From assembly GCA_964036045.1 (NCBI GenBank), contig OZ038383.1, forward strand, positions 64,547,725-64,611,724: a DNA stretch of 64,000 bases, written 5' to 3'. Shown piece after piece: positions 1 through 64,000 of the stretch (within the stretch, counting starts at the first letter, position 1; each line of letters opens with the position of its first letter). The notes under the pieces were generated by a model. The model saw only the letters and a list, made by a program, of their open reading frames with translations, was not told where the DNA came from and ran no database searches. A program made the position numbers and the translations under genes. The DNA is from Eutreptiella sp. 'Long Island Sound 2002' (taxonomy: Eukaryota > Euglenozoa > Euglenophyceae > Eutreptiales > Eutreptiaceae).

Positions 1-503
1 TATGTGCCTTTGTTGCCATGTAGGCTTTCTCATGGCATACAAGCGGATTGTTATGTACGTTCCTTGGTTGCCGTGTAAGCTTTCTCACGGCAATCAAACT
101 AATATTGACTTTGTCCGATGAGGGAACACAAGAGTTTGTTTGATGAGTGCACTTGCTCCATATGTGCCTCATGGCATCAAAACGTGCTTGTTATGTACGT
201 TCCTTGGTTGCCGTGTAGGCTTTCTCACAGCAATCAAACTAATATTGACTTTGTCCCATGAGGGAACACAAGTGTTTGTTTGATGAGTGCACTTGCTCCA
301 TATGTGCCTTCGTTGCCATGTAGGCTTTCTCATGGCATCAAAACGTGCTTGTTATGTGGGTACCTTGGTTGCCGTGTAGGCTTTCTCACGGCAATGAATC
401 AAACTAATATTGACTTTGTCCGATGAGGGAACACAAGTGTTTGTTTGATGAGTGCACTTGCTCCATATGTGCCTTTGTTGCCATGTAGGCTTTCTCACGG
501 CAA
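1..503. repeat. tandem repeat of ~140-165 bp with hairpins
   Basis: Four units start near positions 1, 161, 301 and 466, each beginning TATGTGCCT. Each full unit holds two hairpins with the same ten-base loop (TAGGCTTTCT) and different arms: TGCCATG/CATGGCA in one, TTGCCGTG/CACGGCAA in the other. The arms change together, so pairing is kept. The spacer between units is nearly identical. No coding frame is supported. The block lies just upstream of the Helitron; whether it is part of it is unknown. Confidence 0.85.
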
Positions 504-643
504 TCAAGCCATTTCACTTTCCAACGAGAAACACCTATGATGTTTGACCATGCTATGGTTAGTTCCCAATTTGTGTCCCTTTATGGACGCTTAGGTGCTT
601 TTTCTTTCACCATCCTTTGGTGTGGATTTCATTATTTGGACAC

Positions 644-3600
644 ATGCCTACGCCTTCACTGACTGACAAAGATTGTCATGATGTGGCTCGCCTATGGGGA
701 TGGAAGTGGGTACGTCAAGACAACCAAGACATGAAGGCCAAGGCGGTCATGCGGTAGACTTGTGCATCTTGTGGAGAATCCAAGAATGTGCGGTTCGACA
801 ATATGAAGAAGTTTGGTCCGGGAAAGCACAAGTGTTCAAAACAATCTCCACCACAAGGGAAAGAGGATAATGCGAAAGCAAAGGACGGTCGCCCATCCGT
901 CAGTACGTTGCATTGCAATCAACTTGCGGCCGAATATGGATGTGATTGGTTGGGGGTGCTTGTGGACAACGTCGTGCATGTAGACGACTCCCTCATTTCC
1001 TCAATTCGTGTGATGCGTTGGCAATGTTGGGGTTGTACCACCAATTTTGATCGTACATACAACATGATGAAGAGTCGAGGCTTTGTTTGCTCCACATGTA
1101 ACGCATCACAATGTAAGCAGGACAAAAAGCGCGCAGGGAAAGCGGGCTCAAAGGAGAAGAAGCAACGGGCGGGGCAAGCGGGTGGTGTGGTGGCATCCCG
1201 AGAGGACAAGCAGCGGGCAGGGCAAGCGGGCTCCAAGGAGGACAAGCAACGGGCAGGGCAAGCGGGCTCCAAGGAGAAGAAGCAACGGGCGGGGCAAGCG
1301 GGTGGTGTGGTGGCATCCCGAGAGGACAAGCAGCGGGCGGGACAGGCTAGCCCTAAGAAGGACAAGCAGCGGGCGGGGCAAACGGGAGGCCAAGCAGACG
1401 CTAAGGAGGATAAGCAAAGGGCAGGGCAAGCTGGGGCCGTTAGACGTGCTTTGACTTATGCGCGTGAAACGTTGGCAAGCCAGTCAACGCAAGCCATTCA
1501 GCACATGTGGGAGAGAGGCGATGAGATAGAACCGTCCGGTTCCGTTGTGGATGAAGATGAAGAAGCCATGCTGCAATCGGTTGCAGGCCCATCAACCGAT
1601 GAGTTTACGGGATCAAACGTTGGGACATACCTTGCTGCAACTGTGAGAGGCTTTTGGGAGCTAACTGGGATGGATAGATTTCCAGTTCAACCCGCAGTCA
1701 ATTTAGAGAGTTGTGAGCCTTTGGAGGCGTTGGTGCGAGCTATCCTGGATGAGAAGGTGGGCACCGCGGATATGGTGGCGTTGGCGAAAGAGTGGCACAA
1801 AAAAGTGGGAGTGTGCGATGACATTCAATCTTGCGGGTGCTGCGGAGTGAGGGACTTCCAACAAGTGAAGGAAGTGGAGGTATCCAAGTTGGATCTTTTA
1901 AAGTTGGATTCAGAACAAGTGTCATGGTACCATGCGATTCCCATTGAGTATCGCAAGTATGCTGCGGTCTTTGAACAGGGCACAAGGCTATATTGGTTGC
2001 ACCATGATCTTGTATCTAATGGTGTAGTGCAATTATGTAATTCATGTCATCGGAGTTTGTTTCATCCAAAGAAAGGTCAAGTGCCACCAAATGCCATTGC
2101 TAGTGGCAAGCATTTTGGTAAGCGATGCCACTTACCGGAGTTAACAGATTTGGAGGAGCGAATGTTGGGACGGGTGCGGACGACGGTAAACACCGTGAAG
2201 CTTGTTAGTGCCAAGAATGGTGCAACATCGCAATGGGGTGTTCGAGGGCATGCCATTTCTGTACCGCATGATGGACCCGAAGTGTTGGCAGCACGTCTAC
2301 CGGATGTAGAGGCTCTTGTGGGTACAAAGGTCATTTTTGTGGGACCGCGCCGTGATGCGGAGGCTATGCGTCGTGATCAACACTGCAAAGAACGAGTAGA
2401 GCGAATCTTCACACCGCGAGGGGATCGATTGGTTCAATGGTTGCGAGTTTTGAAAGTGATCAATCCGGAATATGCCAGCGTTGAAATCTTGGAGGTTGCA
2501 CCACCTGAAGTGGTAGATTTTCCAAATGCCATATTTGACAATATGTCCATTGGTGATCATCCAGATGTGATTGCAGCCGAAAAGCAATCCGGTGCGGACA
2601 TTGCAGCAGCAAGAAAAGGTGACTTGGATGATGGTGAGGTAATATCGGATGTTGTTGTGCTGTCGGATGGAGCATTATTGAATAGAGATGGGAATGATGT
2701 GCCACAGGTTCTTCAATCTATCAAGGAGATGCTAGCCGCCCGTCGTAGCAATATAGTTCGACGAGAAGAAGTTGCCATGAACGAGTTTGAGGCCAATGAC
2801 CGCCTTTTGACGTTGTCCTTTCCCTCGTTGTTTATGTTTGGAAGTGGTATCAAGCGGCCATGTGGAGTTTCGGAAGCGGATACAAGGCACATGTTGTTGC
2901 AATATGATAATCGCTTTGCTGAAGCCCGCGACTTTTGTTTGTTGCTCTTTAATCAAAAGTTTCGCCACACAGCGTTGCGAAGCGTCAGGGACGCCATTTA
3001 TGCCAATCCCAATGGAATGAAGGCATTTGAGACGGCCATCAACACGCCCAATCTTGAGGAAGATTTGAAGAAGGCAGAAGCAAACCCCCAAGGAAAAGAA
3101 GCGCGACACCTTGTGCACACATTCATGCCTTTGTTCCGGACTTGCCATGCAGCGGTACCCTTCAGCACTTCGGAGCGGTATGCCGTGATGGGGAAGATGA
3201 ATAGTATGATGCTGTTCTTTGGGCCTCCAAGTCTCTTCTACGCGGTTGCACCAAATGATATAGACAACGAGTTGTCTTTATGTTTGTCGATGGGTGATCG
3301 CCAAGCCCGTGTTCCATTGCCGGAGGTTTCGCGGCGATTTGAAGCGTTATCCAAGAACCCTGTGGCCGCCGCACGCATTTTTGAGCGACAAGTGCGGACT
3401 TTCTTGGAGGTTTTGCTAGGTCTTCCGAGTTCCAAGCAAACCAAGAAAGATCGTGCGGTGTGCAACCGGAAGAAGGGTCTATTTGGTACATGCGCGGCCC
3501 ATTGCACATGCTACGAGTGCCAAGGCCGAGGCTCTCTCCATTTCCATGGTCTCTTTTGGGGTGGCATTCCCCCATGGTTGTTGGACATGGTTGTGGGGAA

Positions 3601-4789
3601 TAGCGAGCTTGTGAAAGCTGTGGCCATCGTGTTGGATCAACAAATATGTGCCGCATTGGATGCCCATATTCACCGGGATTATGAGCATAGACTGAAGCAC
3701 AAGGTTGACGCCCCACGTATGCTAGAGGAGAAGCAACTTTTGCCTCCATTGTCGGATGACCCCCATGAAGCGGCACGGGAAATTGAACAGTTTGCCTCCA
3801 AGGTCTTTGGACACATTCAATTCCACAGGTGTCTCATTGCTAGTTGCGGTAAACCACCAGGAGGAAAGAGCGGGTGCCGTTTTGGGTTGCCTCGTGCAGC
3901 GGGAGAAGGGTACAGTGAAACACGGCCACGTTTCTTTGTGGCGTATCATACTCCTTCAGGAAGACACAACATCCGGATGTATGACTCGGAAGTAGAATTT
4001 GATGCCAATGATGAAAACGTAAGCTGTGTTCTCGTCATATGGGAGTTGCGGCGGCCACATCCTTGTGATGGACGTGTGGTTGAAACCAACAAACTCTTGA
4101 CCTACCTGTATGCTAGCAACACAAATGTGCAATTCCTCAGAGGTGAAGACGTGCTAGTTGCTGTGGCAAAATACGTTGTTGGTTACTGTAGCAAGAATCC
4201 GGTAAAGATTGCCAATGTGTTGAGCACGATTCGTCAAGTGACTCGTGAGGTGGACAAAATGGACACCACGGAGTTTGCACAACCCGGAGAGAAGGAGGCC
4301 TTGATGCTAAAGCGCATCATCAACTCGTTGGACAAGAAGGTGGAATTTAGTGCGCAAATGGCAGCCGTCTCCTTGTTGGGATATCCCTCATGGCATTGCT
4401 CTCACAAGTTTGCAGTTGTGCATCCTTGGAGCACTGTAGCCACCATTCCTACTTTATTCAGTGGAATGTTGGAAGATGGAGGCGGGGAGAGTACGAGTGA
4501 TGATGAACATCATGCAGACATGCACAATATTTGTGTAGACGCGCCATCCATTTCGTCATCTGGCTCGGATGTGGTGGATGATGATCCCTTGGCAACATCA
4601 AATGTTGATATGCAGCAAGCATCACAAACGCCAACACATCCGCCTCCCAATGACAATGGCACAGGTTCTTCAGAGGATGAACAAGAAGACAAACAATACT
4701 TTTGTGGAACACTTGAACTCTGTGACAATGGATGTGGCGCAATCCGATGCGGATGCAACATGCCGAGCGTACCTTTACACAGTGGGTGA
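644..4789 (+). pseudogene. Helitron Rep N-terminal part, HUH/Y2 nickase
   Basis: The ATG at 644 is the best start: codons 1-37 read a Trp-rich N-terminus, then TAG at 755 interrupts, and the same frame resumes with a CASCG zinc-knuckle-like motif and runs 1,333 codons from 788. Residues ~160-263 are a basic repeat built on KQRAGQAG. Residues ~397-509 resemble the DUF6570 region found next to Helitron Rep domains. The nickase motif is the His-Phe-His at 3539-3547 (residue ~966). Two catalytic tyrosines sit as YxxxY at 4172-4186 (residue ~1177), the usual Y2 arrangement. Rep cuts and rejoins the element's single strand during rolling-circle movement. The acidic end after ~4500 runs into a frameshift near 4700-4780, after which the protein continues in another frame. 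Confidence 0.9.
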
Positions 4790-5804
4790 AGGATTGGAAG
4801 CCAAGCCAATTGCTGTCACGCCCGCCATCAATTATGCTTGTCGTGGGAAGCGGCTTAGGGCCCTTGGCGCTCTTGAGTATTATTGTCTCATCAAAGTAGA
4901 GCAACGGCGTGCAACGGACCCTATTGAAGTTACCGATGGAGTCAATGATGGACGCCCCGAAAATGCCATGTTTGATTTCCATCCCCGGCATGTGCTTGAT
5001 GATAGTAATTACGTGCAATAACTAGTGTCACAATCTAGGTGCCCTATCTTGGCAGGGAAGCGCATGCCTGTGTGGCCCGGTGTGGATGGTAGTGCTCGCA
5101 CAAGGAAGGCGTGGGCCAAGTTTGTCATGTGCAATTTTGTTCCTTGGGATATCGAACTACCGCCCCAGATCACTTGGAACGATTACTTGCAATGGGAGGA
5201 ACATTGCAAGACCGCACATGCAAGCTACTTGGAGCGCAGTCGGCATTCCATGGTTGTCCCGTTGAAGACGATGGGGCACTATGATCGCTTGCGAAAGTCA
5301 TTGACGGATGACATTCGAAAGCGTTGTAGGAAGATTTGGGGTGTGAGGCACCCGTTGGATGTTGATTTCAACGCGGGTCAGGAGATGGCGGAGCTGAAGG
5401 AAACGAGAACGGAGGTGAAAGATACCAAGTTCGCCGAAGCGGTGCAGGATATGCAAGAAGCATTTCAAAGAGCCCAAAACGCAACTAAAAAAGGACGTTC
5501 GGCTTCAAGTGAGGAGTTTGATATTCTCAAAGAAGCCTTGAATTTGCAATTGGGGTTGGCACCGGCAATGAGTCATGCCTCACGGGAAAAAGAAACAAAG
5601 TTTCTTTATGCTTTGGGAGATGATGATCATTACCCACATGGAGATGATATTTACTCCCATGCCCAAAGAGTATTCGATGATATCAAGGCTGAGGAGGAGT
5701 CACCGGAGACAAATGTTTCTTCCACATGTGCTGTCACACCGGATCAACAGGAAGTCCAGATCAAGAAGAGATCATCGACAGGATCACAAATTACGTGCGG
5801 TTAG
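4569..5804 (+). pseudogene. Helitron Rep-helicase linker, broken
   Basis: This is the middle of the Helitron protein, in the +1-shifted frame. A stop (TAA, 5019-5021) divides it; the same frame continues from 5025 without other damage. The first part (4700-5018) reads like coding continuation of the Rep region, and 5025-5770 holds a Trp-containing segment and a charged helical stretch between Rep and helicase. No catalytic motif is visible. It overlaps the helicase segment, with the frame changing near 5745-5770. Frame-consistent coding on both sides of the stop suggests a single nonsense mutation in a once continuous gene. Confidence 0.75.
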
Positions 5805-7654
5805 AGGCCACATGCGACTCATCCGCAAAGCCAATTGCACCTTTAGTCTTCCTGCATGCTGGCGGAGGAACGGGAAAGAGTTGGGTGGCACGGGAAATCC
5901 ATGCAAGATTACGACAAAGCTTTGGTTGGAACGTTGTGCGATTTGTTGCTCCATCAGGAATCGCATCAAGTAATCTAGCAAGGGGATCTACCATCCATCA
6001 TGCATTGGGGCTTGCTGTTTTTGATGGAGACAGTGAAACGCTACAATGCGAGAGCGACAAGGCAAAGTTGCACCGCTTGCGTAAACTTTTTGAAGGTTGC
6101 AAAGTGTTGATAGTGGATGAAGTCTCAATGGTTGGTTGTTGCATGCTACGGGATATTAATAGCCGCCTATGTGAGATCATGCAATGCCAAGATAAACCAT
6201 TTGGTGGTATGTGTGGGGTATTGATGGGTGATTTCGTGCAATTAACGCCTGTTGTTCAAACGGAATTGTTTGGATCCGTAAAAGTCCAAGTTGGTGGGCA
6301 AGACTTGAATGATGTATTTGGCCGGGAATTGTTCCAAAAGTTTGATGAGGTGAGTCTCGTGAAACAACATAGAGCCACGGATCCACAATATGCTGCATCG
6401 GTATCCGCCTTCCGTGAGTGGACCACTAGTGCTATGCAAACACGCATGGAATTATTGGATACCATCGTGGAAATCACCCCATAGGAATGCAAGGACCCTA
6501 CCCGGCAAGAAACCACAATCGTTAGCACTGATCAGAAGACCGTTCACGCTGTGAATGAAGTCATGCTTCAACGATTTGCTATTGCTCGAGGATTCCCCAT
6601 TATAGCTTGGAGGTTGCCATTGGTTGACAAGTATGAAAAGAAGTTTGGACACAATTCAAATTTCATATATGACACGATGAAAGACATGACTGCATACTTT
6701 GTCCCACAAGCACCTTGTTGCCTCACAAGCAATTTAAGACCAGAGAAAGGATTGTCCAACGGCACCCAAGGACGGTTGCATAGCATTGTCCTGCATGCCG
6801 ATGAAGCGCAAAGTAGAACGCAAGAGATCCGTGATGCGCGTGCTGGTACTGTAGTGATGCTTGAGTTCCCACCATTTTGTGTCACGATTGCCATTGATGC
6901 TTCGGGCTTAAGTGCAGGTGGAATGCAAAATGAGGATGCATCAAAGGTCGTTGTTCCTCTCATGCAAGTGCAACGCAAGATCAACATTCATCGGTACATT
7001 GCTGTGCGCATCAAAGGCGGTGGGTCTTTGTACACTCACGCACATCCCTTCCGATTGACCTTTGGATCAACATATCATGGGGTGCAATGTAGGTCAATGG
7101 ATAAAATCATCTTGGTCGTGGATGACAAGAGCCTACCTGCGTTGACGTACAACGCCTTCTACGTGGGCATTAGCCGGGCGCGCACAGGTGATGGTCTTCG
7201 TGTTATTCGCTTGCGGAACCATCAAGAGGCACCGGAAGATTGGCGGGGTCGATTGAAGTCACTTGTTCCCAAAGTCATGGTTGTTCGATATATGTTGAAA
7301 ACGAGCTATGAGAATGCTCACAACTTGTTGAAGGCCATGTACCGTGAATGGGATATTGACTACGACATGAGAGGCCACGACAAGAGAATCCGTCGCAAGG
7401 GATCCAAGAAGTCCCCTAAAAAAGGAACATTTCCTTGCGGCAGGCAATGTGGTCGGGTGTTCACCACTCCACATCATCGGCGACTGCATGAAGCAAATTG
7501 CAAACATGATCCCAGCAATGCTGGCCAAGAAGAGAATGTACAACATGCTTCCATCGTCCAGCCCCACTCCAGTGGCAAACGAGCAATCAACATATACACC
7601 ATCTCCAGCAGCCCGCAAAAGGCAATGTACGGGTACAGATACACACACCAGTGA
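5726..7654 (+). pseudogene. Helitron PIF1-like helicase domain
   Basis: A superfamily 1B 5'-3' DNA helicase that would unwind DNA during Helitron transposition. Walker A (GGGTGKS) is at 5861-5881. Walker B (LIVDEVSMV) is near 6106-6130. Motif III (GDFVQLTPV) and the KQHR motif follow. Motif VI (YVGISRART) is near 7160-7190. TAG at 6482 interrupts between motif IV and the C-terminal half; the frame continues intact from 6485. Near 7435-7500 a Cys/Cys/His/Cys pattern (PCGRQCGRVF, then HRRLHEANC) looks like a C2HC zinc finger. The frame is lost near 7500-7560, where the protein moves to the frame that carries the J-domain. Confidence 0.92.
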
Positions 7655-8270
7655 AAGACAAGAAATGGGAGGGGATATCATTGACACTGTGCTACAACCC
7701 GCATTGGATGAAGACACTTTCATCAACGCCGCTTCTGAAGCACGAACGTTGCTAGATGAACGAGGACAACAAAGACTAGAACGGAAAGAAAAGCAACGTG
7801 TACGTGACAATGAAATCTCACCCACCGCACCTTCAAAGCGGAGACACCGCTCATCCACATCAACACCGGCAACAACATGCCATGCAACTTCACCTCCCAA
7901 AGCCTCCTCACTATCGCCACAAACCACCGCACCCCCAGCACGTGCAACGCCCATCCAATCATCGTCATCATCTTCTTCTTCCTCCCAATCAATGCATAGT
8001 CCTCCTACACCTTGGGTTCCATGCCACATTTCCGCCGTGCCGGGATCCAGATTGGTTGAAATTGGATCACTATTGTCGAAGTCCAAGGACAAGGTCGCCA
8101 TGGCTGAAACTCTACTGGGTGCCACAGGTGCTCAAGATGTTCGCAAACATTACTTGAAGCTCAGTGTTCAACTGCATCCTGACAAGTCTAAAGACTCTTG
8201 GGCGACGGATCGCTTTCAATTGCTTTTGAAGGCATATAATCTCTTGAAGGACAAGTATAAATTGCATTGA
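7449..8270 (+). pseudogene. Helitron C-terminal tail with J-domain
   Basis: This frame continues the Helitron protein after a frameshift near 7500-7560 and ends at TGA 8268-8270. It begins with a Ser/Thr/Pro-rich linker that includes a run of nine serines. The last ~45 residues match the core of a DnaJ J-domain: a basic helix (VRKHYLKLSVQ), the invariant HPD at 8175-8183, and a final helix (RFQLLLKAYNLLKDKYK). In known J-proteins HPD stimulates the ATPase of Hsp70. A J-domain fused to a Helitron helicase is not part of the usual architecture. It could recruit host Hsp70, or be a captured host exon; the sequence cannot decide. Helix I of the J-domain is weak. Confidence 0.7.
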
Positions 8271-8439
8271 AAAGCTTCGTATGTGCTTCGCCTCAACCGA
8301 CCCGACTCAAGTAATAGCAATGGCGTGAGCTTCGCAGCCGGTGACGCCGGTAAAATATAGTCATTTGCGGATGCTTGCCAAAGGTCGAAGGGTGTTTCAC
8401 ATTTTGGACTTTGTGGGGTCAAGAAACATGGGTATCGGC

Positions 8440-9935
8440 TTTTTACAAGTTGCACTCTTTTGAAGAAGGGATGTTCAGAGTGGGCAAGTGGGCTTTCCCT
8501 TGCTGCTAAACAAAGCATTGGCTGGAATCAAAAAGCAAGGAGTGGGCGTTTGGACAAGGTGGACTTTGGCATGTTCAGAGTGGGCAAGTGGGCTTTCCCT
8601 TGCTGTTGAACAAAGCATTAGCCAGAGTCAAGAAGCATGGATTGGACGATTGTACAAGGTGGACTTTGTAAAAGAGGGGCATGTTCCGAGTGGGCAAGTG
8701 GGCTTTCACTTGCCGTTGAACAAAGCATTGAAGTGGGGTCAAGAAACATGGATATGGGCTTTTTATAAGTTGCACTCTTTTGAAAAGGGATGTTCTGAGT
8801 GGGCAAGTGGGCTTTCCCTTGCTACTCAACAAAGCCTTGGCTACAGTCAAGAAGCATGGATTGGACGATTGTACAAGGCGGACTTTGTAAAAGAGGGGCA
8901 TGTTCAGAGTGCGCAAGTGGGCTTTCCCTTGCTGCTGAACAAAGCATTGACGTGCGGTCAACAAACATGGATATGGCCGTTTTACAAGTGGCACTCTTTT
9001 AAAGAAGGGATGTTCAGAGTGGGCAAGTGGGCTTTCCCTTGCTGCTGAACAAAGCATTGAAGTGGGGTCAAGAAACAAGGATATGGGCTTTTTACAAGTT
9101 GCACTCTTTTGAAGAAGGGATGTTCAGAGTGGGCAAGTAGGCTTTCCCTTGGTGCTTAACAAAGCATTGGCCGGAGTCAAGAAGCATGCATAGGACGATT
9201 GTACAAGGTGGATTTTGTAAGAGAGGGGCATGTTCAGAGTGGGCAAGTGGGCTTTCCCTTGCTGATGAACAAAGCAATATGGATATGGGCGTTTTACAAG
9301 TTGCACTCTTTTGAAGAAGAAATGTTCAGAGTGGGCAAGTGGGCTTTCCCTTGCTGCTAAACAAAGCATTGACATGGGGTCATGAAATATGGACATGGAC
9401 GTTTTACAAGTTGCACTCTTTTGAAGAAGGGATGTTCACAGTGGGCAAGTGGGCTTTCCCTTGATGTTGAACAAAGCATTAGCCGAAGTCAAAAAGCACT
9501 GAAATGGGGTCAAGAGACATGGATATGGACCTTTAACCAGTTGCATTCTTTTGAAGAACGGATGTTCAGAGTGGGCAAGTGGGCTTTCCCTTGCTGCTGA
9601 ACAAAGCATTGGCCGGAGTCAAGAAGCATGGATTGAACGATTGTACAAGGTGGACTTTATAAGAGTGGGGCATGTTCAGAGTGGGCAAGTGGGCTTTCCC
9701 TTGCTGCTGAACAAAGCATTGAACTGGGGTCAAGAAACATGGATAGGGGCTTTTTACAAGTGGCACTCTTTTGAAGAAGGGATGTTCACAGTGGGCAAGT
9801 GGGCTTTCCCTTGCTGCTGAACAAGCATTGGCCGGAGTTTAGAGCATGGATTGGACGATTCTACAAGGTGGACTTTGTGGAGAGGGGCATGTTCAGAGTG
9901 GGCAAGTGGGCTTTCGCTTGCTGCTGAACAAAACT
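8440..9935. repeat. ~110-bp tandem array with alternating unit types
   Basis: Fourteen units share GCAAGTGGGCTTTCCCTTGC, a 5-bp hairpin (GCAAG/CTTGC) around a ten-base loop. Its start recurs near 8482, 8582, 8692, 8801, 8911, 9021, 9131, 9241, 9332, 9442, 9572, 9682, 9792 and 9898. Two flanking types alternate irregularly: one with GATTGGACGATTGTACAAGG, the other with AAGTGGGGTCAAGAAACATGG. This gives a loose ~220-bp higher-order unit. Short open frames cross the array but merely translate the repeat. Three more units occur at 15371-15585. Confidence 0.92.
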
Positions 9936-10265
9936 CGCAAGTGGGTCGAGAAGTTTGGAAGTGCTACTATCCATGTTGTATGTGGTTTGGCGCAACCATC
10001 ATACTTCATGGGGCACATTTTGGAAGAACCTCATGAACATGCGGATGTCTCAACATATCAGGCTTCACCCGAACTTGTGGTTTTATGCCAACGGCACGGA
10101 GGCTAGGGGGCAACGGGTGCTATGCTTTTGGCCGATGGGAAGCGCCCCCTCCGGTATACAAACAACTCATCGGAGCAGCGTAGCACCTAAGACCGGGGGA
10201 TTTACTCTAGTCCGGGGAGTAGAGTTGGGTCATTATGACCTTATGGGCTGTATCCCGACATTCCG
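9930..10265 (+). repeat. dispersed structured repeat, copy 1
   Basis: About 335 bp that recur at 15595-15935 directly after the same 110-bp array. The end contains nested complementary arms: GGTGCTATGC with GCGTAGCACC (one G-T pair), inside it CCGATGGG with CTCATCGG, and further on GGTCAT with ATGACC. It has no convincing frame. It could be the end of a non-autonomous element whose body is the tandem array. Confidence 0.75.
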
Positions 10266-11605
10266 AACATTTTTCAACTTTCCAGGCCATTTGGTCCGAC
10301 TGTTTCTTTTATTCCGAAAGTAAGTACAGGCACAAACGTGTTCAAGGCAGGACCTTTTAACATTGTCGCCTCGCCAAATTTTTTTGGTTCGTCGAACATA
10401 GTAGGATTCTCTTGAGTTGAATTACTACATGCTTTGAGCGCCAGATTGTGCAAGACGAGGCGCTATACAAATGTCGTTTGTTGCTCTTTGAAGATCCCGC
10501 CCTCGAAGCTCGGCCCCGGCACGAGGTAGCGGTTGTGACGGTCGAAACGAGCCATTGGCCCACAATACCGTCGGAACCAACGCTCGTTTCACCGGTGTAC
10601 ATCGCCCTGAAGATCCCGTGGGTACAACGGCTATCGTACCGAACAAGCGATGAGGTATTGTACGGTATTGTATGGCGTTGTTGAGTTGTTAAATGCAATC
10701 CTTGTGCGATGGGGGATTGTGACATGTTGTTGTTGTTGTTGTTGTTTGCTTAACTGTAAAAACAACCAACAATCCACACGGAATGCTCTTCGTGTGGCCC
10801 CTTGAGTTGGGGATATGGACTCAGGAATGCGGCCCCTTGAGTTGGGGATACGGACTCACAAACCATGCACTTTGATGTATGGCCCCTTGAGTTGGGGATA
10901 TGGACTGCACCCTTTCCGCAAACAAGGATGAAACACACTTACATGTTACCTTTTTCCAACTAATGAGAGTATGTGTGCCTTGTGACTATGTGCGTGCGTC
11001 AATCTTCCAACGGTTCACTCGTGGGGGGTTGGCTTTGCAACATATCTTGCATGCTCAGCTTTGGGTAACACAATTGTGGAAAGATTCAATTTCATGTCTT
11101 GTAACGGCATGCGGATTGTGAGAGGGGAAGAAGGGAATGAAAGGTGGATCGGAGGGGGGCACACGGCAACTCTTAAGATTTTCTTCTCGGCAAAGACGAG
11201 ACGCCAATAACCGCGTACATATCTCCATTCCCCCACAAGTATGCATATGGTAGAAGTGGGTTGCGCGCAGACCCCCCCCCAAACTTTGGAAGTACCCCCC
11301 CCATGTCGGTCTCCTAGCCATTTCGAACATTACCACTCCCCTCCACAATTCCCTCCCACCCTCATAGACATTTGACAAATAGGTTGAGCTAACGTTGCAC
11401 CAAAACCAGTCCTCCTACCCCCCGGATTTCTTGACCATCGAATGGTGTGGTTTGCCAATCATTTTCGTGCTCCACCCCCAAATTTTATCCGGCTACTGTC
11501 ATCATTGATGTCACTGATGCGTTGGTTTACGGATTCTTTTGTGTAATTTCTTTCCTGCCCATCCACATGGCTTTGTTGTAACAGATTACTTTACCCCAGT
11601 ACACA
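10266..11605. other. mostly unassigned interval
   Basis: An open frame at 10448-10684 (plus, 78 codons) has protein-like composition but no recognisable domain and could be an exon. A TTG microsatellite lies at ~10721-10748. Three near-identical 28-bp units beginning GGCCCCTTGAGTTGGGGATA lie at ~10796-10907, each with a CCCC/GGGG hairpin. Poly-C runs lie near 11270-11300. The rest shows nothing I can name; the promoter and any upstream exon of the next gene must lie near its right end. Confidence 0.5.
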
Positions 11606-12768
11606 ATGAGCGATTTCGTTCGTGATTGGACCATTGTGCAGACAAATGACTGTGGATTGGCTTGCTATCCCGCCGCATTTTCATGTGAAAAGGCAAAATT
11701 ATTAATAAGGTGTGTTGTGACATTTATCTAGCATGATGCCTTATTGACCTTTCACACATGTATTGCAATTTATGCTTCTGCAGGGAGTTCGAGCAATACA
11801 CCAAGTCCGTTGGAGCCACTTGGAAACCAACTGGAAAACGAGATGTTTTGTTCCTCGGATGGAAGCCGGGGAAAGAACGAAAACACGGCCCATTCCAAGA
11901 AGCACCTCCTCTACCTTGGGATAATGAGGTATACCGTTGCATTCACAATATCCGCATATTAAATCTGCAACCCCTTACAACATATGCTTCATTTTGTAGG
12001 TATTGCGAGAACTTCTAAATTTTTTAAAGGCATACGCCAAATGTGCCTTAAAAGAATCACGCTGGCGACCCAATACAATTTTGGCAGTGCGTTATAACAA
12101 GGATGGACCGGGAAGACACATGAACGACTTCACGGTCCACCAAGATGACCTAAGGTGGCAATATATTGTTTTCGTGGTTTGCTTACAGGTATCTTGAGGT
12201 GCTTTGCCGTTGCTCCCATGTCATGATACCATCAACCGGTTTTCTTGTCGTTTCCTACAATGTCCACATTCCATGCCACTTTGCTACCGTTCTTTTTGTG
12301 ACTTTAGGGAAAGGCCCAATTTCAAGATTTGGGACAAAAGAGGCCATGAATTCACTCCGGTGATGCACATTGTTGTGCACGCCGGAGACATCTACGCGCT
12401 CCATGGTGTCGGATTACTCCATTACTTCCATGAAGTTGTGGGATTAGAAGGTGTTGTAGTAATCATTCGACAAGGAACGTGGACCGTAATCCAAACCCCC
12501 ATTGTTAATTTGTTCATTTCTAGGCGATACCGAAGAGCGAATTTGCTGGACAGTCAGAATGGCAGCTTTCAACGTTCCCAATGAATCCACAAAGATTCAA
12601 CACGATGTACCAAATGCTAGGGTATGTTTCCATAATAAGGTCCTTGCTCAATGGTCTTTCATATAATATTGCCGCACATTCAATTTCTGCAGAACTACCA
12701 GCAACTCACCAACGCCTGTATCGCCCAACCCCTTAAGAACAAGAAGAGAAAAACCGACCACCAAATGA
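11606..12768 (+). CDS. 2OG-Fe(II) oxygenase-like protein (AlkB-like), six exons
   Basis: Exons 11606-11709, 11784-11928, 12000-12154, 12308-12485, 12524-12621 and 12693-12768 join in frame across GT-AG introns of 38-153 bp to give 251 residues ending at TGA. The centre matches the AlkB-type double-stranded beta-helix: AVRYNKDG (~residue 115), then the metal motif H130-x-D132, a GDIYALHG turn at 161-168, the distal His176 in YFHEV and Arg189 as a possible 2-oxoglutarate ligand. Such enzymes use Fe(II) and 2-oxoglutarate to oxidise nucleic acids or proteins; the substrate here is unknown. The C-terminal ~35 residues are Pro/Thr/Arg-rich. The shortest intron (38 bp, 12486-12523) is the least certain join, and an upstream exon cannot be excluded. 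Unlike most genes in this window it has no visible lesion. Confidence 0.65.
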
Positions 12769-13602
12769 ATATGACAAGGTAGCATGAGGCCATTCGCATG
12801 GCAAAAGAGCTCAAGAAGGAGCATAATTAATTTTGCAATAGGTTGCTGCACATATTTACATTAGGGTGGCACTTTGCATGGCGATTTGCCAGTTTAAGGT
12901 GATCCCTAAATGATCCTGCCATTTGTACATTAGATTTTTCGTTTATTTGTATATTTTTCGAATCTGGACTCAATGAAAGAACCAAGTTGGTGTTGCATAC
13001 GTCCTTTTCAGCATTGAACCATGTGCCTCTTGTGTTTGCCGTTTGCAATTCCCTGTATGCCTATAGAAAATTGAAACATTGATTGCATTGACATGGGCTT
13101 TCCAATTTCGGAATGTTTTAAATTGCGTACCACCAAACAAGCATGTTTCTTCAACAAATGCTGACCATTATGGGGACCCAGGAAGGCAACGACTATGTAG
13201 CTTGTTTTACAATCATGGACACTCTACAAAAATGGCAGAAGGATGGTGAAAACTTGCAACCCAAAAGATTAGTGAGGTAACAAGGTGGATGAAGGCACCA
13301 TGCTTCTACAACACAATGTCACGCCGCTATATGCGTTGTTCCTTTCTAAATGATCTAGCATCTGCAAATGCCATGTACGCTTCCTCATGGCCCACCGCCA
13401 AATTACATGTATGAAACCCATTCACAATCCAATTGTGTGTTGTCATTAACGATTGTTTTTGGGATGCAACAATGTCACAAGTGTTTACCTGGTGCTTCCA
13501 TGCCATGTAGGCTTTCTCATGCAACACACAAATCTCATGCGATCAAACATTTTTTTCAAATTCTTTCTACCGTTCGTTTTAGTGTGATTGCAGAGCCGCA
13601 AC
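12769..13602. other. unassigned interval
   Basis: No convincing coding exon. Two hairpins of the GGCTTTC-loop family are present, near 13369-13392 (GCCATG/CATGGC with loop TACGCTTCCT) and at ~13500-13521. Otherwise it is AT-balanced intergenic sequence. Confidence 0.5.
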
Positions 13603-14301
13603 ATGAGTTCCATTCAACATTTGAATTTTGATGACTGGCAGCACATATGCCAATATTTACGCCCCGTGGAATCCATGGTTCTTGGTGAATGTCACCAGAT
13701 CTTCCTCCAAAACCGCTTCAAACATGATGTACTACTACAATTCCGTCGTGCACTTCGGCATTGCCTCTTGCCCCTAGTGCCATTTCCCATTCTTTTATTG
13801 GATGAAGTTGCCGACTTAAACAAGAGAATTGGCAAAGTAGTTGCTATTTTGTCTGGCTCTATTGTTTTGCAAGGTTTGCTACGAGAACCATTCAAAACCA
13901 CAGACTTGGATATTTCTTGCACTCGATGAGCATGTCCATTTCTACGAAAACACCTTTTGGCCATGCAATTGTTGAGACCGCGGAATTATCGTTCTCGAGC
14001 TCACATAGAGGAGTATAATGATGTTCATCATCTTCATTCTATTGAAGTTTTCCAATTGGTAGTCGAAGATTGCCGTCCCCTGATTATCCAGTTGATCACT
14101 GTGCGGAATAGACTACCCGATGTTCGCAACGTCATAAAACTTTTCGATTTTGACATCGTTCTAAATTACTATGATGGGGTGATGCCAAAAATCACTTCTT
14201 TGAAGGCAATCATGTTTAGAAAAGCACGTGTGGTCCCTGGTGTTGTTCCATTGAAGTCACGGGTGAAAAAATACAGGAAACGAGGGTTTGAATTTATCTA
14301 A
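13603..14301 (+). pseudogene. F-box plus nucleotidyltransferase-like protein, one in-frame stop
   Basis: The ATG at 13603 opens an F-box-like segment of about 35 residues (FDDWQHICQYLRPVESMVL), the domain that binds Skp1 in ubiquitin ligases. It is followed near codons 85-105 by GSIVLQGLL and TDLDIS, the GS...DxD pattern of nucleotidyltransferase-fold proteins. A TGA at 13927-13929 follows directly. The same frame then runs to TAA at 14301 and contains RPLIIQLITV and LFDFDIVLNYYDG, which look like the second half of the same fold. So either a nonsense mutation, a pair of compensating shifts near 13925-13985, or an unseen short intron breaks the gene. Partner and substrate are unknown. Confidence 0.5.
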
Positions 14302-15370
14302 TTGTCGTAATGGCACAATGCAGCTTGGCCACACATTCTCATGTACTCGTGGATGAAGTACCCGGTCAACAACTAACATGTGTGCCTTACAACGTTAGGA
14401 ATTTGATTGCCTGGTGTTTTCATTTGGCTCCTATATGAGACCTTGAATGATAGCTACATACCTAAAAGCTTGTTTTGGGCATCGGTCAGTTTTTCGGGGT
14501 GACATGGTTGCACAACCAATGTGCCAATTTTCATCACCTCTGTCTCTTACCATTCCTACATGTAGGCTTTCTCATGTGGGTATGGAAGGTTTTTCAAACA
14601 AATAGCATATGTGGTTTACCACGTTGCTCTTTGATTACTAATTTTACTTTGAAGAGCACGGCAATCCGTTTTCTTTTCGCAGGTTTTACTTCAATTTCAA
14701 CAGTCACATGTGTGCCTGGGCATGAACCCCAAATTGATATATGAGTGCCTCACAAAGACCACATGTAGGCTTTCTCTTGTGGATGTCAATGTCATTTCCT
14801 ATGACTTGAGGCTAACCTACGTGATATATCAATGGCTATTATTTGCATTATGTTGTGACACATATCAACGTGTGTGCCTTACCACGTTGGTAGGTGTACA
14901 AACATGTGACTTTTAAGGTACCATGCACATGGCCCTTTCTCTTGCCACATGGTTGTGGTGCATTCAATTTTCCTCATTAATGTTTCTCACGTTCTATTCG
15001 GGGCATGTGAACCGCAAAACCATGTTTTTTTTTGTGGCATGATCTATTTACAACGTTCCCATAAAAATTTCTGATTCCATTCGTTTCATTGCAACGTCAA
15101 AGCAATTGCAACCACATATATGTACCCTATGGCCAATCCGTCTCGCACCCCATGGTCTTCCCCCCATGGCTATTGTTGATGAAAACACAAAATGCCTTTC
15201 CAATGTCTGATTTGCCAATGCGCATTTGTGCATGCACACATAATAACAACATAGTCTCTTCCCATGGAATGTGGGCTTTCCCATGCTATTTCCGGTGAAG
15301 AATACTAACTTTTGAACCAATTCACAACGTTATTCCAACCGTCACCAATCAAAATCATTTCTAGTTACCA
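14302..15370. other. unassigned interval with dispersed hairpins
   Basis: No coding region is convincing. GGCTTTC-loop hairpins with different arms occur at ~14567-14586 (ACATG/CATGT), ~14761-14784 (CCACA/TGTGG) and ~15268-15287. Motifs such as TGTGTGCCTTACNACGTT recur nearby, as in the repeat at the left window edge, so the interval probably derives from the same repeat family. Confidence 0.45.
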
Positions 15371-15935
15371 ATGAAAATATTTTTTCCCTTGCTGCTGAAC
15401 AAAACATTGAGGTGGGGTCAACAAGCATGGATACAGTCTTTTGAAAAATGGCAAGTGGGCTTTCCCTTGCTGCTTAACAAAGCATTAGGTGAAGTCAACA
15501 ACCATGGATTGAACGTTTGTACAGCGTGGATTTTGTGGGGGAATGTTCGGATAGGCAAGTGGGCTTTCCCTTGCGACTGAACATAATGTGCAATTTCACC
15601 AACTCTCAAGTGGGGACAAGAGGTTTGGAAGTGTTCTTATCCATGTTGTATGTGGTTTGGCGCAACCATCATACATCATGGAGCACATTTAGGAAGAACC
15701 TCTACCATGAAAAATGTGTATGTCTCAAGATATCTAGGTTTACCAAGTCTTGTGGTTGTGTGCCAACGGCGGAGGCTAGGAGGCAATGGGTGCTATGCTG
15801 TTGGCCGATGGGAAGCGCCCCCTCCGGTATACAAGCAACCCATCGGAGCAGCGTAGCACCTAAGACCGGGGGATTTCCTCTAGTCGGGGGGGTAGAGTTA
15901 GGTCATCGTGACCTTATGGGCTGTATCCCGACATT
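15371..15935 (+). repeat. second copy: short 110-bp array plus structured repeat
   Basis: Three diverged units of the 8.4-9.9 kb array (15371-15585) are followed by a second copy of the 9930-10265 repeat (15595-15935). In this copy CCGATGGG pairs perfectly with CCCATCGG, and GGTCA-TCG-TGACC replaces GGTCAT-ATGACC, so the arms remain complementary. The shared array-plus-tail order suggests a single mobile unit. Confidence 0.75.
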
Positions 15936-16199
15936 GTACTAATTTTCCAATTGTCCGTGTACAATTGTGTGCCCGACCATGTTATACCCCAATGACAAGA
16001 TTGCCACAAAACGTGGCACACAAAGCATGGCAAGCATTCTCGTGCCATGTGATTGGGGAGTCAATGTATATGATGTCTTTTCAAATGCCTTGACATGTTA
16101 CAAATTTGATTACCAATTTTCAACTAGGGACTCACAACCACAATCCATTACATACAATCGCTGCGTATGCGTTGTGCAAGACTAGGAGCCAGCTCGGTC

Positions 16200-18395
16200 G
16201 TAGTTCGAGTCTTGATTTAGCAGCAGCCAGCAGCAGCAAGCAGCAAGCAGGCGCATAAAAAGTCCTTGAGACCACACCGCATCTCAAAACCGTCATGCAA
16301 GTAGCTCAAAACGACCGGGGAGCCAAGGCGCATCACCACAAAAAAGGTTTCGTTGCATTTCAAGCCGTCTAGCCCGTTCTACGGCCTATTTAGCGTCCAA
16401 AAATGGCCGTTTTTAGGCTGTTTTCGGCTGTTTTCAGGACGATCGTCCTGAAAGTTCACGACGATCGCCGCTACGCCAAGCAGGTGTTTCCGATGAGGGC
16501 CGTTGTTCTTACATGGCGATTGGGCTATCAAAAGATGGCAAGTGGGTGTTCAATAAGGCGTGTACCACGCCGTGGTGCCACGCGGTGGTCCATGTTGAGG
16601 TGAACACAAGCCGTTTTCTAGCCGTGTTTCAGGACGATCGTCCCGACCGTGGAGGCACATCTCTAAAGCAAGCAGTCTTTCCTCAACGGTGATCTCCAAT
16701 GTGTTACGCAAGAGACCACACCGCGGCTCAAAACCGGCGTGGAAGTAGCTCAAAACGACCAGGAGCCAAGGCGCATCACCGCAAACAAATTTCGTTGCAT
16801 TTCGAGCCGTCTAGCCCGTTCTACGGCAGATTTAGTGTCCAAAAACGGCCGTTTTTAGGCTGTTTTCGGCTGTTTTCAGGACGATCGTCCTGACAGTTCA
16901 GGACGATCGCCGCTACGCCAAGCACGTGTTTCTGATGAGGGCGGTTGTTGCTTCATGGCAATTGGGCTATCAAAGGATGGCAAATGGGTGTTCAATAAGG
17001 CGTGTACCACGCCGTGGTGCCACGCGGTGGTCCATTTTGAGGTGAAAACAAGCCGTTTTCTAGCCGTGTTTCAGGGAGATCGTCCCGACCGTGGAGGCAC
17101 ATCTCTAAAGCAAGCAGTCTTTCCTCAACGGTGATCTCCAATGCGTTACGCAAGACTAGGACCCAGCTCGGTCCTAGTTCGAGTCTTCATTACCGAGCTG
17201 GGTTTACCCTGTCAAGGTTTTACACCACCTTTGTGGGGCCAAGGGTGAGCAACACGTTTTATCAGAGGCAAGGAGCAGCAAGCAGCAGCAAGCAGCAGGC
17301 GCTTAAAAAGTCCTTGAGACCACACCGCGGCTCAAAACCGGCATGCAAGTAGCTCAAAACGACCGGGGAGCCAAGGCGCATCACCGCAAACAAGTTTCGT
17401 TGCATTTCGAGCCGTCTAGCCCGTTCTACGGCCGATTTAGCGTCCAAAAAATGGCCGTTTTTAGGCTTTTTTCGGCTGTTTTCGGGACGATGGTGCTGAA
17501 AGTTCAGGACGATCGCCGCTACGCCAAGCACGTGTTTGCGATGAGGGCCGTTGTTCTTTCATGGCGATTGGGCTATCAAAGGATGGCAAATGGGTGTTCA
17601 ACAAGGCGTGTACCACGCCGTGGTGCCACGCGGTGGTCCATTTTGAGGTGCAAACAAGCCGTTTTCTAGCCGTGTTTCAGGACGATCGTCCCGACCGTGG
17701 AGGCACATCTCTAAAGCAAGCAGTCTTTCCTCAACGGTGATCTCCAATGCGTTACGCAAGAGACCACACCGTGGGTCAAAACCGGCATCCAAGTAGCTCA
17801 AAACGACCGGGGAGCAAAGGCGCATAACCACAGTCAAGTTTCGTTGCATTTCGAGCCATCTAGCCCGTTCTACGGCAGATTTAGTGTCCAAAAATGGGCG
17901 TTTTTAGGCTGTTTTCGGCTGTTTTCAGGACGATCGTCCTGAAAGTTCAGGACGATCGCCGCTACGCCAAGCAGGTGTTTCCGATGAGGGCCGTTGTTCT
18001 TACATGGCGATTGGGCTATCAAAGGATGGCAAATGGGTGTTCAATAAGGCGTGTACCACACCGTGGTGCCACGCGGTGGTCCATTTTGAGGTAAAAATGA
18101 GCCGCTATTGAGCCGTGTTTCAGGACATTCGTCGTAACCATGGAGGCACATCTCTAAAGCAAGCGGTCTTTCTTCAACGGTGATTTCCAATGCGTTACGC
18201 AAGACGCAAAACCCAGCTCGGTCCTAGTTCGAGTCTTGATTACCGAGCTGGGTTTACCGTGTCGAGGTTTGAAACCCCCCTTTTGGGTCCAAGGATGAGC
18301 AACACATTTTTACCGAGCTGGTTTGCCCTGTCGAGGTTTTACACCCCCTTTTAAGGGCCAAGGGTGAGCAACACGTTTTGGCAAGCAGCAGCAGC

Positions 18396-18432
<37 letters not shown>

Positions 18433-21400
18433 CGAGTAAAAAGTCCTTGCGACGACACCGTGGGTCAAAACCGGCATCCAAGTAGCTCAAAACGACCGGG
18501 GAGCCAAGGCGCATCACCACAAACAACTTTCGTTGCGTTTTGAGCCGTCTAGCCCGTTCTACAGCCGATTTAGTGTCCAAAAATGGCCGTTTTGGGGCTG
18601 TTTTCGGCTGTTTTCAGGACGATCGTCCTGAAAGTTCACGACGATCGCCGCTACGCCAAGCAGGTGTTTGCGATGAGGGCCGTTGTTCTTTCATGGTGGT
18701 TGGGCTATCAAAGGATGGCAAATGGGTGTTCAATAAGGCGTGTACCACACCGTGGTGCCACGCGGTGGTCCATTTTGAGGTGAAAATGAGCCGTTTCTGA
18801 GCCGTGTTTCAGGACAATCGCCGTAAGCCGGAGGCACATGTCTAAAGCAAGCGGTCTTTCTTCAACGGTGATCTCCAATCCGTTACGCAACACTAGGACC
18901 CACCTCGGTCCTAGTTCGAGTGTTGATTAACAAGCTGGGTTTACCTTGTCGAGGTTTTACACCAACTTTTAGGGGCCAAAGCTGAGCAACACGTTTTAGC
19001 AAGCAGCAACAGCAAGCAGCAGCAAGCAGCTGGCGAGTAAAAAGTCCTTGCGACGACACCGCGGCTCAAAACCGGCATCCAAGTAGCTCAAAACGACCGG
19101 GGAGCCAAGGCACATCACCACAAACAGGTTTCGTTGCGTTTTGAGCCGTCTAGCCTGTTCTACAGCCGATTTAGTGTCCAAAAAGGGCTGTGTTTGGGCT
19201 CTTATCGGCTGTTTTCAGGATGATCGTCTTGAGAGTTCACGACGATCGCCGCTACGGCAAGCAAGTGTTTCCGATGAGGGCCTTTGCTCTTTCATGGCGA
19301 TTGGGCTATCAAAGGATGGCAAATGGGTCTTCAATAAGGCGTGTACCACGCTGTGGTGCCACACGGTGCTCCATTTTGAGGTGAAAATGAGCCGTTTTTG
19401 AGCCATGTTTCAGGACGATCGTCGTAACCATGGAGGCACATCTCTAAAGCAAGCGGTCTTTCTTCAACGGTGATTTCCAATGCGTTACGCAAGACTAGGA
19501 CCCAGCTCGGTCCTAGTTCGAGTCTTGATAGCAGCAGCAGTAAGCAGCAAGCAGCAGCAACAAGAAGCAACAGGCGAGTAAAAAGTCCTTACGACGGCAC
19601 CGTGGGTCAAAACCGGCATCCAAGTAGCTCAAAACGACCGGGGAGCAAAGGCGCATCACCACAAACGAGTTCCGTGCCGTTTCGAGCCGTCGAGCCCGTT
19701 CTATGGCAAATTTAGTGTCCAAAAATGGCTGTTTTGGGGCTGTTTTGGGCTCTTTTCAGGACGATCGTCCGGAAAGTTGAGGACGATCGCCGCTACGCCA
19801 AGCACGTGTTTCCAATGAGGGCCGTTGTTCTTTCATGGCCATTGGGCATCAAAGGGTGGCAAATGGGTGTTCAATAAGGCGTGTACCTCGACGTGGTGCC
19901 ACGCGGTGGTCCATTTTGAGGTGAAAAGGAGCCGTTTTTGAGCCTTGTTTCAGGACAGTATCGTAACCGTGGCGGCACATCTCTAAAGCAAGCGGTCATT
20001 CTTCAACGGTGATTTCCCATGCGTTACTCAAGACTAGCACCCAGCTTGGTCCTAGTTCGAGTGTTGATTACCGAGCTGGGTTTACCCTATCGAGGTTTTA
20101 CACCACCTTTTAGGGTCCAAGCCTGAGCAACACGTTTCAGCAAGCAGCACCAAGAAGCAGCAGCAGTAAGCAGCAGCAGCAGCAGCAACAGGCGAGTAAA
20201 AAGTCCTTGCGACCACACCGTGGGTCAAAACCGCCATCCAAGTAGCTCAAAACGACCGGGGAGCAAAGGCGCATCACCACAAACAAGTTTCGTGCCGGTT
20301 CGAGCCGTCTAGCCCGTTCTATGGCTGATTTAGTGTCCCAAAATGGCCGTTTTTAGGGTGTTTTCGGTTGTTTTCAGGACGATCGTCTGGAAAGTTCAGG
20401 ACGATCGCCGCTACGCCAAGCACGTGTTTCCAATGAGGGCCGTTGTTCTTTCATGGCGATTGGGCTATCAAAGGATGGCAAATGGGTGTGCAATAAGGCG
20501 TGTACCACGTCGTGGTGCCACGCAATGGTCCATTTTGAGTTGAAAATGAGCCGTTTTCCAGCCGTGTTTTAGGACAATCGCCGTAACCATGGAGGCACAT
20601 CTCTAAAGCAAGCGGTCTTTCTTCAACGGTGATTTCACATGCGTTACGCAAGACTAGGACCCAGCTTGGTCCTAGTTTGAGTCTTGATTACCAAGCTGGG
20701 TTTGTGCTGTCGAAGTTTTTACACCACCTTTTAGGGGCCAAGGCTGAGCAACACGTTTTAGCAGCAGCAGCAAGCAGCAAGCAAGCAGCAAGCAGGCGAG
20801 TAAAAAGTACTTGCCACGATACTGTGGCTCAAAACCGGCATCCAAGTAGCTCAAAACGACCGAGAAGCAAAGGCGCATCATGGCAAATAGGTTTCGTGCC
20901 ATTTTGAGCCGTCTAGCCTGTTCTATGGCCAATTTAGTGTCCAAAAAAGGCCGTTTTTGGGCTGTTTTCAGGACGATCGTCCGGAAAGTTGAGGACGATC
21001 GCCATTGTGTCAAGTGGGCGTTTGCAATGAGGGCCGTTGTTTTTCCATGGTGATTGGGCTATCAAAGGATGGCAAATGGGTGTTCAATGCGGCATGTAAC
21101 ATGCCGTGGTGCCACGCGGTGGTCCATTTTGAGGTGAAAATGAGCCGTTTTTGAGCTGTGTTTAAGAACAATTGTCCTGACCGTGGAGGCACATCGCTAA
21201 AGCAAGCAGTCTTTGTTCAACGGTGATCTCCCATGTGTTACGCAAGACTAGGACCCGGCTCGGTCCTAGTTCGAGTGTTGATTACCGAGCTGGGTTTACC
21301 CTGTTGAGGATGTACACCACCTTTTAGGGTCCAAGCCTGAGCAACACGTTTTAGCAAGCAGCAGCAAGCAGCAGCAGCAGCAGCAGCAGCAACAGCAACA

Positions 21401-22560
21401 GGGGAGTAAAAAGTCCTTGCGACCAAACCGTGGGTCCAAACCGGCATCCAAGTAGCTCAAAACGACCGGGGAGCAAAGGCGCATCACCACAAACAAGTTT
21501 CGTGCCGGTCCAAGCCGTCTAGCCCGTTCCACGGCCGATTTAGTGTCCAAAAATGGCCGCTTTTAGGGTGTTTTCGGCTGTTTTGAGGACGATCGTCCGG
21601 AAAGTTCAGGACGATCCCCGCTACGCCAAGCACGTGTTTCCAATGAGGGCCGTTGTTCTTTCATGGCGATTGGGCTATCAAAGGATGGCAAATGGGTGTT
21701 CAATAAGGCGTGTACCACGCCGTGGTGCCACGCGGTGGTCCATTTTGAGGTGAAAATGAGCCGTTTTCCAGCCGTGTTTCAGGACAGTATCGTAACCATG
21801 GAGGCACATCTCTAAAGCAAGCGGTCTTTCTTCAACGGTGATTTCACATGCGTTATGCAAGACTAGGACCCAGCTTGGTCCTAGTTTGAGTCTTGATCAC
21901 CGAGCTGGGTTTACCCTGTCGAGGTTTTACACCACCTTTTAGGGGCCAAGGCTGAGCAACACGTTTTAGCAACAGCAGCAAGCAGCAACCAAGCGGCAAG
22001 CAGGGGAGTAAAAAGTCCTTGCCACGATACCGTGGCTCGAAACCGGCATCCAAGTAGCTCAAAACGACCGAGAAGCAAAGGCGCATCACCGCAAATAGGT
22101 TTCGTGCCATTTTGAGCCGTCTAGCCTGTTCTATGGCCAATTTAGTGCCCAAAAAAGGCCGTTTTTGGGCTGTTTTCAGGACGATCGTCCTGAAAATTGA
22201 GGACGATCGCCATTGTGTCAAGTGGGCGTTTGCAATGAGGGCCGTTGTTCTTCCATGGTGATTGGGCTATCAAAGGATGGCAAATGGGTGTTCAATGCGG
22301 CATGTAACATGCCGTGGTGCCACGCGGTGGTCCATTTTGAGGTGAAAATGAGCCGTTTTTGAGCTGTGTTTAAGAACAATTGTCCTGACCGTGGAGGCAC
22401 ATCGCTAAAGCAAGCAGTCTTTGTTCAACGGTGATCTCCCATGCGGTACGCAAGACTAGGACCCAGCTCGGTCCTAGTTCGAGTCTTGATTACCGAGCTG
22501 GGTTTACCCTGTTGAGGTTTTACACCACCTTTTAGGGGCCAAGGGTGAGCAACACGTTTT

Positions 22561-22597
<37 letters not shown>

Positions 22598-24310
22598 GGC
22601 GAGTAAAAAGTCCTTGCGACGACAATGTGGGTCAAAACCAGATCCAAGTAGCTCAAAACGACCGGGGGGCAAAGGCGCATCACCAAAAACAAGTTTCGTT
22701 GCATTTCGAGCCGTCCAGCCCGTTCTATGCCCGATTTAGTGTCCAAAAATGGCCGTTTTTAGGCTGTTTTCGGCTGTTTTCAGGACGATCGTCCTGAAAG
22801 TTGAGGACGATCGCCGCTGCGCCAAGTAGGTGTTTCCGATGAGGGCCGTTGTTGTTTCATGGCGATTGCGCCATCAAAGGATGGCAAATGGGTGTTCGAG
22901 AAGACATGTACCATGCGGTGGTGCCACGCCGTGGTCCATTTTGAGGTAAAATGAGCCGCTATTGAGGTGTGTTTCAGCACAATCGTTGTAACCATGGAGG
23001 CACATCTTTAAAACAAGCGGTCTTTCTTCAACGGTGATTTCCAATGCGTGACGCAAGACTAGGACCCAGCTCGGTCCTAGTTTGAGTCTTGATTACCGAG
23101 CTGGGTTTACCCTGTCGAGGTTTTACACCACGTTTTACGGCCAAGGATGAGCTACACGTTTTAGCAAGCAACAGCAAGCAGCAGCAGCAAGCAGCAAGCA
23201 AGCAGAAGGTTCAAAAGTCCTTGCGACCACACCGCGGCTCAAAACCAGCATCCAAGTAGCTGAAAACAATCGGCAAGCAAAGGCGCATCACCACAAACGG
23301 GTTTTGTTGCATTTTGAGCCGTCTAGCCCGTTCCACGGCCGATTTAGTGTCCAAAAATGGCCGTTTTTGGGCTGTTTTCGGCTGTTTTCAGGACGATCGT
23401 CCTGAAAGTTCAGGACGATCGCCGCTACGCCAAGCAGGTGTTTCCCATGAGGGCCGTTGTTCTTTCATGGCGATTGGGCTATCAAAGGATCGCAAATGGG
23501 TGTTCAATAAGGCGTGTACCACGCCGTGGTGCCACGCGGTGGTCCATTTTGAGGTGAAAATGAGCCGTTTCTGAGCCGTGTTTCAGCACAATCGTCCTGA
23601 CCGTGGAGGTACATCTGCAAAGCAAGCGGTCTTTCTTCAACGGTGATTTCCAATGCATTACGCAACACTAGGACCCAGCTCGGTCCTAGTTCGAGTCTTG
23701 ATTACCGAGCGGGGTTTACCCTACCGAGGTTTTACGCCACCTTTTAGGGTCCAAGGGTGAGCAACACGTTTTAGCAGCAGCAGCAAGCAGCAGCAGCAAC
23801 AGCAAGCAGCAGCAGGCGCTTAAAAAGTCCTTGCGACCAGACCGCGGCTCAAAACCGGCATCCAAGTAGCTCAAAACGACCGGGGAGCCAAGGCGCATCA
23901 CCACAAACAAGTTTCGTTGCATTTTGAGCCGTCTAGCCCGTTCTATGCCCGATTTAGTGTCCGAAAATGGCCGTTTCTAGGCTGTTTTCGGCGCTTTTCA
24001 GGACGATCGTCTTGAAAGTTTAGCACGATCGCCGCTACGCCAAGCAGGTGTTTCCGATGAGGGCGTTGCTCTTTCATGGCGATTGGGCTATCAAAGGATG
24101 GCAAATGGGTGTTCAATAAGGCGTGTACCACGCCGTGGTGCCACGCGGTGGTCCATTTTGAGGTGAAAACAAGCCGTTTTCTAGCGGTGTTTCACGACGA
24201 TCGTCGTAACCATGGAGGCACATCTCTAAAGCAAGCAGTCTTTCCTCAACGGTGATCTCCAATGCGTTACGCAAGACTAGGACCCAGCTTGGTCCTAGTT
24301 CGAGTCTTGA
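16200..24310. repeat. ~600-bp tandem repeat, about 14 units
   Basis: A core centred on AGGACGATCGTCCT recurs near 16440, 16880, 17490, 17930, 18625, 19225, 19770, 20385, 20975, 21590, 22185, 22795, 23400 and 24000. Most intervals are ~600 bp, with two short ones (~440). Each unit contains an AGC/CAG-type tract of variable length, the 14-bp palindrome followed by GTTCAGGACGATCG, a second inverted motif (CCACGCCGTGG), and CTAGGACCCAGCTCGGTCCTAG. Short open frames in all directions repeat with the unit and are not genes. Confidence 0.93.
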
Positions 24311-24328
24311 TAATAGCAACAACACAGT

Positions 24329-26430
24329 TCACCCCATGCCCGGAGCCCACAAATACCTGATTGCAGATGCACCACACCTCTTGCTTCTCCTCTTCCTCCT
24401 CCTCCACGTCTCAACTTCTTCACCGGCCTTCTCCTTGCCCTTGGTCTTCGGCTTGGACTTCTTCTTTCTTGAGACGGTCTTGAATGGCCACCACTTCACC
24501 CAACCGTAGCTCTCCGCCAGTGCAACATCCATGAGGTGGTGCTTGTGTCCAAGTGCAAACCAATGCAAAACCCCGCCAATTGTGGCATCGGTCGAAGCCA
24601 AAGCAACACCACCAATCAAACCCCGCGAAACCACCAATGAACCGGGGGGACAAGCAACGAAAGTCCCATCCGAGCCCATAAAAGGCAAGGGGTTAGCATG
24701 CATTTGCCGCAATGGGCACTGCTCGTACGCAGGGTGACCCTCAACCCCAACTCGAAGGGGGCTTGGGGACAAATTTCATGAATTGCAAAAAAAGTAGCCC
24801 CATCAACGGGCATGTAGAACTGCATTGGGGCCGGACAACGACCCCATGCAACACGACTGTGTTGCGTCATTGTCTCACCCTCATTCCAAGCGCTCTCCTG
24901 TCAGGCACCACACTGACCCTCCGCGGCATGGGTGGCACACAATGGCACGTGACCACATGTAACACAAAAAACTGTGGTAGCATCTGTCACATCCAACAAC
25001 ACCTCACAACTAACTGCACGACAAGTGGCATGAGGGCCTTGAGACCCTTCGGGGGATGCGGCCGCTTTGCTGGCCCAAGGGGGAACAACAACAGGGGAAG
25101 TGTTGTTAATTGTAGCCGAACCTGGAGGTACCAACCGAAATGAAACCAAAAACACAGGGCCGGGGGTTAGTGGTAGGGCAAATACCTCCGCGATGCACAG
25201 TCAGTGCATTGCCCAACCACACATCCCCGATGTCCAATGGGGCCAATGGGGCCTCCATCCAAGGGTCTGGGAGGCCCGTGCATGTGTGATGCATCCACGA
25301 AATCCCCAGCACAACCATCATCGGATGTGGGGCGGAACATCGGGAACAAGCAAATAACATGGTGTTGGTCCGGACCGGTAACATGGCTGAGGTTAATGTC
25401 ACGGTGCCAACACTCTGTTTTTTCCACATCCACTGTACCGGCCTTCACCACAATAAAGGTGATAACATTCACAACCGGACAGTTCCAACCCAAATGAGTC
25501 TCCAAGTGGGGTATGAGGACCTCCCTTGCGAAACTGTACATTGCACCCCCCTCCGGTGGAGTGAATGTGTGGCGGGTTTCAGTGTCCCCTGCACGAGTCT
25601 CGGAGGGCCAATCCTCATTAAAAAAATTTAGCCCCGCATCCTCCCTAATTTCCCCATACTCATCCTTCTCCATCCTTCTCCATCCTTATGCATCCAGTCG
25701 ACAGAAATGAAGCCAGTTTGAAAAGCATGGCCCCATTGCTTGAAATCCTTGACGTCGTCGACATGACGATGATCGACGACGTCAACAGGGATGGAGACAC
25801 GATGGTGTTCAACACCAAAATAGGGGGTAGTGGTGAGGGGGAAGAAAAGGGAGGGGTGCATCCGTGTACCCTTGTACCAGGTGGGGAGGGTGTGGCACTC
25901 CAAATTGGCATGCCAGGACCATGGCGATTGGGAGTGGAGGGAGTAGAGGGGGGCGGTGTCCTCCCAATGCCCCCGCCGCACTTGCTGGGCCTTGCACTCC
26001 CATTTGCGCCAGCCAGCGGCCACCTCCCCCGAGACATGAATCCCCGGAGTGCCATCCGGCATCTCCCATTCCCTCAGATAGAAACTCATCCCCCTATTTG
26101 GTCCTCCACAGCTTTTTGTAACGTGCTCCACGACAGCGCGGGCATCCGTGTCATGGAGCTGCAGCACAATAGCTTGCAGGTTAGGGTTGTTGTCAAACTA
26201 CGACAACAAAGGGTGAGTGAGGCTGTGGGGTTGGGCAACGCCGGGTTGTGTTACCTTCACCAGGGCCACAGGGGTGTCCCAGGTGGACCAAGCACAATTC
26301 TCAAGAGAAGCCCAAGACACGGTGCGTGTGCTGTCAGGCTGTACACACCTCTGTGCACTGTGCAAAGAGCTACAGCATCGGCCCACTTCTTCAACAAGGC
26401 ATGAGTGCCCACATCAGTCATGGTGCCACA
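24329..26430 (-). pseudogene. 2OG-Fe(II) oxygenase-like gene, multi-exon, possibly broken
   Basis: Minus-strand coding blocks run from ATG near 26430 through 26360-26200, 26180-25640, 25673-25167, 25080-24901, 24870-24680 and 24680-24329 (TGA). They join by probable introns or frameshifts that I cannot all fix. The block at 25673-25167 has ECWHRDINL, a His-x-Asp as in Fe(II)/2OG oxygenases. About 30 residues later comes AGDFVDASHMHGPP, where a second His could complete the metal site. The 25080-24901 block has CxxxC and CxxC pairs (CRAVSC, CVTCG) like a zinc ribbon. The C-terminus is strongly basic (SRKKKSKPKTKGK). It ends where the 600-bp repeat array begins. Substrate unknown; the fold assignment is tentative. 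Confidence 0.4.
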
Positions 26431-26654
26431 AAAAGAGGGCACGGGAGAGCAAGAAGCAACATAATATGGATTCGAAAGGACACATATGGAGACATACATT
26501 GCAATCATGAGTGAAGTATGAGCCTAGATTGGTTTCAAGTGGTGTGCAATTGTTTGGCAAAGGCAAAGCATGGAACAAGGTGGGCACAAAAGGCACAACA
26601 ATGGAATTTTTCAACTTGAAACAACCACGTGGTGCAAACAAATACCCCCAGTAT

Positions 26655-26690
26655 AAGGCCGTATACTCGAAGTATACGGCCGTATATGTA
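26655..26690. repeat. left-tip palindromes of element A
   Basis: Two overlapping copies of the 16-bp palindrome GTATACGGCCGTATAC (the first degenerate) lie just inside the left tip. Three copies lie at 44937-45012 inside the right tip. They are a plausible subterminal binding site for the transposase. Confidence 0.75.
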
Positions 26691-26713
26691 ACTACGAAGC
26701 GAGCCCCGGATAC

Positions 26714-27427
26714 TGTACATTCGCCAACTCCTGGTCAACTCCATGTCGAGAGCATTCAACTTGCTTGTACTTGTGCACTGTGTTGTTGCTACGCCTTGTG
26801 CATGAAACGTGAGGAACTATGTATATTTTACAGCTTATGGGTGCGTTGCTTTGTTGTTATGTTGCAACATGTGGGTTTTTTGGGTGGAAGCCAACTTTTT
26901 GGAAGCCAAGTCAGAGTTGGCGCGCCAACTTGGCACTTGGCGCGCGCCAAGTCCGGTTTTGGCGCGCGCCAAGTCCGGTTTTGGCACGCGCCAGTTACTG
27001 CCCCATTCTTCCTGTTTGTTTGCACCCCGTGCCCCTTACACCCTTCATGCATTCCCTTTGCCTTCTAGGCATCTCACCACTTTATTCTTCTGATGCCTGC
27101 AAAGCAACCCAAGAAGGGCAAGGGGAAGAAGGTGACAGTCGTCGCTGACCCCACGTCTGCCCCACCCCCCAGCCCCCGCTGCAGCACCTAACCCCGAGGT
27201 GCAGGCCGTGCTCGACGCCCACATCGCCAACGTCGGCTCGGAGCACTTCCCCGCGGGCTATTTTCCCATCCCCTACACCCTCACCCCCCCGGACGCCGAA
27301 TCCTTCCCCCAGCCCCCCCCCCTCCGCCAACCCGTGGAGGCCGCCCTCTTCGGCCAGTGGGACCAGCCGGGCAATCCCTACTTGGTCTGGCGAATTGACG
27401 CCACCCGCGTCAACTTCGCCCTGACCA
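26714..27427 (+). repeat. direct repeat, left copy, with 5' end of gene A
   Basis: About 713 bp nearly identical to 36847-37558. It holds the upstream region, a GGCGCGCC-palindrome array (26925-26996) and the first ~110 codons of gene A (ATG 27093). Copy 2 differs by two small indels near the palindromes. The left copy of gene A stops matching at 27427, where unrelated GC-rich DNA begins, so it is a truncated 5' fragment. Both copies share the same apparent frameshift in the C-run near codon 25. Confidence 0.9.
26925..26996. promoter_or_regulatory. TTGGCGCGCGCCAA array upstream of gene A (copy 1)
   Basis: Four adjacent palindromes, 12-14 bp, alternate with spacers of AGTCCGGTTT type, about 100 bp upstream of the gene A start. 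The duplicate at 37050-37132 has three to four. The position matches the palindrome array upstream of gene A in element B. A regulatory or transposase-binding role is inferred. Confidence 0.6.
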
Positions 27428-28139
27428 AGGGGATTCCGACGGGGAGCAACCACCAGCCAGGCGGAAAGCACGAAAGAGGGACAAGCGCACGGAGAGCCGA
27501 GAGGCGGAAGGCCAACGAAGCAAACAACGCACAGCGCCGAGGCCCAGGGCACCCGGGGCCGGAAACCAGAGAAAGCCGGAGACAACGGGGGCGCACAAGG
27601 GAAGAAGGGAAAAAAAAAAAAAAAAAACACCACCAAGGCACCAAAAAGGAGCGCCAAAAACCGCGAGACACAAAAAGGGAGGGGGGGGGGGGGGGGCACC
27701 ACCAAGAGCAGCCAACGGCCAAGCGGGAGACACAAACGAGGCGCGAGCGCACGAAGAGCCAGGCAGCGGGAGGCCGAGAAAAACAACCAAAGCACAGCGC
27801 CAAGGCAACGAGGAACGGCAAGGGCAGCGGGAGAGAGGGGGGCAACCCCAGCCCGGAGGGGGCCGAGCAAAGCAAAAAGACAAAGCGGCCAAAGGAAAAG
27901 GTGAGGCGCACCACAACGCGCCCGGGAGGCCGGCCCGCCCGACCCGGCCACAAAGAGCAAGCACACGCACGCCAGCCGCCGTCCGGATGGACGAGTGCGC
28001 GCCCGGAGGGTACCCAGCCCCTGCCGGCTACGAACAGCCGCCGTCCGGATGGACGTGTGTGCGCCCGGAGGGTACCCAGCCCCTGCCGGCTACGACAGCC
28101 GCCGTCCGGATGGACGTGTGAGCGCCCCGCAGCGACGCC
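27428..28139. other. GC-rich insert flank with homopolymers and 61-bp triple repeat
   Basis: This stretch separates the truncated gene A from the 65-bp satellite. It includes a run of about 19 A (27608-27627), a run of about 16 G (27681-27697) and three ~61-bp units starting CAGCCGCCGTCCGGATGGAC at ~27973, 28033 and 28095. Long open frames cross it on both strands only because stops are rare at this composition. I recognise no protein. Confidence 0.6.
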
Positions 28140-31100
28140 CCGCACAGCAACACAACACACCGAGCGGGCACACCGGTGAACAGGAGCCAGGAGGCCCAGG
28201 ACGCCGCACACGCAACACAACACACCGAGCGGGCACACCGGTGAACAGGAGCCAGGAGGCCCAGGACGCCGCACACGCAACACAACACACCGAGCGGGCA
28301 CACCGGTGAACAGGAGCCGGGAGGCCCAGGACGCCGCACACGCAACACAACACACCGAGCGGGCACACCGGTGAACAGGAGCCAGGAGGCCCAGGACACC
28401 GCACACGCAACACAACACACCGAGCGGGCACACCGGTGAACAGGAGCCAAGAGGCCCAGGACACCGCACACGCAACACAACACACCGAGCGGGCACACCG
28501 GTGAACAGGAGCCGGGAGGCCCAGGACGCCGCACACGCAACACAACACACGGAGCGGGCACACCGGTGAACAGGAGCCAGGAGGCCCAGGACGCCGCACA
28601 CGCAACACAACACACCGAGCGGGCACACCGGTGAACAGGAGCCAGAAGGCCCAGGACGCCGCACACGCAGCACAACACACCGAGCGGGCACACCGGTGAA
28701 CAGGAGCCAGGAGGCCCAGGACGCCGCACACGCAACACAACACACCGAGCGGGCACACCGGTGAACAGGAGCGAGGAGGCCCAGGACGCCGCACACGCAA
28801 CACAACACACCGAGCGGGCACACCGGTGAACAGGAGCCAGGAGGCCCAGGACGCCGCACACCCAACACAACACACCGAGCGGGCACACCGGTGAACAGGA
28901 GCCAGGAGGCCCAGGACACCGCACACGCAACACAACACACCGAGCGGGCACACCGGTGAACAGGAGCCGGGAGGCCCAGGACGCCGCACACGCAACACAA
29001 CACACCGAGCGGGCACACCGGTGAACAGGAGCCAGGAGGCCCAGGACAGCGCACACCCAACACAACACACCGAGCGGGCACACCGGTGAACAGAAGCCGG
29101 GAGGCCCAGCACACCGCACACGCAACACAACACACCGAGCGGGCGCACCGGTGAACAGGAGCCAGGAGGCCCAGGACGCCGCACACGCAACACAACACAC
29201 CGAGCGGGCACACCGGTGAACAGGAGCAAGGAGGCCCAGGACGCCGCACACGCAACACAACACACCGAGCGGGCACACCGGTGAACAGGAGCCAGGAGGC
29301 CCAGGACGCCGCACACGCAACACAACACACCGAGCGGGCACACCGGTGAACAGGAGCCAGGAGGCCCAGGACACCGCACACGCAACACAACACACCGAGC
29401 GGGCACACCGGTGAACAGGAGCCAGGAGGCCCAGGACACCGCACACGCAACACAACACACCGAGCGGGCACACCGGTGAACAGGAGCCAGGAGGCCCAGG
29501 ACGCCGCACACGCAACACAACACACCGAGCGGGCTGACCGGTGAACAGGACCCAGGAGGCCCAGGACACCGCACACGCAACACAACACACCGAGCGGGCA
29601 CACCGGTGAACAGGAGCCGGGAGGCCCAGGACGCCGCACGCGCAACACAACACACCGAGCGGGCACACCGGTGAACAGAAGCCAGGAGGCCCAGGACGCC
29701 GCACACGCAACACAACACACCGAGCGGGCACACCGGTGAACAGGACCCAGGAGGCCCAGGACACCGCACACCCAACACAACACACCGAGCGGGCACACCG
29801 GTGAACAGAAGCCGGGAGGCCCAGGACACCGCACACGCAACACAACACACCGAGCGGGCACACCGGTGAACAGGAGCCAGGAGGCCCAGGACACCGCACA
29901 CGCAACACAACACACCGAGCGGGCACACCGGTGAACAGGAGCCAGGAGGCCCAGGACGCCGCACACGCAACACAACACACCGAGCGGGCACACCGGTGAA
30001 CAGGACCCAGGAGGCCCAGGACACCGCACACCCAACACAACACACCGAGCGGGCACACCGGTGAACAGGGGCCGGGAGGCCCAGGACACCGCACACGCAA
30101 CACAACACACCGAGCGGGCGCACCGGTGAACAGGAGCCGGGAGGCCTAGGACACCGCACACGCAACACAACACACCGAGCAGGCACACCAGTGAACAGGA
30201 GCCGGGAGGCCCAGGACACCGCACACGCAAAACAACACACCGAGCGGGCACACCGGTGAACAGGAGCCGGGAGGCCCAGGACACCGCACACGCAACGCAA
30301 CACACCGAGCGGGCACACCGGTGAACAGGAGCCGGGAGGCCCAGGACACCGCACAGGCAACACAACACACCGAGCGGGCACACCGGTGAACAGGAGCCAG
30401 GAGGCCCAGGACACCGCACACGCAACACAACACACCGAGCGGGCACACCGGTGAACAGGAGCCGGGAGGCCCAGGACGCCGCACACGCAACACAAAACAC
30501 CGAGCGGGCACACCGGTGAACAGAAGCCGGGAGGCCCAGCACACCGCACACGCAACACAACACACCGAGCGGGCGCACCGGTGAACAGGAGCCGGGAGGC
30601 CCAGGACGCCGCACACGCAACACAACACACCGAGCGGGCACACCGGTGAACAGGAGCCAGGAGGCCCAGGACACCGCACACGCAACACAACACACCGAGC
30701 GGGCACACCGGTGAACAGGAGCCAGGAGGCCCAGGACGCCGCACACGCAACACAACACACCGAGCGGGCACACCGGTGAACAGGAGCCAGGAGGCCCAGG
30801 ACACCGCACACGCAACACAACACACCGAGCGGGCACACCGGTGAACAGGAGCCAGGAGGCCCAGGACAGCGCACACGCAACACAACACACCGAGCGGGCA
30901 CACCGGTGAACAGGAGCCAGGAGGCCCAGGACGCCGCACACGCAACACAACACACCGAGCGGGCACACCGGTGAACAGGACCCAGGAGGCCCAGGACACC
31001 GCACACGCAACACAACACACCGAGCGACCACACCGGTGAACAGGAGCCGGGAGGCCCAGGACGCCGCACGCGCAACACAACACACCGAGCGGGCACACCG

Positions 31101-34100
31101 GTGAACAGAAGCCAGGAGGCCCAGGACACCGCACACGCAACACAACACACCGAGCGGGCACACCGGTGAACAGGAGCCAGGAGGCCCAGGACACCGCACA
31201 CGCAACACAACACACCGAGCGGGCACACCGGTGAACAGGAGCCAGGAGGCCCAGGACGCCGCACACGCAACACAACACACCGAGCGGGCACACCGGTGAA
31301 CAGGACCCAGGAGGCCCAGGACACCGCACACCCAACACAACACACCGAGCGGGCACACCGGTGAACAGGGGCCGGGAGGCCCAGGACACCGCACACGCAA
31401 CACAACACACCGAGCGGGCGCACCGGTGAACAGGAGCCGGGAGGCCTAGGACACCGCACACGCAACACAACACACCGAGCAGGCACACCGGTGAACAGGA
31501 GCCGGGAGGCCCAGGACACCGCACACGCAAAACAACACACCGAGCGGGCACACCGGTGAACAGGAGCCGGGAGGCCCAGGACACCGCACACGCAACGCAA
31601 CACACCGAGCGGGCACACCGGTGAACAGGAGCCGGGAGGCCCAGGACACCGCACAGGCAACACAACACACCGAGCGGGCACACCGGTGAACAGGAGCCAG
31701 GAGGCCCAGGACACCGCACACGCAACACAACACACCGAGCGGGCACACCGGTGAACAGGAGCCGGGAGGCCCAGGACGCCGCACACGCAACACAAAACAC
31801 CGAGCGGGCACACCGGTGAACAGAAGCCAGGAGGCCCAGGACACCGCACACCCAACACAACACACCGAGCGGGCACACCGGTGAACAGAAGCCGGGAGGC
31901 CCAGGACACCGCACACGCAACACAACACACCGAGCGGGCACACCGGTGAACAGGAGCCAGGAGGCCCAGGACACCGCACACGCAACACAACACACCGAGC
32001 GGGCACACCGGTGAACAGGAGCCAGGAGGCCCAGGACGCCGCACACGCAACACAACACACCGAGCGGGCACACCAGTGAACAGGACCCAGGAGGCCCAGG
32101 ACACCGCACACCCAACACAACACACCGAGCGGGCACACCGGTGAACAGGGGCCGGGAGGCCCAGGACACCGCACACGCAACACAACACACCGAGCGGGCG
32201 CACCGGTGAACAGGAGCCGGGAGGCCTAGGACACCGCACACGCAACACAACACACCGAGCAGGCACACCGGTGAACAGGAGCCGGGAGGCCGAGGACACC
32301 GCACACGCAAAACAACACACCGAGCGGGCACACCGGTGAACAGGAGCCGGGAGGCCCAGGACACCGCACACGCAACGCAACACACCGGGCGGGCACACCG
32401 GTGAACAGGAGCCGGGAGGCCCAAGACACCGCACAGGCAACACAACACACCGAGCGGGCACACCGGTGAACAGGAGCCAGGAGGCCCAGGACACCGCACA
32501 CGCAACACAACACACCGAGCGGGCACACCGGTGAACAGGAGCCGGGAGGCCCAGGACGCCGCACACGCAACACAAAACACCGAGCGGGCACACCGGTGAA
32601 CAGAAGCCGGGAGGCCCAGCACACCGCACACGCAACACAACACACCGAGCGGGCGCACCGGTGAACAGGAGCCGGGAGGCCCAGGACGCCGCACACGCAA
32701 CACAACACACCGAGCGGGCACACCGGTGAACAGGAGCCAGGAGGCCCAGGACACCGCACACGCAACACAACACACCGAGCGGGCACACCGGTGAACAGGA
32801 GCCAGGAGGCCCAGGACGCCGCACACGCAACACAACACACCGAGCGGGCACACCGGTGAACAGGAGCCAGGAGGCCCAGGACACCGCACACGCAACACAA
32901 CACACCGAGCGGGCACACCGGTGAACAGGAGCCAGGAGGCCCAGGACACCGCACACGCAACACAACACACCGAGCGGGCACACCGGTGAACAGGAGCCAG
33001 GAGGCCCAGGACGCCGCACAGGCAACACAACACACCGAGCGGGCACACCGGTGAACAGGACCCAGGAGGCCCAGGACACCGCACACGCAACACAACACAC
33101 CGAGCGGCCACACCGGTGAACAGGAGCCGGGAGGCCCAGGACGCCGCACACGCAACACAACACACCGAGCGGGCACACCGGTGAACAGGACCCAGGAGGC
33201 CCAGGACACCGCACACCCAACACAACACACCGAGCGGGCACACCGGTGAACAGGGGCCGGGAGGCCCAGGACACCGCACACGCAACACAACACACCGAGC
33301 GGGCGCACCGGTGAACAGGAGCCGGGAGGCCTAGGACACCGCACACGCAACACAACACACCGAGCAGGCACACCGGTGAACAGGAGCCGGGAGGCCCAGG
33401 ACACCGCACACGCAAAACAACACACCGAGCGGGCACACCGGTGAACAGGAGCCGGGAGGCCCAGGACACCGCACACGCAACGCAACACACCGAGCGGGCA
33501 CACCGGTGAACAGGAGCCGGGAGGCCCAGGACACCGCACAGGCAACACAACACACCGAGCGGGCACACCGGTGAACAGGAGCCAGGAGGCCCAGGACACC
33601 GCACACGCAACACAACACACCGAGCGGGCACACCGGTGAACAGGAGCCGGGAGGCCCAGGACGCCGCACACGCAACACAAAACACCGAGCGGGCACACCG
33701 GTGAACAGAAGCCAGGAGGCCCAGGACACCGCACACCCAACACAACACACCGAGCGGGCACACCGGTGAACAGAAGCCGGGAGGCCCAGGACACCGCACA
33801 CGCAACACAACACACCGAGCGGGCACACCGGTGAACAGGAGCCAGGAGGCCCAGGACACCGCACACGCAACACAACACACCGAGCGGGCACACCGGTGAA
33901 CAGGAGCCAGGAGGCCCAGGACGCCGCACACGCAACACAACACACCGAGCGGGCACACCAGTGAACAGGACCCAGGAGGCCCAGGACACCGCACACCCAA
34001 CACAACACACCGAGCGGGCACACCGGTGAACAGGGGCCGGGAGGCCCAGGACACCGCACACGCAACACAACACACCGAGCGGGCGCACCGGTGAACAGGA

Positions 34101-36270
34101 GCCGGGAGGCCTAGGACACCGCACACGCAACACAACACACCGAGCAGGCACACCGGTGAACAGGAGCCGGGAGGCCGAGGACACCGCACACGCAAAACAA
34201 CACACCGAGCGGGCACACCGGTGAACAGGAGCCGGGAGGCCCAGGACACCGCACACGCAACGCAACACACCGGGCGGGCACACCGGTGAACAGGAGCCGG
34301 GAGGCCCAAGACACCGCACAGGCAACACAACACACCGAGCGGGCACACCGGTGAACAGGAGCCAGGAGGCCCAGGACACCGCACACGCAACACAACACAC
34401 CGAGCGGGCACACCGGTGAACAGGAGCCGGGAGGCCCAGGACGCCGCACACGCAACACAAAACACCGAGCGGGCACACCGGTGAACAGAAGCCGGGAGGC
34501 CCAGCACACCGCACACGCAACACAACACACCGAGCGGGCGCACCGGTGAACAGGAGCCGGGAGGCCCAGGACGCCGCACACGCAACACAACACACCGAGC
34601 GGGCACACCGGTGATCAGGAGCCAGGAGGCCCAGGACACCGCACACGCAACACAACACACCGAGCGGGCACACCGGTGAACAGGAGCCAGGAGGCCCAGG
34701 ACGCCGCACACGCAACACAACACACCGAGCGGGCACACCGGTGAACAGGAGCCAGGAGGCCCAGGACACCGCACACGCAACACAACACACCGAGCGGGCA
34801 CACCGGTGAACAGGAGCCAGGAGGCCCAGGACACCGCACACGCAACACAACACACCGAGCGGGCACACCGGTGAACAGGAGCCAGGAGGCCCAGGACACC
34901 GCACACGCAACACAACACACCGAGCGGGCACACCGGTGAACAGGAGCCAGGAGGCCCAGGACGCCGCACACGCAACACAACACACCGAGCGGGCACACCG
35001 GTGAACAGGACCCAGGAGGCCCAGGACACCGCACACCCAACACAACACACCGAGCGGGCACACCGGTGAACAGGGGCCGGGAGGCCCAGGACACCGCACA
35101 CGCAACACAACACACCGAGCGGGCGCACCGGTGAACAGGAGCCGGGAGGCCTAGGACACCGCACACGCAACACAACACACCGAGCAGGCACACCGGTGAA
35201 CAGGAGCCGGGAGGCCCAGGACACCGCACACGCAAAACAACACACCGAGCGGGCACACCGGTGAACAGGAGCCGGGAGGCCCAGGACACCGCACACGCAA
35301 CGCAACACACCGAGCGGGCACACCGGTGAACAGGAGCCGGGAGGCCCAGGACACCGCACAGGCAACACAACACACCGAGCGGGCACACCGGTGAACAGGA
35401 GCCAGGAGGCCCAGGACACCGCACACGCAACACAACACACCGAGCGGGCACACCGGTGAACAGGAGCCGGGAGGCCCAGGACGCCGCACACGCAACACAA
35501 AAGACCGAGCGGGCACACCGGTGAACAGAAGCCGGGAGGCCCAGGACACCGCACACGCAACACAACACACCGAGCGGGCGCACCGGTGAACAGGAGCCGG
35601 GAGGCCCAGGACACCGCACACGCAACACAACACACCGAGCGGGCACACCGGTGAACAGGAGCCGGGAAGCCCAGGACACCGCACACGCAACACAACACAC
35701 CGAGCGGGCACACCGGTGAACAGGAGCCGGGAGGCCCAGGACACCGCACACACAACACAACACACCGAGCGGGCGCACCGGTGAACAGGAGCCGGGAGGC
35801 CCAGGACACCGCACACGCAACACACCACACCGAGCGGGCACACCGGTGAACAGGAGCCGGGAGGCCCAGGACACCGCACACGCAACACAACACACCGAGC
35901 GGGCGCACCGGTGAACAGGAGCTGGGAGGCCCAGGACACCGCACACGCAACACAACACACCGAGCGGGCACACCGGTGAACAGGAGCCGGGAGGCCCAGG
36001 ACACCGCACACGCAACACAACACACCGAGCGGGCACACCGGTGAACAGGAGCCGGGAGGCCCAGGACACCGCACACGCAACACAACACACCGAGCGGGCG
36101 CACCGGTGAACAGGAGCCGGGAGGCCCAGGACACCGCACACGCCACACACCACACCGAGCGGGCACACCGGTGAACAGGAGCCGGGAGGCCCAGGACACC
36201 GCACACCCGACACAACACACCGAGCGGGCACACCGGTGAACAGGAGCCGGGAGGCCCAAGACACCGCACA
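28140..36270. repeat. 65-bp satellite, 125 units
   Basis: The unit contains CGAGCGGGCACACCGGTGAA. CGAGC occurs at 28161 and at 36221, exactly 124 periods of 65 bp apart, so there is no net indel over 8 kb. Variation is point substitution only. The marker GAGGCCTAGG occurs at 30141, 31441, 32221, 33326, 34106 and 35146, at spacings of 20, 12, 17, 12 and 16 units, showing higher-order repeats (a ~29-unit, 1,885-bp period is clear). Because 65 is not divisible by three and the minus strand lacks stops, minus-strand frames of up to ~2,000 codons exist, but they only translate the satellite. Confidence 0.97.
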
Positions 36271-36846
36271 CACGTAGGGCGGTCGGGGGACAGGAAAGAA
36301 GCAACACCCCATGGGTCGGACACACTGGGGCGACCCAGCCGACCCACCGGGCCAGTGGCAGGAGCGGTACTCCAAGGCTGCTGGTCCGAGCCCGGCCAGG
36401 CTGCAACGGGGACCATGGCAAACGTCACCCGGAGCCATGGATGCAACCGGTGACAGGCGAGCCGGTACACAGTCCAGGAGGGGGTCGCCTGCCAAGCGGA
36501 GCGGCCCCGCAACTCAAGCCACAAGGGTGAGGCGGTCGTACCGTAGACAAGCGGGAGCAATACCCCTTGTGGTGAGAGATACTCCACACGGCTGGGCAAC
36601 CCCCAGAGCTGCCGCCCGAAGGAGGGGGCATGTGGCCCTACTCATGGACACATGTGGGGACACCCTCCCACCTGGGACACATGGACTGGGTGGCCGCGAC
36701 AATGCCTTCCCAAGCACATGCGGGAGCGGCTCAAGAGGCACCTAACATAGGGCAGTGGGAGGAACAGGACGTCCCCTTGGTAAGACCTTCTTCCTGCACC
36801 GTCAAAGGAGGCATCCCGAGCTCCCGAAGATACCTACCTACCTACC
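36271..36846. other. unassigned interval between satellite and direct repeat
   Basis: GC-rich sequence with a 144-codon plus frame (36311-36745) of Arg/Gly/Pro-rich, low-information composition, not convincing as a gene. It ends in a CCTACCTACCTACC run directly before the right copy of the 713-bp direct repeat. Confidence 0.4.
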
Positions 36847-37558
36847 TGTACATTCGCCAACTCCTGGTCAACTCCATGTCGAGAGCATTCAACTTGCTTG
36901 TACTTGTGCACTGTGTTGTTGCTACGCCTTGTGCATGAAACGTGAGGAACTATGTATATTTTACAGCTTATGGGTGCGTTGCTTTGTTGTTATGTTGCAA
37001 TATGTGGGTTTTTTGGGTCGAAGCCAACTTTTTGGAAGCCAAGTCAGAGTTGGCGCGCCAACTTGGCACTTGGCGCGCCAAGTCCGGTTTTGGCGCGCGC
37101 CAAGTCCGGTTTTGGCGCGCGCCAGTTACTGCCCCATTCTTCCTGTTTGTTTGCACCCCGTGCCCCTTACACCCTTCATGCATTCCCTTTGCCTTCTAGG
37201 CATCTCACCACTTTATTCTTCTGATGCCTGCAAAGCAACCCAAGAAGGGCAAGGGGAAGAAGGTGACAGTCGTCGCTGACCCCACGTCTGCCGCACCCCC
37301 CAGCCCCCGCTGCAGCACCTAACCCCGAGGTGCAGGCCGTGCTCGACGCCCACATCGCCAACGTCGGCTCGGAGCACTTCCCCGCGGGCTATTTTCCCAT
37401 CCCCTACACCCTCACCCCCCCGGACGCCGAATCCTTCCCCCAGCCCCCCCCCCTCCGCCAACCCGTGGAGGCCGCCCTCTTCGGCCAGTGGGACCAGCCG
37501 GGCAATCCCTACTTGGTCTGGCGAATTGACGCCACCCGCGTCAACTTCGCCCTGACCA
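36847..37558 (+). repeat. direct repeat, right copy
   Basis: Near-identical copy of 26714-27427, offset by ~10,131 bp. This copy continues into the rest of gene A, so it is the one connected to the element body. It carries a GGCGCGCC-palindrome array (37050-37132) upstream of the ATG at 37224. Confidence 0.9.
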
Positions 37559-39554
37559 GGGGGGTTCTCAGCAGGTTCTGCTGTGCCGTGAGGGGGCGGT
37601 ACCCCACGACGCTCGCGGTCGAGTTGAAGCTGTCGCAAGTGGCCCTTGCGGGCCTCAACAAGACCCTGAAGCTGTGCACTGCTGCAGCGTCAAAAGAGTT
37701 CGTCAACGTTCTCGCGCTGCAGGAGATGCCGCCTCAGGGTCTCGACCCCGAGGAGCAGTGGCTGTGGGTGGATCCAGTCAGAAAAAGTGGCTGGAAGCAC
37801 CCCATGGCCAATGACGCCGTCGTGGGGTACCAGACGGTGAAGGTGCAGGCCTGGGATGCAGTAGCTCCCACGGAGTTCTCCACCAACCGTCGCTTGCGCA
37901 CCCACATCCATGACAGCAACCACCCCACCCTCTACACCACCAACGCCCCCTTCACCATGCTTGGCATGGGTTGCGCCCACCCCTCCTTCCACAACTCCTA
38001 CCCCGTCGCCACCCACGACATCCCCGACCCCCCCATTGTCACGGAGGGGGGTTTTGCCGCGGCGGGCTACCGCCAGCATGACCACATCATCCCTGAGGAT
38101 ATGTGGGCCAGACTGGCGGAGCTCGCCACGGTGAAACTCGACCCGTCGATGCTCGAGGAGGTGGACCTTTAGGCCCCCGGGGAAGGTGGGGGGCGCTATC
38201 AGACGACGGTCTCCAGCGTCCCCCACTGGCTCCCGGACCACCTTTGGCAGGCAGTTCTGGCCCTGCTGGGGTTCTCCCTCCCGCCGCTGGAGGGACTTGA
38301 GGCCTTGTGACCCAAGATCATCGAGCGGTGGGAGGCGGAACCCTGGAAGGGCTTCCAGATCCCCCACCGCGATTTTGCACTGTCAGTGAAACAGTCACTG
38401 CAGTGCATGGTCGTGTTCATCCCCCTCACCACCTCCCCCCCGTCCAAGTCCCTCCAGGTGTGCCCGGGCACGCACGGGGGCTATCACGCTGCGAATCGGT
38501 GGGATATTGTTATCCAACCGATTCGCAGCGTGACGCTCCTCCGCGGGACGGTGATCCACCGCGGTGCGGGCGGGCCTAGCCGGGCGCTGTTCATCCCGTT
38601 TGCACCCGCCGGCTACCGGTCGCGCATGGCGACCGTGGAGCCGGAGAGTGTAACGGAGCTGATGATTAGTGTTCCGGTGATGCCTTCCGACCTTCTGGCC
38701 GAGGGGGCTGCAGTCGGGTCTCCTCTGGGCACAGAGGGGTCTCCTCTGGGCACAGAGGACATTTTGGACTTCAGCCCCCCCGACCAGGGGTCTGAGGAGT
38801 CAGCCCCGGCCGAGGCAGTCCCCGCGACCAACCCCGTGCCTGCCCCCCAAGAGGAGGACATGGCGGACGCGCCGGCGGATGGGGAGCCTGCCCCTCCCCC
38901 ACAGAGTGCGGCACGGGAGGCGGACCCCGTGCCTGCTCCCCAAGAGGAGGACATGCCGGAGGCGCCGGCGGATGCGGAGGAGAGGCTGGCCGCGCCGGCT
39001 GATGCGGATGCCGCCCCCCCCCCCCCCCCACAGAGTGCGGCAGAGGAGGACGTCCTCACTCCCGACGCGATCCCCTAGCCAGTCTGCTTTGTGTCGCAGG
39101 CTGTGCAGCCGTTGGACCCTCCGGTGCCCTACATGGGGGACATCCACCTCCTGCAGGAGGGGATGTGTGCGGGGCTGTTCTTGACCCCGACCGACCACGC
39201 GCACGCGGGGCCCACTGGTGAGACAGCGGATGACTGCCTCACTCCGCACATCCACCGGTGGTGGCTCCCCCCCCCCCGAGGCGACCGACCGGTGCCGCGT
39301 GCGCTGCACTGGCCGGCACGGTGGTGTACTCGTTTGCTGCGCTGGGCGCCGCGTTCGTGCGGGAGCCAGGGGCCGCCCGCATGCCCTGGATGCAAATGGC
39401 CCACTTCACGCAGCCCCTGAGCTCCCAGGACGCCGAGATGTTGGGGCTAGTCCGCGTGGACGAGGCACGCCGTGCCATCTGCTCCTGCGGCGAGAAGGTG
39501 TGCCCGCGCGGTGCTTTGCATGCACACGATTTTGTCACACGTCACACGTCACAC

Positions 39555-39690
39555 GTTGCATTTGGCGCGCGCCAAATACCAGAGTGGCGCGCCAACTTCG
39601 CAGTTGGCGCACGCCAATTTCCATCTTGGCGTGCGCCAACTCATCGGTTGGTGCGCGGCTAGTGACAAGTTGGCGCGCCGAGTATCCAGT
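39555..39690. promoter_or_regulatory. GGCGCGCC palindrome array in gene A intron, left half
   Basis: About six palindromes or near-palindromes of the TTGGCGCGC(GC)CAA type, spaced ~20 bp, inside the intron of gene A (39498-40830). The array is split from its right half (40619-40706) by the inserted element-B derivative. Confidence 0.65.
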
Positions 39691-39699
39691 TGGCGTGTA

Positions 39700-40616
39700 C
39701 CCTTTGTGAACGGCCGTTAAGTGGCCGTTTGAATAATTGCGTGACTTTCACGTGAATTTACCCAAATTTTGAGGTTTTTGGGAGAAAATGCCATATTCTT
39801 GGTTCATACCGAGGGCTTTGAGGGGCCAAAATTCCTCCCCTAGCTTTGTTACGCATCATCCAATGAACCACACAGGGTTAGTCCTCATGGAGTTGAGGAG
39901 CTAGTCAACACTGGAGGGGAGAGGGGTTAGATGGAGAAATTTAAGGGAGGGGAGTTGGCGGCGCAGTTCCCTCCACAAGGTTGTGGCCCATCCCCTCCCC
40001 CGAGGTAGGAGTTGCGGGTGGGGATGCGCATGTCGATGTGGATGACCTCGGGGGAGGGGTCGAGGGATGTTGCCCAGCCCACGACGTCATCCACCCCCAG
40101 TGCCCCCGACCCGTACGTCGCCTCCTCCAATTGATGGTGGGCGACGGGGAGGGCTTGCTAGTGGGCGAGGGTGTCGGCTGCGGGGTCGGGGCGCGAGGCC
40201 AGGCTGGCGAGCTGGGACATAGTCTGCTGGGACATGATTCAAAGAGAAGAATGCGAAGGCTTTGAGAGCTGTGACAAAGCGAAAGAGTGGAAAGGAGGGT
40301 AAATTCGTGCGAAATTCGGACGAAATTCGGACGAAATTCGTGCAAATTTCACATTCTCGTGAATCTGTGAATCTACCGTGAATTTCTGCGCGAATCTGGG
40401 TGCGTGAATTTCACATTCACGCGAATCTCACCAAATGTGTTAAACCATGCGGGGACTTTAAACCTCTAAATTGCACCTATTTGTTGGATCTTACTTTGGG
40501 CGAAGGTAGCACGACAAAAGCACACGATAGCACCAAGTTACGAGCAAAACAAAGCAAAATTGGGTGAAATTCACGGTACCGTGAATCTCTGATTCAAACG
40601 GCCGGTTCACGAAGGG
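39700..40616. mobile_element. internal-deletion derivative of element B (917 bp)
   Basis: Begins CCCTTTGTGAACGGCCG and ends with GGCCGGTTCACGAAGGG; TA flanks both sides (39698-39699, 40617-40618). The first ~163 bp match the left end of element B (50364-50527) at ~95%, and the remaining ~750 bp match its right end (56583-57335), including the gene A start and promoter. About 6 kb of interior is missing. It landed inside the palindrome array of element A's intron. The gene A fragment it carries is truncated and not functional. Confidence 0.85.
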
Positions 40617-40618
40617 TA

Positions 40619-40706
40619 CGCGCGCGCCAAGTCCAGTTTTGGCGCGCGCCAAGTCCAGTTTTGGCGCGCTAAGTAACTAGTTGGCGCGCGCCAAGTCCAG
40701 TTTTCG
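40619..40706. promoter_or_regulatory. GGCGCGCC palindrome array in gene A intron, right half
   Basis: Four palindrome units with AGTCCAGTTT spacers, continuing the intron array interrupted by the 917-bp insertion. Exon 2 of gene A begins downstream at 40831 after an AG acceptor. Confidence 0.6.
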
Positions 40707-42084
40707 CGCTTGGTTTGGTTTTATCGGAAAGGTTTTTGTGTGGCCAGTTTTTGTGTTGTCTTGGTTGTCGCATTGGTGTCGTTGTGTGCATTGTTCAATG
40801 CTTGTTCAATGTGATGTTGTGCATTTGGAGGCCCCAATCCACTACGCCAATTTTCAAGTGGAAGTGGACCCGCGTCCAGTGCCCGTGCCGCCCGCAGCAG
40901 AGCAGCGGGAGGAGCAGCGGCAGGAGCAGCGGCAAGAGCAGCGGCAAGAGCAGCAGGAGGGGTTGGAGGTGGATGTGGAGGTGGGGGTGGATTGAGAAGT
41001 TCCGGAGGTCCCGGAACCGGCAGACTTCGGGGACGAGTTGCACCTCCCCGATATGTTCGTGAAGGTGACGTCCGCCGAGCCGACGGCGGTGGACGTCATC
41101 GATGGGGGGGGGACGAGGATCAGCCGCCTGTTCCAGCCGCAGGTGATTCGGCGGGGGTCCGGACCGAATAGGGTGGTGGAGTGCCTGTTCTGAGCAGTGG
41201 TGCATGGGAAAGCGGGGGTGCAACCATGGGTTGTCTCAGTTGTGACATTTGTGCACGTGCGCCCCCCCTCCACGCACAACCGGCTCCTCCTCTGCAGCTT
41301 TGCCGCTCTGGGACAGCTGCAGAGGTGGAAGCAGTGCGAGTGGAGCGACGTGCGGGCCATTGCCCCTGCCCCCCACTTCAAGGAGGCAGCGCAGGCGTTT
41401 CTCCTCCGCTTCCAGAAGCAGGTCCTGCGGAAAGGGCCGAAGGGGGAGAAGGGGGGCAAGGCCAGATCCGACGCGTCTGGGGACCCGTCCCTGCAGAGCA
41501 AGGGCCGCACGGAGCAGCAGGCCAGTGGCTCCAGGCGCCCTCGCCCCACGACCACCCCCAAGGAGGGAGCACAGGCAGCGCGAGACGGGGGGGGGGGGGG
41601 GCAGGGGAGAAGGCGGAGATTCTCCGCCTGGAGGCGGAGAACAAGTTGCTGCGCGAGCAGCTGAAGGCGGCGGAGGCCGCCCGCAAGATGGCACAGGAGG
41701 CGCTCACCGGCGAGCGCGCCGCGTGGGAGCGGCGAGAGAAGGGGTGGGAAAAGCAGAGGGCGGAGTTGCAACAGCAGCTGTCCGCCACGGCGCAGGTGCG
41801 TGCAGTTGGGGGGGGGGGGGTGGCAGAGGGTGGCGCCAACCCCGACCATGTGCTGTACCTGCAGGCCGCGGCGGTTGAGTTGCACTCTGCACTCAGCGCC
41901 CAACGCCATGTGGCCCTCAACATGGGGGTCAAAGAAACCACCCTCCGTACGGAGCTGAAGGGCCTGCTGGACAAGCACCCGGTTGCGCACCTGCTGGACC
42001 CCAAGCGCACGCGGGCGGAAGAGGGCGAGGGGAGTCAGGGCAGCAAGCGGGCGAGGAAATGATCGAGCACGCACTGCGCGTCGA

Positions 42085-42330
42085 CATGGCTTTGGCGCGC
42101 GCCAAGTGGCAAGTTGGCGCGCCAACTCCTGATTTGGCGTGCGCCAAAAGGGGAGTTCCGGCGCGCCAAATGAGAAGTTGGCGCGCCAACTCAGGACTTG
42201 GCGCGCGCCAACTAACGATCTGGCGCGCGCCAACTCAGGACTTGGCGCGCGCCAACTCAGAACTTGGCGCGCGCCAAGTGACGAGTTGGCGCGCGCCAAG
42301 TCCTGAGTTGGCGCGCGCCAGCTGCGTGCC
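42085..42330. promoter_or_regulatory. GGCGCGCC palindrome array between gene A and transposase
   Basis: Eleven to twelve copies of TTGGCGCGCGCCAA or TTGGCGCGCCAA in tandem at ~22-bp spacing, starting ~25 bp after the gene A stop and ending ~100 bp before the transposase-like gene. Spacers (CTCAGGA, CTCAGAA, GTGACGA) vary while the palindromes are conserved. A spacing near two helical turns would put bound dimers on one face of the DNA. Confidence 0.75.
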
Positions 42331-42430
42331 AACTGTGTGCCAACTGTGTGCCAATGTGCGCCAACCTTCCCTTGTATGATCCAACCCGCCTGCCACGTCC
42401 TCACGTGCCGCAGGTCTTTGTTTGTGCACC

Positions 42431-44237
42431 ATGCCGCGGGCCTTTGAACAGCTGGCGCCATCGAACTACCGCGACAGGCGCGCGCGGCCGGCGCGCCTGC
42501 GCGAAGCCGTGGGGGAGATCTTGGGGCCACATTGGCAAGTACACGTACGTCAAACCCGACCGCCGCCGCATCCACCTCCTTTGCGGGGAGCGCAAACCCC
42601 CCACCCCCGATTTGGAGCTGTTGGCCGCGGCCATTCTGTGGGAGAGCCGCAAAAATGGCGACAGCTTCCGCAAACTGCAGTACAGCCGGGCCCACAGCCA
42701 ATGGAAGTGCCCATGGGGAACCCTGATGCAGGTGCAAAAGGCATTGTCCGCCCCCCGCGTCACGGAGGTCCATTTTCAGACGGACGAGGACAATGACATT
42801 TTTGGGGCCGCATGCAATCTGTGGCAGAAACTGCAGGTATTTTCACCCTGCACCAAAGCGTTCCCCGGCGACCGTTCACGGTGACCCGTTACACACGCCC
42901 TGTTTTTTGGCACAGGTGATGTGGCACCGTGACGGCCCCACGGTCCTGACGGACAACGTGTGGGTGGGCATCTCCTTCGACGGGACAACGCTCTGGCAAG
43001 CCTCCTTCGTGCATTTTGCCGTTGGAGACCTGGGGAGTCAAATGCCCTTGGGCTTTTGGATCTTGCTGCGCGGATCGGAGAAGAAGGCCATCATTTCCCA
43101 ATTGGCCGAGGTCTATGAACTGAGCGCGGACCTCATCGAGGTGGCGCAGTAGCAAATCCCCGATAAAGGGGGCTACCTGCGTAAGGTGAGTCCCTTCTTT
43201 ATAGCAGACACCAAAGCGCGGGTCATTTTGGGGGGTTGCTCCTCGTTCACAGCCAAAAACCCCGCAGCCACTGTTTGTTGGCTGTGTGGGAAAAATCGGG
43301 CAACCATCCCGCACGAATTTGGTTGCAGGATGGGGGTGATTGTCGAGGAGTGGCTTTGGGCAGGGATGATATGCCCGATCGTGCGCCCCCCCCCCGCGGC
43401 CCCCCGATTATGGGCTGCATGGCGTGCACCGGCAAGTGCACAATGGGCTTTCAGCCCTCCTGCACAGCCTCCACACGGTGCATCGGTGGAAGAAGGGAAA
43501 GGCCGTGAGGTGGGTGCAATGGTTCTTGGATCCCATTCGGATCTATGCACGGACCGCCAGCGGTGTGGCGTTGGAAGACGAGAGGAAGGATAAGAAGAAG
43601 GTGCCCCTGAAAATTAAGCAGATGGCGGCTGCAGAGTGGGTGAAGAGTGAGGGATGGGACACCATGTGTGACCATGCATCTAGAGGGGGGGGGCCTCCTG
43701 CAGCATGTCGTTGACATGGGGGGGGTCCACGTGTCCTGGACGGACGCCTTCCGGCAATGGGGAAAATCCCTGTTGGCAACAAGCGATGTCGTCTGGAAAT
43801 CGGGACCATTGCAGTTGCCCGACATGAAAATTCTGCGAACACAATTGAAAAAACTGGGGGAGGCCCATAAGGCCTGTGAAATGAACGTCACCCTGTGGGC
43901 CCATCTCTGGATTGACCACCTGTTGGGATGTGCCCGCAGGTGGGGGCACATTGGCATTTTTGCCGCCTTCAAAGGAGAGGGGCGCCACAAAGCCCTGAAA
44001 TGTGGAATTTCCAAGCGCAGCTTTCGAGGTGGAAGTAAAGGCAGCCGGGTGTCCAGACTGCGGGGGGCCCCAGTGCGGGTGAAGGGGGGCAAGGGGGATC
44101 GCACACCGAAGGGGTGGGGGGAAGTGATCCGCTCAGATAATCTGGACTGGGGGTTGTATAATAAAAAATTTTCTGTTTGGGAGTCGTCGTGGACGAAGCA
44201 AAGGGGGTACATAGAGAATAAGGGGGTCTTCGTCTAG
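42431..44237 (+). pseudogene. Transposase-like protein of element A (RNase H-like, interrupted)
   Basis: ATG 42431; exon 1 ends at 42836, intron 42837-42915 (GT-AG), exon 2 from 42916. Conserved blocks shared with the genes at 50811 and 60322: FDGTTLWQASFVH, then a W/LLRGSEK block, IADTKARVILGG, a CWLC zinc pair, DYGLHGV, LWAHLWIDHL and KGEGRHKALK. The spaced acidic residues (FDGT, ADTK, GEG) fit a DDE/RNase H transposase, but the fold is inferred from pattern alone. Lesions: a frameshift near 42520, TAG at 43150, and slips in C/G runs near 43390 and 43687. It follows gene A on the same strand, separated by the palindrome array. Ends TAG 44235-44237. Confidence 0.6.
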
Positions 44238-44589
44238 GCCGAACAGGGGTCTTAACCTAATGATCCATTCGGTGCCGCCCGGCATTCTCCCGGCAACCCA
44301 CCCGCCAGATGACCCTGGGACCACAGCAAGGCATCTGACCTCTATATATGATTGCTATGCCTCCATAGCCCCCAACAAGGCAATTTTGAGCTACGACTCC
44401 ACAATGTATACTACTTTCATCATCGGGAAGCACATCTCTTGCACATTGTTTTACACATTCTTTTGCACATTCCACAAAAAAAGATGGAACAATGCTTTCT
44501 TCGTGCCAAGTGTGCAAGGGCAGGTGAGGGACAGAACTTCCAGTGACAACAATATCGTGCCAGTCGATGGTTCGATCGGTGGGGGGACA

Positions 44590-44705
44590 CTTGGCGCGCG
44601 CCAAGTCCGGACTTGGCGCGCCAACTCCAGAGTTGGCGCGCGCCAGCTTGCGACTTGGCGCGCCCCAACTTGCGACTTGGCGCGCCAACTTGTGAATTTG
44701 CGCGA
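44590..44705. promoter_or_regulatory. GGCGCGCC palindrome array after transposase
   Basis: Five to six TTGGCGCG(CG)CCAA units at ~20-bp spacing, 350 bp downstream of the transposase-like gene and 330 bp inside the right tip of element A. It is the counterpart of the array at 50620-50700 in element B. Confidence 0.65.
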
Positions 44706-44936
44706 GTCAAGGCCTGGGAAGCCAACTTTGGGACTTTTTTACCGTGTAGGAGTGTTTTCAGCACGAGAGGGGCATGAAACCCGGGGTTTTTCAGGGTAAA
44801 AAGATTCCATTTACACCAAAAAGGAGGAAAAAATCCCTAGGTAGCCAGTGTAACAACATAATAGACACCCGCCATGATTTGGCTGCATTCCGAAGCAAGT
44901 TGGCGAATGTCTCTTGGCTTCGTAGTTACATACTCT

Positions 44937-45012
44937 AAGTATACGGCCGTATACTCCACACTATACGGCCGTATACTGAGGTATTGGAGCCTTGAGTATA
45001 CGGCCGTATACC
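44937..45012. repeat. right-tip palindromes of element A
   Basis: Three copies of GTATACGGCCGTATAC-type palindromes spaced ~25-40 bp, inverted relative to the left tip at 26655-26690. They end ~20 bp before the inferred right terminus. Confidence 0.75.
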
Positions 45013-45033
45013 CCAAGAGCCCAAAATGGGGTA

Positions 45034-46239
45034 TTTTCAAACACAACATTGATCATTATAATTGGCAAACTAGAGGTATTCCCCAACCCACCTATGCATG
45101 CATTGTGCATTATACATTCATAGCCACCTGTACATGCCACATACCCCTTTCTCCCAAGACCCCCTTTTTTACCCGTATACTCCCAGGTATTCCTGGTATG
45201 CTAGGTTATGCTCACCATATAGGCCTCGCGTAGACCATTCTCGTTTCTCGTTCCTTTGAAACAAGTCTCTAAGGTATTTAAATACCGTCTCACCATAGCG
45301 GTTAGTGGACCGAAGAGTACCTTGACTGGCAAGGGATAGGGAAAGGAGGTGCTTGCTGACAATGTGACGCAAACTCCATGCCATGGTTCCGGAAATATAT
45401 GCTGCTCTTAAGCTCGCTTAGGATGGGCTTGGTAGGTGGATGGTTTGTTGGTTAGGAGGTAGGAGTAGAAGAGATGGCAATTGGAAAATTGCATCCACTA
45501 GGCTCGTGATCCGTTCCAACCGTGTCCCATAAGCATCGGCAGTGGTGTCCCAAACTTATGTGATGCCTTCAAGCGTTCAAAGACAATACTAAATTGGCTA
45601 ATCACCCTGAGGCAAAAAAGAAACAAAGGAGTCCTCAACCACTTCAATAGCCTAATGTCACTTGCAACGGTCGGATCAAGCATGGAAACGACAATGGGAA
45701 GATAGTGAAGAACACCCGTCGTTGTCACTCCCATGGTGCAAAACCTCCCGAGCGAACATTGAATGATTTGAGGAGGGTGTTTTTACCCATGAGGATTCTG
45801 CTCAACGTGCATTTTCTTGGCATAAAACCACAAAAAGCGGTGGACACCTAGAAGCCGCTTTGACAGCAACTTAAGAAGATGGAACGGCAAAGAAATCCAA
45901 CCCTTGCCAAGTTATTTCTTATATCCGGGGCATGGGCCCGAGGATATCCGCAGATATCCGGGGCATATGACCCGGGATACAGCAGCGGTGATATCCTGGG
46001 TCATATGCCCCGGATATCTGCTGATATCCCTGGGGCATGTAGCAAATCATCAAATTTGTAGATTAATCACCGCAAACAACAGAATCACCTAGGGTTGTGA
46101 CCAATCAATGAAACCGCCTTTCCGAGGCGGTTCCAATGAGCCTATCAGCAACAATTTCCGTTTTTTAACCGAAAAAATCGCCATTGTACCCAAAAGTAAC
46201 CGTAGGTGTCAATGATGACATCGTTGTGACGTGAGGAAT
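45034..46239. other. unassigned interval with long hairpin
   Basis: No gene is convincing. A minus open frame at 45498-45734 has protein-like composition and could be an isolated exon. At 45950-46021 a long hairpin has arms of ~31 bp (24 bp perfect, GCAGATATCCGGGGCATATG...) around a 9-base loop, with further ATATCC/GGATAT copies on both sides. Confidence 0.5.
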
Positions 46240-46732
46240 AATTTGATTCGGGCCCTGCGACGTAGAGACGTCAGGATAGCGTCCGGATGGCGTCAGGAGA
46301 GCGTCAGGATGGCGTCAAGATGGCCTCAGGATGGCGTCAGAATGGCGTCTGGATGGCGTCAGGATGGCGTCAGGATGCATCAGGATTGCCGTCAGGATGA
46401 CGTCAGGATGATGGGTAGTTTGGCGTCAGGATGGCGTCAGGTTGCGTCAGGATGCGTCAGGATGGCGTCAGGAAAACACCAGAATAGCATCAGAATGGCG
46501 TCAGGGAGCGTCAGGGTGGCGTCAGGATGGCGTCAGTATGGCGTCAGCATATCATGGTGGCGTTAGGATGGCGTCAGGATAGCATCAGGATAGCGTCAAG
46601 ATAGCGTGAGGATGGCGCAACCAGGACCTGATGGCATCTCAGGGTGTCAATCAGGCCTCCAAGGTCAAGATAATTTAGGGTCAGGATGGCGTCAGGATGA
46701 CGTCAAACGACGCGGGGCCCGAATCAATTCAT
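46240..46732. mobile_element. MITE-like element filled with an 11-12-bp minisatellite
   Basis: TTGATTCGGGCCC at the left (~46242) and GGGCCCGAATCAA at the right (~46719-46731) form terminal inverted repeats, extending weakly into GCGACGT/ACGACGC. Nearly all of the interior (46270-46710) is imperfect copies of GGCGTCAGGAT. No target duplication could be fixed. No coding capacity. Confidence 0.65.
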
Positions 46733-46813
46733 AAAACATGTAATTTGCATTGAGGAAGAAATATAGGTAGAAAGAATGGAATTGCGTCGTCGTTTTGTGG
46801 TTTGTGGTTCCAG

Positions 46814-47361
46814 TCAAAGCAGAGAAGAAACGGAAGGATAGGACACCTTCTCCATCCTCTCCGAAGATCGTCATTGATCGATCTAACAGCGGAGGAGGAG
46901 TATGCCACCTTCCCGTTGACACAATTGAGTGAGAAAGAACCTTCTATATATGTGCTCCATGAGAAAGAGAGCATTGTATATGAACGTGAGATGTACCGTT
47001 CTCGTGCATGGGCTGCCCCAGCAACACCTCCCAAGGCCCCAGTAAGTCAAGATTTGTCCAATATTCCATCTCCTTTTGCCCAGGCTGCATTTGAAGAGCA
47101 CCCCCAAAAAAAGCTGAAAAAGGAAGTGCAGGTGAAAAAGGAAATGCAACGTTACCGTTGTGATTATGCCATTAAGAAGAATGCAGTTGGTGGCCAACAA
47201 TCGGTCACATGTGACATTTGCCATGCTGTGTACCATATGTCTTGTGCCAATTTGAAAGCTGTTTGCGCCAAATTTGTGCCAAATTAAAGCTCAGGTTTCC
47301 TCCGAAGTTTGGTTCCTGGACCTGCGAATCTTGTGTCAGAGGCATGATTGGCTCCCAATAG
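46814..47361 (+). pseudogene. PHD-finger protein fragment
   Basis: A C4HC3-like PHD pattern: YRCDY, VTCDICHAVYHMSC and, after a frame break near 47270-47290, WTCESC. PHD fingers read histone H3 tails in chromatin proteins. Upstream, basic residues lead to PSSPKIVIDLT, a SUMO-interaction-like motif. That reading requires skipping one GATC of a GATCGATC at ~46875, so a 4-bp duplication appears to have broken the frame. The acceptor-like CAG at 46811-46813 suggests an earlier exon. Ends TAG 47359-47361. Probably a decayed host gene. Confidence 0.5.
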
Positions 47362-47948
47362 ACCATCTATATGTGGCTATATTCCATGTTTGTAGAGAGC
47401 TTACTTCAAGCACCATGAGAGAACAACTACTCCAACAGGCAAACAAGCACCAACTACTCAGCCAAAATCAATTGAACATGGTAGGGTCTGAAATAGGGTG
47501 CATGGGACGCATTCAATGCAAACAATGTACACATACATCCATGCTTTTGTGCACACATACATGCGGAAATGTCTTGTGTATGTTGTCACTCCTATTTCTA
47601 CCCAACCCTTTCGTGGTGTTGTCAAAAAACTGCTAGTACCATTTTCAGATAAGAAGGACCCTGCACCTTGCACGCACTGTCCATGAAGCATTGGGAGCTT
47701 AAAAAATGATCCCACAGGGGCATGCACACAGCTCAGCACCCTATCCCTCCCCCTGGCCCCCCTGCTACACTCCCATATGGTAGCCGGGGTCATTTCAGAC
47801 TGGCCTGCTGTCATGTACAGGCCTCTGCAACAGGCTCAGTCCTTTCTTAGGACACAGGCACACGCCCACACACACACACTCACACACTCACTCACACATA
47901 TGCACTGTACATACACACATTAGGTATGCCCTGTGCATACATACACTG
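47362..47948. other. unassigned interval with AC microsatellite
   Basis: No convincing gene. A CA/CACA-rich microsatellite lies at ~47862-47905, interrupted by T. Open frames on both strands are short and low-complexity. Confidence 0.5.
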
Positions 47949-50361
47949 TCACTTCGGCATATCCTGTTCGAACTCTTTTCCTTCGTTGAACCATCTGTCT
48001 ATGTCTGTGAAGGGTATACTGTCAACCAGTGCCAGCTCCTGCAGAAACCCCTTCACAGAATTTTTCCACCAGTCTGGGGGGTATCTGTGCCATCCTGCCC
48101 CCCACACCAGTGACCTCACATTGGCCCTGACACCCCCTATATTACAGCAATAGAGCAGGCTCTTGTGTAACAGGGACGGAAAGGTAGATGTAAGGACTTG
48201 CTTGGCATTAGGGGAGGAAACAGACAGCCACCGCTGCCATTCAAAGTCTGGTCTCAGTGGCTCCTGTAGGCTGGAAACAATACCTTTTCGCCTCAGGAAC
48301 ACATCTGTGGTCGGGACGAGCTCGCACTCGCACAGTTGTGCTATTTCACCATGGTTCTCCCACTTCAGGCCTATCTGATACATAGACTTGAGGAAGCATT
48401 CAAGGGTCCTGAAAAGTCTAGGCTTTATTGCGTCAGGCACATGTATTGCTGCCATGGGGACATTGTCTTTGGACCGCGCCAGCAACACACAGGGGACAGG
48501 TGTGGGGGTGTGGTGGTTCGGGCAATGATTTTCATGGACTACAAAGTCAGCCAATGTGAACTGACTGAAAAAATTGGTCCGGAGCCTCTTATCCCTCCTC
48601 AGGGAGAACCTGAGGATCGATTCAGTGCGTCCCAGCGCAGCTCCATCCCACGGCGTAGAATAGACAAACGGGATCTCCCATCCATGCATCAATGTGGACC
48701 CACGCCACGAGCTGTTCACTGGGAGCCCAGAAACTGGATGCTGGGCAAGAATGCCCATGCAACGGGGACCTGTCTGGCGCCTGCTGTCTGTCCCTGTGCG
48801 CCCAGATCCCATTGAAACGAACGAAGTCTCCCTGTCCACTCAGGGGGGTGAACTGTCCTAGACCTGGCACAACGCACATCGCATCTACCCCTGCTGTATC
48901 CAGCGCATCCTGCCACTCCTGCTGGAAGACGTCTGGCTTTTCACACAGCGACATGTGCTCGCGCCACATGGCCCAGAGTTCAGACTTGGGCGCTGACAGG
49001 CAGCCCCCAATGGGCACCCCTCAGCTTCCTTGTTCTAGGATGAGCGGACCCAGAGTAAAGATGGTGTTCATATAAAGCTCCTAGGTAACGTACTGGAGCA
49101 CGAAGGAGACAGGGATGTTCCAAAACATATCTTCAGAGCCTTTACCCAATCTGTCCACGATTTTGTCCCCACCCCGGTGAACGGCAAAAAAAGACACAGG
49201 CCGTTTACGTTGTTCACCCAGGTGATTGACAGCCCACTTGACGGATTCCATCACCTGTGGTTTCGGGATCTCCCACTACATATCTTGCATGTCTTGCTCA
49301 CAAATGTGTACAGCAGAAGTTTGGGAAGACAACCTGATGCAAGCTTGCGAGAAATCACGGGTTCCTAGCATAAGTGGAAACCCCAGTGTCGGGCACTCTA
49401 AGTACAGGGCTTTCACCAGGAGTTGAAGGCACCTCCCTATTACTCTCGCATACCTCTTCAATGGTACACTGCAGAATGCTATAACCTCGCGCCATTTTAT
49501 GAGTGGGTCCACCCCTGACTCAATAGATGTCCATTTGAGCATGGAGAAGAGCGTAGGTGCACTCAGGGGTGGTGTCAAACGTACAGTGACGCTGTCTGTG
49601 GAAAGCAGGGTTGTAAAAAACCTCTCAGCTGAACTCTCCACGAGGAGGTCCGGGTGCCCCAGGTTAAGTGAACATGCTTGCGCAAGAACTCCGTGGTGTC
49701 GCGCCCGATTCACAATCTCTTTTACCGCTAGCACCTTGGCCCTCTTCACGGAACAACCCCAACCCCACACCTTGAATTTAGGCCCCAGGACTACATCCAG
49801 CAACAGATGTGTGTCCATCATCTTCCTGCACACTCCACTAAGGACATGTAGTCGTTTGTCAAAGACACCACATATAATCCCCATACAGTGTACCTGCTTA
49901 GCTAGCTGTTGCACCCTGTCCCCGATTAATTCCGGGTACTTCAAAGCCAGCTGGGCCGAATCCGCAGCGCACAGCTGGGAGACCTCGCCGACCAGGTCGT
50001 CGACTTTGACACCAATCAGGGGCTGGGACGCATCGGGGTTTAGGGAGGAGAGAAGGAGACGCATCGACTCAAGTCTGGACCTGAGCTGCGATAGTTGGGT
50101 AACCACCTCCTCTCCTGTGGGGAGGCATGCAGTCCTGGAATGCCCTCCGCATACATCCTGAGCATGTGCGCCAAAAACAGCATCCCACTGGCGTGGGAAC
50201 CTGAAAATGACATGCTCAACATCGTTGCGCAGCCACTCGTATCTCTGCATCCATGTAGCACACAAACAAGGTTTCTTGTTAATGCAAGTCAGGACTAACT
50301 GCTTAACATGCTCCCACACCGAGGGATGAACAGCTTCAATCCGGCGACCACATACTTCCTG
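47949..50361 (-). pseudogene. Reverse-transcriptase-like pseudogene, 3' part
   Basis: Minus-strand blocks 50361-49276, 49275-49081, 49080-49024, 49017-48790 and 48839-47949 read one degraded protein. A motif-A-like DM-x-WEIP is interrupted by TAG at 49276-49278. The next ~65 residues include EDMFWNIP and end at TAG 49081; a TGA at 49021 precedes GVPIGGCLSA, matching RT motif B. Later residues include GLKWENHGE, reminiscent of an RT thumb. The ~330 residues before motif A (with CATWMQRYEWLRNDVEH) are unrecognised. RTs copy RNA into DNA for retrotransposition; the class cannot be told. The 5' part continues at 57630-57338, on the other side of element B. Confidence 0.5.
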
Positions 50362-50363
50362 TA

Positions 50364-50380
50364 CCCTTCGTGAACGGCCG
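50364..50380 (+). repeat. left terminal inverted repeat of element B
   Basis: CCCTTCGTGAACGGCCG, preceded by TA. Pairs with 57318-57335 and recurs at the left end of the derivative (39700). Confidence 0.85.
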
Positions 50381-50619
50381 TTAAGTGGCCGTTTGAATAA
50401 CTGCGTGAATGTCACGTGAATTTACCCAAATTTTGAGGTTTTTGGGGGAAAATGCCATATTCTTGGTTCATTTCAAGGGCTTTGAGGGGCCAAAATTCCT
50501 CCCCTAGCTTTGTTACGCATCATCCAATGAAAGTCCCGCCCCAAAAGCATGCATCATGACGGCACCGTGCCCAAAAGGAGAGGTGCCGGAACCCGGCAAG
50601 CCTGTAGCCGATTCACAGC

Positions 50620-50705
50620 CGTGAATTCACGTGAATTCACGTGAATTCGTACGAAATTCGTACGAAATTCGTACGAATTTCACGTGAATTCACGTGATTT
50701 TACAC
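50620..50705. promoter_or_regulatory. TTCGTACGAA palindrome array after transposase B
   Basis: Overlapping copies of AAATTCGTACGAATTT with TTCACGTGAA palindromes on each side, ~110 bp beyond the stop of the transposase-like gene. It corresponds in position to the array at 44590-44705 of element A. Confidence 0.7.
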
Positions 50706-50810
50706 AAATGTTACCCGTGTGCACCCCCTGATTTGTCCTCACACCCCTAGTAAGCCCCCCAGCATGCACCCCGGTCACAGGCAACAATGGTCTGGGTTCG
50801 TAAGGTCATC

Positions 50811-52673
50811 TCATGTCCGTCTCTTGCGGCACCGGAACCGCCGCTGTAGAGTCTGAAGGTGCTGCATGTCGGTTAGAAGCCGTCTTCTTGTGCGGCTTGC
50901 ATACGTTTGTACACTTATGGGCCCTTGCCCATGTTGAGCCCTTTTGGTCGCATCCCACCCATGCAACCAAAGGCTATCGTCAATGGTGTGGTTGTCCACA
51001 ACCACTTGCACCCCTAGTCTCCCCCGGAGGAGGCTTAGGCCCCCCCTGTTCCGCAACATGCGCTTCAGCCTCCGGTGACTTCCCTCCATGGCAAAGCACG
51101 AGAACTTTGACAAGATTCTCCACTTCTTTGCAAAATAATACATGTGGTCGATCCAAAGATGCGTCCACAGAAGTTTGCCCCACTGGAGCTCATTGTGGGC
51201 AGCGCCCATGGCTATGCTATGGTTCCGGAGCCGCCCCAAGTCGGCCCCGGAGAACCATGCGGAACGCCACGCGTATACACACATGCTTGCAAAATTCTCC
51301 CACCACGTTTTGCACACCGACTCCCAACTTTTTCCCCCTACTTGATGCTGCCTGACACTAGGCTGCTCTAGGCAAGCATCTATTATCTTCTCCCAACCCC
51401 TATTGCGCATGAAATGGATGGCAGCAGCACACTCCATCCTCACCTTCCCCTTGCTGTTTGCCTTGTCATTATTTAATGAGGCACGGGTGCAAGTTCGTGC
51501 AGCAAGCCGTGCCTCATCTAAAACCGGTTGCAGCATGGTGCGTGCCACAGTGGCCGGTGCCTTCCCTGTCAATTGTACAACTAGGTCCCGTGTCCCGTTG
51601 ACTGCACACAACAGGACACGAAGGACCCCATGGAGGCCATAATCAGGCACTCGCCTATCACTCATAATGGTCCTATATATAGCACTTATGGCAACGGCTG
51701 GTTCCCAGTTGCCGTCTATCGCACTTGCTGTGCCAAAGGTAGCAAGGCACAGAGCACAATTACGCATGCAGACCCAACACACAGTGGCACCAGGGGATTC
51801 TGCCTTCCAGTTTTGGCAGCCCGCCATGAGCACCTGTGCCTTACCATCTGCACACAGAAAAAAAAGGGACTGCCTATCGTTCCCTGCCGTATCCTTAAAA
51901 CTTACGGTTGCGGCCTTGCGCAACTCATCATCAAAATCAATTTCCTGGGAGGCCGCGTAGAGGGTCTCCCACTTTTCACTGCCGCCTAGTAGCCACCAAC
52001 TAGATAGTTGGTTGGGGCTGGCGGTGCCACCAAGCGTGCAATGGACGTACGAGGCCTCATGCCTCGATGTACCGTCCACCGCAATAGGCAACCAAAGCAG
52101 CCGTCGGTCCCCGGGCTGCATGATGGCCGAGGGTGGGGGTGGTCGACACTTGAATAGGTGGGCGATGCCGTCAGGTAGGTAGCAGGCCGCACCATTGATG
52201 GCCGTGTCGTCACCCGTATAGGCAGTGAACGCCCGGGACACCGGCAACGCTAGCTGCCGAAGCATGCCGTACACCTGGTCCCATACCACACCGTACGTCA
52301 TGCTCCCCACTACGTACCGGGACTCTGTCCTAGAGAGGTGCAATGACCGGATCCTCCACACGGCCATAATCAACCTCTCCTCCTGGGTGGGCTCGGGCTG
52401 GACGGTGGCTACAATTCTTGTTTCGGGGGTAAGCACTATTTGCCCCGTGTCGGGCAAGTGTTGACGGTGTAGGGTGCTGCAAGCTCCTTGGTAACAACCT
52501 CCTGGAGCTCTTGTAGGCGCCGCCGTCGTGTACGATCCGCTACCAGATGGAATGGCTCCTTGGGCCGTGGCATGGTGTGAGATACAGGACCTGTTGAATG
52601 GGCAGGCAGTCATCGCAAAGTTGCTACCGTCCCGCTCCCGCAGACAACTCTCTCTACTGTGATTCGCATGCAA
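50811..52673 (-). CDS. Transposase-like protein of element B (RNase H-like)
   Basis: One uninterrupted frame of up to 620 codons ending TGA at 50811. The start is uncertain: 52673 is not an ATG, the first ATG lies near residue 21, and an upstream exon is possible because the frame opens after an AG. Shared motifs with its two paralogues: AVDGTSRHEASYVH (D~200), WWLLGGSEK, CADGKAQVLMAG (D~276), a CWVC zinc pair (~299-302) followed by CALC, DYGLHGV, LLWTHLWIDH and MEGSHRRLKR (E~535). D-D-E spacing with an inserted zinc site fits an RNase H-fold transposase; family name not recognised. It is the only intact member of the three here, so element B may be the youngest. Confidence 0.65.
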   Translation of the reverse strand: MHANHSRESCLRERDGSNFAMTACPFNRSCISHHATAQGAIPSGSGSYTTAAPTRAPGGCYQGACSTLHRQHLPDTGQIVLTPETRIVATVQPEPTQEERLIMAVWRIRSLHLSRTESRYVVGSMTYGVVWDQVYGMLRQLALPVSRAFTAYTGDDTAINGAACYLPDGIAHLFKCRPPPPSAIMQPGDRRLLWLPIAVDGTSRHEASYVHCTLGGTASPNQLSSWWLLGGSEKWETLYAASQEIDFDDELRKAATVSFKDTAGNDRQSLFFLCADGKAQVLMAGCQNWKAESPGATVCWVCMRNCALCLATFGTASAIDGNWEPAVAISAIYRTIMSDRRVPDYGLHGVLRVLLCAVNGTRDLVVQLTGKAPATVARTMLQPVLDEARLAARTCTRASLNNDKANSKGKVRMECAAAIHFMRNRGWEKIIDACLEQPSVRQHQVGGKSWESVCKTWWENFASMCVYAWRSAWFSGADLGRLRNHSIAMGAAHNELQWGKLLWTHLWIDHMYYFAKKWRILSKFSCFAMEGSHRRLKRMLRNRGGLSLLRGRLGVQVVVDNHTIDDSLWLHGWDATKRAQHGQGPISVQTYASRTRRRLLTDMQHLQTLQRRFRCRKRRT

Positions 52674-52679
52674 TTAAAA

Positions 52680-52850
52680 GAAATTCACATAGATTCGCAC
52701 GAAATTCGTACGAAATTCGTACGAATTTTGTGCGAATTTCACGTGAATAGAAATGTGTGAATATTCTGAAAATGTGAAATTCGTACGAAATTGGTACGAA
52801 TTTCGTACGAATTTCGTACGAATTTCGTGCGAATTTCACATGACTGTCAC
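52680..52850. promoter_or_regulatory. TTCGTACGAA palindrome array between gene A and transposase B
   Basis: Two clusters of AAATTCGTACGAATTT-type units (52690-52745 and 52775-52850) at ~12-bp spacing, with TTCACGTGAA nearby. They lie immediately upstream of the transposase-like gene on its strand. Confidence 0.75.
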
Positions 52851-53270
52851 AGAATTTCTGCCAAAGCCTCATCCTTCTGCCCTCGTTGACCCTCACAAAG
52901 CAATCTCAGGATGGTGCTCATGGGCTATCACACACCCAGTCCAGTGGCTGTCATCCCGGCTGTCACTTAGCCAGCAGTGTAAAATGTCAGGGGGCATAGC
53001 ATACCCCAAATAAAATACAAACAGTTCCGCAGAAAAAATCGCAAACAAGTCAGGGGGCACACCGTACCCCAATGAATGTACAAACAGTGCTGCAGAAAAT
53101 TTCGCACAGTGGGGGGGGAGTACCCCACATATCGGTCAAACTGCCCATGCTTGGGGGGGGGGGGCGCGATAACATTCGTCGTGGTTAGAAAGGACAGGTG
53201 CTCCGGAGGGTACCTACGCACCCCCCCCCCTCCGGGGAGCAGAGCTCCGGCTAGCGGTGCCCTGGGAGCT

Positions 53271-56200
53271 CTACTCCGCCACCGCCTCCACAAAGGAGGG
53301 GTCCATGGCCGCCGACGTGAGGCGGTGGGGGGGGTACTGCCGGCGCACTTCCTCCATTGGGGCAGTCACCTTGGGGGCGTCGGGGGCCACGCTGTCCACA
53401 TCGACCTGCTGGCCACTGGCCATCCTGGCCATCTGCAGGCCGGTGGACACTGCGGACATCTGGCCGGCGCATGCCTCGGCCTGGGCATGCCAGTTCTGTG
53501 CGCCGGCCAGGAGGTACCGGACACCGGCAGCACTGGCCCCCCCCTGTCACCAGGGGGGGGGGGGGGCCTCGGCACCCTCAGCCCTCTCCACTGCCTCTGC
53601 TGGTTGTGCCGCTGGCTTTGCCTTGCGCAACGTCGCCACGTCGCGCTCAAGAGTCCTCACCTTGGTGGCCAGCCGGTCACGCTCCTTGGTGACGTCCGCC
53701 AACCGCGACTCGCAGTCCCGCCTGTCCTCGTGGACCCTGGACAGACGGGCCTCGAGGTCGCGGTTGGCGGCCTCCGCGCTGATGGCGCGTGCCTCCCACG
53801 CCCCCACCCGCTGCTGGTCCACCCACTCCTGCACCACCCCCCTCTGCCCCCGCCCCCCCACCAGCTCCGCGTGCTCCGCCCGCAGTGCCCGCTCCGCCGG
53901 GGTGGCCGTACGCGGGGCTTTGGGGGGGGGGGGAGGGGCCCGTGTCCCCTTTGGGGCGCCCTTTCCGCTTGCGCGTGGGGGGGGGGTTCGTCCTCCTCGA
54001 CGTCAATGACGTCAACCACCACCCCCATCTTCCGCTGCCTCCCCACATGGACGCGCATGGCAAGCCATGCCACGTCCACCCACTCCGGCCTCCGCTGCTC
54101 CCAACCCGTGAGCACATTCAGCCCACAAATCCCAGCCGTCGTCACCGTCCCCGCCTCCCCGATCCGCGACACCCCCGTCTGCACGCGCCAGTGCCCACTC
54201 ACAAGCCGGTAGGCAAACATGCCCACCAGCTCCTGCCCCGCAGGCAAATTGGACCCCCCCCGGAGCACAATGGGGCAAGGGAAGGAGATGCGGAGGGTGC
54301 CATGCACCCCCCGCGACTCCAACTCCATGTCCCACACGGCACTGAGGTGCCGCTGCCGCCCATCGGGCCCGGGCGGCACCTGCTGGGTCCAGGCCGGATC
54401 CGGCTGCCTGGCGGCTAGGGTGACCCGGTCCAGGGGGGGGTCGTTGTGGCCGTCGCCCAACTCGTCGCGGGACGGCTGGGGCACCACTACCTCGCGCGCC
54501 ACATGCCCCCTGGCGGTGCTTGCCTCGCTGCCTCCCGAACGCCGAGAGCGCTGCGACCCCTCACTGCGCACACTGCCGGCCTCGCTTGGTGCCCGTCCAC
54601 CGCCGGTGCCTGCGGGCTGGTCGCCACCGGGGCCTTCGGCGGGCTCGGCGTGCTCCTCGGGCAATCGGGGCCGGGGCTTGTACTGGCGCTTGGTGTGGTG
54701 CCGAATATCCGGCGACCAAGCGGTGAACGGGACCTGCATGCAGATGTGGGGAGGTGTGCAAGGCACAAATTGAGAAAGGGGGAGTGGACACGAGGCAATG
54801 CAAGAGCAAAAGGAGCAAATTGGACGAAATTCACAGAAATTCGTACGAAATTCGTACGAAATTCGTACAAATTTCACATCTGGAGAAAATTCACACAAAT
54901 TTATTCACGTGAAATTCGTGCGAAATTCGTACGAATTACGTACGAATTTCGCACGAATTTCACGTGAATTTCGTCCAATTTGCCAATACACAAAGCAAAC
55001 ACACAAGCAAGCACACCTTGCAGTCGCATGGGCAGGTGATGCTCCATGCCCTGGTCCTCGCGCACTTGGGCGACCGCCACGCTAGGACCGTGTTCACCAA
55101 GTGCCACAGCGTGGTCGGCCGACCCGGGGGGGCAATGCCGGACAAGGCGAAGTGGATCTCCGACTCCGCGTCGACATCGCCCCCCTTGGCGACCTCCAGC
55201 TGGTGCACGCTGCCCACGAAGAACAGCATGCACTGGGGGCCGACCTCGATGACGGCGAGGTCGGAGGCCGGGGCCGACCGAGAGATGAAGGTGGGGTGGA
55301 AGGGGCAGGTGGGGGGGCCTGCCGGGAGCGTCTGGGGGGGGTCGGCGAAGAGGGCCTGGACAGCCTCCCCCTCACACAACCCCACCCTCCCAACCGCCCC
55401 CTTCCCCACCCACAACACCTGGTCCACGCTGGGGAGGTCCCAGCTGGACAAATCCCCAGCAACGTCCCGGGCCTCCTTGGGGGGGATGGCGTCCAAGTGT
55501 GTGGTGTTGGCCTGGTGGTGTTTGTGTCGGGGGTCGGGGGTCCACAAGTTAAAAAGAGCCCCCTGCAGCCCATCCTTGGAGTCGGGGAGGGCAGGCAATC
55601 CATGATGGCGGCTGGTGGCCACCATCAGCAGCATGTCCCCCCGATGCAGCTCAACGGTGTCCCAGCGCGCCTCCCCCGCCTCCCCCAGGGCCGTCCCCGC
55701 CTGCACCGCCACCTGGTAGTCCTCTGACAAGCAGAGGAACCTACTGAGGTGGCAGTCCCCCACCTCCCTGTCGTTGGGGCGGAGGACGTCGGGGTGGGTG
55801 GACACGTCGGTGTGGGGGAGCTGCGGCCCACTCCCCACACTGGCCACAATGACGCTGCCCGGCGTCATTGGGTTGAGGTCCCCAACCCCAGGGACACTTT
55901 CGGTGAGGTGGGGGTTGAACTTCTTGAAGAGAGGCCCCCCCACCCCCGACCCCAACGTGCTCTTGCTTTGCCACCGGCGGGGGAGCGCACGATCCTTGGC
56001 CTGCTCCTCACTCCGCGCGGCGTTGAAAAGGAGCTCAAAATTCTTTGCGACGACTTTTTCGTCGCCGCTGCCCTACGCCTTCATCACCTTGTTCCACCAC
56101 ACCTCACAATCCCGTGCCTCCACAAGCCCCCGAAGCACAATGTAGCCGTTCCCATCAACAAAGCTGAGGGGCGGCTGAGAGGGGCCAACCCTGTCGGGGG

Positions 56201-56936
56201 CGGGGTCAGGGCTGCCCGTCACCCCATGAGGGGGGTCGGGAAGGGGTTCGGTGCGGAGGGGGGGTTCACTCGAAATGAAGGGGGGGGCGCATGAGGCACC
56301 ACGGTACCATTGCAAAGAAGTTGTGCTATAGAAGGTGGGGTGGGTGACATCGGGGACGTGCACCTGGGGGGGGATGGTGGGATGGAAAGGGGCGACGCCC
56401 AAATCATCCCACCACCGGGGGTTGGCAAGATGCCAAGAAAAGGGGAAAAAAGAGTGGTCTGCCGGTGCACCTGCATCAAGATCCTGCAGGCACACCGTAT
56501 CGCAGTGGGGGGGGGTGTGGACGAGGTTAGTGGTGGGGTACACCTGGACGTGGGCGTCCTTAGGCTTCCCCACAAGGTTATTCCTCATCGAGTTGAGGAG
56601 CTGGTCAACACTGGAGGGGAGAGGGGTTAGATGGAGAAATTTGAGGGTGGGGAGTTGGTGGCGCAGTTCCCTCCACAGGGTTGTGGCCCATCCCCTCCCC
56701 CCGAGGTAGGTGTTGCGGGTGGGGCTGCGCATGTCGATGTGGATGACATCGGGGGAGGGGTCGAGGGAGGCTGCCCAGCCCACGATGTCATCCACCCCCA
56801 GTGCCTCCGACTCGTACGTTGCCTCCTCCAATTGATGGTGGGCAACGGGGAGGGCTTGGTAGTGGGCGAGGGTGTCAGCTGAGGGGTCGGGGCGCGAGGC
56901 CAGGCTTGCGAGTTGAGACATAGTCTGCTGCGACAT
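53271..56936 (-). pseudogene. Gene A of element B: dioxygenase-like protein with coiled coil
   Basis: ATG at 56936 (minus). Exon 1 runs to 55017, with one in-frame TAG at 56073-56075. A 283-bp intron (55016-54734) contains the palindrome array. Exon 2 runs 54733-53271. Exon 1 shows YPTTNLVHTPPHCDT, HPTFYSTT, and later LPHTDVSTHP followed ~70 residues on by HRGDMLLMVATSRHHGLPAL. His-x-Asp plus a distal His in a GD...H turn resembles 2OG-Fe(II) oxygenases. Exon 2 has WEQRRPEWVDV, an acidic stretch, a coiled coil (ARLSRVHEDRRDCESRLADV) and an acidic tail ending TAG at 53271. G-runs near 53985, 53930 and 53555 shift the frame. The oxygenase call is tentative; a DNA-base or histone substrate would be a guess. 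Confidence 0.5.
54825..54972. promoter_or_regulatory. TTCGTACGAA palindrome array inside gene A intron
   Basis: Two clusters of AAATTCGTACGAATTT-type palindromes (54830-54875, 54905-54970) fill most of the 283-bp intron. Element A's gene A intron at the same coding position carries GGCGCGCC palindromes instead. Confidence 0.75.
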
Positions 56937-57001
56937 TGTTAAAATAGAAGAACGCGAGGGCTTTGAGAGCTGTAACAAAGCGAAAGAGTGGAAAGGAGGG
57001 T

Positions 57002-57130
57002 AAATTCGTACGAAATTCGTACGAAATTCGTGCGAATTCGTACGAAATTCGTGCGAATTTCACATTCTCGTGAATCTGTGAATCTAGCGTGAATTTCTGC
57101 GTGAATTTAGGTGCGTGAATTTCACATTCA
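57002..57130. promoter_or_regulatory. TTCGTACGAA array upstream of gene A of element B
   Basis: Copies of AAATTCGTACG and AATTCGTGCGAATTT, then CACGCGAATCTCACC and similar, ~65 bp upstream of the gene A start on its strand. A diverged copy is at 40290-40440 in the deletion derivative. A promoter or transposase-binding role is inferred. Confidence 0.65.
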
Positions 57131-57317
57131 CGCGAATCTCACCAAATGAGTTAAACCATGCGGGGACTTTAAACCTCTAAATTGCACCTATTTGTTGCAT
57201 CTTACCTGCTTACTTTGGGCGAAGGTAGCACGACAAAAGCACACGATAGCACCAAGTTACGAGCAAAACACAGCAAAATTGGGTGAAATTCACGGTACCG
57301 TGAATCTCGGATTCAAA

Positions 57318-57335
57318 CGGCCGGTTCACGAAGGG
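57318..57335 (-). repeat. right terminal inverted repeat of element B
   Basis: CGGCCGGTTCACGAAGGG, followed by TA. Recurs at 40599-40616 at the right end of the derivative. Confidence 0.85.
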
Positions 57336-57337
57336 TA

Positions 57338-57630
57338 CACTCCTTGACAAGCAGGGGGGCGGACGTCACAGGGCCAGGCAAGTTGGCAGAAAGCAGACAA
57401 TTCCGCAGAACCGCTGGAGAAATAGGGTGGGGTCCAGTCCTGAAGATATGGGATGTAGCGTTCTAGGGCGTGGTGCGGAAACCAAAGTCCACACCATGTT
57501 CAAAGCGGGTCGCCACAGGGCGCCTCACATTGGCATCACCCATCGTAAACCCCTCAGGACCGCCAAGGCGACGGACCCCAAGGAGCTTTTGATGGTGCTC
57601 GCACCAAGCGTGTGCAGCAGCAAGGGCCAT
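57338..57630 (-). pseudogene. Reverse-transcriptase-like pseudogene, 5' part
   Basis: From ATG at 57630 the minus strand reads MALAAAHAWCEHHQKLLGV and continues ~55 codons to a TAG inside a 38-bp repeated motif (57448-57485). The same frame then runs to the element B boundary. Joining across element B with one TA leads, with a one-base shift, into the frame that begins at 50361. So this is probably the N-terminus of the RT-like gene at 47949-50361. The ~45 bp upstream (57637-57680) resemble the promoter of element B's gene A (GGCTTTGAGAGCT). Confidence 0.4.
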
Positions 57631-57688
57631 TATCAAAGAATACGAAGGCTTTGAGAGCTACAGCGAAAAGGGGAAACATAAAATGAAG

Positions 57689-57846
57689 CGCGATAACCCA
57701 CGCGATAACCCACGCGTTAACTAGGTTATCACGCGGTAACCCCCGCGATAACCCCCGCGATAACTAGGTTATCGCGCGATAACCGACGCGATAACTAGTG
57801 CTCTAACCCCGTTCTAACCCCGCGATAACTAGTTAGAGCACACAAA
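57689..57846. promoter_or_regulatory. GCGATAAC / CTAACTAGTTAG palindrome array
   Basis: Units of CGCGATAACC and the full palindrome GTTATCGCGCGATAAC (near 57768) give way to TCTAACCCCG and AACTAGTTAGAGCAC. It lies between the RT-like 5' end and gene X. The array at 60130-60252 has the same parts in inverted order. Confidence 0.8.
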
Positions 57847-57991
57847 GATCAAATCGCAAAAAGTGCAAAACGGGCAATATCGAGCAAACGAAACATGGAA
57901 GGCACATTGTTGCATCATAGTGCACCCATGGTTAGGCATGTAACATGTGAAATTCCGGGTTCCAACCATATTAACAACACCCAAAATTGGG

Positions 57992-58029
57992 GGGGTTCCG
58001 CACCACGCCCTAGAACGCTGCATCCCATA
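57992..58029 (+). repeat. 38-bp inverted repeat, left
   Basis: Perfect inverted match to 59938-59975 (begins GGGGTTCCGCACCACGCCCT). A third copy with one mismatch lies at 57448-57485 in the right-hand orientation. The two facing copies bracket gene X and could be transposon TIRs. No target duplication was recognised. Confidence 0.85.
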
Positions 58030-58229
58030 TCGCACACACGTTTCGGCGCCCTTTTCACCGTTGACACCACTGATTTGCATAGGTCATGTAGGTAGGTAGG
58101 CATAGGCGCGCTGGAGAAATGGGACTTCACAGCCTGTCTGATGGTTCTCTCTGTGCTCGGACACAAAGTGGGGGTCCGCAGTACAACCCTTCGTGGCATC
58201 GTAAACCTACAGTTCTTTTTCAAGACACT

Positions 58230-59838
58230 CTAGAGGAGGCGGAACAGTTTTTCATAGACTTTTGGTCTGACGTAGTGTTTACACTCAACAGTCAGTTTTA
58301 TCAAATCATTCAGGGAGGACTTCTGTCCTTGCTGCTGTAGCACATCGTTGACAGTCACAGCCAACGCTCTGCAGGTGGACGGAGTTAGCTTATGGTTAAA
58401 AACGTTCAACCATAGTGCATCGTTCAAAGACCCTCGTGGCTGGATTTGATTTGATGTCGGCGCAAACAAAGAGTCGTAAAAACGCTCCCGGGAATCAATA
58501 TTGTTCGGCGTGGCACGTTCAACAGGGAACATAATCCCTGACACGGGACCTTTGGCTGCTAAAATACGCGCAAGGGAGGGCGTCTTCCCAAAGCCTGCAT
58601 TTGCCCTCAAGATCCTGTGTCGTGTCCCTTTGAAGTGTCGAATCAACGATTTTGCCCTTTGTGCATGCTCTGCATAACGTAGTATGGGTGCTCGTAGTTT
58701 CCGACCGCCACACTGCCCTACATGGGGGCACCAAGGCCCGAGGACACAATAGGGGATTGTACCTTGGTTATTCACGTCCAGATCGGGAGGGAGTTTTGCC
58801 AATCGTGCAATCCGGCCTCCGTAGCCGTGAGTCCGGGCACGTGAGAAGACAAACTGCCATGCGTTTGCATGACGCGACAATCCCTTGCCAGTCAATGGGG
58901 CTTGTCTCAAAGCATCTCTTTCGCAATTCACTTTCGCTGTCCCAAGTCGCCCAAAATTCACGCAGCTTCAGCCAGCGCGACTCTCTAGGGTTTTGGGGTG
59001 CATCTACCTGTCGATCCTCCCGCACTGATGTTTGACCATCCTCTGCGGGGATGAAGTCTGACAGCGGCTTGCACTGCGCGTCATGATCCCATCGTCGGTC
59101 ATGGTTTATAAAACTCGAGATGGCACCATCAAAGAGTCGGGTGTTGATTCCTGTGCAAAGCGGTCGCACCCCTCCTCGTATAAGCCAAAATTCCCACACA
59201 CCAGGGGCCCAGGACCACTGTTCAGTACCTCGGTCGCTCGAACAGTACGTCCTTGTCTTAAGTCTATTCGCAGATAAGAAACAAAAACCTCTGTCAAAAT
59301 CTTCACACCTCTGGAGCCAACCACTCCAATCGGGGGATCGCAGCCTGTTGTGCACGCATATGAAGAAACACTCGTTAGTTAACAGGGAATTCATTCTGTC
59401 AAAATTTGGGCTCGTTATATCATCGGTCCTGAAAAAAATCCGATGGGATAATGCAGACTCAAGAGGTAGGGGGGTAGGCGGCAGCACTGTCGGTGTGGGG
59501 GAGGAGAAGGCATTCATCCCCCAGGCAGCAGAGATCCTACACGTATTTGTAAGGAAATCTTCCCACCCACCTGTCAGCGCTGAGAAACAGAGAGGGGAGT
59601 CGAGATTTATAGTCTCAGCGTGAGACAGAGCCCAGGAATGGAATCTGTCGCCCCATTCTTGGGCCAAAGTAGACCAAGACTCCCAATTGTGCTCATTGGC
59701 GCAGTGCTTCCACAGTGTCAGTAGGCTCCTGTTTCGTCGTATGGAGTCCTCACGCTCATTGGGTGTTGGCATCCAACTAGAAAGAGTTTGCTGCAGGCGC
59801 AACAGCAGCCGCATGGGGGGGCCTTTGGCGGCTGCCAT
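58230..59838 (-). pseudogene. Gene X: unknown protein between 38-bp inverted repeats
   Basis: First ATG at 59838 (minus). The frame runs to 58768, then a shift between ~58961 and 58768 moves to the frame ending at TAG 58230. That second frame continues past the TAG to 57915 with protein-like, Lys/Arg-rich composition. The N-terminal half is Trp-rich (WESWSTLAQEWGDRF, WSGWLQRCEDFDRG). The C-terminal half has ANAGFGKTPSL (~58590), which fits the loose P-loop pattern, but no Walker B is evident. I recognise no family. It lies on the same strand as the RT-like and transposase-like neighbours, separated from each by palindrome arrays. Confidence 0.45.
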
Positions 59839-59937
59839 ATCCTTAGGCGTACATCTTCCATGGGGACGGAACGACGGAGTCTCTGGTCGCTGGTCGTACA
59901 CCCTTCGGTCACGACCAGGCAACGTCGACAAGGGAGG

Positions 59938-59975
59938 TATGGGATGCAGCGTTCTAGGGCGTGGTGCGGAACCCC
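59938..59975 (-). repeat. 38-bp inverted repeat, right
   Basis: Perfect inverted partner of 57992-58029. Beyond both copies, CAATTTTGGG occurs at slightly different distances, so the original inverted repeat may have been longer. Confidence 0.85.
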
Positions 59976-60129
59976 TAGTTAGAACGCAATTTCTGGAACA
60001 CCCACCTACCCTCAATTTTGGGGCAAACCACCTAAAAAAATGGATTCAGCACCCTCAAAAACCCCCCATCCCCTTTCTTTCCCCCCATAACCCTCATTGT
60101 AGGGGTGGTTTTTTGGGGGGGGGGTCAAA

Positions 60130-60252
60130 GAGTTAGAGCACAGTTAGAACAGAGTTAGAACGCAGTTAGAGCACCTTGCTCTAACTAGTTATCGCGCTAG
60201 TTATCGCGCGATAACTCAGTTATCGCGCAGTTATCGCGGGTAGTTATCGCGC
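60130..60252. promoter_or_regulatory. GTTATCGCGCGATAAC / AGTTAGAGCA array
   Basis: AGTTAGAGCAC units, then CTAACTAGTTATCGCG and GTTATCGCGCGATAAC. It lies ~70 bp beyond the stop of the third transposase-like gene and upstream of gene X on the minus strand. Confidence 0.8.
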
Positions 60253-60321
60253 ACCCCTCCTCCATCCCCCACTAGGACAAACAACACAAAACACTTGGCA
60301 CAAAGCATGTATGGTCGTTTT

Positions 60322-61623
60322 TCATACAAAGTCATCAATGTCTGAGGCTTTGGCTGCCTCCAGTCCCAAAAGCCCTTGCTCCAGGGCGGTCATGGACATG
60401 CAATGGTGCATGTGGCGGAGGGACATACTTGGCCTCACCAAGGACCAACCCCTAAAACAATTTTTGAGCCTCCTCTTGTAAGGCCCATGCCGATACTCCG
60501 TTGGGATGGAGGAAAACTGAAAAATGTTCCTCCTTTTCGGGGGGTACCAGGGGGGACGGCCTAAAGGGTGGTCTCAGTGCGCTTTGCAATGCCGTTTAGG
60601 ATGCGGCATGCTGCATGTTGGTAGTCCCCCCGGCCGCCTATCAGGGGTCACACTTCTCAAGAATGCCCCCCATCTTGAGGTGGACTCCACCCCCATTTGC
60701 TCAACAATACCATTGGCCCCGGGGTCTTTGCACAACCAACACTTAGACCCAGCCCCCCCCATTGCTTGCATCCCCTTCCCATCCCCCGTCAAAATGACAG
60801 TGCAAGTCAAAAATTGGTTTTGAAAGAGGACAACGTCCTCCTCCACATCCCTCACCTCTTGGTTGAGGTAGGCGGAGATGTCCAGGCTTCTCAAAAAAGC
60901 CTGTTCATCCCCGCCATCCATGCAAAACCATGAGGCCCATAGCTTCACCTTCGAAGCATACTTTGCCCCCCCCCATACATTGACCCCTACATCCGCACGG
61001 GTAGAGGATGCCTTCCACAAGGAAGTCGCCTCAACCGAAATGACAACAATGGCAACGCCATTAGGGGGGGGTTTCCCAATAACTCGGGCCATAGATATTG
61101 CATTTTGCACAATTGGCTGCAAAGGCACATGGGCAGCTGCCCTATTGCGGCCTGTGGTAGACTTTACAATGGTTGCTTGGGGAAAGTAGGGCATGATCCG
61201 TTGCCGAACGGTCCTTAGGTCCCGTTGTGTGCAACGGCGGGGCATTCGCAAAAGGGCCCGCTGGGAAAGATGCATGCTGCATGCCATGGGTAGCATGCTC
61301 AGGGCCTCATGCTCCTGAGCTGTGAATGCAAGATGGCCACCAAGTCGGCCATACAGGGCAGTGCACGCCCCATCACTTAAACAGACTTCTCCTTTGGTGT
61401 TGGTGCCACACCCAATGTTCGGACCACCCAATAGAACTCGCACCAGCCGCTGAACAGCCTTCAACCGCCGCCGCCGGGCCTTGGGGCACTGCAAATCGGT
61501 GTACCGCCGGAGGTTAGCTGTGTTCAGAGCCCTCAGGGCCTCGTTAACAACATTATCCATGAAGAATAAGAGGGCCTGGGCAGGAAATGAGGGAGGGTTT
61601 TGAAGCAAGGGCCCAAAAAACAC
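60322..61623 (-). pseudogene. Transposase-like protein of element III, internally deleted
   Basis: The N-terminal frame (61623-60574) carries VISVEATSLWKASS, where Glu replaces the Asp seen in both paralogues. It also has WASWFCMDGGDEQAF, TGDGKGMQAMGG and the CWLC zinc pair. It then stops in another frame at 60574. Around 60500-60322 a further frame reads GPYKRRLKNCFRGW and ends FV-TGA at 60322-60324; this matches the C-terminal block after the catalytic Glu of the element B protein. The DYGLHGV and WIDH blocks are missing, so the middle is deleted. The start codon is uncertain. Flanked on both sides by the same palindrome family. Confidence 0.55.
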
Positions 61624-62195
61624 ACGCGATAACCCACGCGATAACCTCCGCGATAACTAGGTTATCGCGCGATAACCCCCGCGATAACCCCCCGCGATAA
61701 CTAGTTAGAAGGCGATAACCCCCCGCGATAACTAGTTAGAGCACCCAGTTAGAGCGCGATAACTACCGCGATAACTAGTTAGAGCAGAGGTTAGTGCACT
61801 ATGCACGTGCGCACTAACTGGTGCTCTAACCCCGTTCTAACCCCGTTCTAACTAGTTAGAGCACACAAAGACCCCGTTCTAACCCCGGGCAGGAAATGAG
61901 GGAGGGTTTTGAAGCAAGGGCCCAAAAAACACACGCGATAACCCACGCGATAACCTCCGCGATAACTAGGTTATCGCGCGATAACCCCCGCGATAACCCC
62001 CCGCGATAACTAGTTAGAAGGCGATAACCCCCCGCGATAACTAGTTAGAGCACCCAGTTAGAGCGCGATAACTACCGCGATAACTAGTTAGAGCAGAGGT
62101 TAGTGCACTATGCACGTGCGCACTAACTGGTGCTCTAACCCCGTTCTAACCCCGTTCTAACTAGTTAGAGCACACAAAGACCCCGTTCTAACCCC
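61578..62195. repeat. 309-bp tandem duplication with palindrome array
   Basis: 61578-61886 is repeated almost exactly at 61887-62195. Each copy contains the 5' end region of the transposase-like gene, then GCGATAAC and CTAACTAGTTAG units including GTGCACTATGCACGTGCGCAC. Confidence 0.9.
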
Positions 62196-63857
62196 GTTCT
62201 AACCCCGTTCTAACTAGTTAGAGCACACAAAGACCCCGTTCTAACCCCGTTCTAACTAGTTAGAGCACACAAAGACCCCGTTCTAACCCCGTTGTAACTA
62301 GTCAGAGCACACAAAGACCCCGTTCTAACCCCGTTCTAACTAGTTAGAGCACACAAAGACCCTGTTCTAACCCCGTTCTAACTAGTTAGAGCACACAAAG
62401 ACCCCGTTCTAACCCCGTTCTAACTAGTTAGAGCACACAAAGACCCCGTTCTAACCCCGTTCTAACTAGTTAGAGCACACAAAGACCCCGTTCTAACCCC
62501 GTTCTAACTAGTTAGAGCACACAAAGACCCCGTTCTAACCCCGTTGTAACTAGTCAGAGCACACAAAGACCCCGTTCTAACCCCGTTCTAACGTCGTTCT
62601 AACTAGTTAGAGCACACAAAGACCCCGTTCTAACCCCGTTCTAACTAGTTAGAGCACACAAAGACCCCGTTCTAACCCCGTTCTAACTAGTTAGAGCACA
62701 CAAAGACCCCGTTCTAACCCTGTTCTAACTAGTTAGAGCACACAAAGACCCCGTTCTAACCCCGTTCTAACTAGTTAGAGCACACAAAGACCCCGTTCTA
62801 ACCCCGTTCTAACTAGTTAGAGCACACAAAGACCCCGTTCTAACCCCGTTCTAACTAGTTAGAGCACACAAAGACCCCGTTCTAACCCCGTTCTAACTAG
62901 TTAGAGCACACAAAGACCCCGTTCTAACCCTGTTCTAACTAGTTAGAGCACACAAAGATCCCGTTCTAACCCCGTTCTAACTAGTTAGAGCACACAAAGA
63001 CCCCGTTCTAACCCCGTTCTAACTAGTTAGAGCACACAAAGACCCCGTTCTAACCCCGTTCTAACTAGTTAGAGCACACAAAGACCCCGTTCTAACCCCG
63101 TTCTAACTAGTTAGAGCACACAAAGACCCCGTTCTAACCCCGTTCTAACTAGTTAGAGCACACAAAGACCCCGTTCTAACTCTGTTCTAACTAGTTAGAG
63201 CACACAAAGACCCCGTTCTAACCCCGTTCTAACTAGTTAGAGCACACAAAGACCCCGTTCTAACCCCGTTCTAACTAGTTAGAGCACACAAAGACCCCGT
63301 TCTAACCCCGTTCTAACTAGTTAGAGCACACAAAGACCCCGTTCTAACCCCGTTCTAACTAGTTAGAGCACACAAAGACCCCGTTCTAACCCCGTTCTAA
63401 CTAGTTAGAGCACACAAAGACCCCGTTCTAACCCCGTTCTAACTAGTTAGAGCACACAAAGACCCCGTTCTAACCCCGTTCTAACTAGTTAGAGCACACA
63501 AAGACCCCGTTCTAACCCCGTTCTAACTAGTTAGAGCACACAAAGACCCCGTTCTAACCCTGTTCTAACTAGTTAGAGCACACAAAGACCCCGTTCTAAC
63601 CCCGTTCTAACTAGTTAGAGCACACAAAGACCCCGTTCTAACCCCGTTCTAACTAGTTAGAGCACACAAAGACCCCGTTCTAACCCCGTTCTAACTAGTT
63701 AGAGCACACAAAGACCCCGTTCTAACCCCGTTCTAACTAGTTAGAGCACACAAAGACCCCGTTCTAACCCTGTTCTAACTAGTTAGAGCACACAAAGACC
63801 CCGTTCTAACCCCGTTGTAACCCCGTTCTAACTAGTTAGAGCACACAAAGACCCCGT
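62148..63857. repeat. 42-bp satellite, about 41 units
   Basis: The unit contains CTAACTAGTTAGAGCACACA and a doubled CCCCGTTCTAA, with an exact 42-bp period (for example GAGCAC at 62221 and 62263). Rare units have an extra or altered CCCCGTT block. It lies between gene A (right) and the transposase-like gene (left) of element III, where the other elements have short palindrome arrays, so it looks like an expanded intergenic array. Confidence 0.95.
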
Positions 63858-64000
63858 GGCGGCCGCTTGCTCCACCAAAACCTGGCAAGCGTCCGTCACG
63901 TGGGTGGCCACACTGGCCCCCAAGGCCTCCACATCGAGGGCCTCAGGGGGGGGCTAGGCCGCCACCTTCGCCACCTCCCACGGCTTGGGGGAGGGGTTGG
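63828..64000 (-). pseudogene. Gene A of element III, C-terminal end (partial)
   Basis: Entering from the right edge, the minus strand reads PSPKPWEVAKVAA in one frame to a TAG at 63954. After a slip in the C-run at ~63947-63954 it reads EALDVEALGASVATHVTDAC and on to a TAG at 63828-63830 that lies inside the first satellite unit. Composition and position (just upstream of the transposase on the same strand) fit the C-terminus of a gene A homologue. Similarity to the other two is only compositional. Confidence 0.35.

Follow-up and report, generated by a model that had tools for sequence, protein, structure and literature searches.

Elements A, B and III of the Eutreptiella window (the whole 64,000-nucleotide stretch analysed) are, by sequence comparison, DNA transposons with homologous transposases. 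All three carry palindrome arrays in the same four noncoding slots (before gene A, in its intron, between the two genes and after the transposase), each family with a palindrome of its own (Table 1). The first-pass annotation had proposed this shared layout with family-specific palindromes, and both motif-by-element counts and fetched copies bear it out, in the window and elsewhere. With middling confidence, we favour the interpretation that gene A and the arrays form a VANC-like module for self-activation that arose by convergence: the product of gene A would bind the arrays of its own family and relieve silencing.

Perfect palindromes of at least 12 bp number 111 in the window, against roughly 20 expected by a crude estimate; 39 sit in the satellite of III, and others fall where the first-pass annotation had placed arrays or within an unrelated repeat between 16 and 24 kb. 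The family palindromes are AAATTCGTACGAATTT, TTGGCGCGCGCCAA and GTTATCGCGCGATAAC, leaving aside that of a fourth family, IV. All 29 matches to the B motif in the 64-kb window lie within B DNA, and 25 of the 26 matches to the A motif lie within element A. Scans allowing up to three mismatches of 14, with the mean of 30 dinucleotide shuffles as background, gave 25, 24, 23 and 22 matches to the B motif in four B copies (0.03-0.10 in shuffles), 22 to the A motif in element A (0.77) and 14 to the III motif TTATCGCGCGATAA in III (0.10); the III motif CTAACTAGTTAG, at up to two mismatches of 12, gave 53 in III (0.30). The A motif had no match in the four scanned B copies, in which every B-motif match fell inside the four slots, L033 having none in slot 4.

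Table 1. Transposon features in the window.
Feature	Position	Strand	Remarks
Element A	26650..45011	+	Terminal TATACGGCCGTATA palindromes; doubled 5' end around satellite
A gene A exon 1 (disrupted)	37224..39497	+	HxD...H...R pattern at 38365-38583
A transposase (disrupted)	42431..44237	+	
A array slot 1, first 5' copy	26915..26993		
A array slot 1, second 5' copy	37048..37124		
A array slot 2 (intron), left part	39558..39690		
A array slot 2 (intron), right part	40615..40709		
A array slot 3	42092..42330		
A array slot 4	44589..44705		
B element, internally deleted, nested in intron array of A	39697..40618		B array kept at about 40301-40354
Element B, whole	50361..57338	-	Ends TGTACCC...GGGTACA; boundaries from four other copies (L031-L034) and nested copy
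B transposase ORF	50811..52673	-	First ~70 residues out of frame relative to homologues in window copy
B gene A exon 1	55017..56936	-	One in-frame stop in window copy; HxD...H...K pattern
B gene A intron (predicted)	54735..55016	-	Donor GTGTGC after CPCDCK, acceptor AG
B gene A exon 2	53190..54734	-	Likely coiled coil; frame disrupted in window copy, end approximate
B array slot 1, upstream of gene A	57002..57061		
B array slot 2, intron	54825..54972		
B array slot 3, between gene A and transposase	52680..52850		
B array slot 4, after transposase	50620..50705		
Short non-autonomous III-type element	57455..58030		III ends; array 57689-57837
Element III, 3' part	59939..64000	-	Runs past window to about L031:2470
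III transposase, N-terminal part only	60574..61623	-	C-terminal part missing in this copy
III array slot 4	60130..60252		
III array slot 3	61622..63857		Expanded to 42-bp satellite of ~40 copies

Thirty B copies were compared, which are the best-scoring ones and hence probably young. The intergenic array (slot 3) is present in all 30 and the 3' array (slot 4) in 28, so that the refuting condition set by the first-pass annotation, homologous elements lacking arrays, came out in favour of the layout for B. Unit number differs among copies in 11-bp steps, and of the 319 B site spacings no longer than 80 bp, 279 measure exactly 11 bp. Spacing is also regular in IV (11-bp steps) and in A (22 or 42 bp); the sites of III, spaced 18-87 bp apart within arrays, show no 11-bp phasing, which counts against the favoured explanation. 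Among six further B regions, neither gene A nor the B motif was found in L042, L043 has a slot 2 array only, L044 has one B-motif match seemingly outside the element and in L046, where exon 1 is missing, the array could belong to either slot 1 or slot 2.

Family IV, found outside the window, has the same slots and a palindrome related to that of B. The earlier description of the palindromes as unrelated thus stands for A, B and III among themselves and fails for B and IV (TTCGTACGAA, TTCGCGCGAA), and the divergence of the palindromes is therefore graded. A decayed group, V, agrees with the layout when read by eye. The ends of B and IV are alike (TGTACCC, GTGAACGG, TTTGAAT), yet the centres of their array palindromes differ; identity between the two families is lower in gene A exon 2 (29% over 136 residues) than in exon 1 (43-48%) or the transposase (58%). 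Both ends of B have GTAC, which would be consistent with a palindromic target-site duplication of 4 bp. The common intron position claimed for gene A was recovered by prediction in A, B, III and IV, with the same donor context (CSCGEK, CPCDCK, CPCHQ and CPCECG, respectively, each followed by GTGTG or GTATG) and an array inside the intron.

The 5' end of element A is present twice, flanking an 8-kb satellite with a 65-bp unit. Its intron array, originally given as running from 39555 to 40706, does lie there, although not continuously: the inserted, deleted B element splits it into two stretches. Gene A of III and its intron and upstream arrays lie beyond the window, in L031 (189-350, 2142-2282).

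The A and B transposases match each other in blastp (7e-14) and hhalign (98%), and hhalign supports homology of the III transposase at 91%. For the CMCT clade of DDE transposases, PMC12730594 describes the succession D, D, C(2)C, H(3-4)H, E. Reading by eye found this succession in the transposases of A and of B and its relatives, as H(4)H in B, III being without the last part. The transposase had no informative match in Pfam; NCBIfam and PDB searches with the transposase or gene A returned nothing useful, and scans of viral contigs with two single transposases found no relatives.

For A, B and IV, visual inspection of gene A revealed an HxD followed by 64-69 residues, H, 8-10 residues and K/R, a spacing that we take to be the pattern of 2-oxoglutarate dioxygenases; the encoded protein may include an oxidative eraser domain of the 2-oxoglutarate/Fe(II) dioxygenase type. 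The H and D of HxD are among the ten columns kept in at least 90% of the 40 rows of the gene A alignment; the second H is not, which counts against a dioxygenase. Searches of gene A against Pfam (E up to 10) gave no dioxygenase family, only stray and coiled-coil near-hits, and those against PDB profiles no sensible match. III gene A showed no clear match to that of B, and no clear HxD was found in the frames read of this broken copy. AlphaFold models of gene A exon 1 (pLDDT 29.9) and of the middle domain (pLDDT 33.2) were too poor for a fold search and lent no support. Inspection by eye also pointed to a coiled coil in the gene A proteins of A, B and IV, with weak Pfam near-hits for B. Given this coiled coil and the palindromic sites, binding of the arrays by each family's own dimeric protein is plausible.

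The subterminal repeats of En/Spm (CACTA) elements are bound by TNPA, a second element-encoded protein. The present families resemble them in their short-motif arrays and in putative binding by a second element-encoded protein, but have additional arrays in the intron and between the genes. VANDAL elements are Mutator-like, whereas no Mutator family is among the Pfam matches of the transposase here. Contrary to the first-pass annotation, which knew of no comparable system, the anti-silencing system of Arabidopsis VANDAL elements and their VANC proteins has almost the same syntax, as described in PMC5735166. VANC proteins bind family-specific short motifs in noncoding arrays, which occur among other places upstream of VANA and within VANC and VANB introns and turn over by gain and loss of tandem repeats (PMC5735166). 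Shared features are the family-specific short-motif arrays in noncoding DNA, in introns (predicted here) and upstream of the transposase gene (PMC5735166; PMC10398659), their fast turnover through tandem repeats and a more variable second gene beside a more conserved transposase. In contrast, the sites are palindromic here and one-orientation motifs in VANDAL, and gene A showed neither of the VANC domains DUF1985 and DUF287 (Pfam, E up to 10; domains as named in PMC5735166). Fungal DNA transposons encoding TET/JBP (Kojima, 2025; PMC12730594) likewise place a dioxygenase gene, a possible one here, beside a transposase with the CMCT order, but gene A has no profile match to TET/JBP. In the main text of that paper `tandem repeat' and `VANC' do not occur, and palindromes appear once, as absent at TET gene ends.

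Under the favoured self-activation model, the arrays would be binding sites through which each transposon family addresses its own copies. We infer that the likeliest binder is the gene A product, as a dimer or a multimer along the sites, and the likeliest effect would be to relieve host silencing and to activate both genes of the element, as VANC does in VANDAL elements. The occurrence of arrays in the intron and between the genes, not just near the ends, counts for this model; against it count a weak methylation footprint, the C-to-T excess being small at CG and CHG, and selection on the ORF. With an eraser domain in gene A, binding and demethylation could sit in one protein. A more specific proposal, which we regard as possible rather than probable, is that each family encodes its own sequence-addressed DNA eraser, an oxygenase domain joined to a fast-changing dimeric DNA reader; with the palindromic address written in every noncoding gap of the element, reader and address would have diverged in step with the families.

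In A, B, III and IV the outer arrays are found some 180-420 bp from either end of the element, where transposase sites would be expected, and at least one outer array is retained in the nested B derivative and in the B copy of L031, which lacks gene A. Such arrays could be sites at which the transposase or an accessory protein pairs the ends, the internal arrays being by-products or titrating transposase; TNPA at Spm ends is a precedent for an accessory protein. We consider this unlikely, since further arrays occupy the intron and the intergenic slot, B and IV combine similar ends with different array centres and the nested B derivative, which may or may not have moved after the deletion, has lost its 3' array. 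Placement before each gene and in the intron, with regular spacing in A, B and IV, would also suit promoters, enhancers or insulators to which host transcription factors bind, with a separate palindrome for every family; there is little reason, however, to expect that a host factor switches its site with the transposon family, and outside their own elements in the window the B motif never occurs and the A motif once, making this less likely again. That the arrays are neutral satellites grown by slippage in tolerated noncoding DNA would account for the differing unit numbers and the satellite expansion in slot 3 of III, but is very improbable given that A, B, III and IV share the four slots and each fill them with palindromes, that the B and IV palindromes are related and that the slot 3 array persists in every B copy compared despite drifting unit number.

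If correct, the self-activation model would mean that sequence-specific anti-silencing arose at least twice, here in a transposon group that seems to be unrelated; were the eraser proposal true, VANC-type anti-silencing would have been invented a second time, independently and with a built-in eraser. The series of related families, from V through IV and B to A and III, would make stepwise change of a DNA address and its reader traceable and, should gene A encode an eraser, its variants would provide naturally occurring erasers directed at different short DNA sites.

The right half of the window contains three DNA transposon families, A, B and III, together with their derivatives. Element B comprises a transposase gene and gene A, for which two exons are predicted. 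In copy L033 (L-numbers denote fetched loci outside the window) both of these exons are open, as is the transposase frame of 599 residues, and a search of the assembly (2.28 Gb, 2205 contigs) with the B transposase gave at least 72 match rows. One copy each of A and III was examined; in the window the III transposase is represented by its N-terminal part only and lacks the region with H(4)H and E. The core ACGGCCGT of the end palindromes of A recurs in the left end of B, AACGGCCGTT, even though the two elements have unrelated internal arrays. The right end of III directly abuts a B copy (L031:2474) that is missing most of gene A.

Transposons and other features of the window (L031:2470 is position 2470 in locus L031)
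Feature	Position	Strand	Remarks
Open frame	788-4789		Helitron-like N-terminal domain and DUF6570
219-bp repeat	8444-9932		follows the open frame
Palindrome series	16432-23407		perfect palindrome TTTCAGGACGATCGTCCTGAAA or core repeats, about every 600 bp in later part; stretch with AGC runs
Element A	about 26650-45011		disrupted; 5' end present twice
Ends of element A	26673; 44938-45011		own palindromes TATACGGCCGTATA
65-bp minisatellite	28140-36271		8 kb, ~125 copies; separates the two 5'-end copies in A; nearly T-free on + strand, AT skew ~0.9
Element B	50361-57338	minus	ends TGTACCC...GGGTACA, set by copies L031-L034
Short III-type element	57455-58030		576 bp, non-autonomous; keeps III ends and III array
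Element III	from 59939		end near L031:2470

The first-pass annotation proposed that these families share one layout of palindrome arrays, lying upstream of gene A (slot 1), in its intron (slot 2), between the genes (slot 3) and after the transposase (slot 4), and other copies bear this out. Slot 1 of B is filled in all seven copies with the slot in view (window copy, L032, L033, L034, L041, L044 and L045) and slot 2 in all eight (these seven and L043); no gene A was found in L042, and the absence of exon 1 from L046 makes slot assignment there ambiguous. Among the best-scoring 30 of the at least 72 match rows, a choice that favours young copies, slot 3 is filled in 30/30, with between 6 and 11 units, and slot 4 in 28/30 (3 or 4 units in 26/30), the array being absent from L007 and L013 at the threshold used. 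B-motif spacings of up to 80 bp in these loci are exactly 11 bp in 279 of 319 cases and 53 bp in 30. The 14 of 380 matches that fall elsewhere (L006, L011 and L015) are probably slot 1 drawn near by deletion of gene A, a deletion shown for L006 only (the same copy as in L031). Spacings within the arrays of element A are 22 or 42 bp; TTATCGCGCGATAA sites within III arrays lie 18-87 bp apart, with no 11-bp phase. Slots 1 and 2 of III were found beyond the window, as predicted. C-to-T changes per 1000 sites in the transposase frame of the 30 B copies are 3.4 for CG, 5.9 for CHG and 1.5 for CHH (20, 34 and 30 changes), which points weakly to CG/CHG methylation in the host.

Motif counts in eight element copies were compared with 30 dinucleotide shuffles. 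The B motif occurs 25, 24, 23 and 22 times in four B copies (shuffled, at most 0.10), in which the A motif has no match, and the A motif 22 times in element A (shuffled, 0.77). III has 14 and 53 matches of its two motifs, and copies of the related family IV, from outside the window, have 14 and 10 of theirs. The B motif also matches within IV elements and the IV motif within B elements (3-7 matches). Element A has three IV-motif matches, one of each III motif and four of the B motif, the last owing to a B derivative nested there; III has one A-motif match and every B copy one CTAACTAGTTAG match. A single IV-motif match inside exon 2 of L035 looks like chance. Across the window, all 29 B-motif matches lie in B or, at 40302-40335, in its derivative, 25 of 26 A-motif matches in A (the other at 48469) and nine of ten TTATCGCGCGATAA matches in either III or its short non-autonomous relative (57455-58030). 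The 11 IV-motif matches comprise six in B arrays and five elsewhere.

Alignments indicate that the transposases of A, B and III are related: A matches B by blastp (7e-14, 107 residues) and the B/IV alignment by hhalign (probability 98.4, 83 columns), as does III (probability 91, 270 columns). By eye, B-type transposases show D...D, CWVC, HLWIDH and E, the D, D, C, H, E order given for the CMCT clade of DDE transposases in PMC12730594; as Pfam searches with the transposase gave no family match, membership is not claimed. The IV transposase is 58% like that of B over 72% of the query, and among 93 listed genome matches to it, 91 are at 65-100% and two, B-like, at 59%. Arrays occupy four slots in L035 and three in L036; of these two IV copies, L036 has little of gene A left. 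The IV palindrome is TTCGCGCGAA in an 11-bp unit, compared with TTCGTACGAA in B. Group V (L037-L040), four of the more distant matches at 65-75% to IV, has sites of the AAAATCGCGCGATTTT or TTCGCGCGAA type in the slots that could be placed, judged by eye in short, decayed arrays; by eye, L037 has no array after the transposase, and no gene A was found in L038. Judging by B, IV and group V, palindromes thus seem to have changed stepwise as the transposase did; A and III stand at a long distance from these three.

The predicted intron of gene A starts after a short cysteine motif in every family (A, CSCGEK; B, CPCDCK; III, CPCHQ; IV, CPCECG), followed by GTGTG or GTATG at the predicted donor, and contains an array in all four. 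This shared position and context, array included, makes a good case that the predicted gene A of A, B, III and IV has a single origin, even though the III protein otherwise gave no clear match to gene A of B.

Two candidates may be considered as readers of the arrays. The transposase is one, the outer arrays lying near both element ends. The ends of B and IV are similar, however, and their array centres differ, and the least conserved part between them is gene A exon 2 (29% over 136 residues, compared with 43-48% for exon 1 and 58% for the transposase). This exon probably contains a coiled coil, suggested for B by weak near-hits and judged by eye for A and IV. These observations make the gene A product the likelier reader of the two. 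In A, B and IV, gene A has in common an HxD, a second H after 64-69 residues and, another 8-10 residues along, K or R; this is the pattern known from 2-oxoglutarate/Fe(II) dioxygenases. In 40 rows, many of them decayed B copies, the ten best-kept columns include the H and D of this HxD but not the second H. Against this reading, Pfam matches to gene A at E up to 10 included no dioxygenase, PDB searches gave no useful match, two AlphaFold models were worthless and no clear HxD was seen in the frames read from the broken III copy. Taken together, the odds that gene A encodes an enzyme of this type are about even.

Among the open-licence papers listed, none was seen that describes such array syntax together with a transposon-borne eraser. 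For the Arabidopsis VANDAL transposons, PMC5735166 reports that YAGTATTAY motifs, to which the anti-silencing protein VANC21 binds, form arrays in non-coding DNA of VANDAL21, both within introns of VANC21 and VANB21 and upstream of VANA21, that VANC6 targets have other motifs, that the arrays gain and lose repeats, and that VANC is variable and the transposase VANA more conserved. The array syntax seen in A, B, III and IV is of the same kind; the likeness concerns the syntax. Fungal transposons with TET/JBP genes, described in PMC12730594, are the nearest precedent found for a transposon-borne eraser.
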